Of a stretch of DNA of 64,000 bases, positions 1 through 64,000 are shown piece after piece. Below the pieces are notes generated by a model. It was not told the DNA's origin and did no database searches. It saw only the letters and a list, made by a program, of their open reading frames with translations. Numbering within the stretch: position 1 is the stretch's first letter; every line of letters begins with the position of its first letter. Source of the stretch: Loxodes magnus (Eukaryota; Ciliophora; Karyorelictea; Loxodida; Loxodidae); assembly GCA_946699065.1 (NCBI GenBank), contig CAMPDV010000024.1, positions 806,001-870,000 on the forward strand. The letters are read 5' to 3'. The position numbers and the translations under genes were made by a program.

Positions 1-159
1 AATGGAGAAACTCCAAATTAAGTAGCACAAGGAAAACATTCAACTTTCGTATATGGGATGATTACTCCTTAAGAAATAATTAATCAAATTAGAAAGATCC
101 AAGAATGCTTATTGGAAATATATGCATAGTATTGTGGTAGTGAATGCAATATATAGTGA
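1..159 (+). CDS. 3' end of an unidentified gene
   Basis: The window opens inside a reading frame (first base of a codon at position 1) that runs 52 codons to a TGA at 157-159. TAA and TAG in it read as Gln. The C-terminal peptide has a balanced composition, including FVYGMITPQEIINQIRKIQE and two Cys near the end, unlike the low-complexity translations of flanking DNA. The start lies outside the window. I do not recognise the family, so coding status rests on composition and on the TGA terminator only. Confidence 0.45.
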
Positions 160-713
160 TCATATACAATAAAATAGTTTATATTATTTATTTTCTACTC
201 TAGATCCTTCCTAAGCATTGTATCTTAAATTATTAAAGTTATAGCTAAGTCTTATACTATATTACAATAACTTAGATCAACTGATAAAAATTTATTCCAT
301 TTACGTTCCAAGATCATAAGAGTTAATTATATTTCAGAGTATTTTGCGTTAATTTAATGCTAGATTAATTTATTTTCTTATTATATAAGAAATATAGTAT
401 CATAGATTTAATTTAACCCTATTATGCTCACTATTACTCTTACAGAAATTATTAAATTATCTCAAAAGAAACTTATTATCTATCAATTTACAGTAGAGCA
501 TAAAGTTATAATTTAGCAAAATCTATTCTAAAGCTAATTTCCCTACTTACTACACGAGCTAAAGGCTTACTTACTAATAAGGTTTTGATTAATTTTGAGT
601 TAGTTATAGTGATTGTAGATTAGTAGTGCTTATTAAGAGAGTTGATTAATTGAAATGGAGTATTTAATTTTAAAATATAGTTTTATTTAGCTTCAAACTA
701 CGATAAAATTTAA
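160..713. other. intergenic, AT-rich
   Basis: About 550 bases between the terminator of the first gene and the ABC transporter start. I see no conserved ORF, RNA gene or notable repeat. Confidence 0.6.
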
Positions 714-3700
714 ATGTAAATCGAACTTTCTGAGATTGATTCTAGTTTTATTTCTTCGGAAACTTCTGCTTTGAACTAAGAGTTTAAAAGATTATAACCA
801 AAAGAGCATCCTTATACCGAATCCAGCTCTATTTCAAAGAGTCTATTTCTATGGATGTTTCCACTTCTATATTTAGGAAGAAGTAGACCTCTTCAGAATG
901 AAGATTTACCTTAAACAAGAGAGGAGGAAATGTAATGGACTAGGAAATGAAAAGAAGTATTTAAAGACTTCTAAAACTCTTCAAAATATCCAGTTTTATG
1001 AACATTCCTTAGCTGCTTTAAATGTAAATGATTAATATTCAGGATAAATAGTTTAAATCCTAGTGATAGGACTAATAACAAGTTTAATAGAACTGGGAAG
1101 TCCACTTTTCATTCCCTTATTTAAGGATTACATTGAATAGAAGAAAAGCTTTATATATGGCACCGCTCTAGTTTTGCTTATGATTATCTTATAAATAGCA
1201 AAGGTAATTACTCTCTTAATTTTATACTTTAGACCATTATATTTTGTAAGTAACGTTGGGTAAGACTTATGTGCTCAATTAAGGCAAGACTTGGAATATG
1301 CTTCTAAATTTATGACAAGAGTCTTAATATAAATTTGCTATCTTGTAAAAAATCTCATGGTGAGTTAGTTAATTTGCTCTAAGTAGATTCGGCCAACATT
1401 TATGATATAATACCTGCATATCCAAAAGCCTTATACATTCCTCTCAAAATAATAGGAGGCTGTGGTATTATTTTCTATTATAATGGATATGCTACTTTTG
1501 CTACCCTTTTAGTCCTTCTTTTCATTCTAATTATTACCTTTTTGGTTACTCGAGTTAACAAGGTAATATAAAAGAAGGTGATGGCAGCTAAGGATGAAAG
1601 GCTAAAGTACTCTTATGAAATATTCAATAATATAAAGCTCCTTAAGATGTATAATTGAGTAGACTAGTTCAAACTTAACTTACTAGCTATCAGAAAAAAG
1701 GAATTAAAGCTTGCTAGGTTAGCCAAATTTATCTAAGCTTTCAGAATTCTCTTCATATGATCTGCGCCTATTTACATGCTACTAGCTTTATTTATTACTC
1801 AAGTCTATTATTTCGGTAATGAGCTGGACTCAGTTAATGTGTTTACTACCATTTCAATTTCTCTTATAATAAGAAAACCTATTTTCAGTATGCCTGATCT
1901 AATAAGCGACACTATTACCTTATGGGTTAGTTTAAATAGAGTACATGAGTTTCTTAAATTTGACGAGTTGGAAAATGATCAAATTAGACTAGAAGGTTAG
2001 AACCTTAAGAATTACGACGTAGATATAAAGAAGATGTCTTTTGGTATATAGAAGAATTAGAATGATTAGCCAATATTGCATAGCATTAACTTATAAATCA
2101 GAAAAGGAGAATTTGTGGCCATAGTAGGAGAAATAGGGAGTGGAAAATCATAACTACTTTCATCTATTATAGGAGATTTATTTACTTATTACCAAAATAA
2201 GGAAAGCCACTTTTAAGTTAATTAAGGTTAAATAACTTACTGCAATGGATAAGAGCCATGGATTTAGAATGCTTCTATTTAGGAAAATATTTTGTTTTAT
2301 ACTCTTTTAGAATAATAGAAATATAATGATATATTACATACCTGTGCTTTAATCCCTGATCTTTAAGCATTACCTTCTGGAGACTAAACTATTGTAGGAG
2401 AGAAAGGAATTAATTTGTCTGGAGGTTAGAAAGCAAGAATAGAACTAGCAAGAGCAGCTTATTCGGATAAAGATATTATAATAATGGATGATCCTTTTAG
2501 TTCGTTGGATATTCATTCTACAACACACATACTAACATATTGCCTTCTTGGAACTTTGAAAAACAAAACAAGAATACTAGTTACACATCATCTGGACTTA
2601 CTTCCTCATGTAGATAGAATTATCGTAATGGATAAAGGAACTATTGTAGAATCTGGAACTTTTAACTAATTAAGTTAAGACAAAAATTCATTTTTCAGTA
2701 AAAAAATAGCTACAAGCTTCGCAAAAATAGAGAAAACTGATTAACCAATAGTTTAGCAATACTTCAAGTAAAAAAAAGACTAACTAATATAGATAGAAGA
2801 GAGAGCTATAGGAAAAGTACATTCTTCAGTATACAAATGGTACTTTGTATATGCAGGTGGTCTTACTACTATAATCACAATGATAATATTTTATCTTTTT
2901 TGAATTTTGATCAGAAATGGAGCAGATATTTATATGTAAAAATGGATTGATAAGAAAATAGAAATTTCCGATAAGGCAGGAATTTTAATTTATTGCTTTT
3001 TACATTTAAGTGCTAGTCTTCTCATAGTAGGTAGATCCATATATCTAACTTTTGTTGGGTTTAAAATAGCTAAAAAAATGCATAAGGATATGCTAGAGTG
3101 TCTAATTAGAGCTCCTATTAACTTATTTTACGATGTAACGCCTACAGGAAGGATCTTAAATAGATTATCCAAAGATCAAAATGACGTTGATGTTATTATA
3201 AACGTTCTAGGAAATACGATGATAAACTCCTTTGTAGTAATAGGAGCTGTCTTAGTTTGCTTCTATAGTCTTCCTTGGACAGTTTTAATTATTCCTATTT
3301 TAACGTTGAGCATGTATAAAATTTAGAATTTATATACTTGTTCATCAAGAGAGCTACAAAGAATACATAGCATTAACCTTAGTCCAATAGTGAGCTTTTT
3401 CTCGGAATCTTTGTGTGGAAGTAAGACAATAAGAGCATTTCAACTGTAGATATAAGTAAGAAACAAATTTCTAGGATTATATGAATAAGCTATTCGGTCT
3501 TAGTTCGTCAAAGAAGCATTGTCTGTATGACTCACTCTTTATCTATCTTTCAATTCAATCTTGATAATGCTTGTATGCTTGACTGCGATAGCTTTTATGA
3601 GAGATTTTATTGATGTAGGAGTAGTTGGCTTAATAATAGCTTATGTGCTTCCTTTATCAGGAAATCTAGAAAATTCAGTTACTTCATATACTTCTCTTGA

Positions 3701-4540
3701 GAATAAGATGGTATCAGTAGAGAGATGCAAATAGTTTACTAATATACTCAGTGAAAATTTTGGAAACGAAAAAAACCTCTAATTGGTTAGTAAACTTGAT
3801 AGAGGAAAGATTTAGTTTAAGAATGTAACTATGCGCTATAGGCCTCAAACTCCTATCGTCTTGGATAATATTAATTTTGTTATTGAACCTTCATAAAAAA
3901 TAGGCATAGCAGGAAGGACAGGTTCAGGGAAAAGTTCTCTTACCTAAGCATTATTTAGAATAGTTGAAATAGAGTCTGGACAAATATTAATTGACGATAT
4001 CAATGTTTAGCATATTAACCTTTCTACCCTTAGGGAAAACCTATGTATTATTCCTTAAGATCCTGTTCTTTTCATGGGAACATTGAGGTTTAACATAGAC
4101 CCCTTCCTATAATACGAAAGTGATAAAATAATTTAAACTTTAAAGGAAATCTAACTGTACAAGAAATTTGAAAATGAGGACATTCTAGAAAAAAAGATCG
4201 AAGAAAAGGGAACAAATCTTAGTGTAGGGGAAAGGTAACTTGTTTGCATTGCTAGAGCTATCTTGAAGTAAGAAAATTTAAATTTAGAAATTCAAAGATT
4301 CTAATACTGGATGAGGCAACTGCTTCTATTGATTTCAAAACAGATGAAATCATCCAATTCCTAATAAAATAAAAGTTTTAAGACAGAACAGTTTTGACTA
4401 TAGCACATAGAATAAATACTATTGAAAAAAGTGATAAAATTTTGGTTTTAGATTAAGGTAAAGTAGTAAACTTTGATACCTTCCAAAATTTACAGAAAAA
4501 TGTCAATTCTATCTTTAAAGATATTCAATTCGACCACTGA
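714..4540 (+). CDS. ABC transporter, ABCC/MRP-like full transporter
   Basis: Membrane ATP-driven exporter of the ABCC (multidrug-resistance-associated) type, two transmembrane domains and two nucleotide-binding domains. Translated with TAA/TAG=Gln and TGA=Trp it gives about 1255 residues. That fits short ABCC proteins without TMD0. NBD1 has Walker A GEIGSGKS (around residue 460), signature LSGGQ (around 555; the Q is TAG) and Walker B IIIMDDP, the Asp replacing the catalytic Glu as is usual in ABCC NBD1. NBD2 has GRTGSGKSS (around 1050), signature LSVGERQ and Walker B ILILDEA. Three introns (1024-1042, 1345-1364, 4268-4287) are needed to keep frame; the second is the least certain. The first in-frame ATG is at 714 and the stop is TGA at 4538. 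Substrate cannot be told from sequence. Family is certain; orthology to a particular MRP is not. Confidence 0.93.
1024..1042 (+). other. 19-nt intron in ABCC gene
   Basis: GTAAATGATTAATATTCAG. Removing it joins SCFK to the first transmembrane helix in frame; the Trp codon TGA is formed across the junction (T|GA). Confidence 0.8.
1345..1364 (+). other. 20-nt intron in ABCC gene (less certain)
   Basis: GTAAAAAATCTCATGGTGAG. A shift of this phase is required between the RVLIQICYL and LVNLLQVDSAN segments. The acceptor choice is inferred from length and the GT-AG rule. Confidence 0.55.
4268..4287 (+). other. 20-nt intron in ABCC gene
   Basis: GTAAGAAAATTTAAATTTAG splits the codon for the Lys just before the NBD2 Walker B (ILK|NSKILILDEA). 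The conserved motif on both sides makes it firm. Confidence 0.9.
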
Positions 4541-5306
4541 AATTTGACTTTTATAATTAATAAATATTAATTAATATAAGCATTACATTTTCCTCAGCTT
4601 AAAGCAATAGTTCATAAACTAAATGAAAGTTATCTAATATATTAAGTCTTTATAAATTAGAAATCTTAGCTACTATAGCATTTCTTAAACGAGGTAGATT
4701 GCTTATGCTTTATATTCTACATGAATAGACTAAATGTCTATATATCATAAAAGTATCTGTTTCGTAAGCTGTTAATAGACACTTAAATTGATAATAGCAA
4801 AGAAGATTAAACTAAATTAGTTAATTCTAAATAGAAAAGGAAACAGAAGGCTCATTTCCTTAGACATATACAAATGTAAATTATATAGATAAACAAAATC
4901 TAGGAGCTATATTAAATTATATTTAGGAGTTAAAGCATAATTGCAAGTAATAAGTGACTATTAAGCAGATTATGAGAGATTTTAAAGATCTACATTTAAT
5001 ACATTTGAATTAAATTATATTTACTAGTTATCTTCTAAAATGTATGGTTATATACCCTTTTATTTGAATTTTTGCAATCAAAAAATAGAAATAAATAAAA
5101 TTTTAAATACTTAGAACTTTAAAAATCTAGTTTGTTGTCATCCTAAATTTAACTGACTAGCAGGATATAATTTTATTACATGAGTATTTCCAAATTAAGA
5201 ATATTTTCCAATTTGATAGGTTAAAGAACAGAGTGTGCTAGTGTAATGATAAATGAAGGAAGTATAATAAAATTTGACATTAATCTAAATTAATTTCCAT
5301 AATAAA
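4541..5306. other. intergenic, nothing recognised
   Basis: About 770 AT-rich bases. No conserved translation on either strand. Confidence 0.55.
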
Positions 5307-5781
5307 ATGATTCACATTTTGCTTTTAATTTCAAGGTAAGGCAAGTTGCGTCTTTCAAAATGGTTCACTTCTCATACCGGCAAGGAAAAGATGAAAATGA
5401 CACGTGAAATAACAGCACTAGTGTTGTCTAGAGCTCCCAAGATGTGTAATTTTCTTGAGTGACAAGATTATAAAATAGTGTATAAAAGATATGCAAGCCT
5501 TTATTTTGTTGCAGTAGTAGATAAAACTGAAAATGAACTATACGTCTTGGAAATTATACATCATTATGTAGAAGTCCTTGATCGCTACTTCAGTAATGTA
5601 TGCGAATTAGACATTATATTTAACTTCCATAAAGTAATCCTTCATGCAGGCTTATTATATTCTGGATGAACTCTTGATAGCAGGCGAACTATAAGAATCT
5701 AGTAAAAAGCAAGTGTTAAGAGTGGTTTAGGCTCAAGACGCTCTTATGGAAGAAGCTAAGGAAGAGCCTGTCAAAAGATGA
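5307..5781 (+). CDS. AP1S: AP-1 complex sigma subunit
   Basis: Small chain of the clathrin adaptor AP-1 (trans-Golgi/endosome sorting). The 152-residue product matches the family end to end: N-terminal [16 protein letters not shown], then [20 protein letters not shown], then [20 protein letters not shown]. Length compares with about 158 in animals. The FLEW motif favours AP-1 sigma over AP-2 sigma. The Trp of FLEW is TGA (5460) and the Gln of SRQGK is TAA, so this gene alone supports both reassignments. One 16-nt intron (5634-5649) lies between FNFHK and AYYILDEL. The first ATG of the frame is at 5307; the stop TGA is at 5779. Confidence 0.96.
5634..5649 (+). other. 16-nt intron in AP-1 sigma gene
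   Basis: GTAATCCTTCATGCAG, placed exactly between two perfectly conserved protein blocks (FNFHK / AYYILDEL). Confidence 0.95.
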
Positions 5782-6639
5782 TTGTAAATTTTAATCATAA
5801 ATATATTAAAATCTAATTCTACCTTACTTTCCTTTTATCACTCATCTACTTTCAAGCTAGCTAACTAAGGGGGAAATAGTTACCTATTCTAAATAAATAG
5901 CTGAATAGATAGTTCTAGAAATATATCTTACATTTGAAATACACAAAGCTATATCGAACTTTATTTACCTTTATATTGTTGAAGTTGTCTATATTAAGGT
6001 TATTTGTAAGTAGATCTATATTAAACTAGAGATAATGCATTACTTTCAGATTGTCTTAAAAGTTGTAATCATTGTATTTTAATTTTAAGTGAAACTAGTT
6101 AGATTCATTTAAAAATAGTGAAAATGAAAGATAAACATTAAGGAGTTCTAAAAGAGTATAGCATATCAAAAGAATAAAATCTAACTTTAAAAGCAAAAAC
6201 TGAGTGCTTAATCTCTAATTACTAAACTTTTGCTTAGTCTTATATAATAAATATTATAACAATAACTTAAAAATAAGTGTAAATATATAGTTAAATATAA
6301 GGTTCATCTTTAAAGGAAATGAAGCATATAAGCATTAATACTTTTTAAGTATATTAATTAATTCTACTATCTCTTTATAACTCTCTAAGTAATTTATCTA
6401 TAAAAGAAATATGCTATAAATATCTTTAGCTTAACTCAAATTATACTAAATTAATACTAATTAAGACTAAATAGTTATTAGGTATTAAGCATAAATAAAT
6501 TTAACTAAAAATAAAGAAAATAAGCAGTGTAAGTAGTAGAATTAGAGAAGAAAAAAGAGATAAATCAGAAGCATCATCTATAAAAGAGAAGCTTTTAAAA
6601 TAATTATAATCTAAAGTATTTAGCATTTTGATTTAAAAG
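5782..6639. other. intergenic, AT-rich
   Basis: No convincing gene. Around 6520-6600 a plus-strand frame has Ser/Glu/Lys-rich sequence that may be an upstream exon of the doubtful ORF that follows. Confidence 0.4.
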
Positions 6640-7085
6640 GGATATTCCATAGTAAAAATTATCTATTAGACTTAAGTTTGTTACTAGAAGATGTCGAGCA
6701 TATATATAATGAACTTAAAAAGGCTATTAATAGTAATCTAAAGTTCTCATTATTAATTTATAAAGCAAGACGCATTCTGGATATTAAGGAAATATTAGAT
6801 ACTTAATTAAAAAAATTGGCTTATTAAAAGCTAAAATTTAATAATAGGTTATTTCTTATCTAAAATTAAGCTCTGATCTATTTCTAAGAATTTTAAATAA
6901 ATCTTTAACTTTTGCTGGCAGTAGAAATGAAAATAAAGCTCTAATTTAATTTTAAGCTTAAAGATTATATGCATAGATACAAATTTATGAGATTAAGAGT
7001 TATCTTTAGATTATTATAAACTAATAATATAAACCAGTCAAATGGTTACTAAGTATCATAGTATGGTAAAAAGTGCTTGTAGTGA
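6640..7085 (+). CDS. possible small gene, boundaries unresolved
   Basis: One plus-strand frame from about 6640 to a TGA at 7083-7085 gives a Leu/Lys-rich, helix-prone translation with blocks such as LLLEDVEHIYNELKKAINSN and IYKARRILDIKEILDTQLKK. It has no in-frame ATG near its start, so an upstream exon and a tiny intron would be needed. No family is recognised. AT-rich DNA read with TGA as the only stop can look like this by chance. Transcript evidence would decide. Confidence 0.25.
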
Positions 7086-7174
7086 TGATTTGAATTATGT
7101 ACTGATTGAAAATTTCATGGTAGTTTAATTATAAGATAAAGAGCTTTGAGTGATTAATTAAAAATTATTATAAA

Positions 7175-7555
7175 ATGGCCTAAATCATAGAAATAAGTTC
7201 TCCTGCTGTGTTTTAAGAAGAGTTTGAAAAAGTAAGAGAATCTGAGAAGTTATTCTTATGATTTTCTGGTTCTATCGATCCTTTGACTAATTAAAACTGG
7301 TGTTCTGATTGTGTTGCAGCTGAGCCAACTATTGAAACTGCAATCAAGAAAATGACTGATGGAGTAATTTTAAGATGTCCAGTAGGATAAAAAACTGATT
7401 GGAAAGGAAATCTAAGTCATCCCTATAGAAAATATGCAAAGTGTGTCCCGACAGTTATGCGTTTAAATAAAGGAACAGAAACCATTAAGCTTGAAGAGGG
7501 ATAATTATGTGATCAAGAACTGACTGATGAATTATTTACTTCCAATGAATTTTGA
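7175..7555 (+). CDS. TXNDC17: thioredoxin domain-containing protein 17 (TRP14-like)
   Basis: Cytosolic thioredoxin-fold disulfide reductase of the TXNDC17/DUF953 family, 126 residues (human about 123). The signature WCxDC is intact as WCSDC at residues 42-46, preceded by FLWFSGSIDP and followed by VAAEPTIE and the conserved cis-Pro region KCVPTVMRL. The Trp in FLWFSG is TGA at 7259. No intron. The ATG at 7175 gives an N-terminus MAQIIEISSP that fits the family. In animals the enzyme is reduced by thioredoxin reductase and acts on small disulfides and L-cystine; the same role here is inferred. Confidence 0.93.
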
Positions 7556-8056
7556 TTATCCCGAACTCACAAAATTATAAAAGTATTTTGCGAAATATCT
7601 TTTAAAATATGGTAATATTGTATAATTACTGATACTATTTTAATACTCATATAAGCTCTCCTTCTAAATTAATATATTATTAAGTACTTTTATGTAAAGA
7701 CTAGTCATAGCACAGTCACTGAGTAATTTCTATAATTTCTTTTTTTATATTATTTAATCTTTTCAAGCTTCTTATATATTTATAAGGGATTACAAAAATA
7801 AACAAAAGAGCATATTCAGTATTAGCTTAAAACTATTAAAAGGGAGTAAAATAGATAGATGAGTTAAAGAGGTTAAATTAAGTAGCATTAATAGCAAGTT
7901 TGATTAAGTAAAAAGGAAAAGAGTAATTTGATTTAAAGTGAGCTGTTTATATTAGGAGAAATTAAAGTTATATAAGTTATTTTAATAAGATGTGATCTAA
8001 GCAATTGCTATGTAATAAACAAGCTGTATGGTATCGATAAAAATGTTAGTAACTGC
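7556..8056. other. intergenic / 5' leader
   Basis: About 500 AT-rich bases. The last 200 are open in frame with the next gene from an ATG at 7859, but the translation there is not family-like. Confidence 0.5.
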
Positions 8057-9610
8057 ATGAACAACGCCTTCAGAAGATTAAATCAAGCAGAAAAGAAAAA
8101 AGAATCGATAATGAAATGCCAACAAGTTTCTCTAATACCACTTATAAGAACTTAACGTCTTTCCCTGCAAGATGTAATCATTTAATATGTAGATAGAACT
8201 AGTGAGATTAAGCGAGAAAATTAGTCTCTACTTAACAGACTTGTTGATATTACTACGGGTAAATAGGCATCACTGTAATTACGTTCGTTTTCCCTAGCTC
8301 CTTAATCACTTAACCATAACTATAGAAAGTTTTAGCAAGAAAAAATTATATCAGAAAACGAGGCATTTGCAAGACGCTTAGTAGATAAGAAACCTAGCAT
8401 TAATAATCAAGCGTTAAAGACGTAATTCAAAAGTAGTAGATAACATTTAAGAAATGCCAGGAAGATTACTACAGCTCCTTTAATTCAAAAACTTCCTCCT
8501 TTATCGCAAGCTTCTATATCCAAAACTAAATAGCCTGAGGCCTAAAAAAGAAGTAGTTCAGCTTACCAAGATCCTTTTCCAATGAAGTAAAATTAATAAG
8601 ATTTAAATAATAGTCTATAAGGACAGAAAAGCATAAAATAGCTTGATAATATTGCAGAAGAAAGATGGGAACATGGAACTTAGCCTTCATAAAGCCAAGT
8701 TTTCGAGTCTCCAAGTGTGTCTAACATGAATCTAAAAAAAATATGTAGCTGCGAACAAGAAACTCCAATGTGGAAAGCATTACACAAATTGGAGTTTTGT
8801 AAAGTTGATGTAGATCAAGCAGCATTTTCCTTTTAAGATGTTAAATAAGCAATAACTCAAATAGAGCTTTAAGATTTATTGAACCAATTAGGAATTTAGT
8901 CTATAAGCTTTTTCGAAAAGGAATCCCCTATTGTAAAATTCTACAATCGATTTATTTAAGAAGGAAAGTTCTAATTGGAAAAAATCTTTCTACTTATGGT
9001 GCTTACGGGAAAGGGTAATATTTAGACTAAACTAAAAATTATTTGGAATAAATATTTAGATGCTGAAAATCTTGGTTTTGTTGATCATAATAAATTAGCC
9101 CAATTAATTAAAGCTATCATTATCATTTCATGCGATATTATGCCAAAGTTTGCTTTTGACCTAAAATTTATAAATGAGAAAGAAATGTAAAGAAGGAAAT
9201 AGATTCTTAATAAATAAGAGACTACCAAATAAAGCTTTTTAAGTCAAGTAATGGGCACCTAAAAAACCTTAACAAAGTAATAGTTCTTAGCTAATCTTGA
9301 AACATTGCAAAGATAAGGAAAAAATTGGTTTGATATTTTAGCTGAAAATTCTTATTCCATTTAGCAAAGAGACTTAACATAAAATGATTTTAAAGTTGTA
9401 TAATCACCTTCTCAAAGAAAGAAACAATTAGATCCGATAGAAAATGTATTAAGAGAGTCATCTGAAGATGCTTATTAACAAGTTTGTTGTTTTTAAATTT
9501 AAACATTTCAAAAAATCAGTTTTCGTTCTTCTCGTTAGTCTTTTTTACCAAAATTTTAATATATTAAGTTTATTTCTCTGCTTAACTATCTAGCTATAAC
9601 AATAAGATGA
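8057..9610 (+). CDS. CFAP97D/hemingway-like ciliary protein
   Basis: Predicted 517-residue protein with the CFAP97 (hemingway/KIAA1430) signature. A first element IKRENQSLLNRLVDI lies at about residues 52-66. A second, ENEAFARRLVDKKPS, at about 100, is followed by a basic stretch ending SRQHLRNARK, closely resembling the RLVDRKP block of CFAP97D proteins. These proteins are linked to axoneme and flagellum formation. The middle is Ser/Gln-rich. The C-terminal third has an EF-hand-like loop (NKYLDAENLGFVDHNKLAQL) that may be degenerate. Start: ATG 8057 begins MNNAFRRLNQ; an in-frame ATG at 7859 would add 66 residues. Stop TGA at 9608. The last 25 residues after a CCF motif are less certain. Confidence 0.7.
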
Positions 9611-10050
9611 ATAAAGAGTATAAGAATTTTTCTATTACTACATAATAGGAAAACATATCCTTAGTAATAAGTAAGTAATTAACATAATCTACTTATAATG
9701 CTTCTTGTTCATAATATGGTAACTGCTTATATTAAACTCACATTGATCTATAGGACTAAAATGTAATAAATAAATCTTAATAAAGTTATAAATTTTCATT
9801 ATAAATAGCTAAATAAGATATTAAAGCTTAGTTAAGTAGACATTAAAGAAATAATCTTACTTTATTACTTGCTAATAAGCTGAATAGAAGGTCTTAAGCT
9901 GCTGTTAAAGTTTGTATTTTTATATTTGAACTAAATAAAAATATATAGCTATAAATTAATTCCAGCTATTTTTATTAGAGGGTTATAAATTAGAAAATAT
10001 TTCCCTTTATGATAGAGGAAGGTGATATAGAGTGAAGTTTATGAATTAAA
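9611..10050. other. intergenic between convergent genes
   Basis: About 440 bases, no recognisable feature; both flanking genes end here. Confidence 0.55.
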
Positions 10051-11767
10051 TCAATCTAAAATGGTATATAAAATGCAGAACACAAAGAAGCTAAAGTAAA
10101 TACCAAAAATAAAGAAGCTCCATCTCTTTTTAACTTGTCCTTTGTAGCGAATTATTAGTATGATGCTGATTAGCAAGCCAATTATTAATGAAACTATGCA
10201 AATAACTACCTAAGCATTAACATTAAAACTTAAGCTTAAGCTAGGCTCCTTAAGAGTCATTGCTATAATAGTTAAACCTAGTCCTACTAATAGATTAAAT
10301 AATTAACCTGCATAGCAACCTGCAAGAGCCATTACTACACTTGTTTTTGCTACAGTGGGATTGGCGATTAAATCTATATAAGTACTTACCTCCCAGAGAG
10401 TTACCTCATGCTAAAAGCGTCATAGCTAAAAAGCTATTAGGGAGTTTGGTAATTAGACCAAAAAGGGACAAGATGTCTAAAACAATTTTAGCAGAGCAAT
10501 AAATTCACATTATACTCATTAAAAATCCACTAAAATTTAATATCAAATTATACTTTGGAGGCTTACTTTGAGATGTTGTACATCAAATACCCACACTTAT
10601 AAGAATACAGAAAGGAAGCATCCATAAGTAAATAGTAACACCTCATATTGTTACATCTTGAAACCCAAGAAGCAACAAATTAAGGGCAGTTATAAAGAAA
10701 GGACACAAATAACAGTATGTTCTATTTCAGTTTTCTTAATCAAAATAAGGGATAGTTAGTTTTCTGCTGATCTCTATAGGAAATACAAGCAATGAAAATA
10801 TTCTTTTTTTGCAGTTCTAATTTTTCCAGAAGCGAGCTCTTTTATTAAGAGTAAGCTTTAGAGTAAAGAATTTTCATTCAATTAAGCCTTGCAAAGAATG
10901 AGGCTTTCTTCTTTTTTTATTTTTGTAGTGAATTTTTACTCTAGGATTGTCAATATAATTCTCAATCAGCTAGATTGTTTAATGTAAATAAGCTCATTAA
11001 TCAGTTTCTAAAGGCTAGTCAATTTCTAGGAAACTTGGCTCGCTTTGAAGAGATACTTCACTTGCACTACGCATAAGGGAGTCAGATCTCATTTTCAAGA
11101 ATTTTTCGTTTTGTATATCTTGAAGTTTTACTTCAGATTGGTCATCACTGAGGAGAGTTTCTGATTGTGATCTCTGAAATTCTTAAGCTTTTTTTTCTTA
11201 GCATATTACTTATATAACGAAGACAGTATAAATAAAGAGAGACAATAAGCCAAATACCAAATGGAAATATCCTCAAAAAGAGCACATTCCAAGCAATAAT
11301 ACAGCTAAAGCGTAGTAAATAATATCACGAAGAAATAAACTCAAAGGAAGTTTTTCTTCTTTAACCATAGCTATCACACAAGCACCTACAACTATACAAG
11401 TAACAAAAATTCCAGCTCCACTTAATGCTCCTATAGCCATTTGAACTTGATTATTACTAGCTGCAGCAAAAGAAGATATCAGATCAGGTGCTCCATTACC
11501 AAAGGTTAGAAGAGTAACTCCTGCCAAGTTAGGACTCATTCCAAGTTTTTAAGAAATAGTAACAAGAGCAGGAGACATATAATCATCAGCAGTACTTCCA
11601 AGAATATAGAAGCAAATCACTAAAATAATGATAATAACAATTAAGTAACCCATATTACCGTTAAAGTCACAATAAAACAGAGTGAAGATATTAAAAATTG
11701 AGTTTGATTCACAATTATCCTTTACGAAGGAGCATTAATCAGTAGATGGTATATCTTCGCATGCCAT
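10051..11767 (-). CDS. SLC8B1: NCLX-like cation/calcium exchanger
   Basis: Membrane antiporter of the CaCA superfamily, cation/calcium exchanger branch (human SLC8B1/NCLX 584 aa; here 566 aa). The first alpha repeat contains GNGAPDLISSF (GNGAPD at residues 90-95) within a TM cluster. The second contains GNSLGDLIANPTVAKTS (from residue 455). A central Ser/Glu-rich loop separates two groups of about five helices, the normal architecture. One 16-nt intron (10374-10389 on the plus coordinates) splits the Asp codon of GNSLGD. Five or more in-frame TGA codons fall on hydrophobic/Trp-compatible positions (for example LLAWGNSLG). ATG 11767, stop TGA 10053-10051. Whether it is mitochondrial or on another membrane cannot be told; no clear presequence is visible. 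Confidence 0.92.
10374..10389 (-). other. 16-nt intron in NCLX-like gene
   Basis: GTAAGTACTTATATAG on the minus strand, inside the highly conserved GNSLG|D motif. Confidence 0.93.
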
Positions 11768-12470
11768 TTTTAATAATACCTTTATCTATTATTTTAAAAT
11801 GTACTAATAAGCATTTAAGAGTCATTCAATTATCAAACTTATGAAGCAAGTATAAAGTAGTGAAATATCATGCTATATTAAAGTAAAGTATTACTAAACA
11901 AGAAAAATTAAATAATTTAAACAGTTTCATACTATTAGCCAAATAAATCGCAAATGATATATTTATTTATTTACTTTGCTTATGTAAAATTATAACCAAT
12001 TTTATTTTATTTTATATCAGCAGAAATGAAAATAAATAATAAAGTAATCATATATAAACATTTATTAGTACAAAGGAAATTTAACATTGTCTAGTTAAAG
12101 TATGCAAAGATTTTAAGACTAAAAAGATAAAATGACTTTAGCTTCATAAATATCTTTAAAGGATTTGGTTTAGCAATATTCATAAATATGAAGCATAGTT
12201 AGTATGGTAGAAATCTTATTTTCTAAGTTTTCATAATAAAATAGCTCTTAATTATCATATAAGAGTTAAAAACTTGCTATTTAATAATTTTAATCCTTTA
12301 TTTATTAATTAAGCAACTATTCTCAGATTGCTTTTCATGTAGTTGATATTATATAGCTACTTATCAAATAAGACTTAACAAAGTTTTATTTTAACTTGAT
12401 AATAGGTAAGCTTAATAGAACTAGAATCTTTTAAATTAGTTTTAAAATTAGACTTTAACATTATTTAAAA
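11768..12470. other. intergenic between divergent genes
   Basis: About 700 AT-rich bases separating divergent starts, so promoters of both genes should lie here. No motif identified. Confidence 0.5.
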
Positions 12471-13292
12471 ATGGGAAAAGCTTCTAAGGATAAAAGAGAT
12501 ATATATTACCGACTTGCTAAAAATTAAGGGTTCAGAGCAAGGTCAGCGTTTAAACTTTTATAGCTTAATGAGTAATTCAATTTTTTAACTGGTAAAAACT
12601 CAGCAGTTGATCTTTGTGCAGCTCCTGGATCATGAAGCTAAGTACTTAGCTAGCAGGGAATCAAAAAAATAGTTGCTGTTGATTTATAAGAAATGGCACC
12701 TATTGAGAATGTAGATATTATACAGGGAGATATTACTAAAATGGAAACTGTTTAAAAAATTCTAGCAAGTATAGGAGGAAAAGCTGAAATTGTAGTTTGT
12801 GATGGAGCACCAGATGTAACTGGATTACATGAACTTGATTAGTATCTATAGCATTCTCTTGTAATTTCAGCTTTAAACATAACTACACTTGTTTTGTAGA
12901 AAGGTGGTATTTTTATTGCCAAAATATTCAGAGGAAAGGATATCTCTTTGCTGTATAGTCAATGCTAGTAATATTTTGAAAGAGTTGTAGTAAGCAAACC
13001 AAAAAGCAGCAGAAATGCAAGCTACGAAGCTTTTATAATCTGTTAAAACTTCTAACTTACTCCTGAAATTGAATAGAACGTTGAACTTTAACTATAAAAT
13101 ACTCTTAATTTGTAAGGAAATAACGAAGCTATCCCTGAAATGATAGCATGTAGTGGAGCATGGGATGCCGATTTAAACTATGTACAAACAGAGGAAAGTT
13201 TAGGACCAATTGCACCTCCCATTAATGCAGCATATTAGACATACATAAAAATGTTCAAGCAAGGGTAGAAAAATTAGACTTAGCAGGAATGA
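12471..13292 (+). CDS. TRM7: tRNA (ribose-2'-O)-methyltransferase Trm7/FTSJ1
   Basis: SAM-dependent 2'-O-methyltransferase of the RrmJ/FtsJ fold that modifies the anticodon loop (positions 32 and 34) of certain tRNAs. The 273-residue product (yeast Trm7 310) starts MGKASKDKRDIYYRLAKNQG, has the SAM motif DLCAAPGSWSQVL (Trp55 encoded by TGA), the presumed catalytic Lys28 in RSAFKLLQL, GAPDVTGLHELDQY, GGIFIAKIFRGKD and SKPKSSRNASYEAFIIC. It keeps the C-terminal segment that distinguishes the eukaryotic cytosolic enzymes from mitochondrial MRM2, ending with an aligned PIAPPINAAYQ. No intron. Stop TGA at 13290. In yeast Trm7 works with Trm732 or Trm734; neither is in the window. Confidence 0.96.
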
Positions 13293-13813
13293 TAAATTTC
13301 ATGTATTTAATAATTTTTTAACTTTAAACTATTTGATATCTTAAAAAGATACATCCATAAATCAAAGATGCAAGTAAATCTATCAATTTGAAAAAATCTT
13401 TCTAAAATAAATTAATCTATTAAATCTTTATTTTAACTAAAAAGCATTCATTATATATTTTAGTCAATACCTGCTTCCAGCTTTAATGTCTAAATATCAT
13501 AATAACTTTGTGTCAACTTTATAATAGCTTTAAGCTAGAAATGAAATTTGAATTAAAATATATAATAGAAATCAATAAGATATGTATAAGTGGTATGTAT
13601 TTAGAAATAGATGATGGAGTTACATTATATTTCTTTATGTTAACCTAAAATATTTTTATTTAGCGAAAATTTAATTTCAACTACTCTATCTCAGCTATCA
13701 AAGTAATTAATCAAATAGTTCATCTTAGAAATGATATCGTAATCCTCTGGCTATTTTAGATATAAACAAAATGAGTAAATCTAATTTATTATGATGTTTT
13801 AATGCTAAAAATC
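13293..13813. other. intergenic between convergent genes
   Basis: About 520 bases, nothing recognised. Confidence 0.5.
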
Positions 13814-14653
13814 TCAAGAAATTTCGAAAATATAAGGAAAATTTTCTTCCTTTTCCAAACTTAAAGCGTCGCTTTTTAAAATAGCGCATTGGAGTTTGTT
13901 TTTTTCAGATACAGCTGCATCAAGAATAAGTCTATTACTTTCTTAAATGAAATAATATGGCTAAAAAGAATTTTCCTCCATAACTCTGTGGTGTCCAGAA
14001 ACTACTATGTATCCAGCGTCTGAATCATTAAACTCTACGTTTACTCTACCTCTTATTTATAAAGGAAGTTTACCTTCTTTTAAATAGCTTAAATCTTTCA
14101 GCTTTAATTAATTAAGTTAGTCAATCAAAGGGATATTAAAAGTTCTTAATATTCCAGCGTGAACAAATAAATAATTGTTCACTATAAAATATCAAGGTAG
14201 GCTCCTCAAAAATTGAAAATGACTTTAGGGAAAATTTTAAAGGAAAGATAACTTATCAGTTGCTTTATATTGTTCTCATGTTTATGGATAATTATATTCA
14301 AAATAATTATCTTTTTTAATTCATTTACTCCATCAGTCAAAAGACCTCGCTCTAAATATTTCTCCATCTAATGAATTTAGCATAGTGAGATCATGGTTAC
14401 CTATTATGCTGAATATTTTTCCTTTATATTATTAATGACTTTTAATTAAAATTTCTAAAGTTTAAGGAACATCAGGTCCATTATCAACATAATCTCCAAG
14501 AGTTACAATAATAAAATCTTCTTACTACTTTGTTTCTTTTAAATACAATCTAGCATATTCAATAGCTTTTAGAAATAAATCCCCATGTCCATGAATATCA
14601 GCAATAGCTAAAATAGGTAAGTTTGTTTAAACTTAGTTTAATCTCTCTTCCAT
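13814..14653 (-). CDS. PPP-like calcineurin-type phosphoesterase
   Basis: Predicted 279-residue two-metal phosphoesterase. All core motifs are present in order: DIHGH (Asp19, His21), GDYVDNG (Asp54, Asp57), GNHD (85-88), FVHAG and SGHHRV. The layout resembles bacterial-like PPP phosphatases of protists and plants (Shewanella-like or ApaH-like groups) rather than PP1/PP2A: it is short, ends soon after the last His motif, and has GNHD where PP1/PP2A have GNHE. The usual Arg of GDxVDRG is Asn58 here, which would remove a phosphate-coordinating side chain. The ATG is at 14653; the first in-frame TGA after the conserved part is at 13816-13814 and is taken as stop. Substrate unknown. No transmembrane segment or signal peptide seen. 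Confidence 0.82.
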
Positions 14654-15031
14654 TAATGAATACTACAATTCACAAATTAAGAGCCAGTTCTGCTGCAACT
14701 GTTATTAAGAAGCCTATAATTAAACAATATTTTCCTTTAATGATATTTGGAAACAATTTAATAATTTAAGACTAAAATACGTTTAACTTCTTCTAACTTT
14801 CTCATCAACTTATATCATAGAAAGACTATTAACAACTACCATCTTCTTATATCCCATATCATATTAGTTTTATATACTATGAAGATGTATTTCATATACA
14901 ATATTCTAGCTTTGCATCTTTAAATTTCCCAAACTATAAAAATAAATGTTTCATGTAATCTCCTCAATTTATAGTTAGTGAGAAACAATTTCGTTATAGT
15001 AATAAATTATTGTTAAAATTATATTTAAAAA
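14654..15031. other. intergenic between divergent genes
   Basis: About 380 AT-rich bases, presumably promoter DNA for both flanking genes; no defined element seen. Confidence 0.5.
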
Positions 15032-16087
15032 ATGGAATCTTAGTTATTATAGACTAATGAAAATAAGCAGTAAAATTTGAATTTTTCTAAAAAGGAAAGA
15101 TTAGCTAAAAAGAAAAATTCCAAAAATAAGAAAAAATCTTGGGAACTTTAGGCTAAACTTAATTATAGCAATAGTTTGGATTTGCTTTTTGCTGAAAACA
15201 AGCAGCAAGCCTGAAGAGTTTGTCACTCAAGTTCAGATATTTTAAGAAATAAAATATAATGCGAAGAAGATGATAGTTAAGAGACGAAGGATAGTAATGA
15301 TGAGGAAAATGAGGATGCTGTTCTACTAAGGCTTAACAAAAAGTTCGATATCAATCTATAAATTAACAGCAACAATTTTAAGTAAAATCCTTTACAGGAA
15401 AATTAAACTATCTTTGAAGAAGTTAAGCAGAAGAATACATAAGATCTTAAAGGAAGTAATCGAGGTTTGCCTAAATCTCCTTATTATCAAAAAGAGAATA
15501 CATAAAACTACTAAGAGACCAAACAAGTAAAGGAAAGTACATAGTAAAATAAATAGAATTCCAGTAGAAGATGCTATAAACTATTAGAATCTATAATTCA
15601 TAACTTAATTACTGATGAATTAAAACTTATACCTCTACAGCCTAAATCACCAACTTTAGATCAGTCTGTTAATTTAAGTCAGTATTCAGATTCTAATTTT
15701 GATAGTCCTCTCATGAACGAATCTCAAAATTTAGGTCTAAATGAGGAAGATTCTTTCAACTTTGAAATCAAAAACATGCCTTTGAATGAAATTTCTACTC
15801 CAGTTTCAGACTTCAGTTTCAACAATAGCCCCATTACAATTGAAGATAAAACACAAATTAGTGAATTTTTACCTATTGGCAAGAAATTAGAGTTTAAGGA
15901 AATAATAGAAGGTGCTTCTAGTGAAAAGAAAATGAATTTAATTAACACAGCACTTCAGTAATTAAAGAACGAAAAAGTTATTCCTAAGCTCCTCTAAAGT
16001 TTAGAACGTTAAAGGCCAAGAAAATAGTTAGAACGTTAAAGACCAAGAAAATAGCTAGAAGAATACAAGAAGCCTTCTTTTTCTTGA
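15032..16087 (+). CDS. hypothetical Ser/Asn/Gln-rich protein
   Basis: Open from ATG 15032 to TGA 16085, 351 residues, no intron needed. The N-terminus is strongly basic (KKERLAKKKNSKNKKKSWEL), possibly nuclear or nucleolar. It is followed by an acidic stretch and long Ser/Asn-rich low-complexity sequence with SP dipeptides. Just before the C-terminus a 27-base direct repeat (from about 16002) encodes the nonapeptide LERQRPRKQ twice in tandem. I do not recognise a domain. Coding status is supported by length, composition and purine-rich codon bias, not by homology. The 3' part overlaps a minus-strand ORF. Confidence 0.6.
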
Positions 16088-16290
16088 TTTTAGAATTTTA
16101 AGTGTCTATATTAAACTTTTTCTAAATAGAATTTAATCTGATCGTTTTCCTTTTTTATTAGCTTAATATATAAGAGAAATTTTAAATTAAGTGATTCTTT
16201 ATTTTAAAAATTTAAAAAGGAATATATTACTAAAACGATAGACTCTTCTTAAATTTCATTTGTAAGAGGAAGTTCACCATTAAAAGACAT
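15955..16290 (-). CDS. possible small antisense or convergent gene
   Basis: A minus-strand frame from ATG 16290 to TGA 15957-15955 gives 111 residues with a Lys/Glu-rich middle (LYIKLIKKENDQIKFYLEKV). Its 3' third is the complement of the tandem repeat region of the plus-strand gene, so at most one of the two is likely to use that part. It could be a genuine convergent gene or a chance open frame in DNA where only TGA stops. Confidence 0.25.
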
Positions 16291-18454
16291 TTTACTCTTT
16301 CAATAAATCTACTTTTGACATTCCCAATAATTGTATACACTTAATAAATAATGCAGCCATAAGCATAAACTTATTTAACAGAAGCCAAATAAATGTATTA
16401 GGACTAAAAATTTAAACTTATATAAGTAAATAAAACTAAAATATAGTAGATATTATATTTTCATTTTAAGTGCTTTAAGTAATTAAAACAAATTGCATAA
16501 GTTTTCTATACATAGGAACCATTAAATCAGCTTAAAAGAACCCTTTTTATTTAAATATTTAGAAACTATTTAATTAGTCATCTAATTGTAAAATTATAAC
16601 TTTTATACTAAAATATTCAAATTTATAATTAAACTGCTCTAATACCTTAATTTTCATTTTCGCTTTTATATACCTTGATAATCTAAAACATAAGAGTAAA
16701 AACTTTAAGATTAAATAAGACGTTTCGTAAGTAAATCAATTTCAAAAGTACAAAATTAACTTTATTAAGATAATTATATGCTTTAAATTCAATAAAACCA
16801 AAGGACTCTCTTTGTCCCATTTAAATAAGGTTTGTAATACTTTGGATTTGTTAAATTTTTAAGCAGATAACCAATTAAAATAGTAAATGATGAGTTTTAC
16901 TTAGTTCTTTCTAAAGAAATTAAGTTAGTCCTAATGAATCTAGAACATATAATTAACAGCTTTATAATTTTATTAGGGAATTACTAATTAAATATCTCTA
17001 TAAATATATACATTTCAAATACTTCTTTTCTTTATTTCTATATCCGATGAAAAAACATAACATTGAAAGAGTCCAATCTAAACAAATACATAATACTTGT
17101 ACTTTGAAATATAGTTTTCCTGATTTTATTAATTAAATTGATTATATTTTAGAACTTATAACACTAAGAAGAAATATATTAAATAGATAAAGAAACAGTA
17201 AAGTGCTGCATTGTATAGCAATGATTATTATAGTAATAGGAATAAAGCTATTACTAGTTAATCTATAAGATTACTATTAAACTAATCTTATATCTATATG
17301 ATATGCTTTCTTTAAAAAACTAAAGCATAATAAAGGAAGCATTCTAAATACCCTTAGAATTAATTGAAAATATTAATTCTATAACTTATTGAGGATTATT
17401 TATTTATCAATAAAATTACTTTTAGTATTATAGTTTTAGAGAATTATTTACTACTTTTTATAATGATCTATATGAAGGATAGAAGTTTAACTAAATAAAT
17501 TTGGTAATCAAATAAGTATCAAATTAAAAGGATAGATATCTGCTTTTAAGCATTTTTAATATGAACAGGAAGTTTATGTAAATATTAAAAGATTGCTAAA
17601 ATTAAGGTTCAAAAGGAGATAAATAAAGCAATAATAAATTATATTAAAATACTTAAATTTTTATTTTTTAAATAATAAGAAATTTATTTTAAAGGCTACT
17701 CTCCTCAAGCTTTACTCTTTCAATTATCAAATTAAGAAAATGGAACTATCCTCTAAAAAATTAAAAAAAAAGGCTTTTCACTGATTAAAATTTTTTTCGA
17801 ACATGCCATTCAATTTTTTATCTCTAGTATTAAATAGTTAACTTAAAAAAGAATAAAATAGCTTGAATTATAAAGCTTATAAGAATTTAAATAAAATTTG
17901 AGATTAAAAGAAAGAATTTCCTGAAAGTATCTTACTAAATCTTCGTAATGAAGTAATTTTCTACATTTTAACTAGAACAATTTGAGATTAAGAGTAGCAA
18001 ATATAAGATAAAATATCTAGAAGCTATTCATAAATAGATCTTAAGTAAATTTAATTAATAAATAATCTTGATCACTTATCTTTATTTTTATTGTTGATCT
18101 TTTAAAAAAGAGATATTTAAGTTAAAGTTTAATAATTGATTATATTTAAGATGATTTATTAATATTTATAATTGATCAATTAAGGTAGGAAAAAGAGTAG
18201 ATAGGCTGATAAATTTTGATTATTCTTTCGAGATAAATAATGAAATTTTATGTTTTTGGAAGTTTTTTATATTAATGAAGGTTTTCTCCGTTTCTTCTTT
18301 TAAAGGCAGTAAGTTGCAAGAAGTATAACCTAGAAAGCAATAATATTTTTGAATTATTAAGAATAGTGCTTAATATCTTTTTATTGTTGTAGGCTAATAA
18401 TAATTTTCTTTTGTTTTTCAATTTAAAAATTCTTTGATTTTTTAAACTTTAAAA
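16291..18454. other. long AT-rich intergenic region
   Basis: About 2.2 kb. I found no conserved translation, RNA gene or clear repeat on either strand; composition is nearly pure A/T with scattered short runs. Confidence 0.5.
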
Positions 18455-19207
18455 ATGAGTGAAAATCTTCCAGAATAAACAGAATCAAAATAAAAGTAGT
18501 CAGAACTTGCAGAATGAGGTTAATCTTCAGAAGATGAGCCTGACTCATTTTTTATTGAAGATATTGATGAAGTCTAATATATATTTTAGCCAAAAGAACC
18601 TCTAATTTTCCAGAATTAAACATATAAAATTTATGAATCAAGTAAAAGATTTCCCATCAAAATGAAATATTGTAGGAAAGTTGGAGCTTTAATGGCCCTT
18701 AGTTTTTATTTCACTCTTAATCCTCATTTATATCCTACCTGATTTATTGCAATGAGTTGGATTTCTAACTTCTTAGTTACATCTCGAGGCAGGGTAATCA
18801 ATTCTATTTATCTAAATTAAGATGGAAAAACGTGTTAGATTAAGTATAAAATGAATGCATGATGGCCATTCACCAGAGAAATAAATTAGTTTCCTATTAA
18901 CTCATTCAAAATTTCATCAGGTAAAAAAATGATGTTTTGAAACTTATACGAATTTCCTGATGATCTCAGTACATATGTAGAAAGAGATAAACTACAGAAC
19001 ATTGCCTTTTCTAAAAAGGTTCAATAATGAAAACTATGAGACCTTCTAGGCAAGTTCTGAATACTTCCTGAAAAGCCTAAATTTGTTGAAAGAGAATTGT
19101 TGGTGAATGTGCTAAATGGAATTTATATAGATACAAAAAAAAATAGAGAGGAAAATTCGAAGGATAGGGATAAATGGTACTTTATTTATGGGAATAAAGA
19201 ATCTTGA
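18455..19207 (+). CDS. two-TM membrane protein, possibly mitochondrial
   Basis: 250 residues from ATG 18455 to TGA 19205, no intron. An acidic Gln/Glu/Ser-rich N-terminal 60 residues is followed by a hairpin of two hydrophobic helices (GALMALSFYFTLNPHLYPTW and IAMSWISNFLV) separated by a short turn. Next comes a soluble domain with SIYLNQDGKTCQIKYKMNAW and several TGA-encoded Trp. The order TM hairpin, then 'YLNxDGKxxxxxY', recalls small mitochondrial proteins of the TMEM70/TMEM186/TMEM223 group, but the similarity is only in layout and I would not name it. Nine TGA codons are read as Trp, an unusually Trp-rich product. Confidence 0.65.
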
Positions 19208-21214
19208 ATAAATTTTTATAATAATTATCATCATTTAAAACAATTATATTTTCATCTAGCTAATAAGCTCACTTTATTCATAACTTTTGCATCATCTCAA
19301 ATATTTAAGCAACTAGTTTTATAACTATCTAAAAACAGGAAATTTGTATTAATCAATTAATAGAGCTTAGCACTTATATACAAAGTTAATTAGCTTTTAT
19401 CTACAAAAGGGAATATGCTTTAATATATCTATTTTAAATAGAAATTAAGAGAAGAAATTTGAAAAAATTGCTAAATAATATCTAGATTTGAATAAATAAA
19501 AGAGAGTAAGTTAAAGATATAATTGATAAAAAGTCATATTTAAATTTTAGTATAAAGATTCCTTTGATATCTTTAATTTTTAGAATAGCTTTCCTTTATT
19601 AAAGATATATTTGTATTCTTCTTTCTTGAATAGACACCAAAATCAAACTTGATATACATTTTCTTCAAATGTATTTACATATAATAAACATTTGGTGAGT
19701 CTAATTCAACTTAAATAAATATTTTGCTCATTAATAAATTCTATTTTCTTTACTCTCTGCAAAAGTTTCCATCCTTCTAATAAAATTACTTGATAATATT
19801 TATTGAGAATATTTAGAAATAATAAGCATACTAATTTTATAAGCTGATTAAGCTAATAACTATAATGCCAGACTGTCAAATAATAGGTTATGGAAGAGTA
19901 TAATATTAATACTTTAAATAATTATTTTTAATGATATTAGATAATTGTATTGTCTAACTTATATCAAAAGATAAAATAGGAATTCAAGTATTAGTTTATA
20001 AATACATTCCTCTTTTTACTAAGAAACCATTTTCTATATCACTATATCACTATATAATAGCTCTAAAATCTGTGCTACAAGATAAAGATATACTCAAACC
20101 ATAAAAATCTGCTAAAATCTATTCTTTGTATTATATTTAAGATCTGAGATTGATGAAATGAGGATTTTTCAGAGATTATATGAAAAGAAATATTTCAACT
20201 AAAAAATAAAGAAATTAAATTATTTGTTGAGAAGAGGAATTACAAAGATTATTTATACTATAATCTAATTAAATATGAGAGACCTGAAATATTTAATCAT
20301 TTAAGAATAACTTTAAACTAATAAATTATTAGCTAAAATTAGGGTTATTTCATAATTGTAAATAGAAGGAAGTTAAAAGATACTTACTCTTAAACTTATC
20401 TAAAAGTAATTTACATTTTAACTTATAGTAATACCTTTAGATAATTCGATATCTAAAGTTATTTAATCTTTTTAATCTTTTTAATTAAAACGAAATATAA
20501 TAGATGCATTACATATTATATAGCTTTTTATTATAGCAAATCTATTAAATAACACCTTTAAGAACTCTATTTACACATTAAAATATCACTTTCAGCAAAT
20601 TAATAAACATAATTGTTTTTGTAAGCATTATATTACAATACTTTATATTTAATAATAAATCAAATACTATCCTTCAGTTTAATAAGCCAAAGTCTTAGCA
20701 ACTGATATTTAATTATACATAATCTATTTAAAAGGTATTTATTATTATAAATATAGTATTAAAGTAGTAATGAGCATTCGCTTGAAAGTTTTAAGTTGTT
20801 ATTTTAATACTTGTAGTTTAATACTCCAAACTAAGTTAAAAATAAAAATTCTATTACAGTGATAAGGTATTAACATTTATAATTTAACTCAATAAATTAA
20901 GTTTAGATGGCACATTAAATCAATCGATTTCTCTGCCAATTTATTAACTTGCTAATGATAAGATTGATTAAACATATCTAATATCTGCTTACATATTGAT
21001 ACTATTATTAAAGAAGCAAATAAAAAGCAAAAACAAAGTTTATATGTAGGTCATTTGATTGTTTACCATATCTTTGCTTAATTCTTAATTAAACATATTT
21101 GGCTACTTGTTCATGGAAATTGATTAATAATCTATGTATGAATGTGATTATTTTATGTATAACAATAAGTAAATAAAGACTATAATAATATTAGATTAAG
21201 TGCATAGTAAAAAA
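19208..21214. other. long AT-rich intergenic region
   Basis: About 2.0 kb without a supportable gene. A short tandem array of TTTTTAATC-type units lies near 20465-20485. Confidence 0.5.
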
Positions 21215-23530
21215 ATGAAAAATAAGAGATTTAAAATAGATATTTAAGAAGATCTAATTAATATATCTGATGATAAAATTTAGAAAAAAAGACAAGACAC
21301 TATTATTAGTCCTAACACTTCGCTAGGAACTTAGGCAGATTTACTTATATCTCCAAAAAGCTCAACAAGAAGTATTGATAACAAAAAGTTTGAATTCTTG
21401 GTGAGTGAAAGTTAGAATCAAAATTCACAAGCGAAGCAAGATACCGATTGCTGGCCTTCTTACTTATAACCTACAGGATTAAGCTTAAATGAAATACAGT
21501 AAAGCAAGAAAAAAATAGTAGTAAACGAAAAAGGAAAATTGCCAAGCTTTTAACTTGTTAGTAAAGAAAACTATGATAACAACTAAAATTAATCAAAAGA
21601 AAGCAAATAATAACATGCAGATAAATAGAAACAGCAAAATAATAATTCTAGTGATCTTTCGCAGAGTAAATAAAAAATAAAAAAGAAGAAAAAGAAAATA
21701 TCTAAAATAACATTTGCTGATACTGTAGAAAATAAAAAGGAAACCAACTCTCCTATCATCTCAAATGAGCCAACCCAAAGTCAAAAAACTGTCGAAAAAA
21801 ATGAAGAAGAAAGTTAAAGTATTTCTAAGAAAAAATTAAAAGTGTAAATTTAGGAAGTTACCAGGACATTATCCAATAAAAGCAGTCCAAGAAAAGGAAA
21901 ACTTGAAAAAAGTAATGAAAATTAGCAAAATTTGAGCTCTTTTTAGATAGGAGAAAAAAGTCAACCTGGAAGTTAGAACAATAGCATTTCAGTTCAATAA
22001 TCGAAAAATTTTTTACATACCAAAACTTAAAACATTTTTTAATAAGGAGATTTATCCCCACGTAAAACTACAGCTAGATCTAAAACAACAAAATCACCAA
22101 TTAAAGCACAAATATCTAGAAAAATGCTTATGAGTAAGTAGTCAACATAATTATTTAATAAAGAGTTCAGATCAGTACCGTAGTCCAGATAAAGTAATTT
22201 AGATTCAACAAGTTTTAACTCTTTCAAATAATTAGTTAATGTTGCTTAATAGTTACAGAAGAAGAAAGAAGAATTTAAGGATTATTGTGAAAGTAACATA
22301 GAAAATTAACTATTCAATTTATGTAAAATATTCTATAAGCAAAAAGGTAGAAGAATGCTGGATATCGAATCGATATAATTTGGACATCACATCTATAAAT
22401 TATAGAAAACAGAAAACTTAAATCTTGAAGAATAAGAAAAGTTATATCTGAATGTAAAGGATATTTTATAGAAGTTTCCTTCGGTAATTTAAGATTATTT
22501 TTGGATTGAAAAAATGCTGCAACTTTTAAATGACTTAATTTTTGCATGGTAACTATTTGACCCTTAAGATTATTAATATAGAAATGAATTTAGAAACCTG
22601 GATATTTAGAGACTTATTTCAGAAAACAATTTAGAACAAAATTTCTTTTGTATGGAGGTTCTTTGGTTTTCTTTTGAATCCACTCCAATCTACCATTATA
22701 TACCAGATATTTACTTATAGTAATATGCTAAAATAATGAAGGATCATTTTTCCCAATTATTAAAGTTTATGGTAAAACTAAATTCGGGTGTTAATTTTCA
22801 AGTTCATAAGAGTATAAGTGAATAGCTTGGACTTAAATTTGCAGAAGTAGAAGAAATAAACAGAATGGAAATTTTAGAAAACTACGTTAATTAAATAAGC
22901 CAGGCAAAAGAAGGAGGAGAACCTGAAGCTGGAGATAAGGTTTTGGAAAGATAGAATACTAAAACTTTCCGAAAAGCAGCATCTAAACTTGGAAAATATT
23001 AAGAGGAGATAATTAAAAGTGCCAAAGTGTTTTTAAAAGAAGATGAAGAAGATATTAAAAAACAGTCAAATGAATAGAAGATATTATATATTATGAAGTG
23101 AGAAAAAGTAAAAAGTGTATCTAAAGCAGAAAAGATTAAATTAGCTTAAAGTATAAACTGCCATATTTTCTAACGATCTAATAATTTTTGCTGCAAAAAA
23201 CCTTGAAATATGAATAATAAAAAATTAATTTTACTATTAAAAGAATTTGAGTTGATTTATAGAGCTTTTGAATATAATTTATTCCAAGCATTAGAAAGGC
23301 TGTTTTTATCATAAACTGAACATATTTTTTCAATTTAAATGTTGAGTGAGTAAAATTTACTGGATAAATCTGATGGAGGAAAAAGTGATAGAACATCTGG
23401 TTTTGAATCAAGCATATTCAATGTTTCTCCAAGGAAAAAAAAGGATTTAAGTATAATTAGTCCATCTCCTAGGAAATAGCAGAAATCAAGTATATTCAGT
23501 AGTTCTCCTAAAAAGAAAAAAGATAAGTGA
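21215..23530 (+). CDS. large basic hypothetical protein with PP1-docking-like motif
   Basis: One uninterrupted frame of 771 residues, ATG 21215 to TGA 23528. The N-terminal half is disordered, Ser/Lys/Gln-rich with many SP, TKSP and SPRK sites (SPRKTTARSKTTKSPIK). A KKKISKITFADTVE segment (around residue 168) fits the RVxF consensus for protein phosphatase 1 docking (K-I-T-F), an inference from the motif only. The second half is a folded, helix-rich region (from about residue 340) containing Trp/Phe-rich blocks such as MEVLWFSFESTPIYHYIPD. The C-terminus carries three diverged copies of an SSIF/SPRKK unit. No family recognised. The Lys-rich SP content suggests a nuclear, chromatin- or cytoskeleton-associated phosphoprotein. 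Confidence 0.72.
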
Positions 23531-24337
23531 AGTTATAAGCAATAAAATTTTTAAAGTCTATATGTTTTATTTGTTATTTACAAATGCACAAATTATCTGT
23601 TATCTAAAATCACTTAAGTAAACTTTACTGACTTATAAAACAGTATAAAATGGAAAGATCAGCCAAAGTCATCCAGCTTTCAATTAAATAGCCTCTTTTC
23701 AAGTTGTAGTAGTTAAGAACTTTTTTGTATTTTTAATGAAAAGCTAAAATAAAAAAAATTAGACAAATAAAAGTTATTTTAATAAGACTTGAATACAATA
23801 AGATAATAAAAACTATTATTACATTTGATTTAAAAGATATCTTAATAGAGAGTGATTAGCAAACACATTAGCAATGAAATCTTTAAATCTTTTTAAGTAA
23901 CTTTACATACTTAATCTAATACATTTATTAGAATAGTTTGGCTAATTATCTTAAATTAATATAAATCATTATTTAAACTTTCATTTTCTAGCCAATATTC
24001 TATTTCCATAATGCTTAATTCCTCTAATTTTTTAAATAACATCTACAATTCTCTTTTTCTCTTTTGAGCTCTATTGATTAAACATTTAGATATCATCTTA
24101 TAGTGTAATTTACAGAATTGTAAACTAATATTGCATTTAAATTGTTCTATTTACAATGTAATCTAAAGCTTGGATATTATATTTATGTATATTATTGGGA
24201 AAGATATTCAATCTTTAGCTTATTTATCAAAGAAACTTCTGTTCAGTAAAATTGGTTTTTATGCTTTTAAATTTTTAATATATGAGAAAAAGCTGATTAG
24301 ACTACTTTAAACTAAACTAAAAAGGTACTCTATAAAC
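23531..24337. other. intergenic, AT-rich
   Basis: About 800 bases, nothing supportable. Confidence 0.5.
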
Positions 24338-24682
24338 ATGAACAGAGAATCTTAAGCAAACAAAGATAGGGATGCACTAATAAGAGATAGTAAGCTATAT
24401 TAATAAATTAAAGAGAATAAAGTATATGAAGATATAGTAATAATAGTTGATAAATACATAGCAACTAGATATATTATAAAATGGATATATCTAATCTCTT
24501 TAAATAAATAAGGAACTGTATTTATAAAGATTAAATATAATCTTATCATATTTTAAATGAAAATAGATGGTTAGTTTATGTTGCTTCTAGTATAAATTTG
24601 TTATATTATAAATAAATATTATTGTTATGGAAGAATCTATTAGATTGTGGAATTTGTAGTCAAACGAAATTCCTTTCATTGA
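24338..24682 (+). CDS. possible small ORF upstream of MORN gene
   Basis: ATG 24338 opens a frame whose first 50 codons look protein-like and G-first-codon biased (RDALIRDSKLYQQIKENKVY followed by EDIVIIVDKYIATR). It then becomes AT-noise-like and reaches TGA only at 24680, overlapping the MORN gene in another frame. A truncated gene, an upstream exon or chance are all possible. Confidence 0.25.
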
Positions 24683-25187
24683 TAACTAGAATCAAAATTT
24701 GGACGCATGAGAAAAATCTAATTTGGAAAAATTGAATTTAAAGAGGAGTTATATATAAGGAGTGACTTCGTTTACTTAATAAGTTTTGGAAGTTAGAGAT
24801 CCTGATGCGAAAAGAGTAGATGTATCAGTTAATGGTTTTTATGTAGGAGAACTTGATTAAAACTTCTTACCTCATGGAAATGGAAGATGTGTATGAAAAA
24901 ACCATGGCAGTAAATATGAAGGTGAATGAGAACACGGCCTTTGTCATGGAACTGGAAGATTAATTGATAGAACTGGAAGGAATTATGTTTTCTGAGGAGA
25001 AAGAATACATGGAATTCCTCATGGCTATTGCTATTATGATAATTTTTTAGAAGGTACAAAAAATTAAGGCTATTATAATAAAGGGAAATAAATTGGTGAA
25101 TTCATTTAAACTGATTAAAATGGTAAAGTGTAGAATGTTATTTATAAGGCAGATTCAACCTATATAAAATTTAAGGTTAAGCAATGA
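24627..25187 (+). CDS. MORN-repeat protein
   Basis: 186 residues, ATG 24627 to TGA 25185. Three to four MORN units are visible: FYVGELDQNFLPHGNGRCVW, then YEGEWEHGLCHGTGRLID, then YVFWGERIHGIPHGYCYYD, and a weaker GYYNKGKQIGEFIQTD. MORN repeats bind membranes or act as structural rods and are common in cortical and ciliary proteins of ciliates. Four Trp are TGA, two of them at the fixed aromatic position of the repeat, which independently supports UGA=Trp. No other domain; the specific role is unknown. Confidence 0.88.
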
Positions 25188-26338
25188 GTTGGATAAATTT
25201 TTATAATTCATTTATTTTAGCAAAAAAATAAAATCAAGAAGATGTATTTATTTTTATTTAAATAAGATAAATATAGATAGCATTCTAAATATCATCTCAA
25301 ATCTAATTAAGCAAGAATTTAAAATTATATTTAGTGAATTTAATGTTTTCGAGACCTTGCCAGTTTATTAATTTTCTACTAAGTAAACAATGTTTTGCAA
25401 ACTATTTATAAGCTTGTTGCTATTATAATCATATACTTTACTTTTTTATTAATGTAGCAAAGCGCTCTAAGCATCTCTTTTACTAAAAGACTTTTCTGAA
25501 GATATATATGATTGTGAATATTTAAATTGAATAGAGTTATAGTTAATAGTTGCTATAAATAATGAAATAAGATATTAATTTTATCTACTTTAAAAAGCAC
25601 AATCAAGCAAGAACTAATTCAAGAATTTTAGTTTTCTTTGCATTTCTGTAAAGAATTCCATTGCTTGCTAACTTATAAAAAAGTAATATGAAATGTAAAA
25701 AAGTTAAATTTATAATTTCTTGTGTTCTGCAAGAATTTAGGAGTATGAACTAAAATTGAATTTAATTAATGTTTTCAATTAAATCTAAAGTAAAGATATA
25801 ATGATAGAATAATAAAGATATAAGGATAATTTTAATATACTATTGTTCGTTTTATTTTAGCATAATATTTCATATTTACTCTGCTCTGCTTTGTCATATT
25901 TGGTATATTTACACTGTTAATTATAAAATTACCAGCTATTTTAAACTTCCTCAGTATAGTTAATATTTAAAGATGAAGACTTAAAAAGGAATTACTTTAT
26001 ATGGTTGAATTAAGTATAAATTTATTAGATAGTTGAATATTAAAATACTTAATCTTTGAAATTGATGGATTAACATATATTTAAGATCAATATCTACCAT
26101 AAATTATTACCCTTCTGCTTAAAAAACAAAATAGCTCTATATTATACAAAAATACTTTTGCTAATAACAGAGCGAAAGGCAGTTTATTTAGAATGATAGA
26201 AAGAGAGTGAGAGTTTTAGTAAAATAGAAATAAAAAGAAAGTAGAGTTAGTATTTAGAAGGAAGCATTTTAATTAAAGGATAATTTTAATTGTTTATATA
26301 GAAGAGAAAAATAAATTTCTAGCTCTGAAATAATTAAA
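25188..26338. other. intergenic, AT-rich
   Basis: About 1.15 kb, no recognised feature. Confidence 0.5.
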
Positions 26339-27754
26339 ATGTCTAGTGTTTAGAATAATAAATAGATACCTAAAGCATAAATGAGACCATCTTCTGCTAG
26401 AGATAAAGCTAGTTCAAAATAAAATATCAAATCAAGTTAAACTGCTTCAACTGCTTCAACCATGTCATAGGCATCTAGTAGAAGTAAAAGTACAATAGCT
26501 AAGGGAAAAGAATAGCCTAAAGGCACTGGTTAAGAGGGTAAAAAAGAGAAAAAGCCCAAAAAGTCTCCAGTATCATTACTTGCTCCAAGGAATTTAGAAG
26601 AAGAGCAAAGAAAATTTTTTGAAAGCGGATGCACTTACAATCCTTAACTTAGGTATAAAGATCCAGATGCTATTCCTGAAATTTTAGCTGCTTATAAACC
26701 ACCTGAAGAACGATATGTTTAAAATGCTATTTATATCCTGTAATAAGCTAAAGAATGCTTTGGAGGAGGAGAGTAAATTTAAACAGAATTAGATGGAGGA
26801 AAAGTAATGAACTATGAAGAAACTGTTTATTACTTTAACGAATATTTGCTTAACCTTAGAATAGAGCATCTTGTACATTTGAAATTCAGTGAAAAGGCAG
26901 TTGCAAGAACTAGTTGCAAGTATAACCCAAAAACAGGATAAAGTACTATAACAATTGCTCTTCCAGTTTAATATAGAATAAATTAAATAAACGGAGTCAT
27001 GAATCATGAAATAGGAACTCATTTCTTAAGAAAATTCAATGACAAAAAATAAATTTGGTATAAAGGAAGGCAGAAGTGAAATCTCAGAAATCATTTAGAT
27101 CATGAAGAAGGTCTTGCAAGTATTAACTAATAACTTGATGCAGCTTGGGACCCAAATAGAATGCCTTTCTTATGAACTCCAGCTTTGCACTATTATACTG
27201 CTTTCTTAGCTTCAAGAGGTTCTTTTGCGGAATCATATAAAGCTTTGGAGCCTTTTATCGAAAATCCAGTTAAAAGATTTAGGTAGGCTTTAAGAGGAAA
27301 ACGTGGACTAACAGATACAGGTTAGATAGGAGGGTTTTACAAAGATTAAGTTTATCTAACAGGTGCTATCGAAATATTAGAAAGCCGAAGAAATCTGAAT
27401 TTCTTCTGTATGTACGGAGGTAAAATGAACTTGCACGATTCTATTAGACCAGAAATATAAGCTTTAATGCGTCTAGATAAGTGCGTATTCCCTTACTTTT
27501 TCTAAGATATGGATTTATATCATTTAGGACTTGATAGAATCGCATCAGTAAATGGAATAGCAACAGCCTATAATCCAAATAAGACAAATGTTTAAATAAT
27601 TACTAATTAATAAAGAAATCTATTTAACTTATTCTCAAAGGTATTATCTCAATTTTATAAACTACTTTGGCTAAATATATTAATTCACTACTTTTAACAT
27701 TTTATTTTAATGGCTTAAAGCCAAATTCTAACTATAGAAAATGAAAAAAATTGA
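26339..27754 (+). CDS. MATCAP: MATCAP-like tubulin tyrosine carboxypeptidase
   Basis: Metallopeptidase of the KIAA0895/DUF1704 family, whose animal members (MATCAP) remove the C-terminal Tyr of alpha-tubulin. The zinc motif HEIGTH is at residues 223-228, followed by the EEGLASI block with Glu256/257 as third ligand. Family blocks follow in order: PALHYYTAFLASRGSF, RALRGKRGLTDT-type sequence, GGFYKDQVYLTGAIEIL and the C-terminal VFPYFFQDMDLYHLGLDRIA. The N-terminal 90 residues are Ser/Lys/Pro-rich and disordered, suitable for microtubule contact. TGA encodes Trp in KGRQKWNLRN and MPFLWTPAL. The conserved part ends near 27570; the first in-frame TGA after it is 27752. If that TGA is Trp, the frame stays open to about 28254. 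Confidence 0.93.
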
Positions 27755-28515
27755 TTTGAGATATTAAAACTTATTGTGAAACGTTGTGAAAAATTATTGT
27801 TCAAAGTTAACTTTCCGAAAGCTTTTAAGTATAAAAAAATCAAGCATTTATTTATAATTTTATCTAAAGAGGAACTAGATAATATTAAGCACTACTTATA
27901 TTCAATTATCTGCGAAACTTCTATTTATCTAATATATTCTTACCTTATTGTATAATTATTTTTTAATTTTTAATAAAAATTTAGAACAAAAAGTAATTTT
28001 TAAGTTCTAAATTAAATCAAAATAATCAAATTTAGAGAAATTTAAAGCAATTCTCAGAAAGAAGCTATATAAATAAAGATTAATGAGCCTTAGTTATTAT
28101 ATAAATAGTAATAAGATAAATAAAACATTATAAATGATTTTTAGTGTCTATCCTTATATTTTTAAACTTAAAGTATTTACAAATACTTAAGATTAAACTC
28201 AAAAAAATATTAATAAAATATGCTTATTAATATCTGTAAGTTTTGCGTCTTCTGAGCAAAGGAAATAATTTATATATTATTTTAGAGTAAAAACCCAAAT
28301 AAAATATCTATTCATTAAATTAAAATAAACTAGTAACTAAAATTAAAAAAAATCAATATTTTTGATAAATTTTTAGAGAGTTAAAGCTATTATTATAAAT
28401 GCTTTTTGAATTATTTATAGTAAAATCTTAATATAAAGGATTAAATAATTAATTTTATATTAGAGCTGATAGAGAAATATAAAAAAGAAGAATTGTATAA
28501 AAGTCTTTGAATATT
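27755..28515. other. intergenic, open in the MATCAP frame
   Basis: About 760 bases. The MATCAP frame continues without TGA to about 28254, with a Lys/Ile-rich translation. I treat this as non-coding or a possible C-terminal extension; nothing else is seen. Confidence 0.4.
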
Positions 28516-29358
28516 TCATTTACAACAACATTTTCTCCAACAACACCCAAAAAAGCAACATAGGATATATGATTATAATTTAAGACAGCATTTGCTAAAA
28601 AATCCTTTACTTTATATATATTCTTAAGCAATTTAATTTAGCTTATTTTAGTCAAAAATGCTAAAGTGGCCAGGAAATACCATATTGATATCTTTAAAAT
28701 TCTATATCATTTGGGCACTTTGTATATATTCTTAAATCGAAGAGGTAGGAAGCCAGTCAATCAAGGCTTCTACACCGCCTAGGTAAAATGTATCTCCAGA
28801 GAACAAATCTTTGGTTTTTAAGTTATAAATGACAATAGAGCCCTATGAATGTCCTGGTGTATGGAATATTTATAGAACTTCATCGTTAGATATTTAAATT
28901 TTTTGAAGATTACGTAAAGGAGTACATTATACAGGTCGTACTTTATAAGCATTTCTTACCAGTTCCTCTGATAGCTCTACTTTGATCTATGAGCGTAATA
29001 AAAAATTTATAGTTTGCTTTTAATTAGCGGTTTCTAGAGCTCTAACTTCATTTTCAAAAATTCTAACATCTTCAAATTCTCATGCTCCTCCTGAATGATC
29101 AAAATGAATATGAGTTAAAATAACGATAAGTGGTTTCTCCTTTGATATTAAATTTTTATGCAATAGAAATTCCTTCAAACTAATAATTCCTAATCCAGAA
29201 TCAATAAGAACATCAACAATTTCACCTCTCAACAGCCAAATATTACAAAAGACACCTTCTTCTACTTTATTTTCTTAAATTAAATATAAATTTTCTTTTA
29301 TTTACTATAAACTATATCAGTCTTAAATATCACTTTACATTTTTATCCAACCTTCCAT
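28516..29358 (-). CDS. MBLAC2: MBLAC2-like metallo-beta-lactamase-fold hydrolase
   Basis: 280 residues matching animal MBLAC2 (279 aa) throughout: CNIWLLRGEIVDVLIDSGLG, metal motif THIHFDH (residues 82-88), FHTPGHSQGSIVIYN, LFSGDTFYLGG, ALIDWLPTSSIQEY and VFPGHFSIF. MBLAC2 belongs to the glyoxalase-II-like branch of the MBL fold and has been described as an acyl-CoA thioesterase; activity here is inferred. The C-terminal 30 residues, beyond the fold, are packed with Cys (CC...CCFFGCCWRKCCCK), a likely S-acylation tail. Two in-frame ATGs, 29358 and 29340; the second aligns best with the animal start. No intron. Stop TGA 28518-28516. Confidence 0.93.
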
Positions 29359-29401
29359 CTTATTTATTATTTCTGAAATACCATTTCCAAACCTTTTGTT
29401 G

Positions 29402-31531
29402 TCAATCAAGCAAATTAAGAGATGATTAAGTTCTAATTATTTGAAACTTCAGCAAAAATATTAGATTAAAGGTTCTTTTATACAGTGTTTGAAATATGAT
29501 AATAAGTATCTTATACCTAAATTATAAGAAGTACTAAATACAGATTAAATTTAAAAATAATAATATGGTTTTATTTTAATTACATTGCTATATAATAAAT
29601 AAGATAAAAGATTATTTATATATTAAACTTTCTAAGTTAATTTATAAGATTATAAATACTCTTTAATAAGAAGCATATACAACATAAAATAAATATTATA
29701 TTTAAATATATTCCTTATAATTACTGCTAGGATTATATTTTTATACAAGCTAATTATTAAGTTTTTAATTGATATCTTTAAAAAATTCAATTTTTTACTA
29801 CTTTTGCTTTTTAAATTAATTTCTTTTTTAAGAATTATCAGAAATTTAAAGGTAATTGTTTAATTGAAATTTTGTAGAAATATATAAAATAAGCAAATTT
29901 ATTAATATTACAGCTCCTTTACTTGGTATATCACGTATAATTAATAGAAAGTTTCGATAATCAACTTGAAATTCATTGAAACCACTCTTTCCTACTTCAT
30001 ATTCATATTATTAATTCCATATAAATAGTTGTTAATCTATACTTTCTTTACCTTTGGTAATTTTTTTTAATCACAATCTTTTTCGAAAATTTACTTGGCT
30101 CTTCTTTTTTGAGCATTTACTATTTATCAGATCTATTAGTATCAACCAATCATTTTTTCCTTTATAAGTCACCTTCAGACGTACAATAGCTCTTGGTTAA
30201 GTTTTATAAAATATTTTACTCCCATTTCCCGCGATTTTATGTATCTTCAAGTGTTTTTTTGTTCTCAATCTTTATATAATTTGTTTTTTCTTTGATTCTT
30301 GATTAACTGTATATTTTTTATGTCTGATTATTATTTTAGTTTGATTGCTCAATCTCTATTGGATCATGTATAATTTTAATCATAAATAATTCTTGGTTTA
30401 TTTATTTGAGATTTAGAATTTATTATTTTTTTCTTCTACTCCTTTAATTTTATAATTAACTAGATTTGTAGAAGTTTGCACATTCTATATTAAGGATTTT
30501 ATTATAATTTTAGAGCTAGTTAATTTTTAAATTCAGACTGATTGTTTACTAAATTTTTGATGCACTGCATCTTATAATTTTGTTATCAGTCTATAAGGAT
30601 TAAATTTAAATAAAGGTGTCTTATTATAATAGGAGACTGATTTTAAGTGAATTGTTTCTTAAGCGCAATTTGATATAAATAATAAATGCTTATTTTACTT
30701 TTAATGATTCTCTCAAAGATTTTCTTTAATATTGCTAAGATTTTAATTATTCTTTCTCTTTAGTAATTATAAATTAAAATTATCTTTAGTGATAACTTTA
30801 GATATATTATATATAAATATTTATTTTAAAATTATTTTATTAAAGGGGCTACTACTAAGTTGAAACTAAACTATTATAAATTGAAGAGTTAATAAATCAT
30901 TCAGTGGATATCTTACAAATCTTAAAGCATTATCATTTATTTACTTTGCATAAGGTTGGCTTTTTATATATTTTATTATAAACTTCTTTTGAATCTTCCT
31001 TTTTTTAATTAATTTTTTTCTTAATCTTCGAAAAATATTAAATCTAATATTGTATTTCAGATTAATTACCAGAATAATTTTCAAAAGTTCTTAGAACTTT
31101 TAGCATTGAAATATAAATTCTTATTTATAATTTTTCATTGCTAGACTAGCAGAAATTTATACTTAGTTAAATATATATTCTCTAACATCCAGCAATATCT
31201 AAAAATTATTTAAATTAGCTAGTTTTTAAACTGAGAAAGAATGCTTAAAATCTTCATTAATATAATTATTTAATTCTAAGAATTTTAAACTATATTCATC
31301 ATTTATTCTTTGTAATTTTGGTCATATTTACTTATCTATTTCAATATAAGAACATCTTTCTCCTTTAATTAATTTATTTTGCTTATAAGCTATTTTGAGA
31401 TTATTTTTTAAATTTACCAATGTTGCTTTGTTTATTTATTTCCTTTTAGATGTTTTGTATGTTTTGTTTGCAAGTAAACAGTAAAAATTAATTCTCCTAC
31501 AAGATTAAAACTTCTCTATCCATTAAAACAT
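29402..31531 (-). CDS. possible large minus-strand gene, frame unresolved
   Basis: The plus strand here is unusually T-rich, as expected if an A-rich coding strand lies on the minus strand. One minus frame from ATG 31531 to TGA 29404-29402 (710 codons) has only five internal TGA and shows G enrichment at codon position 1 around 31140-31320. It contains blocks such as QPRAIVRLKVTYKGKNDWLI and QYEYEVGKSGFNEFQVDYRN. Upstream (31441-31620) a different frame looks better (IELCGQYILTEEEARKVISC), so an exon boundary or a decayed gene is possible; I found no 16-22-nt intron of the right phase. No family recognised. Other frames also read plausibly, so this is weak. Confidence 0.3.
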
Positions 31532-32776
31532 GAAATAACTTTTCTTGCTTCTTCTTCAGTTAATATATATTATCCGCAGAGCTCTATCTTTTAATTATAC
31601 GTTTTCTTTGTTTCTTCAAATTAATATTCTAAGTATAAATTGAAATTTACTTTAAATAGTTAAACCAAAATCCTTAATTGTATAAATTACTTATAACTTC
31701 AAAAGCACTCTATTTGAGAATATGAAAGGGGAAAATTGTTATGAATTAGTAAGATATGGCTATTTTTCTTAAATATATATGAACTAGTAGTAAAATGCAC
31801 TTAGTTTTAATATTTTAATTAAAGAACAAATATAGTAAACCTAAATAAGCTTTCAATAGCAGAATCTCCCTTTAACTTATACTATTACTATATACCTTTA
31901 AATTTAAAAAATAGATCTTAATTTAAGTTTTTAAATGCTATTAAAAAAAGTCCTTAATCTTAAAACATTTTGCTCTAATAGTGCTTAAATTTTTAGTAAT
32001 ATTTAGATAGAAATTTAACTCTTTATAAAGTTAAAATTAATTAAATAATAGATATATTGATACACGGTATGAAAATAATTTAAAGTTAAAATCAAAATTC
32101 TAAGGAGCAATGACTAGCAAAATTAGTAAGTAAATTCATATACTAAAGAAGATAAAAATTAAGATGAAATAAAATAAATAAATTCTAATAAATTTAGTTT
32201 ACTCTAATTTAAATTAAAGTAATTAATATTACAATTAAAAAAATTAAATAGAAAAAACTTTATCAAATTCAAAAATTCTTAAAATTATTTAAGCAGTGAA
32301 AGAAACTCTGATGATTTAAGAAATTCACAATTATAATTATCAAATTTTTCTAAATTTTTTTAATATATATTCTTAAAAGAAAATAATCTAAGGGATTCTA
32401 AAGATACATAAAAAACTAAAAAATCTATTTAATTAAAATTTTTAGACTAAAAGAATCTTTTGGCGCTTTAAAATGTAAGAATTGGTTCTTTCAATTAAAG
32501 ACACTCATGATTCTTTTAAATAATATCCTCATCATTACACAGTCACTCTTGTTTTCTTATTAAATTTTATCTAAAAAAATATTTAATATGATTTAGTTTT
32601 TTACACAACTTTAGTATAAAGCATGTAGCTCTTAATATAAAGGTAGATTAATCTGAATAAAGTAGTGTTAGGAAAGATTTAGAGATTTGCTATTAAACTT
32701 TAGTTATTTCTATTTATTGAAACCTTTAAGTTTATTTATTTTAGTATGCTATAAAGAGAAATATCTTTGCAATAAA
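31532..32776. other. intergenic or undetermined
   Basis: About 1.2 kb. A minus-strand coding-like patch (31530-31620) may belong to the doubtful gene above. Otherwise nothing supportable. Confidence 0.4.
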
Positions 32777-33244
32777 ATGGACATCAATTAATTCTAAAAT
32801 CTTGCTTAGAGTATAAACTCAATGTCTAGAATTTCTTAACTTAACCTTTAGTAGAAAAATTTGAATTAAATTCAGAATAAATTGAGTCCCAAGACCTTGG
32901 AACCATTTCAAAAACTTTTAAATTGTAAAGAAAAAAAGAATCAAACGAAATGTGTATTACAAGCAATTTTTGAGATATAAGAATGCGATATGAATACTTT
33001 TATTAATTGTCTGAAGTCCACCTAATTATTTAAACGAGATGACAGATTTTTCTGCAAAGTATATGAGTAACAAACAGCAAAATGCTTAGATGGTATAAGC
33101 CAAGAAATATCTTCAGTTATGATGGAAGTACTTAATAGCTATTATAAAGATTCAATATAAATCCATTAAACACTTTTTTAATTTAAGATTATTTAATTTC
33201 TCATCATCACTATCCTCGTATTTCCATTCTCTTAAATACAGTGA
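32777..33244 (+). CDS. small Cys-pair protein, unknown
   Basis: 155 residues, ATG 32777 to TGA 33242, no intron. The N-terminal 45 residues are Asn/Gln/Ser-rich, then come three cysteine pairs, C-x8-C (CKEKKNQTKC), C-x7-C (CDMNTFINC) and C-x9-C (CKVYEQQTAKC), in helical context. The C-terminus is hydrophobic (LIITILVFPF) and may be a tail anchor or chance. The spacing recalls CHCH-type helical hairpins of the mitochondrial intermembrane space, but only one pair has the canonical C-x9-C, so I do not assign that family. Confidence 0.55.
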
Positions 33245-33812
33245 TATAAATAGTTTTTAGCTGCCTATTATACTCTTTATATTTTATTTCTATAAGGTAC
33301 TTTTTTAAATAGAGTTATAATCTATGATAACTTTTGATAATGATTAACTATTTTAAAATATAATATAACTACATAATAGTTTGCCAAGCTTTAAAGTAAA
33401 TATACATCTACAAATAATCAATAACTAAGTTTATAAAATAGTTTAAATCTATTCATTTTATATATTCTTAGCTTTAATTGTTACTATTTCGATAATATTA
33501 TGAACTTAGTTAAAATAAATAAATACTGAGTAAAGTGAATTTTAATAAATTTTTATTCTATTTTATATCTTAAAAGTATATGATTAGTGTATTATTTCCT
33601 AGTTATTGTTAAGTCTAAGTCTCTAGTATAAGTTTATATAATTGAATGTTTGACAGAATAAAATTAATTTAGAAGGAAATAATAAAAAATATTAATCTTT
33701 TATTCTTCCTAATTGATTATTTAGAGAAATAAGAATGACTACTAGAATTACTTTGGATAATGGAATTTAAATTATTATTAATTAGAATATAATATACAAA
33801 GTTTAGAATTGT
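33245..33812. other. intergenic between convergent genes
   Basis: About 570 bases, nothing recognised. Confidence 0.5.
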
Positions 33813-35090
33813 TCATTTCTCTTTTTCTTTATATTATCTTTTGCTTTTTATTTAAGTTTCATAATTTCTTTGCATATTTTAATACATTCCACTAAATTCT
33901 TCTTTTTGGATTTTGTTGTTATAAGAAGAATTGTCCTAAACTCTTTCCAAATTTTACTTCTTTAAGGAGAATTATTACTATAGTTGCTTAAACTTTTTTT
34001 AAAGTTGTTAGTTTTCATTTTCTTTCTAAGTTAGTTCCCTTTTGAATTTGTTGATTACAGCTTTCATATCTAGGTTCTGTTTTTAGTTTTATTAAATTAG
34101 ATTAGTAATCATGCTTTGTTTTTCAGTCAGTTCTTCTTTCAAGCATCTTATTTCTGCAGTTTTAATTTATATTTTATCTTCTTTGGCTTGGAGATCTTAA
34201 TTAGCCTATGAAAGTTTTTTATAGATAAACTAATTTTCTTCTCGCAATTATTATAATTGAATCTACAAATCAAAATACTAGTCTTAGTTAGAATTAAGAT
34301 CAGACTCATATGAGTCTTTTAAAGTTTATTTGCTTTCTTAAAACTAATGCTTATACTAGTTGTTTTGATTAAAGAGAGCATTATTATCCTTAATTTAATT
34401 TTTTGCCTTATTAAATTGAAATTTTTTGGGTTAATAGTTTTAAGTATTTGATTCCAAGTCTTTATCCATCTTAAAATTTAGATTTACCTAATTAGTTTTG
34501 TATTAATTATCTCGTAAGTTTCTAGATGAATTCTATTAATCATTCATACTTGATTATAAGAGTAAATCTTTACCCTCCTTAATATTCGTAGGAGATACTT
34601 ATTAGCTTAGAAAATATCTTCTAACCTCTGTTGGTTAACCAAAAGGTAAGAAGTTTTCATTATGGTATTTCTAAAACTCCTTCTTCTTAATTTGGAACTC
34701 TTATTAGTCTTTAATTTAATAAATATTATTCTTATCTTTATTCTATTATTCCCTTATTAAATTCCCTTAACTAAACTTATGGAACTCATTAAATTTGGTA
34801 TCCATAGTTCTTTAAAGGTTTTATAGCTCAAACTTTAGTTTAAGAAACTCCTTCTTATTAACAAACTTCTCTCCTTTCTAACATCCATATTTACTTCTTT
34901 AAGTTTTAGGAATAGAAAATTTCTCTAGAGTGCTATCAAAATTGGAATCTTCTTCTTAAAAGCCTGAAATATTTTCTATTTAAGAGAATTCCTCTGCTTA
35001 GATCTTATCTAGCCTAATAGAAGATTCTAACAGATCGACTTCGTTTCTGTCTTCTTCAAATAAATTTTCCGTATCAATTTCTATAAACAT
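33813..35090 (-). CDS. coiled-coil protein, unknown
   Basis: Uninterrupted 425-residue frame, ATG 35090 to TGA 33815-33813, no intron. The acidic N-terminus (FIEIDTENLFEEDRNEVDLL) is followed by Asn/Gln/Lys-rich sequence. A strong coiled coil spans about residues 265-380: LQIQLQQLREENQFIYKKLS, then LQAKEDKIQIKTAEIRCLKE, then TEKQSMITNLIQQNQ. The C-terminus is basic. Many of the coiled-coil Gln are TAA/TAG codons, so the helix is invisible under the standard code. Likely cytoskeletal or basal-body; no ortholog recognised. Confidence 0.75.
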
Positions 35091-35635
35091 ATTTTTAATA
35101 TCTAAGTATACTATAAATGTAATTCTTTAAAATAAGCTTTACTATATATTAATAATATCAAAAAAGTAAGCTTTTCTTATTTCTTTCATTTGCTTTGCAA
35201 CTTTTGCTTATTATTCTTACCTTTAACTCTTTTCTCTTTAAACTTCAAATTAATTTACACAGTTAAACTTCTTAAATGATCTTATTGTTGAATACTATTC
35301 ATATAATCCTTTCTTTAATAGTTTTATCTTAATTGTTGATAATTAATGCTTGTATTCTTAAACCTTCTTAGAAAGTATTTTTACCTTTAGTTAAATAGAT
35401 AAAATTAAGTATTGTTATTTTCCCTTTCTGTTATAATGATTTATATATATCTAAAGTATTCTCTATTAAGTACTTTAAAACAATTAGCATCTAAACTAGT
35501 TATTCATAGGATAGATATCCTTATTTAAAGCTTAGTGCTTAAGTTAAATAAGTATAAGAGGAGAATAAAGGTTATAAGTAGAAGAGGAAGATATTAGTGT
35601 TTGGTATTTTTAAATTTAAAAATATTAATGATTCA
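35091..35635. other. intergenic
   Basis: About 545 AT-rich bases, nothing recognised. Confidence 0.5.
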
Positions 35636-36365
35636 TCACCACTTATCACTTTGTAACGCTGCATAAGAAGCTTGGTTCCAATCACTTTTTAGGGTGTAAG
35701 GGTCAGATATTTAAATTCCTGCATTTGAAACTTTTGCCATTTAAATCTGCAAATAAAAAATTACTTTATTTCCAGCAGTTAAATCTCTATAAACTAGCTC
35801 TCTCCAGCAAAGTTCTAGCAAACCTACGGCTTGATTTTCATCTAATTCAGCAGTCCAATTATTTTTTATTATTGGAGGAACTAAGTATCGAGCTAAACCA
35901 GTGAGAACATTAGTTTCATTTTCAAGTACTAAACCATATTGATCAATCTAAGCTAAGTAGAATCCACTAGTCTGGGAGTTAATTCCTGCTACTACAATTG
36001 AGCACCACTTAGGTTAAAGTTAATTTCTCCAATAGTAAAAATAAGAACTTATTCTTTTTGCATATTCCTATGGCTGAACGATTTTTCCATCTTAATATAA
36101 CCAGCTTTCTTTTTATATTTCCTTCATTTTCCTTACTACTTCCTAAAAGTCTGCTAGCTCGCCTGAACCAGTGATCAATGTATAATCATCAATTTATTAA
36201 AACCAGTTTATGTTTCTATGTTTTTTTATGCCATGCTTAATAGCTTAAGTATCATTGACTAGCATTATTCCATCTTTATATCTAATACCTATGACAGAAG
36301 AATTAACTACAACAGGCTGGCTATATAAATTAAAAGACTTACGGAGGATTGGTTATGAAATCCAT
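35636..36365 (-). CDS. PSMB4: proteasome subunit beta type-4 (beta7)
   Basis: Non-catalytic beta7 subunit of the 20S proteasome. After removal of two introns (36321-36342 and 35747-35764) the product is 229 residues: MDFITNPPQPVVVNSSVIG, IRYKDGIMLVNDTQAI, then ITGSGELADFQEVV, GFYLAQIDQYGLV and SDPYTLKSDWNQA, in line with PSMB4. The N-terminus lacks the catalytic Thr context, as in PSMB4, and the prosegment is only about four residues (animal PSMB4 has about 45). The gene ends in two consecutive TGA codons (35638-35636 and 35635-35633). The start codon lies inside a short palindrome (36360-36381). Confidence 0.9.
35747..35764 (-). other. 18-nt intron in PSMB4
   Basis: GTAATTTTTTATTTGCAG. Its length is a multiple of three and it has no TGA, so retention would insert six residues; alignment to animal PSMB4 (YRDLTAGNK|IQMAKVSNAG) favours removal. 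Confidence 0.8.
36321..36342 (-). other. 22-nt intron in PSMB4
   Basis: Begins GTAAGT and ends TATATAG. Splicing joins MDFITNP to PQPVVVNSS in frame; without it no ATG gives the family N-terminus. Confidence 0.85.
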
Positions 36366-36381
36366 TTTATTAAAAATGGAT
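36360..36381. repeat. palindrome at the PSMB4 start codon
   Basis: Arms ATCCATTTT and AAAATGGAT separated by ATTA. The PSMB4 initiation codon (36365-36363, minus) is inside one arm, so the mRNA start could be in a hairpin. Confidence 0.6.
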
Positions 36382-37911
36382 CATAAAATCCATTTTGCTT
36401 AAAATTTCTGATTTCCTTTTCTTTTCAAATCATTTCAATTATCTTCTATTAAATACCTTTTCTATTCAAATCTTCTCCCCATAAAATGCGAACTATGCAC
36501 TCATTACTCTTCTTAGTAATTACTATAACTTTCCTTTTTAAAAGCAGTGAGTTATATAAAATAAAGACAAATAATTTAGATATTTCCTTCTGAGTAGAAT
36601 TGCATTAGACATTAAGATAAACTAGCAAATAGCGAATAAAGAACTAAAAAGCATTAAATTAATATCATAAACACATTAAATTACCAAGATTAAAGTAGAA
36701 TCTAATCTTTTCTTATCTAAGCAGGCAGGCTAATAATAAGAAATGAACATTATATAAGTTAAATAATAAAAAGAAAGTAACTATATTAATCTATATTAAT
36801 AATCTATCAAAGCTAGTTATTCAGAAAATAATTGAATTATCTAAATTTAATATAACCATAAACCATTAAGGAAGCTTATTTTATGATATAAGATTAAGTG
36901 TCCTTATCTATATATCTAATTTGATTAGTAGATTATCTTTATTTAGCTGGTTAATTAAAATTAATAGCTAGAATAAATTCTTAAGCTTTTATTTATTAAG
37001 GTTTAAAAAATAGGTCAGAGAATTAAGCTAAATGGTTGCTGTAGAGATATTAGCTATAGAAATAATAGAAGATACTTAATATTTAGAACTTATAAATTTT
37101 AGAATTAGGCAAATAAAAAGAAAGTAATGAATCCAATAATTTTAAATTAAATCTCTAGTGAAAACATAGTGGAATGAGAATAAAATTGGAATTGTATCAT
37201 ATTAAGAATTTTGAAATATACTAATAAACTTAAATTAAAAAGAAGCAACAATTTTCAATAGCAAACGTAAATATACTTTCTTATTAATCCAAACTTTAAA
37301 TAAATTAAAAGGTTTATTTTCTTTATAAATGAGTAGCCAGCAACTATAATAAGAACTAATTTTAACATATTAATTTAAAAGTTTCATTTATCAATACTTT
37401 TAATATTTCTAAAGAGTGCTTTAATTAAATTTAATGAAAATGACTTTATTAATTATATCTTATACAAATAAGTTTATTTTTCCATTTGTTTTAAATCTTT
37501 CTTATTGATTTGGCTAAAATATCATTACAGTTGGAATATTATAACTTCTACAGGTTTATGAAAGATTAATTTATCATTATACCGGATTATATCTTTCACG
37601 CTCATGTTATTTTAGTTTTATCAATCTAAAGTTAATTATTTAGTTATAAAAGGCATTTTAAAATAAAACATATTCAATAGCATTTCTCAAGCAATTATTT
37701 CAAGGGTTTAATAACTTTGTAGATAGTATTTATAAAATTCTAGTACATAATTAAAAAAATAATTCAGAAGTTGCTTCACTCATAGGAGCAGAATTTAAGA
37801 GTTTAGTTATAGTTCAAAAATATGGGTTCATGTATTTTGATTTGTAGATTATGCTATTTAAGAAAGATTTAATTTAGAAATATATACGATAAATAAAATA
37901 GAAATATCAGA
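36366..37911. other. intergenic, AT-rich
   Basis: About 1.5 kb. Around 36380-36610 (minus) and 37030-37130 (plus) open stretches have protein-like patches, but they conflict between frames and I could not build a gene. Confidence 0.4.
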
Positions 37912-39243
37912 TCAAAATAATTCTTTGTTTAAAGCACTATCTGATGGAGCATTTGAAAGAATTTAGAGAGGAATTAATTGTATGTGCATGAAAGAATCAG
38001 AGAATCTTTTCTTAGGATGCTTCAAATTTTTTCTTATTAATGTACTTGACTTTTGAAATTAGGAAAATTCTTTATTATCTCTCTATAAGGATATTCTTCG
38101 CTTTTTTATTATGGATGATCTGTCAGGTGAATCTAACCGGTAAAAGTTGTTTCTAACATTTATTTAGTTAAAATGTTGCTAAATTTTAAGTTAACTAGTA
38201 ATATCTTGAAAAATAAGTAAGTATTCTTAATCTTCCGAATCTTTCAAAGTTGTTCCTCAAATTTAGAATAACATAACTTGTTTATCGCTCAATTTTTTAT
38301 CCTTAACAAACAAAACACTTCCAAAAAAGGAAATTTGATCGTGTTATTTTTCATAGTCTAAGTTAATATCATCTAAAATATTGTTGTCTAGTTAGCTTAA
38401 GTAGTGTTTTTTGTAGTATTTGAAAGAGCTTATAGTTTTAATTAATTTGTTTTTGAATATATCTTTTATTCATTTGTTTCTATAATCTATCCTTTAGTTC
38501 TTTATCAAAATTACTCCATTTTCATTTCACTTCTTCTCATCTATCTTTTATTTTTTCCCTAAAAGCCAAATTTTATTTTTATTTTAACTCATAAAGTCCC
38601 ATAGGTAAACAAGGGCTCTCTTAAAAGCTTAGAAGAAAGCAATTAAAACTAAATTTCTAAATTAGCTTTCATTTCATTCAATGTTAATAATAAACTTCAC
38701 CATCATTAATATATTTTGCAGAATATCCAATACCTTGCAAGTCTTAGTTTCTTAGATTTTGAAGCCATATACAGGAAATAAGAGTTTAAAAGTGACAAGT
38801 CAATATATCAAATCCACTTAATTCTTATAATAAATCCCAAGGATGAACAAATAGATTTTGATATATATTATAATAAAAACCTAAAAGCTGCTGCTACCTT
38901 TATAAGTTGTTAGCATTGCTACTATCAATGTGATTGCAAATATTATCTATAAAAGTATTAGCAATTATGTAAATTATCTATAATCAAGGGAGTAGTAAAG
39001 CTAAGAGGCAATAGTAGTTAGCAGCATTATTTCTAGTTAAAACGTTTTTGAGAGCTTTGCTAATTATTTCTTCATTTTTATTAAAATAAAGCTAAATTTC
39101 ACAGATTTTTCATTAAATTTGCATGCTTAGTTTCATTAAATAAATTGAATTATACCTAAATAATTCAATATATAATATAGCTTATTTCCGATAAGTATGC
39201 ACTATTCTTCCTCTGTTTTAATTAGGAATTAATCTCCTTTCAT
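37912..39243 (-). CDS. multi-TM protein with C-terminal PAS-like domain
   Basis: Continuous minus-strand frame, 443 residues, ATG 39243 to TGA 37914-37912. The first 230 residues contain about six hydrophobic helices (for example LLILLQIIFAITLIVAML and FIIIYIKIYLFILGIYY). A charged linker follows, then a PAS-like segment from about residue 290 ending in LLIFQDITSQLKIQQHF, the usual PAS C-terminal strand and exit helix. The tail is basic and Ser-rich. Protist sensor histidine kinases and cyclases share this TM-PAS layout, but no kinase or cyclase domain follows. Six TGA are read as Trp (one in the PAS core, QIWGTTLKDSE). Call depends on composition and the PAS pattern only. Confidence 0.5.
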
Positions 39244-41376
39244 CTTCAATTTACAGAGAAACAAAAAAATATTCTTTCTATTTGCGAATATTTTTTAAGC
39301 TGAAGTTAGTAACTTTTTGCTATATATTTTAGTACTTAGTATTAGCAACTATAGCCTAAAAAATGATAGTGATGTAGCTAGATATTCTTAAAGTATACCC
39401 TTTATTGAATATCATGTAAGCGTTTCTTTATTAATAAAACTTGCTTTATTATGAAATAGTTTAAGTTATTTTATCATCTTACTTCAAATATAGGTACCAT
39501 GATAATTGTAGTACCTATTTAAATATTCCTAATATAGCTTTAGACCTTAAAGAACATTTATTAGGTATCTAAACCTATTTTTTATTGTATGGTTTCTTTT
39601 TAAGCTACTAATATATTAAAAACTTATAGTACATCAAAATGAACTTTATGATTCTGGAAAAAGAAAGATATGATAATGAATTAATTTGATATCTAACATT
39701 TAAACTAAATGTCGCAAATTAGCAAAGACTAAAGTAATATTAAAATTAAGATATAAAGCAGGCATAAGAACATAAAGCTAGTTTTAATATAATAATTTTA
39801 TATTTAATATAACCCTATTTTATAAGTAGTCTAGTCTATCTCTTTTTATTAAGAAGGAAATAATTTATAGGAAATACTCTTGCTACTATTAAACTTAGTT
39901 ATTAATAATTAACTGAAGAGAGATGCTTAATTCTGATGATCTTCAATAGTTAAAGATAATAAGTGATTATTTTATAAAATAATAAGCATAAGCTTTGCTA
40001 GCTAAATATTACAGTAGATGAAATACTACTTTATTAAATTAATTGATTAAAGAGTTTCTACTAATAATATTAAAAATGCTTATAATTTAACAATAAATAG
40101 TAGTTATTTTAATTTTGCTGTTAAGAATAGGAGAAAAGTATAAATGCACTAATAGAATTAATATATAAAATTAGTATATAGCAAATAGCTATTATAATGA
40201 ACGTTAGATTTATATGTCCAATTATTATATTTCTAACTTTAACGTATTTGCTACTTATATAAACATCATATTTTAGATATAAAATGTAAAAATATCGTTT
40301 TGAGAATCTGGAGTTTTGTTGTAGTAAGTTTAAGATTTCTTATGTGATTTCATAAAAAGGTAAATAAATTAACTAATAGTATAATATATAAATGAATATA
40401 CACTATGAAAATTTAAGAAGACTTAACTATCTTCAAAAGTCTATTATTAATCTTTACTATGTTTAGTAACTTAAAGTTTATTTAATAAAGGTTGAGGTTT
40501 ATTATAAATTATGATTTCTGTGTGTAATTAATATATAGATATTATTAGACTTAATAATAATTAATATTTATTGCTCTAAAACAAAAGAAACATTTTAGAC
40601 TCTATTTATAGAATAAAGTTTTGGAGATACTTTCTCTATTAATATAGCTTAGTCTTATAATTTAAAAAACAATTGAAAGCATAATAAAAATTAAACAAGA
40701 GTAATAAAGGATGCTTTTCTTAGGTAATAATTTTCTAAGTAAACTAGTATTTTTTATAAGATATTGCTTTAAACTTTAATTTGAAACTTAGTACTATATT
40801 TAAGATTATTTAGTAAATTAATGCTCTTTTCTTTTATTAATTCATAATAACGTTAGTTTACTTCCAAAGAGAATTTTTTTAATATATTTTATTTGTAAAA
40901 TACGTAAAGATAAGATATTATATTCATCTAAGCAAAGCAAAATTATACTATATATAGATGAATATAAAGTAAGCTTAACTAAAGAATGAACAAAGATAAA
41001 AAACTTGGAAATCAATTTGGAAATGCTTAAATGCATTTATCTAAGTAAATTAAATAAATTCTTTTTATCTCCTTAAAATTGTATAGAAATTCATATAATC
41101 ATTCAATAAACAAATCCTCTAGTTTTAAAAATAAAGAAATGACTGTAAATATTAAATATACTATATTGTAAAATTACCTTTCTTATATGAAATCCTTCAT
41201 AGATATAAATCTCATAAACTCTTGTTAATTTTTTTTAGTTATTTTTATAATTATTTAAATTAAAGATAGGAGTATAAGGAAGATCATATTAACTAAAGTT
41301 AAATAACAGAAATATTTACTTGTAATTATAAATTAATAAATTGCTTTAGTTCTTTATTTTAGCATCTTATTCAATA
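39244..41376. other. long AT-rich intergenic region
   Basis: About 2.1 kb with no supportable gene, RNA or repeat. Confidence 0.5.
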
Positions 41377-42389
41377 TCAAAATTTATTTTCTAAATTATT
41401 TAATAAGCTTACTTCTAGTTTTAAAGGTTTAGGAGTATTTTATGATAATTGTGCTTCAAATAACGTTGCTGATTTTCTAAAGGAAGAGGTTAATTTTTTT
41501 AAAGTTTTAATTTAAATTTGGCAAAGCTCGCTTTCTTTCTGCTTTTCAATAATTTATTCTTTTACCCTTTAAACTTATTTTGAAACAATTTCCTTGCTTT
41601 TTATGTTTTCTTATTCTTTTTTATAATAATTTTTTTTGTTCTGTGCTATTTAAAGCTTGCAAATTTCAATTTATTTTCTAAGATTTTCTTGTTTTGTTAA
41701 ATCCTAAATTGAAAAATTACTTAAGAATCTGATCTTTATGTTACATCCCCCAAATTTTAAATTTCTCGCTCTTTCTTTAAACATTACTACATCTCATAAT
41801 TTTTAGTTTAGCTACTTTTCTGTAATTTTTTACTTAGCATTTCTTAAATGCTTTGGTATCTAGAAATATCTTTCTTTATGCTTTCAACTTTATAATTAAA
41901 GTTTTCAAGATCAAAGCCTTTTTCAAGTATTCTTGCTCTTCTAGTTTATTACCTTTCCATAGTCTGATTTATTTTGGACTATTCTTTTATCTCTGATTCT
42001 AGTTTTTTAACTAGAGTTTCAAGTGAAGGAATTCGATTTAAGTCCTCTTACTAAGCTATTTACTATTTAATCAATTTTTTCTCCTTCTTAAGCATTTTAG
42101 TCTACTTTTCTAAAGATTATAACTCCTAGTCTATTATACTATTAGTTCTGCTAGGTTAAAAGATAGAACTCTGCTTAATCATGAAGCTATGCTTTTCATT
42201 TAACTAGTCTGCAATTTAAAAGTTCAAATTTCTTAATTAGAGTCTTAATTTCTGGTTTTCAGTATTCAGCCTAAGATAGAAAAGCTTACAAGTATATAAT
42301 ATTTTTAGGTTATTCATTCATTATTTAAGTCTAATTATTTCACTATTATTACTTTAAATCATTTCCATACCTTCTTTATTACTAGTCAT
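41377..42389 (-). CDS. coiled-coil protein, unknown
   Basis: 331 residues after removal of a 17-nt intron (41704-41720). ATG 42389, stop TGA 41379-41377. Nearly all of residues 60-310 is Lys/Glu/Gln heptad-like: LQSLEKQTKMLKKEKKLIKQ, then ETLVKKLESEIKEQSKIN, and in the second exon QDLTKQENLRKQIEICKLQI and VQRVKEQIIEKQKESE. The intron is compelling because the coiled coil switches frame exactly there. No family identified; probably cytoskeletal or basal-body associated. Confidence 0.72.
41704..41720 (-). other. 17-nt intron in coiled-coil gene
   Basis: GTAATTTTTCAATTTAG, minus strand, between SDSQ and DLTKQEN; restores the heptad frame. Confidence 0.82.
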
Positions 42390-43402
42390 CTTATTATTTT
42401 TCTATACCTCTACTCCTCTTCTTCAGATCTATTAGAACTTGCGACTTTAAGCAGAACTAAAAACTTAATATACATGCTAAAAGATTATAGTGATATAAAT
42501 AGCTCAAATAGGAAGAGCAAATAAATAAAATAATAAAGAGAAAAATCTAGGAATTAAGGAATAGCTAGTCAATAGAGAAGACTATTAGAAAAAGTAGGAA
42601 CTTAGAGCTTTAATAACTGAACAATTAAACTAAGATTCAGAAACTAAAGAAGTTAAAGAATATTAAGCTACAATATTGGGATGTCCAACTATTACTAATT
42701 TAGGCAGTTGCTTTAATAAATATAATCTTATTTCATCAATATATCTATTAGATTTTTGATTCTGTAAACTAAAATTAACTAGGGATTAAATGTTAAGATT
42801 ACTCAATATAATAACAACATAATTTAAATTTAGGAGTATGCATAGTAAAATAACAATCAGTTCTTATTTAATATTAACTGCAATGTTAAATATTTTAAAG
42901 CGTAAATATTTCTAAATCAATAATTTGATAAAGTTAAAAATAAATCTTCATCTAAGATCTATAAATAGGCTCTCAATAAGCCTAGTAGGAAATAAAGGCA
43001 ACCAAATATATAATTTGATAGTATTATAATGATCTATATAGATTTTTATTTATTTACTTTCAAATTAAGATAAAGAATCTATAATAGCCTAATCTTAGGT
43101 TAGCTTAAAGTATAAAAGTAAAATTAAATTTAGAATAATTTTAAAGGGTTTTAGATTCTTCGCTTTATTGATATTTACTCTTAGTATCTTTTATTTAATT
43201 TATGTATCTATAATTACAGCTTATGCAGAAATACTAGTAGATAATAATAATATATTAAAAGAGATTACTAAATAATATATTTCTTAGAAGTAGTAAGTTA
43301 AGATATTGCCTTTATATATTTGACTAATCCTTTAACAACTTATCATTATTATATTAAGAATGAATGGCATAGTTAGTATAATTTAATTATATTATACTGA
43401 AA
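42390..43402. other. intergenic between divergent genes
   Basis: About 1 kb AT-rich; no conserved feature. Confidence 0.5.
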
Positions 43403-44341
43403 ATGAGTACTACATCAAGCATCTCTCCTAATTAAATTTTGAAGTTCTAATGAGATATGAAAAAATAGTACAATCCTCTTACACATAGGTTTAACAAATC
43501 TCCTGCTGATGAACCGACTAGTTTAAATTAATGAATGTTCTTAAGCAATCCTCAAATTTCTTATGAAAAGGAAAACTTCTAAAGAGACCATCATTATTTT
43601 AACATCCTCAATAATTAATATGTTAAGGCTGATTGAAGCATATAAGGTGGACTACAGAATGAGTCTAGTTACAATTAACTAAATGTTAATTAGAGTAGTA
43701 AAAGCTTAAATCAAAAATAGAATTTGGATGGACTATAAACTAGTAGAAGTCAAAATATCAATCTTTAGGATTAATATTCCAAGGATTAATACCCATTAAC
43801 TAGTAGAAATTCTTAATAGTCCTTTTTGGGATAAATTGGCAAGCAAACATTGAGCAACACATAAAGTAGTCAACAGTTTCCAGTTTAAGATTAAAGAATT
43901 TACAAAAACTTAAGGAAAAACATGTTTTATAATACAATAACAGGTCAGAAAAATGTTTACGATAACATAAAAAAGAAATTTGTTGGATCCTTAGAAATGG
44001 ATCGACGAAAATAGATAGAAAATGTTAAACCATGAAAGGCTCTTTTTGAAGATTCAAAAGAAGAGTAAAGCACAAAAAATCCAATTTCCTATTATTAAAA
44101 TAATTTAGATTAAGGCAAAACAAAAAAATAAATAGAAACGTATGAAGAACAGTTAAGAGATACTCAAGAAGTGGTTAATAATAACTATGGAAGCAAACCA
44201 GATAGTAAGTTCTTGAATATAGTTGTAAGAATGAGAATGAAAAAATTTCAAATTTACTCTAATACAGGAGAAAAAATAACAGCTCCTAAAGGACCTGGTA
44301 AGCTATAATTTAGAATTTAGAGCATTTAAAGCGAGAAATGA
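43403..44341 (+). CDS. hypothetical Asn/Gln/Ser-rich protein
   Basis: ATG 43403; unspliced it ends at TGA 44339 (312 residues). The first half is disordered. A better-ordered block lies at about residues 165-260: RKNMFYNTITGQKNVYDNIK, KKFVGSLEMDRRKQIENVKP, then WKALFEDSKEEQ. It ends VVRMRMKKFQIYSNTGEKIT. A perfect intron-like 16-mer at 44298-44313 (GTAAGCTATAATTTAG), if removed, replaces the last residues by EFRAFKARNEKPIPVKSTSK and skips the TGA. The frame then stays open into the next gene, which is in the same phase. So this is either a separate gene or the first part of a larger one. Family unknown. Confidence 0.6.
44298..44313 (+). other. candidate 16-nt intron removing the TGA of the preceding gene
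   Basis: GTAAGCTATAATTTAG has the same length and ends as proven introns here. Splicing would bypass the TGA at 44339 and join to the frame of the downstream four-TM gene. Confidence 0.5.
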
Positions 44342-44645
44342 AAAACCAATTCCTGTGAAATCAACTTCAAAGCATGCTAATATTAATTAATAAATATTCT
44401 TATAACTTATCAAATACTCAAGAGGTTTGTGTTATATTTCTCTTACTTTCCTTCAAATTTCTTAGACTTATGTAAATTTTCTTTCATACTAATTGAAGAT
44501 AATATTTTAGTAAAAGAGAGTTTCGGGAGTAAAAGCCTAAAAGCAATACAAACAAAGAGCAATTGTTAAAACAAAGTAAAATAGATAATAAGTTGAAATT
44601 AACGATTAACAATTTTTTCTTAAGAGTAACAATTTATTCATTATA
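44342..44645. other. spacer, open in the frame of both neighbours
   Basis: About 300 bases without TGA in that frame; translation is low-complexity and hydrophobic in places. May be 5' leader or an in-frame linker. Confidence 0.4.
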
Positions 44646-46070
44646 ATGTAAGAGTAAAAAGACTTATTTTAAGATCAGACAAATGTACCATAAGATTAAA
44701 AGGAGAATGGAAATAAAGAAGATGAAAATAAGAAGAAATAGAAAAAAATGCCAAAATTATTGAAGTAGGAAGATATTCTGAAGGAGTAAGGTTTGAATGG
44801 TTTAAATGTTCCAAAAACTTGACATAAGATAGTTTTATTGATTCTAGTGTTTTGTGTATCTGTTATGATAATTTTAATGGTAGCCGCAATGGGAGCCGAA
44901 AACTGGTTTGAATGAGAAATTAAGTAAGAAGGATACTCCTCTAAAATTTCTGGCAGTTTAACTGCATTTTCTGATTCTTCAGACTATTTTTAGCAGCTTG
45001 AAGGAGAAAAATTCCGAGATCTTCACGAAAATTTTAATTGCGACGATGAAGATTTCAAAGATAAAAGTTTAACATGCTAAGCAATTACAGATTTTGGCGA
45101 GGGAGGGTTTTATTATATAATATTCCAAGTAATTGCGATGATAGCAGCTTTTGGATGGATTATAGCTATGACTCTTTCTATTTAAAAGTGACATTCTGAA
45201 GGCTATTACGGAGTAACATGCTACTTCAATTTCACTTGTTCGTTTATAACATGGATTTTCTAGGTAATAGCCTTTGGATAATACATCGCTGTTGTGGATG
45301 TAAGAAATGATTGCGAATATTCAATGAAAGAAATCTTAATAGATTGCTATGATTAGGTTGAGGAAAAATGAGAATGCCATGGAAAAGTATGTCCTTTAGA
45401 CGGACCAAAATTGAGCGCTGGGATATTTGTAATGCTATTATTATTTTCTCTATCAGCTACAATAATTGGAACCATTCTCTGAAAATATATAACAAAAATT
45501 AGTTTAAAAAGATAAGAGGAGTTTTACATGCAGTAAAAAGGTACTAAATATTTATAATAGTAATCTAATCTAAACTCTGATTCTAAACTTTATTTCAACA
45601 ATTTTAAAAAGGAAAATTAAGGAAGATATGATTATGATATGTAAAATCATAAAAGCTACAAAAAATCTGAAGATATAACTGAATTAGATGTCAGCCAAGT
45701 AAATATAAAGTATCAAATCAATAATAAAAAATCTGAATAATAATAATAGAATGCTCAATAAAATCTTTACAATCATGACAAGACATTATAGAAAAGTGAT
45801 TCAGATTAAAAAATTTAAAAAAATCCTTCATAATATAAAATTTCTGGATAAATATAGGATACTAAATTAAAGACTAACGATGTAATTATGTCATCTCCTT
45901 CTCCTTAAAGAAAAAACCAAGAGTAAAAAGTAAAATAATTTGAGATAGAAATTTTAGATAATGAAAAACAATCAAAACGTCAAAAGCTGTAAGAAGAAGA
46001 TCTAACTGAAGATTTCCAACCTCTCCAACAAATAGAAAATAGAAAGAGGAATTAGAACACTTGGTTTTGA
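44646..46070 (+). CDS. four-TM membrane protein, claudin/tetraspan-like layout
   Basis: 474 residues, ATG 44646 to TGA 46068. A charged N-terminus is followed by four clear helices at about 61-83 (IVLLILVFCVSVMIILMVAA), 155-178, 192-217 and 258-279. The first loop carries W87, W90, C132 and C144, and the loop between helices 3 and 4 has four Cys (C223, C234, C244, C249). These are likely disulfides on the outside, as in PMP22/claudin-type proteins, although the diagnostic W-GLW-C-C motif is absent. The 190-residue C-terminal tail is cytoplasmic, Gln/Lys/Asp-rich with SPSPQRK. At least five TGA read as Trp. No intron needed. Function unknown. Confidence 0.75.
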
Positions 46071-46897
46071 TAATTTTCTTAATTTCTTCAATTTAATTTT
46101 TACAAATTTAATTTACTATCAATGAAAATAATGAAAGTTCATAATCATGAGCTAGATAAAGCTCTAATTTAATCTTCTAATCTTCAATGTAAAAATACTA
46201 ACACTGGATAGGTTTTCATTAATCTTTCTAATAATTTAATCATACAAAATAAACTAATAGACTTTAACTACTTGATCATAACTTAAAAATAATTGAAATT
46301 AATAGAAACATAAGTAATTTAATGTATACTTTTAGAATTATTTTTCCCATTTATTTGCTGAGATAGCAATCTTTATACTGGTACTTTAACAGACTAAAAA
46401 AAGAAACTTAAACTATAACTGAAGCATATTTATAGCAAAATAATAATAGGTAAATATGCTTGTTGAAAGTAATAAAGTCAAATCTTTCTTATAATGATAA
46501 AAGTAATAGATTTGTAATAAAAAGCTTGAATAACTATTTGTAATTACAAGTTTATAAAGTTTTTTTAAGATCCAAGAAACTTGTAGTTTAGTGAATTTGC
46601 TTGTAGTTTACCTAATTGAAGTATAAAAATTTGACTCTCTTTAAAAATTTTTGGAAGAATGTTTAGTATCTTAATAATATTGCCCATTTTTTCTGTTGTT
46701 ATTAAAATAAATATAACATAATCAAAGGCATTCTTAAATAATGAAATTAATAATTTATTTAAAGAAGAATAAAAGCAAAGAATTTAGCAAATTTTAGGAA
46801 AAAGTCAGTGAGATTTATGAAAATATTTAATTTATGATAAATAATTCAAGATTATAATAAAGATAGTTTTTGAAATTAGCGAAAAATGTTAAGTTTT
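46071..46897. other. intergenic between convergent genes
   Basis: About 830 AT-rich bases; nothing recognised. Confidence 0.5.
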
Positions 46898-47479
46898 TCA
46901 AGCATTGACGGACTACAAGTTAGCTCCATCTAGTGCTTTATTCATTAAATTCTACTTCTACTCATTTTCTTCCTCATCTTTCTTTTTCTTACGAATAATT
47001 AAGAAAGCTACAACTGCAACAATAATAATAATGATTATTATAATGATAATTATCCCTCCAGATCCAGAACTTTCTTCTTCTCCTTCTTTTACAGGATTAG
47101 TTGTATTTGACTGAGAAGTTTCATTAGAATTTGGAGTCTCTGTTTAGTTGCTTTATTAGGAAGTTTAATTTTATGTTGCTTATTATTATGTTTCGTTTGA
47201 AGTTGTTTAGTTTGAAGTTGTTTCAGCTGTAGTTTAGTTGGAAGCTGGTTCAGTTGTAGTTTAGTTGGAAGTTGTTTCAGTTGATGTAGTTTATTCGGAA
47301 GCTGGTTCAGTTGTAGTTTAGTTGGAAGTTGTTTCAGCTGTAGTTTAGTTGGAAGTTGTTTCAGTTGATGTAGTTTAGTCGGAAGTTGTTGGGTTTGCAG
47401 GATCTACAATAGGATCCTCATCTGGTGTTTATGCATATGAGAAAGCCAATAAAACTACAATTAGAATAGCTTTGTTCAT
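46898..47479 (-). CDS. mucin-like type I membrane protein with N-glycosylation sequons
   Basis: 193 residues, ATG 47479 to TGA 46900-46898. A signal peptide (MNKAILIVVLLAFSYA) is followed by a Thr/Ser/Glu/Gln ectodomain made of imperfect repeats of TTSNQTT, TTEPAS and TSTE (about residues 31-96). A single membrane helix is mostly poly-Ile (about 143-162), then RKKKK stop-transfer and an acidic tail. Ten N-x-T sequons lie in the ectodomain (N44, 53, 72, 81, 90, 95, 104, 111, 119, 125); seven are N-Q-T with Gln encoded by TAA. The layout suggests a heavily glycosylated surface protein. Repeat copies at 47200-47400 are near-identical in DNA. Confidence 0.85.
47200..47395 (-). repeat. imperfect tandem repeats in mucin-like gene
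   Basis: Units of about 24-30 bases built from the coding of TTSNQ, TTAETTSNQ and TTTEPAS; several copies are identical over 20 or more bases, which suggests recent unit duplication and possible length variation. Confidence 0.75.
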
Positions 47480-47879
47480 TTTTATAAGCTAGCGACCTCA
47501 CGTATTTAAATTAGTTAGGCATTTTAAACGGTGAGTTTAAAATTAAACTAAATTCTAAAATAAAAGAAGAAAAAGTTTAAATAAATTAAACTATACAGTT
47601 GAAAATAATTTCTTCTACAGAACATTTAAGAACATCTTTTTCTTAACAACTGGTTATAATATATAACTATTAACAGTCACATTTGCAAATAAGAGCTTGC
47701 TTAAAAAACTTAACATTTAAATCACTCAAACATAAAGAATAATCCCTATCAATAAGAGTAAAGCAACCAACGAGCTCTTTAGCTTGTATAGCTGCACCAG
47801 CTCGACTTTCTTAATATTAAAATTCCTAGATCACAAACACAAAGTGATCAGCGTTAACAATAAACAACAATAAAATGAT
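47418..47879 (-). CDS. secreted-type Cys-containing ORF, ends unresolved
   Basis: A minus-strand frame with a hydrophobic leader (IILLLFIVNA, at about 47877) is followed by AGAAIQAKELVGCFTLIDRD, YSLCLSDLNVKFFKQ and ALICKCDCQQLYIITSC. The composition is protein-like, Cys-rich and G-rich, unlike the surrounding AT noise. No in-frame ATG precedes the leader, so a small upstream exon is likely. Downstream the frame meets TGA only at 47420-47418, inside the mucin-like gene on the same strand, so the last 60 codons are doubtful and another intron may shift the frame earlier. I give the open extent. Proposed as a small secreted protein; no family. Confidence 0.45.
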
Positions 47880-48137
47880 ATTTAACTTTTAAAAGGCAAT
47901 ATACTAAAAAAACTTATATTCAAAGTAAGTTAAATTAAAGTTTTTATACTTACTATATAAAAATTTAATTAGAAGTCTTGCAATTCCATTTAGACCATAT
48001 GGTTAAGCTAAAATATATTAGAAATTTTTAAACAAAGCATGATGAGATTCATTAGTTAAAAATAAAGAAATGCAAATAAAGGATTGTAGAGTGAGAACTT
48101 ATATTAATTTCATATTTTTATTAATAATAATTTAAAA
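47880..48137. other. intergenic between divergent genes
   Basis: Probable 5' regions of both flanking genes; an ATG at about 47990 (minus) might belong to a first exon of the secreted-type ORF. Confidence 0.35.
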
Positions 48138-48398
48138 ATGAAAGACTGCTTTTTAGTTTCTGGGTTCTTACTAGGATCTTATTATCTTTATAAGAGCTTC
48201 AGACAATATAGAGTTGATAGATATTAGTTTGTTCAAAAAATTTGCAGAAGAGAAATGTGGGATTTGTAAGATCACTAAAGTCCATAAAATAAAGAAGCTC
48301 TTTCGAAATGTGTAAACTACGCTTTTGATCCTGATAAATTTGATTACACACCCAAGGATTATAAAGATTACGTGAAATTTGCCTGACTGAAAGACTGA
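48138..48398 (+). CDS. small single-TM protein, unknown
   Basis: 86 residues, ATG 48138 to TGA 48396. An N-terminal hydrophobic segment (CFLVSGFLLGSYYLYKSF) is followed by a basic/polar domain with two Cys (KICRREMWDLQDH, LSKCVNYAFDPDKFDYTPKD). Size and layout resemble small respiratory-chain accessory subunits, but no family is recognised. Another in-frame TGA at 48384, four codons earlier, could be Trp or the actual stop (KFA-stop). Confidence 0.6.
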
Positions 48399-49081
48399 AA
48401 AATATTTAGATTTATTTAATATAAACGATTACCCCTCTTCTACCCTAATCATTTTATCTATTTACTTCTTTATTTATCTATCTATCGAACTCAATAATGA
48501 ATTTATAAATATGGCACAAAACTAATTCTTTTATGATTTATCATCCCTTCTATTTGAACTTCTTAAAGTTATTCTTAAATTTTTTAATTTAATGATTAAA
48601 ATAGAATGGATTGAATATTCAGGTTTACTTATATCTAATTTCTTTCTAATAAAATACTTGCATTGGTACTGCATTATGTTAAAATCTACTCAAAGCTTGA
48701 ATCTAAAGAATTTTATAAAGCACTTTATAAAATTAAAAGGATTTAAGCTAATTTCTTTATAAGTAGTAGCTTCTTTATAATTATTGCTCTATTCTGATAT
48801 TGTAACTCAATTGCCATCTTATAGTTTGTGGCTTTCTTCTAGAAGAACTCTTACCTATTAACATTTGTTACTTAAATCTTTGAGCTCTATAGTGTTTCTT
48901 AGCCCATATAAATTTAACAAAAATTAATTTCGTAGAATTAGTTTCTTACAGCCTAAGGTAATAATATATAGAAATAATAAGGAGATAAGCATAATAGAAT
49001 GCTGATGAATATAAATGATTAATGGAATATAGATACTTTTAAAGGTAGAAAGATACTATTTAACCAATAATTTCAAATTAA
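48399..49081. other. intergenic
   Basis: About 680 AT-rich bases, nothing recognised. Confidence 0.5.
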
Positions 49082-50597
49082 ATGGAGAAATCTTATAAAG
49101 AAAGCGTTTACTCATATAATTCTACTTAGTCTTAAGGAAGATAGTAAAGACCCTATTCTTAGTTGGATAGTCCGTAACTTTCTGTTTCTTCTAATTAGAT
49201 ACTTATTGACTGAAGCAGAATCAATACCTTATTAAGAAGAAATGGATTTCCTGCTGTTGTTATTAAGCAAAGCGGAGAACCTGATACTACCACTTTGCAT
49301 CATTTACTTCATGATTTATTAACTGAGTATGAAAGAAGAGGAGCTGAGATTTAGCAATTAGCAAGACGTCCTAGAGAAATGGAAAAGTTAGTAGAAGAAT
49401 TAAAAGAATCCAGATAAGAAGTACGTGATCTGCAAATTTAGCTAGATAAATTAATTTCCTAGAAGGAAATTGAACATTTATAAAGAAGTAAGACAAATGT
49501 TAATCAGAACTAATAACTTAGTGAAATTGAAAACTTAAATAGATCGCTAAGAGAACAACTAGAGCTATAAGAGCAAAAATTAGTGTCTAAAGATTAAACT
49601 ATAGAGGATATTAAATATAGATTAGACCAAAAGAACTATCAAAGCTCTGCTTACTAAGAACCAGAAATTGCATTTCTAAAGGTTTTTGGCAGGAATCCAA
49701 AATTACAAGATTCTAATGATGTAAAAATATTGCAGTTTATTTAGGCTTATGAAGGAAAATAAGATAGACTATTCTATTAAATCCTGCAGAGTCTATAAAG
49801 TGTACAAAGTGTACAGTCTATTTAAAAAGATTATATGAAGGAGTAAATAACTGAAGAGAATAACTTAAGGTTGTAAAGTATTATTTCCAACTTATAGTTA
49901 GAAGTGAAGAATCTAATGATTTAACTAGATGCTGCAAATAGTTAAATTGCAAATTTGGAAAGAGAACTTAACTCAAAGGATAATTATTAATAGACAAAAG
50001 ATTTAGAAATTTAAAGATTGATAAAGGAAATAAGTGGTAGACCAAATCAGTCTGAGTTATTAGACTATCAAGCTAAATTTAAAAAAATGTAGAATATTGT
50101 AAACGAGTGCTGTGATATATTGGGATGCTCTTAGGATTTACTTATTGACTCATTGCAAAAATGTGATAAAGTGGTCCGAGCAGTTCCACTATTAGAAAAA
50201 TTTGTATGGGATATCACAAGCATAATATAACCAAATCCAAATAATGATTCTGTCTAGATGATGGATGAAATAATACCAAAATTATAGTAATGGCAGCAAA
50301 TAGTTAAAGACTATCAGTAACTAAAGTCTTTAATAATCAATATCACTGGAGCTGAAACTTTGTAGCAACTATCTAAAGTACTTGAAAATTGCAAAGCTTT
50401 TGCTCATTACTAAAATTTGTTTGAAGTATAAGGAGACTTAATATCAAGTATAAATGAGGTATTTTTATTTGTTCATGAAATGAAAAACTTTTTAAAAGTA
50501 AGTTTTAATAAAATAGGGAATGAGAATATAGTTAGGATTACCTCAAGACTCTCCAGTGCAAATGGTATTGACTCGTTTAATTGACAGAACAATGTGA
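49082..50597 (+). CDS. CEP70: CEP70-like centrosome/basal-body protein
   Basis: 498 residues after removal of a 19-nt intron (50498-50516). Two long coiled coils (about residues 105-200 and 260-330: MEKLVEELKESRQEVRDLQI, IENLNRSLREQLELQEQKL, LEVKNLMIQLDAANSQIAN) flank an acidic linker. The C-terminal helical region with CKAFAHYQNLFEVQGDLISS, INEVFLFVHEMKNFLK resembles the CEP70 C-terminus (FQKLFDV..MNEVY..). CEP70 binds gamma-tubulin and is needed for ciliogenesis in animals. ATG 49082, TGA 50595; the spliced end reads GLPQDSPVQMVLTRLIDRTM. Coiled coils can mislead, so the name rests mainly on the C-terminal block. Confidence 0.7.
50498..50516 (+). other. 19-nt intron in CEP70-like gene
   Basis: GTAAGTTTTAATAAAATAG, after KNFLK; gives a compact C-terminus and a TGA at 50595, whereas retention gives a low-complexity tail. 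Confidence 0.85.
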
Positions 50598-51556
50598 GTT
50601 TAAAAAGCTTTCTAGATTTTTATTTAATTCTGTATATTATAAGTTTCCTGCTAATCTAATTACATTCTATTTTACTTATCCAAGGTTTTAACTCATTTAA
50701 GCTCTATTTAACTTAATTTTAAAATCTATATTTCCTTACCTTACTTTCTAAAATAATAGTTAAATTACCTTATAAATGATAAGATTCTTTAACAAATAGA
50801 ATTATTAGGAAAAGTTTAGAGGAACATTGTTTTAGCATTTTAGTAAAAGATTTATTTCTTATAGAATACTTACAGTATCAACAAACTAAGACTAGAAACT
50901 AAGAAGTAGCTGCATAATGATAAGAAGGATGATCTTATATAGTTCTAACACTATTTGCTTAACAAATCAAGCTAAATTAATAAATATAAGCACTAGATCT
51001 CTATCATCTATAATTATTAAGTCTACCAATTAGATCTTTTAAGCTTTATATTAAGATTCTTATGTATTAATTATATCAACTAAGAGAAAATCTGAAAATG
51101 ATAGGGTACTTCGAGTTAATATGAATTTCATAAAATGCAGAGGTAGGTTAAAACTTAAAAGGTTACATATATAAATAGTTAAAATTAGTAAACTAAATAA
51201 TTATAGTATCTTAAATAGAGAAACCCCCTTAATTAAACATACCCGAATAGACTATTTAAAATAAGTTAATTTTTAAATTATTATCTGCGTATTTATGATT
51301 ACTCAATAAATATAACTACTGTATAGATCTTAACCTGATTATAATTAACTTTATATTGTTTCTAAAATAGAAAAAACCTTTAAAAAGAATAAAAGAGAAA
51401 CAAAAGAAAGAATTGATAATATATGTATTAGGATAAAACAACAAGGGGTATGTTATATAATAAAACTAGATAGGAAGTAAATTATTTAGCTTTAATAGGG
51501 AAATGATGTAAATGATTAAAAAATTAAATAATTTTAGTTAATTGTTATTTTTAAAA
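50598..51556. other. intergenic, AT-rich
   Basis: About 960 bases upstream of VPS13, no recognised feature. Confidence 0.5.
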
Positions 51557-54500
51557 ATGTTTGAAAAGTTTGTTGAGAAAATTCTCTAGAGATACTGCGG
51601 AGAATTTCTAGTTAACTTTGATAGTAATAATCTATAAATTGGAGTTTGATCGGGAAATGTGACTATGTAAAACGTACTGGTAAATCCTGAAGCAATTAAA
51701 AGGAATTTTAGTTGATTACCTATTAGGCTATTGATGGGGAAAATTTAAAACCTCAATATGTAAGTGCCCTGAAATAAATTATCTAGTTCTCCTGTGATAT
51801 GTACTATTGAAGGTGTTTATATAACAATAATTCCTCAACATTTTGAAGATTGGTAGTTTTATGACAATTATTCAGTAGAACATAGAAACTATTTAATAGA
51901 AAAATACGAATAGAAATTACAAGAACTTAAAATAAGCGCTTAGGAAAAGCTATAACAGCAAGGATTTGTTTCAAAGTTGACTTCTAAAGTACTAGATAAC
52001 GTATAAATAACAGTGAGAAACATTCATATTAGATATGAAGATGCTTCAAAAAGCATAGCTTGTGGCATAACTTTAGATGAACTATCTATCGCTACCACTA
52101 ATGAGTATTGGTTCTCTCAATTTAAAATAAGAACTTAAGAAGAACTGGAAAATTAGATTATTCACAAAATGGCTACTATTAAGTAGTTTGGCTTCTATTT
52201 TTAAACAGGATAAAGCAAAATGGTTTCTACAATCTAAGATCCTAATGAAATCATTAACCAACTCAACTGAATGGAAAATTTCAGCTTTCTGCTAAATCCA
52301 ATGGACGCTTAAATAAAATTAAAGTTATAGGAAAATAATTCTCCCTAAACGGAACTTTCAGCAGAATTATAAAATTTTGATTTAAATTACTCAAGAGAGC
52401 AGCTTTTATGTTCATTAGGTCTTATTGAAACATCTATTAAATATATGGGTTTTATTGAAACTCACAGTGTAAAGAGAAAATATCGACATCTTAAACCTTT
52501 ATAGCGTCCTTTAGAATAACCAATCGCTTGATGGAAATTTGCTATATCTTGTGTTGTTTATGAAATAAGAGCTGGTAAAGGATAAAATTGTTTTTAAATA
52601 AGCTAATCTTAAATGGCCAAATGAGAAAAGACCTTTAAAGATGTCCATTTTAAATTAAAAAAGAACAAGAATTTAACAGAAAGTGAAGCTTTAGACTATA
52701 AGCAAGTATTAGAATGCTGTGAAATAGAAAAAATTTATGAATGAACAGCTTTTACTGTCAAGCTCATTGAGCAAGAGGCAGAAAAACTATAGGAATTAAA
52801 GAAATCAGCTTCATTAAAATAAAAAGGCTTTTTTTACGCATTTAAGAGAAAAGAAACTAGTGATATATAACTTTCTGAAAATGATTATCAAAACTTATAT
52901 TAATTGGTCAATTTTGAAAAAGACAAACTACCTATGCTAAATTTTCCTCCTGATTTCGTGTTTTTAAAATTACATTTCGTTTTAACCTCGGGTCAAGTTA
53001 TGTTGAGCAACAAATTAAATACAGGTAAAGAAGAAGGTTTACTTTTCTCCTATAAAAAAGTATAAATTGATTTGCTATAAACAAAAAATGACTTAGATAC
53101 TTCAATCTTAGTTAAAGAAATCAGTCTAATAAACTACGATAAATTCTCCGCGAATGAAATTATCAATACCAAAATTTTGAACTTTCAAGAATCATCAAAA
53201 GATGCCTTCTAGTTAACCTACTTCAATAATGAATAAATCACTAACATTTCTATTTCCGTTCTTCCTGCTGAATTGCTATATCATTGTCCTGCAATCAATC
53301 GAATTATAGACTATTTCAATGTTCCTAACGTAGATTAGGAGTTTAAAGACAGAGCATGGGATAAATTCTAGCAAATATAAGATATAAGCAAAAGTAAGTT
53401 TCAGTAAGCACTTCAGCTTAAGAAGAAGAAAATATTTAATTTCTAAGTTGAAGAGTTCATTTTGACTCTACCCATTTAGAAAAACTTAAATCCTTCCACT
53501 CCAGCTTGGATATTCAAATTTGGGTAAATACAATTACAAAATAAACTAGCAACAGAAGAATTTGAGAGCTATTAACTTCTTATTCCTAATTTTAAGTTAC
53601 TTTTCGTAGAAAATTCTTTTAAGTACTCTTAGGACAAAATTTCTACAGAGACAATACAAGATTTTTCCTTAGAATGCTTGTTTAAGACAAATTATGATGA
53701 TTAAATATGTAAAAATGAAGTAATTGTGAACATTTAGCAGATCAACTTGATTCTATACCAAAAAGTATATCATTATTTAGCCTCTATTGGTTAAGCCTTT
53801 AGTCCCTCTTCTTCTGAAGAAGGATTCGAAATAATGTAGTAAACTAAAACATAATTGTTAAAGTAGGCTGTGTGCATAAACAGAATAAGCATCAACAGAG
53901 GATCAAACTTTATAACAGGAGTAGGGATAATTTCCTTTGGATATATTTATTTCTTTTAGAATCATGAAGATTTGTAAGCTAAGTATTATTACTACCTATA
54001 AGACTGCAAGATAGATATTCTTAAGGAAATAGAAAATTGCATCAAATTAAAAAATAGATATGGCTCTATAGAAATAGTATTTGAGAGCTAATAAATTATG
54101 AATAAATGAATCGATTAAATCTAAAAGAAAGTTAGACAAATTACTTAAATTACTAGTACCAAAGTAGAATAAAAGCAAGATCCTAATGTTTTAAGGACTA
54201 AAATTGATATAAAAATAGATATTTTGAATCTTGAGTTTAGAGATAATATGAATTAAGCATGGCTAAAAGTAGGAGTTTAAGAAACTGCAATAGAACTCAA
54301 GAGTAAAGCTTATGATTCTTTTATGAGTCTAAGAATTGGAAGCTTTAATGTTACTGATTTAATGAGTAATGAGAATTATTAGCATATGATAAAAACAAAG
54401 AGTGAAGGAAACAAATATCTAGAGATTTCTATAATAAGCGTTACTCCTGATCATCCTAACTATGCTAACAAAGATTCTTAAATTGACATAGAACTAGCCG

Positions 54501-57500
54501 AATTGGATATAGATTGACATCTACTAACTCTATAACGTTTAATGGATTTTCTCTAAAATAACGTACCTCCTGAACTGTAGCAATAAAATATTACTGCAGA
54601 AAATAAAGAAAGTAAAATTTAGCTTAAATCTGAAAGTGAAAGAATATATATGAACCTTAATTTGAAAATTAAAGAGCTTAATATTACTTTACCTATATAG
54701 GAGCATTAATTCTAACTCGGCTAAATGAAAATTTAGAGCTTAAACACGCAAGTAGTTCAATACCTAAATAAGTAAATAATCAAGGGATCTCTAGAATAAT
54801 TTCATATGATTGACTCAACTAACTGACCAGCAACAGTTCTATTCCCAAAAGATCCAAACCTTTTTAATCTAGTTTAGGCAAAGGAACCAGGCTAAGGTTT
54901 CTTTAATTTCGAAATTTCGTTAAATAAAGAAAAATAAAGTATGATTAGTATAAACTTAGATATTAAAGGGCTACAAATTTTCTATTTGCACTAAATGATA
55001 TCAAGATGATCTGACTATTTTAATAACAAGATTCTTGGAGTTTTTTCAGAATATGAAGAATTCTTAGAAGATAAAGAGTTAGAAATAGCATAAAAGAAAA
55101 AGTTAGATAGAAGATTAAAACTTGAAAAATAAGGATCCAAATTTATTGAATTAATTGAACATAACTTTGTACAAGAAGAATAGCAAGATTAGAAGAGTTT
55201 TACATAGTTCAATATCCAATTGCATAATCCACTTATTTGGTTGATTCCAAGACCAAAGATGAAAGATCAAGCAATACAAATTGACTTAGGAGAAATCTGT
55301 ATTAGTAATGAGTAGAAAATTTCTGAAGATAGAAGTGAGGATGTGGAAATATGAGTTGACATTATGAAGATAGAAATGAGAGATATGAAACTATCATAAG
55401 GAATTTCAGATTTGTGCGAGCCTTTTAATTTGGATTTGACGCTTGAAAGACCTCTATTCTATGAAGATTGAGAAAATGAAGAAGATGTCGATGCTTCATA
55501 TAAAATTGAAGGAAAATGCAAAAATCTTCATTTGATAATGTCTCAAGCTAATTTTACAACCCTTCTTACTATTTTAGATCTTAATATTCTATATGATGAT
55601 AACCTTCAGTATAAGTTTTAAAGTAGTTAATAACAAACTATAAAGCAGCAAACTGATCATGGAGGCATTATGATGAGTATGCTGATCGATTTTGACTTAA
55701 TACTACTTACATTAGTAGATTCAACTTATAATTCCCTTATCTGCAATTTATAGTTCAAAAATAAAAAAATTAATGCTATTCATTACAACGATTGATTTAT
55801 GGACTTAACTATAAGCTCAGATATGCTGCAATGATTTTAGAATTAAGAAAATATAGAACAAGCTTTGCTTAATGAAAGTAAACTAGATTTGAGACACAAG
55901 CTTGTAATCAAATTTTAAAAATAAGCGAATGGTGGAAAAGAAATAGAAGTAATAATGCAAAATATGATGGCTAACTTTCTTTATGGGTAAATAATGCCAG
56001 TCTTTAACTTTTTCTATTATGGACTTCCTAATTACGAAGGTAAAAAAGATACACCTTTTGATAATTTAACAAAATGAAAAGCTCCTCTTGTTGAACTTTC
56101 AGAATATCTCGCTCCTAAAATGACATTTAAAATTAGATTGGAACATCCTATAATTGCCTTGCCCATTCCTCAGAGTGAAGTTTGCATAGTAGCAAGTTTC
56201 GACATGCTCTTTTACTTCAACAGAGAGAAAGGTTTGCCTTTGAAAGACTAAATAGGAAAATAATTGGTTCATTCAGTAAAGCAGATAAATCTAAATAAAG
56301 TAGAGCTATTTATATGCAAAAACACAAACTAAGAATTAAATAACATACTCTAGTAAAAACGCTAGCTAATGAGTCCATTTTAATTTGAATATATACAGAA
56401 AACATCCATGAATAGATAAGAAAATTTAGCAGAAGTTTATACCTATAATACTTAGATCAGATTAGATAAAACTTTTCTTCGTTCAAGTATTTAAGACTTA
56501 ATATTTCTACAGAAAGCTATAGACCATTAGAAGAAAATATATTCAATAAATAATGATACTATCAATTTTCTTACTATTTAGACAGAAGAAGAAGAAGATT
56601 CAAGTGCTACATTTAAGGGAAGTAGATAATAATTTGTCCCAATCAAGAACTTATAGCTCGATAATTTAGAATCTATTTCAAGAAAAACCTCTGTTAGAAC
56701 ATGAAAAATGATAGTTAAAAAGAACGAATTGAAGGATGAATAGCTAAAGTAGGCTATGAATTTCTTTGAAAACTTAAAATTCAAAGTTAATTAACTACAA
56801 GTTGTAATAATCAATGATGTGGGTGGAGCTTATATTCCTGTCATTTAATTCAAACTTATCAATTTTAATTTGGAGAAGGATTATAAAAATGGAGTTACTA
56901 ATTTAAATGGAGAATGCTCAATAGGCTCAGATTATTATAATCCAATTGCAGGATGTTGAGAACCTTTTATAGAGGTCTTTAAGACATAGCTTGAGTATTC
57001 CTATAATTCATAAGAAATACCAAAAAGTTAAATATAAATATAAGTAGATCCAGATATCACTCTAAACATAAACATAAGTGAAATGATGATTAGATAATTA
57101 AATTAGGCATATTCTAGCTTTTAAGAAGAAGTTTTAAGTCTTTCTTAATAAGTTTCTCCTTTTTCATTTGAGAACTAAACTGGCTATCCTCTGGTTATCT
57201 ACTGCTAGAATAATTAAAACATATCGTTAAATCAAGGAGAAATAAAGCCTGTTATTATGGATTTCTTCCAAAGTATAGCTCAGTAAGGAATGCTTGCAAA
57301 TGAGACTTTTGATGTTTCTATTGAGTATAGTAGAAATGAATCTTCAAGAATTGATAAAGTCTCCTTAGAAAAGATAGGAGCTCATTTATATTGAATAAAG
57401 AAATAAAACAATAACCAAAAATTTTTACTCTTCACTCACAGTTTCATAAAAGATAGTAGAAAATTGCTAATTTTAAGATCCTCAGTCATCATAAATAATT

Positions 57501-60500
57501 TCACATAAATTGCCATTGCTTTCTGCTTTCAAGATAGTGAAATCATAATTCCTCCTAACAAAAGTTACCCTATTCCATTTGATTAAGTAGATTAAAACTT
57601 ATAGCTTTATATACAAGCAAGAAAGGAAAATGTAAAAGGATGCTTATTGGTTCTAAAGTAAATTAGAGCTCTTCTTCACAAATAAAAAGAGGAAAACCAA
57701 GAGATATAAATAGAAAACTTCTACTTCACTCTTATTTCTGAAAGGTCCTTTAATAGCAAACTAATGATTAATATTTCTCTTTATCCTCCAATACTATTTA
57801 GAAACACTCTACCTACCTCTATAAGTTTGCGCATGTAAGGTTATGTAGATAAGGATTTAATTAAAAGCGAGAGTAATTTAGAAAAAGGCTAAGAAATCTT
57901 CATACATGAGTTTCCTTAAAAAGCTATATTAGAAATATAAATTTTGATGCCTGGATTTTTATGAAGCTCTTATCAGACACTTATTAATATAAATGGCCTA
58001 GTTTCTAAAAAATTAAAAATAGCAGACTTCAATAAAAGAGTCCTGAGCATTGGTATTGAAAGTAAGTTAGACAAATTCCTAGAAATAACATTCTTTGCAA
58101 AGTTAGCTATCATCAATAAAACAAAGATGCCTTTAATCTTCTTCAGAGAAAAAACTATTGGTAGAGATTTATTACCAGGATAGGTTACTCAAAAACTTCC
58201 TAATATTATTCTTGGTCCAAACGCTAAAAATATATTAGGCATAACTTATTTAAACGAATATGCCACTGATATAAAACCTTTTGCAGCAGGAGTAAAAAGC
58301 TATATAGATTTTGATGGTCCTATATGTGAGGACGGAAGATATTAGAAATATTAATTCGGATGCATTTCTGAGTTGTGATACTCAAATTAGTATTCAGATA
58401 ATTTAACTCCAGTAGTTACTATCGCACCTAAGTATTATTTCATTAATTAGCTAAGCTTCAACATTCAAATATAACAAGAAAATTGTTCTGATGGAGTTAT
58501 TATATTAAAACCTAATGAAACTTTACCTTTTTATTGGTATGATGGAAGATAAAAAGAAGTTTTAAGGTTGTGTGCTGATTAATATGAGTGGTCAGGCTTC
58601 TTTGATTGTAAAAGCACAACTTTAAAATTGAAAAATTAGAAAGAAGGACACAAATTTATTTTAATAAGAGTTGAAGTGCAGCTGAAGGAAATAAGCATGT
58701 ATGTCAGTTTTAGTTAGGAAGATAATAAAACATGCTCTTATAAAATCATAAATCACTCACATAGTATTTCAGTTAAAGCATACCAAATAAATACTAATGA
58801 TGATCTCTTTATCGATACTTTATCCTAGGTACCTTTTGGATGAACCAATCCAAATGATAAACACAAAGTTAAACTAGAATTTTATGTTGGTAGCTTTACT
58901 TAAACTCCACTTCATGCGAATAACAAGATTTAAGTAAACTTTGAAAAGCTAAACAGGGAATAGAGAGTTAAAGTTATGCATACTTAAGAGATAGGATATA
59001 TGATTTATATCTTTGTAAAATCAGAAGGAGTTACAAAAGTACTTTCAATTAGTGATTCTCCATTCTATCAATAGCAGGAAGATGATATTTAATCATGCAT
59101 AAATATAAATATTAAATAGTTTGGCATTTCTTTAATAGAGAGCTCTGATGTTAGAAGAAGAGAAGTTTTTTATTTATGGGGTAAATATGCTCAACTACAA
59201 ATTTGTGATATGCAATAGTCAAGAAAGATAGAATTTTAATTGAAGACTCTTTAGGTAGACAACAATCTTACTCCATTCCCTTTCTATCCAGTGCTACTTT
59301 CAACATAAATTTAAGAGGTTAAAAAGCCAGTATTATAAATAGAAGTACAGTACCCATTTAGTTAGCAAAATTCTGCATTTAACGTAGAAAGTTTCTATTT
59401 TTAGTTATAGCCAATTTCCGCTAAAATTGAAGAGTATGTAATTAGGACAATTTTTATGGTAATATCTCGAGTTTTTGCTTAAAAAACTAAAGTGCATTAA
59501 ATATTCATTTCCTAGGAGAATCAAGAAAATGAAGTAATAGAACCAATAGGAAAAGGAACATTCTTTAAAGAGTTTACTATCTATCCAATACATATTGATT
59601 TGAGCTTCACTCTTTCTCAGAGTTAGGAAAAAACTAAATCCATTTCTGAAGTAGTAAAATAAGCAGGAATTGCACTTATCAACTTAGACTAAGCTCATAT
59701 TCATCTTCAAGCTGTTTAATTATAAAACGTTCACTCTTCTTAAGGTGGAATAATGGATATTTTGGGTTAGTATTATAAAGGTTTGCTTCTCAAAGAATTT
59801 TATGACATTTTAGGATCTACAGATATCATAGGAAATCCGATAGGCTTAGTTACTACTCTTAGTAATGGATTCAAAGATTTTTTTTATGAGCCCAGAATAG
59901 GTTTTGCTTCTGGACCTATTTAAGGAGGAAAGGGAGTTATAAAGGGAACAGGTAGTCTTATCAGACATACCTTTTAAGGAGCTTTCAGCTCAATTTCAAA
60001 AATAACGCATTCATTTGCAAATGGCCTAACCATTCTGTCTTAAGATTAAGAATATATAATAGAAAGAAATAAAAATAAAGATGAACTTCCAAGAGATGTC
60101 ATATAAGGCATTGGGCAAGGATTTAGATCTTTTTATCGTTCTGTTGGTACAGGAATAACTGGAGTTTTTAAGCAACCTTATTATTAGTCTAGATAAGAAG
60201 GATGAAAAGGTGCTTGCAAAGGTTCGGTAAAAGGAATAATAGGATTATTTATTAAACCAATCGCTGGGTTTTTTGATATAACTAGCAAAACTGCTGAAGG
60301 AATAAAAAATACAACTACATAATTCGAAGAATAATCGAATTCCTAACGTATAAGACCTCCACGTGCATTTTATGGGAATTATAAAGTAATGAGAGAATAT
60401 AATGAATATGACGCTGAAGCAAAGTAATTTCTTGCAAAGGTAGATACCAAACTCTACTAACTAAATTTTTTGACTCAAGCAATAATAGTAGATAAGAACT

Positions 60501-60761
60501 AAAAATAATGCATGATTATTCTAACAACCTAGCAGGTTGCTCTAATCAATATTTATAAGGGCAATGTCATTTTGAAGTTTCCTATAAAAGAGTTAGATAA
60601 AATAGAGGATGAATCGAATATAGTTAAATTCCTCTACTAGAAGAAAAAAGTAAATTTTTATATAGGTTTAAACTATATAATTTTAGTATGAAGCCGAAAA
60701 GGAAAGAATACTAAATGAACTAAAGGAACTGAAAGCTCAGTTAAAGCACTAACTTTATTGA
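51557..60761 (+). CDS. VPS13: VPS13 bridge-like lipid transfer protein
   Basis: Rod-shaped bulk lipid-transfer protein at membrane contact sites, 3062 residues (yeast 3144). The N-terminal chorein domain begins MFEKFVEKILQRYCGEFLVN with LQIGVWSGNV and VRNIHIRYED. A long beta-groove region follows, then the VAB/adaptor-binding region (from about residue 1850, FSFENQTGYPLVIYCQ). The C-terminal signature starts near residue 2755: IIGNPIGLVTTLSNGFKDFF, YEPRIGFASGPIQGGKGVIK, SKITHSFANGLTILSQDQEY and FIKPIAGFFDITSKTAEGIK. A PH-like end domain and a short coiled-coil tail complete it. One frame carries the whole gene except a 16-nt intron at 60650-60665. Some 30 TGA are read as Trp. ATG 51557, TGA 60759. 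Which VPS13 paralog is not determined. Confidence 0.96.
60650..60665 (+). other. 16-nt intron near the 3' end of VPS13
   Basis: GTAAATTTTTATATAG. Spliced, the tail reads YEAEKERILNELKELKAQLK and stops at 60759. Retained, the frame meets TGA at 60698 and 60716 and then stays open for hundreds of codons. Confidence 0.85.
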
Positions 60762-62082
60762 AAATGATATTTAACTTTATCAATAATTTTCTTAATTTAA
60801 AATACTTTTCTTACATATCAATATACAACCTTTTAATTAATTTGACAAAATATTATTAAGTTATTTTCTTCTTTATAAGTTTAACTAAAATGCTTCTCTG
60901 TAAGATTTTTCTTATAAATTAATTAGTAAATAAGTGTTATAATATTAAAAAATAATAATAATTAAACAAGCTAACTTAAAGATCTTCTAATTTATTATAA
61001 AAATATATAGAATAAATCAAATATTTGAATTACTAAACTCTATTCTTTTATATTATATTAATAATAACTTTTTTAAATCATAAATTCATTTATTTCTAAC
61101 TAAAAGAGAAATTGGATATTTAGTTACTATCATTAAGAGTCAATATTTTGGAGAGTAAGAATCAATTTAGAAAAGTAATTCTTCTTGTTTGTAAATTACT
61201 TTATAAAATTTTCTCTTTTACTAAATGTAAATAATTCTCTTTATTTATTACTAAAAATGAAAAACTAAATCATTTACATTTAGTATTTTAATGCTTATTA
61301 TTTTTAAGATAACATTCTTTTTAAACGCTAACCTTTATTTAAAGTTTTTTAGACATCATCTTGTTAGATTAAAGAGTCAGTATGTTTTTATTTTAGTTTA
61401 ATTTTAAATTAGTTAGATTTTTCATATTTTATAAGAAGAAATTTCAAGAAATTTAAATTATAGAAAGCTTTTTAAAAGATTTACACTTGATAAATAAAGC
61501 ATTTACTATAAAGCAAAAAATGTATAAAATGCATAAATTTAAATTAAAAGGTTAAGTATAAGCTACAGCTAAACTATAAAAATTACCTTTAACAAATTCC
61601 AATTTTTTAAATTAAAATTGGTATGCTAGGATAAATACACTTAAATTAATTATAAGATCAAATCTTTTTTTTATTATTGCTTTATTATCAAATGCATTTA
61701 ACTTAGAAAATGATGGATTTAAATTAAACTAACTAAGACAATGTTTGTTTTATTCTATAAAATATATAACAAAAGCAAAGCAAATATTATGCTTAGCTAA
61801 TCACTTAATTATACTTAAAAATGTATAATTTTTAACTTGCTTATTAATTTATTATTGATAAAAAATCTCTCTTAATTTAAAAAAAGATAAAAAAATGAAT
61901 TCTTTGAGTGCTTTTATTAAAAAAGAATGGTCAAAGTAATGATATATATTAAATAATATTTTAAATGTAAATTTCACTTCATATTCAAAAGTAAAATTGT
62001 AAAAAGCTTAGCTTTTTATTTTATCTTTTCATTTCTTTAGAACTAGCATAAAAATTAACATTTAAAAGCTTTATGCCATAAA
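60762..62082. other. intergenic, AT-rich
   Basis: About 1.3 kb with no supportable gene; contains the inverted repeat at 61219-61285. Confidence 0.5.
61219..61285. repeat. 14-bp perfect inverted repeat with 39-bp spacer
   Basis: TACTAAATGTAAAT (61219-61232) and its exact complement ATTTACATTTAGTA (61272-61285). Could form a hairpin or mark the ends of a tiny element; no target duplication is evident. Confidence 0.6.
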
Positions 62083-62379
62083 ATGATAAATATGGCATCA
62101 AAGAGGAATGGAAGAAGTAGCCAAATTCCGAGTTTTTTTTGTTAATTGCATTCTTTGAATTGTTTCGCGAAATGACATGGCTTTTTATTATTTCGGGAAG
62201 ATGAGGCTTCAATAAGGACGATTTTAGATTATTTTTTCGCAAAGTCTAAGCTGAATTGAAGAGTAAATGATGGCTTGGCACTATCCAAAGATTAGATGGA
62301 GAAGATTAATTCTCAAGCATAACTTTCGTGAGAATATTGTGATTTTTATTTACTGATTTCTGGAAATCCAAAAAACTGA
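62083..62379 (+). CDS. small hypothetical protein
   Basis: 98 residues from ATG 62083 (a second in-frame ATG at 62092 begins MASKRNGRSS) to TGA 62377. It has a basic N-terminus, then a compact, aromatic-rich sequence: FAKWHGFLLFREDEASIRTI, LDYFFAKSKLNWRVNDGLAL, then SWEYCDFYLLISGNPKN. Three Trp are TGA. A minus-strand frame covers the same bases with a less protein-like translation. No family recognised; upstream exons cannot be excluded. Confidence 0.55.
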
Positions 62380-62763
62380 AATTTGCATAGGTAATATTTT
62401 CATAAATTCAATTAAAAGTAGATATATTCATAATTTGTTCTAGATTAATAAAAAATTAACTTACTCATTGTCTAGCATCATATTAAAAAAGTAAATAAGA
62501 AACTTCCACTTTATTAATATTCTTCTTAAAAATAAGATTAATTAAGCAAAATATAAAATTTTAAAATATCAGCTAAATAAGTAGAACTAAAAGAAATTAT
62601 CTAAATACTAAAAAGGATATAAAATCTCAAAAATATGACTACTATCAAAAAAGAGAAACATCTAAATTATTAAATTTAAAAGAAAAGGTTGGAAAAATTT
62701 AATTTACTTTTTAACAAAAACAATTTTTAAGATATGATATAAAATTTTAATTTTTAGGGTATT
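62380..62763. other. intergenic between convergent genes
   Basis: About 380 bases, nothing recognised. Confidence 0.5.
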
Positions 62764-63449
62764 TCAACCAGTTTAAAAAACTGATTCTCCTTCTATCTAA
62801 TATAATAGTTAGGATTATTTGCTTTTTCTAGTTTGAAAACTAAGGCTTCTTCAGTTTTATTTTCTTCTTTTTATATTCATCTTGAGGCTAATAAGTCAAT
62901 GCTCTTCAGTTTCATCTTGTAGATGGTTTTTTTTAATATAGTTTTTGAGGCTAATTTCCAATATATCTTCCAACATTTCTTCTTTATTCACAGAATCTAT
63001 TACATTATTTAATTCTATAATTTTTCATGCTATAGTAAAGTCAAGTTATTTAAGACTTTTTTCTCATTTATCTATTTTATTTCAACAGCTTTTACTAAGC
63101 AAAATTACTATATAATCTGATCATTTTAAATGTTCCAAAAAACTTTAATCTCCTGTTATTAAATCAGATTTCTTGTCTCTTCTTGCTATAAAAAAATCCT
63201 TAAAGAATTAAATAATTAAAATTTTTCATACTAAAACATGAGATTAATAAAGGATATGCAAAACACTAAAATCTTTTTATTATTTAAAAGTTATTAAATT
63301 ATTAAAAATAAATCTGAAAGCATTTATTAGAACTAAGTACTTTTAACATCTAAAATAGGAAAGTTTTTATAAATCCTTTTTAAATATACTACATCTATTT
63401 TATTACTTTCTACTTTCAATAAATATTTTTCTTTATTACTTTATTCCAT
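62764..63449 (-). CDS. hypothetical protein with one probable intron
   Basis: Model of 221 residues: ATG 63449, exon 1 (MEQSNKEKYLLKVESNKIDV, then VYLKRIYKNFPILDV), a 20-nt intron at 63089-63108, exon 2 (CWNKIDKWEKSLKQLDFTIA, WKIIELNNVIDSVNKEEMLE, DILEISLKNYIKKNHLQDET), ending at TGA 62766-62764. The frame change and the protein-like exons support it. Exon 2 uses TGA for five Trp. Helical, charged, no recognised domain. Confidence 0.5.
63089..63108 (-). other. candidate 20-nt intron
   Basis: GTAATTTTGCTTAGTAAAAG (minus). An internal AG would alternatively give a 14-nt intron of the same phase. Confidence 0.5.
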
Positions 63450-63622
63450 CTAAAATTTTTTAAATATGAAATGTTTTAAATAAAAATAAACTAAATAAAT
63501 TAAATAAAATCTTATTATATTAAACAAAAATTTTTATTTTATTTAATAAAAAGTGTATTTAGTTTTGAAATTTTTTAGATTTAAAATATTTTAAAATAAA
63601 AGCTTTTATCTAATATTTATAA

Positions 63623-64000
63623 ATGTCTGATAAATTAAAAGTGTCATTCTTAAGTTATGTAGTCTATATTATTTGTTTAATAACTTTTTTCGAGATAAAC
63701 CTAATTAAAATTGATTAAGTTTTATTGTTTTACTTTTTTAATATTTATAATATAAAATTAAAAAAAAGGTAGAAAGCTTAAAGAGGCTTTCAACATCACT
63801 TTCTAATAGAGGAGAGAAAATAAAAAGCGTCAATCCCTCAACCTACATTTCATTAAATAACGATCTTCCTATTAAGTACAATTAAAACAACTTCCAAAAA
63901 TAGGAAAAACATAGAAGTAGACCCTTAAACTTCGACAATGGCAGAGAAGCAAAAGAAGCAATAGGAAATGGTAATGTAACAGGAAATATGTGAATTTAAC
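63623..64000 (+). CDS. 5' part of a gene running off the window
   Basis: ATG 63623 begins MSDKLKVSFLSYVVYIICLI, a hydrophobic N-terminal segment. A candidate 17-nt intron (63769-63785) joins it to a clearly protein-like frame: RLSTSLSNRGEKIKSVNPST, YISLNNDLPIKYNQNNFQKQ, then RSRPLNFDNGREAKEAIGNG. The second part is firmly coding by composition; the link to the ATG is inferred. Truncated at the window end. Family unknown. Confidence 0.5.
63769..63785 (+). other. candidate 17-nt intron
   Basis: GTAGAAAGCTTAAAGAG; chosen because phase and length fit the window's introns, but the acceptor is not unique. Confidence 0.4.

Follow-up and report, generated by a model that had tools for sequence, protein, structure and literature searches.

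How is the end of a gene set in a locus where TAA, TAG and TGA all lie within its reading frames? In the window, by which we mean the whole 64,000-nucleotide stretch analysed, 21 complete gene models (12,883 codons) contain 640 TAA, 263 TAG and 90 TGA codons internally. The code is NCBI table 27, which has already been described, and the present data confirm it with added detail on tRNAs and the release factor. The best joint explanation, which we regard as very probable, is karyorelict macronuclear DNA, most likely of Loxodes magnus, read with table 27 (UAA and UAG as Gln; UGA as Trp in the gene body and as stop near the mRNA 3' end) together with a working in four steps, proposed below. Pfam was run on 19 of 24 gene segments and placed a family above the cut-off in 10 of the 19. 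The features of the window that bear on the question are:

714 to 4540, plus strand: ABC-C (MRP-like) transporter; in frame 40 TAA, 18 TAG and 8 TGA; 20-nt GT-AG intron 4268-4287; terminal TGA 4538-4540
2427 to 2429, plus strand: TAG for the Gln of LSGGQ in the ABC transporter; motif from 2415
5307 to 5781, plus strand: AP-1 complex sigma; Q of SRQGK is TAA 5337, W of FLEW is TGA 5460; 16-nt intron 5634-5649; terminal TGA 5779-5781
7175 to 7555, plus strand: TXNDC17-like gene; terminal TGA 7553-7555; a later model moves the start upstream
12471 to 13292, plus strand: Trm7/FTSJ1-type tRNA 2'-O-methyltransferase; W of APGSW is TGA 12633; terminal TGA 13290-13292, with TAG codons just ahead
13814 to 14857, minus strand: calcineurin-like phosphoesterase; TAA, TAG and TGA in frame
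24627 to 25187, plus strand: MORN-repeat gene; TGA in frame at 24708, 24894, 24927 and 24993; terminal TGA 25185-25187
26001 to 27754, plus strand: MATCAP (KIAA0895-like) tyrosine carboxypeptidase; TGA 27173 in a Trp column, TGA 27077 in a Tyr column
28353 to 29358, minus strand: metallo-beta-lactamase-fold gene; TAA, TAG and TGA in frame; 3' end uncertain
35636 to 36676, minus strand: proteasome subunit; terminal TGA 35638-35636; a later model reads through into the next gene
51557 to 60761, plus strand: VPS13; in frame 133 TAA, 64 TAG and 23 TGA; TGA 51647, 51770 and 52529 in Trp columns; 16-nt intron 60650-60665; terminal TGA 60759-60761

The original prediction had assigned Gln or Trp to single codons in conserved motifs, and these codons were found where it placed them: in LSGGQ and SRQGK (5331) of the ABC transporter and AP-1 sigma for Gln, and in APGSW (12621) of Trm7 and FLEW (5451) of AP-1 sigma for Trp, while TGA 51647 of VPS13 aligns with a Trp of VPS13C. 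The MORN gene has four in-frame TGA codons, two of them following YEGE (24927) and YVF (24993) and presumably marking the aromatic positions of the repeat. With TAA, TAG and TGA all masked as X, 7 of the 17 aligned TGA codons lie opposite Trp (36-fold, p = 4.7e-10) and 23 of the 169 aligned TAA or TAG codons lie opposite Gln (3.2-fold, p = 1.2e-6), the two features of table 27 inside genes. This count uses a single chain for each gene, except VPS13 with two, and every printed block of domains with an i-Evalue below 0.001; it leaves out the non-significant ABC domains 1 and 4 and VPS13C domain 3, incomplete blocks and further chains of the same proteins; it adds blocks omitted from an earlier count on chosen blocks, in which TGA matched Trp in 7 of 14 columns and TAR matched Gln in 21 of 109. 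The other 10 of the 17 aligned TGA codons face V, N, D, I, H, T, K, S, Y and D, and at TAA columns Ser (17/120) is as frequent as Gln (16/120), although less enriched. Ordinary codons do no better in the same divergent alignments, where TGG meets Trp in 7 of 16 columns and CAA plus CAG meet Gln in 7 of 50. In eRF1, 9 of 20 aligned TAR codons lie opposite Gln in the human protein, where Gln fills 19 of the 416 columns, and the Q of the catalytic GGQ is itself written TAA. Taken with the terminal TGAs, the masked homology supports the predicted karyorelict reading of UGA as Trp internally and stop at the end, and of UAA and UAG as Gln.

Two other codes fare poorly against these alignments. The standard code, with the in-frame stops ascribed to pseudogenes or assembly errors, found no supporting point and is practically inconceivable given the internal codon counts above, the presence of such codons in conserved genes including eRF1, and the alignment of masked stops with Gln and Trp. 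Hardly more credible is a Blastocrithidia-type code (table 31), in which UAA and UAG mean Glu, UGA means Trp and UAA is the stop: Glu is indeed enriched 1.7-fold at TAA/TAG columns (16/169), but Gln is higher there, so that UAA/UAG as Glu is not what the columns give, and LSGGQ, SRQGK and GGQ demand Gln. Anchored gene ends, moreover, are TGA, and the genome has a tRNA(UUA) gene, which we take to resemble tRNA-Gln.

For all five genes named in the original prediction (ABC, AP-1 sigma, Trm7, MORN and VPS13) there is a reading that closes at a TGA, and the same goes for two further ones, the TXNDC17-like gene and the proteasome subunit. The ends of ABC, AP-1 sigma and VPS13 are visible only after splicing of their short GT-AG introns, and once spliced, the ABC and AP-1 sigma genes have final exons that align with homologue C-termini. 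Alignment continues beyond the last TAA or TAG in three genes (ABC, AP-1 sigma and the TXNDC17-like one), which leaves TGA as the sole remaining stop; with two eRF1 genes added, TGA is the next candidate stop in 5 of 5 genes aligned beyond their last TAA/TAG. VPS13 has a TAA 3 codons ahead of its terminal TGA and Trm7 has TAG codons among its final 10 codons, so near the ends that homology cannot pick the stop codon there, and the MORN and proteasome gene ends are not closely anchored by homology. A plain HMM and intron-poor gene models, which overlooked introns and set the ends of ABC and AP-1 sigma in the wrong place, were replaced; the replacement models fuse some genes, for example at 33813-36750.

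An ab initio scan scored each of the 64 possible stop codons in the window, in a held-out 200-kb flank and in a reversed-sequence control. TGA came first in the window (+35 log units with TGA-trained emissions, +22.7 when no stop rule was imposed in training them) as well as in the flank (+7.5), and ranked 11 in the control. TGA alone scored best in the window, unlike in the held-out 200 kb, where TAA+TGA and TAG+TGA beat TGA alone by 6.7 and 2.7 log units in what is a weak scan. We give the scan little weight because of these pairs and because it did not recover ATG as the start (outside the top 5 shown in the window, rank 11 in the flank). Given the flank result, occasional TAA or TAG stops are possible. 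Among 121 TGA-ended models, 10 have a noncoding-like tail, of which none begins after TAA and one after TAG, a test that is weakened by gene fusion in the models.

Codon usage just ahead of the stops was counted in 81 of 129 models from 264 kb (complete, at least 100 codons, log-odds above 25). In the last 20 codons TAA was seen 45 times against 85.5 expected and TGA once against 10.6, which makes them the two most biased of the 64 codons at these positions. As frequencies, TGA falls to 1/1620 from 367/56318 (p = 6.6e-4, uncorrected for 64 codons) and TAA to 45/1620 from 2971/56318, whereas TAG shows no depletion there (48/1620 versus 1445/56318). The bias holds within synonymous sets: the TAA share among Gln codons is 45/142 versus 2971/6034 (p = 3.9e-5) and the TGA share among Trp codons 1/11 versus 367/613 (p = 8.5e-4). 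The window alone has TGA in 0 of 420 pre-stop codons (p = 0.12). An enrichment of CAA before stops, seen in the window, was absent from the larger model set and was dropped. UAA is thus a sense codon that behaves like a latent stop, depleted before gene ends, which refines the earlier reading.

The depletion of TAA, like the higher held-out score when TAA or TAG may end genes alongside TGA, is what a Condylostoma-type code (table 28) might leave, in which each of the three codons has a sense meaning and can terminate as well. Such a code is nevertheless improbable here, given that TGA is the stop in all five anchored genes, TAG is not depleted, the window scan favours TGA on its own and, within the limits set by gene fusion, noncoding-like tails do not follow TAA and follow TAG once. 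Table 27 is the better account. For the difference between UAA and UAG before gene ends, the release factor may hold the key.

The eRF1 sequence carries the substitutions E55A and Y125F. Changes at these two residues weaken UAG release in assays: in Table 1 of PMC4698671 the values for UAA/UAG/UGA are 75/35/80 percent for E55Q (E55A here) and 100/34/100 percent for Y125F. Avoidance of UAA and UGA, but not UAG, near gene ends may follow from such a weakening.

As for UGA as Trp, the original prediction pointed to a UGA-decoding tRNA-Trp. None with a UCA anticodon was found with the pattern used, which matched just 3 tRNA-Sec genes and 1 non-tRNA in the genome and, as it fixes anticodon-stem bases, would let variant tRNAs escape; the candidate is instead a tRNA that has the anticodon CCA on a stem of 4 bp. 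The tRNA-Trp pattern gave 131 matches, and among the 100 listed, 93 of 95 tRNA-Trp(CCA) copies sit in two tandem arrays. The 27:43 pair is broken in both, with the other stem pairs kept, as A.C in the 10 copies read from C67 and as U.C in the 4 copies read from C148, and is retained in two single-copy genes. The tRNA-Lys(UUU) genes, taken as a control, are likewise many-copy and partly in small arrays; the arrays alone are therefore no proof of a UGA-decoding role, and the idea of a special amplification for reading UGA was abandoned. Tandem repetition of ordinary tRNA-Trp genes, with UGA read as Trp in another way (through tRNA editing, import of a mitochondrial tRNA-Trp(UCA) or a UCA tRNA that escaped the search), would fit the Lys control and the rigid search pattern. 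We nonetheless think it unlikely, if less so than the alternative codes, since the UCA matches are confined to those named and the 27:43 pair is lost from both arrays through different bases while present in the single-copy genes. A 4-bp-stem tRNA-Trp has already been reported for Loxodes (PMC13092985, PMC12005148), and UGA readthrough by the tRNA-Trp(CCA) found here is proposed as its candidate role.

The tRNA-Sec genes in the genome mean that UGA may have a third meaning, Sec. For the other two codons, a first suppressor-tRNA pattern gave no matches and a second gave 10 against 23 in a control, one of the 10 being a tRNA; two CUA-like matches on C245 were rejected as tRNA(CUA), being tRNAs by neither ARAGORN nor Rfam. 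The window had no Rfam matches, and ARAGORN found no tRNA there or at 21 neighbouring loci.

What the codons mean by homology, which of them are depleted before stops, and the sequences of the tRNAs and of eRF1 are direct results, from which we infer a mechanism in four steps. A many-copy tRNA-Trp(CCA) with an anticodon stem of 4 pairs (27:43 unpaired) would read UGA as Trp, and a Gln-like tRNA(UUA) would read UAA and perhaps, through wobble, UAG. UGA and UAA would still be recognised by eRF1, and UAG little, through E55A and Y125F. At the last UGA, proximity of the poly(A) tail would shift the competition between tRNA and eRF1 towards eRF1, with selection against UGA and UAA directly upstream of the terminal UGA as a consequence; this poly(A)-proximity model has been published for Condylostoma and Parduczia (PMC4967479). 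More tentatively, the sequences suggest a joint reading, possible although we would not favour it as a whole: eRF1 may read UGA and UAA and have largely lost UAG (E55A, Y125F), UAA may be sense yet a latent stop near mRNA ends with UAG fully freed, and UGA may serve as Trp, Sec and stop, with Trp supplied by the 4-bp-stem tRNA-Trp arrays. If this were true, the specificity of the release factor could be read in the genome from the codons avoided before stops; and if the eRF1 link holds, the codons that vanish before gene ends could tell, from sequence alone, which stops are still recognised, a count that could extend across ciliates.

In codes without a dedicated stop, position rather than codon can set termination. 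Parduczia sp. and Condylostoma magnum are described in these terms, with 64 sense codons, a terminal codon set apart by position and pre-stop depletion (PMC4967479). C. magnum likewise has tRNA-Sec, but it also stops at UAA and UAG (PMC4967479), whereas here TAG is undepleted and no anchored gene ends in TAA or TAG. The 4-bp-stem tRNA-Trp(CCA) resembles those of Blastocrithidia nonstop, C. magnum, Blepharisma, Loxodes and Amoebophrya, with the 27:43 pair broken, a CCA anticodon and tRNA-Trp(UCA) not found (PMC13092985, PMC12005148); here it lies in two tandem arrays, each with a mismatch of its own, and we noted no statement on arrays in the relevant passages of those sources. The closest match is the account of Loxodes magnus and table 27 in PMC11441545, which has an AT-rich genome, short GT-AG introns, UAA, UAG and UGA as sense codons, UGA as the stop, depletion of UGA and UAA but not UAG over about 20 codons before it, and a 3'-side GC of about 19%. 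In our models the 60 nt downstream of stops have a GC content of 19.1%, beside 18.6% for the published L. magnus 3'-UTRs (PMC11441545), while coding GC is 28.5% as opposed to the published 33.5%. Introns of 17 nt (50/135) and 16 nt (40/135) are frequent in these models, which favour frame-changing introns.

Coding segments in the window were delimited with a codon HMM that carries no stop rule of any kind, giving 24 segments, one of which stays in the same frame for 12,099 nt and covers more than one gene. Across all 24, TAA, TAG and TGA occur at 51, 21 and 9 per thousand codons. Of 19 segments compared with Pfam, 10 were assigned a family: ABC transporter with clathrin adaptor small chain, TXNDC17-like with CFAP97, Na/Ca exchanger, FtsJ methyltransferase, calcineurin-like phosphoesterase, MORN, MATCAP, metallo-beta-lactamase fold, proteasome and VPS13. 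The motifs named in the original prediction, which reads all three stop codons as sense codons, are in the sequence with the codons it gave for them:

2415, LSGGQ, with Gln as TAG at 2427
5331, SRQGK, with Gln as TAA at 5337
5451, FLEW, with Trp as TGA at 5460
12621, APGSW, with Trp as TGA at 12633

As a non-circular test, seven queries with X at each TAA, TAG and TGA were aligned to solved structures (3037 aligned residues). TGA columns hold Trp in 7 of 17 cases, 36-fold over background (p = 4.7e-10), and TAA and TAG columns together hold Gln in 23 of 169 (3.2-fold, p = 1.2e-6), which confirms that the three codons are sense codons in the window. The ordinary Trp and Gln codons give similar results in these alignments, with Trp at 7/16 TGG and Gln at 7/50 CAA and CAG columns. 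Gln is the most significant residue at both TAA (16/120) and TAG (7/49), and Ser is as frequent as Gln at TAA (17/120). A first count, on chosen alignment blocks, had given Trp at 7/14 TGA and Gln at 21/109 TAA and TAG. The release factor eRF1 is encoded elsewhere in the assembly:

G000:C196:19713 and 54613 (loci L039 and L040), a pair of eRF1 genes with 95% identity, separated by 35 kb

Of 20 TAA or TAG codons of eRF1 aligned with the human protein, 9 stand opposite Gln, a residue found in 19 of the 416 columns overall. Among the 60 codon differences between the paralogues, those involving TAA or TAG are CAA/TAA and TAG/TAA alone, both (2/2) synonymous under table 27, the karyorelict code.

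The same genes had been claimed to end at TGA. With GT-AG introns of 15-32 nt allowed in the gene models, the terminal codons are:

4538, TGA, ABC transporter (intron-aware model)
5779, TGA, AP-1 sigma (intron-aware model)
7553, TGA, TXNDC17-like gene
13290, TGA, Trm7 (intron-aware model)
25185, TGA, MORN (intron-aware model)
35638-35636, TGA, proteasome gene
60759, TGA, VPS13 (intron-aware model)

The last exon of the ABC transporter, behind a 20-nt intron, aligns to ABC transporter C-termini, and that of AP-1 sigma, behind a 16-nt intron, to AP-1 sigma C-termini, the alignment covering 109 residues before the intron and picking up at residue 110 after it. The Pfam profile of the TXNDC17-like gene is reached to 118 of 119, and eRF1 aligns to 431 of 435 residues, with the paralogue sharing the same end. 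Since alignment extends beyond the last TAA or TAG in these genes, TGA is the sole candidate stop at all five decisive ends (5/5), and here the claim holds. VPS13 and Trm7 have TAA or TAG among their last codons and are hence non-decisive for stop identity; the MORN and proteasome ends are not closely anchored by homology. TGA also ranks first as stop among all 64 codons in a likelihood scan, itself a weak tool, and a noncoding-like tail is seen in 10 of 121 TGA-ended models, with tails starting after TAA in none and after TAG in one.

In the window alone (21 models), the last 20 codons contain TGA at 0/420 (p = 0.12), TAA at 10/420 (p = 0.0115) and TAG at 13/420, p values being uncorrected. 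In a larger set of 81 models and 58,100 codons, comprising the window and 200 kb of the same contig, TGA is observed once in the last 20 codons versus 10.6 expected (p = 6.6e-4) and TAA 45 times versus 85.5 (p = 1.7e-6), whereas TAG shows no depletion there (48 versus 41.6, p = 0.3). No other codon of the 64 is as extreme near gene ends in this set as TAA and TGA. The effect persists when codons are compared within their amino acid: TAA makes up 45/142 Gln codons near the end versus 2971/6034 elsewhere (p = 3.9e-5), and TGA 1/11 Trp codons versus 367/613 (p = 8.5e-4). An enrichment of CAA before stops in the window (14/420, p = 0.018) was lost in the larger set (40/1620, p = 0.34) and was rejected.

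Codon meanings from the masked alignments and the depletion of TGA and TAA before gene ends match the karyorelict code, and this interpretation of the original prediction is supported. The code of Loxodes magnus is already published: the available text of PMC11441545 gives table 27, with UGA and UAA, not UAG, depleted for about 20 codons, a 3'-UTR GC of 18.6% and introns with a mean of 19.3 and a mode of 17 bp. Our models resemble these data in the 60 nt after the stop (19.1% GC) and in intron length (16 or 17 nt in 90 of 135), but differ in coding GC (28.5% versus 33.5% in the same text). What the present analysis adds is the masked test, independent evidence of the depletion, and an eRF1-based explanation, open to testing, of why UAA but not UAG is stop-like.

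Both eRF1 genes keep NIKS and GGQ, the catalytic GGQ Gln being TAA in both. Compared with human, copy L040 carries E55A, T58R, S60Q, N67V, S123T, L124F and Y125F, in agreement with the human chains aligned. Another eRF1_1-matching gene, L038 (G000:C2:1762690-1763037, minus strand), contains in-frame TAA/TAG and a TGA and is presumably Pelota/Dom34. In the portion of PMC4698671 available, which credits the values to private communication, release at UAA/UAG/UGA is 75/35/80% for E55Q and 100/34/100% for Y125F, so positions 55 and 125 would both weaken UAG in particular. Judged from these residues, weakened UAG release would fit the pattern ahead of gene ends, where UAA and UGA are avoided and UAG is not. 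This link was not found in the literature searched, a set that included neither the principal publication on the karyorelict code (10.24072/pcjournal.141) nor the critique of the studies on the 4-bp stem, and novelty is not claimed.

A genome pattern search for a Trp/UCA anticodon arm and T loop gave 131 matches versus 3 in a reversed control. The 100 matches listed comprise 48 in a C67 tandem array, 45 in a C148 array, 2 single genes on C110, 3 tRNA-Sec and 2 non-tRNA sequences. The arrays and tRNA-Sec genes, together with a tRNA(UUA) that is not one of these matches, are:

G000:C67:482321-491201 (L036, L037, L043), tRNA-Trp(CCA) tandem array, 48 copies among the matches listed, period ~187 bp
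G000:C148:155462-167692 (L041, L042), tRNA-Trp(CCA) tandem array, 45 copies among the matches listed, period 241 bp
L032, L033 and L035, three tRNA-Sec(UCA) genes, 63.5 to 73.9 bits
C7439:1252-1324, minus strand, tRNA with anticodon UUA, 55.6 bits

The last we take to resemble tRNA-Gln. All 14 array copies read (10 on C67, 4 on C148) have anticodon CCA and a four-pair anticodon stem, position 27:43 being A.C in the 10 read of the 48 on C67 and U.C in the 4 read of the 45 on C148; the two C110 tRNA-Trp genes have a paired U-A. The C67 copies read share an identical 72-nt tRNA, with spacers of two types, and both spacers and 27:43 mismatches differ between the arrays. The candidate for the proposed UGA-decoding tRNA is tRNA-Trp(CCA) with a 4-bp stem, a form reported for Loxodes in the available text of PMC13092985 and PMC12005148, both citing other work; tRNA-Trp(UCA) was not found, a UCA-only genome pattern matching the three tRNA-Sec and one non-tRNA alone. 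Given these tRNA-Sec genes, UGA may also mean selenocysteine.

The array form is not special to Trp, since a control tRNA family search (42,786 first-look candidates, 63 scored) also returned arrays. Fifteen control genes were read at 14 places; every one is a tRNA-Lys(UUU), and some of them sit in arrays. Of the 63 scored, 57 have an identical score of 74.0 bits and are spread over many contigs. Small tandem arrays of regularly spaced tRNA-Lys(UUU) lie at:

G000:C103:669738-672972
G000:C78:681122-688206
G000:C158:171420-182004

Other features of the window are:

29434-33815, 4.4 kb almost without coding signal (codon HMM), inside a gene-dense region
46898-47479, minus strand, Thr/Ser/Gln-rich, mucin-like tandem-repeat protein with a signal-like start, a membrane segment and 27/84-bp repeats
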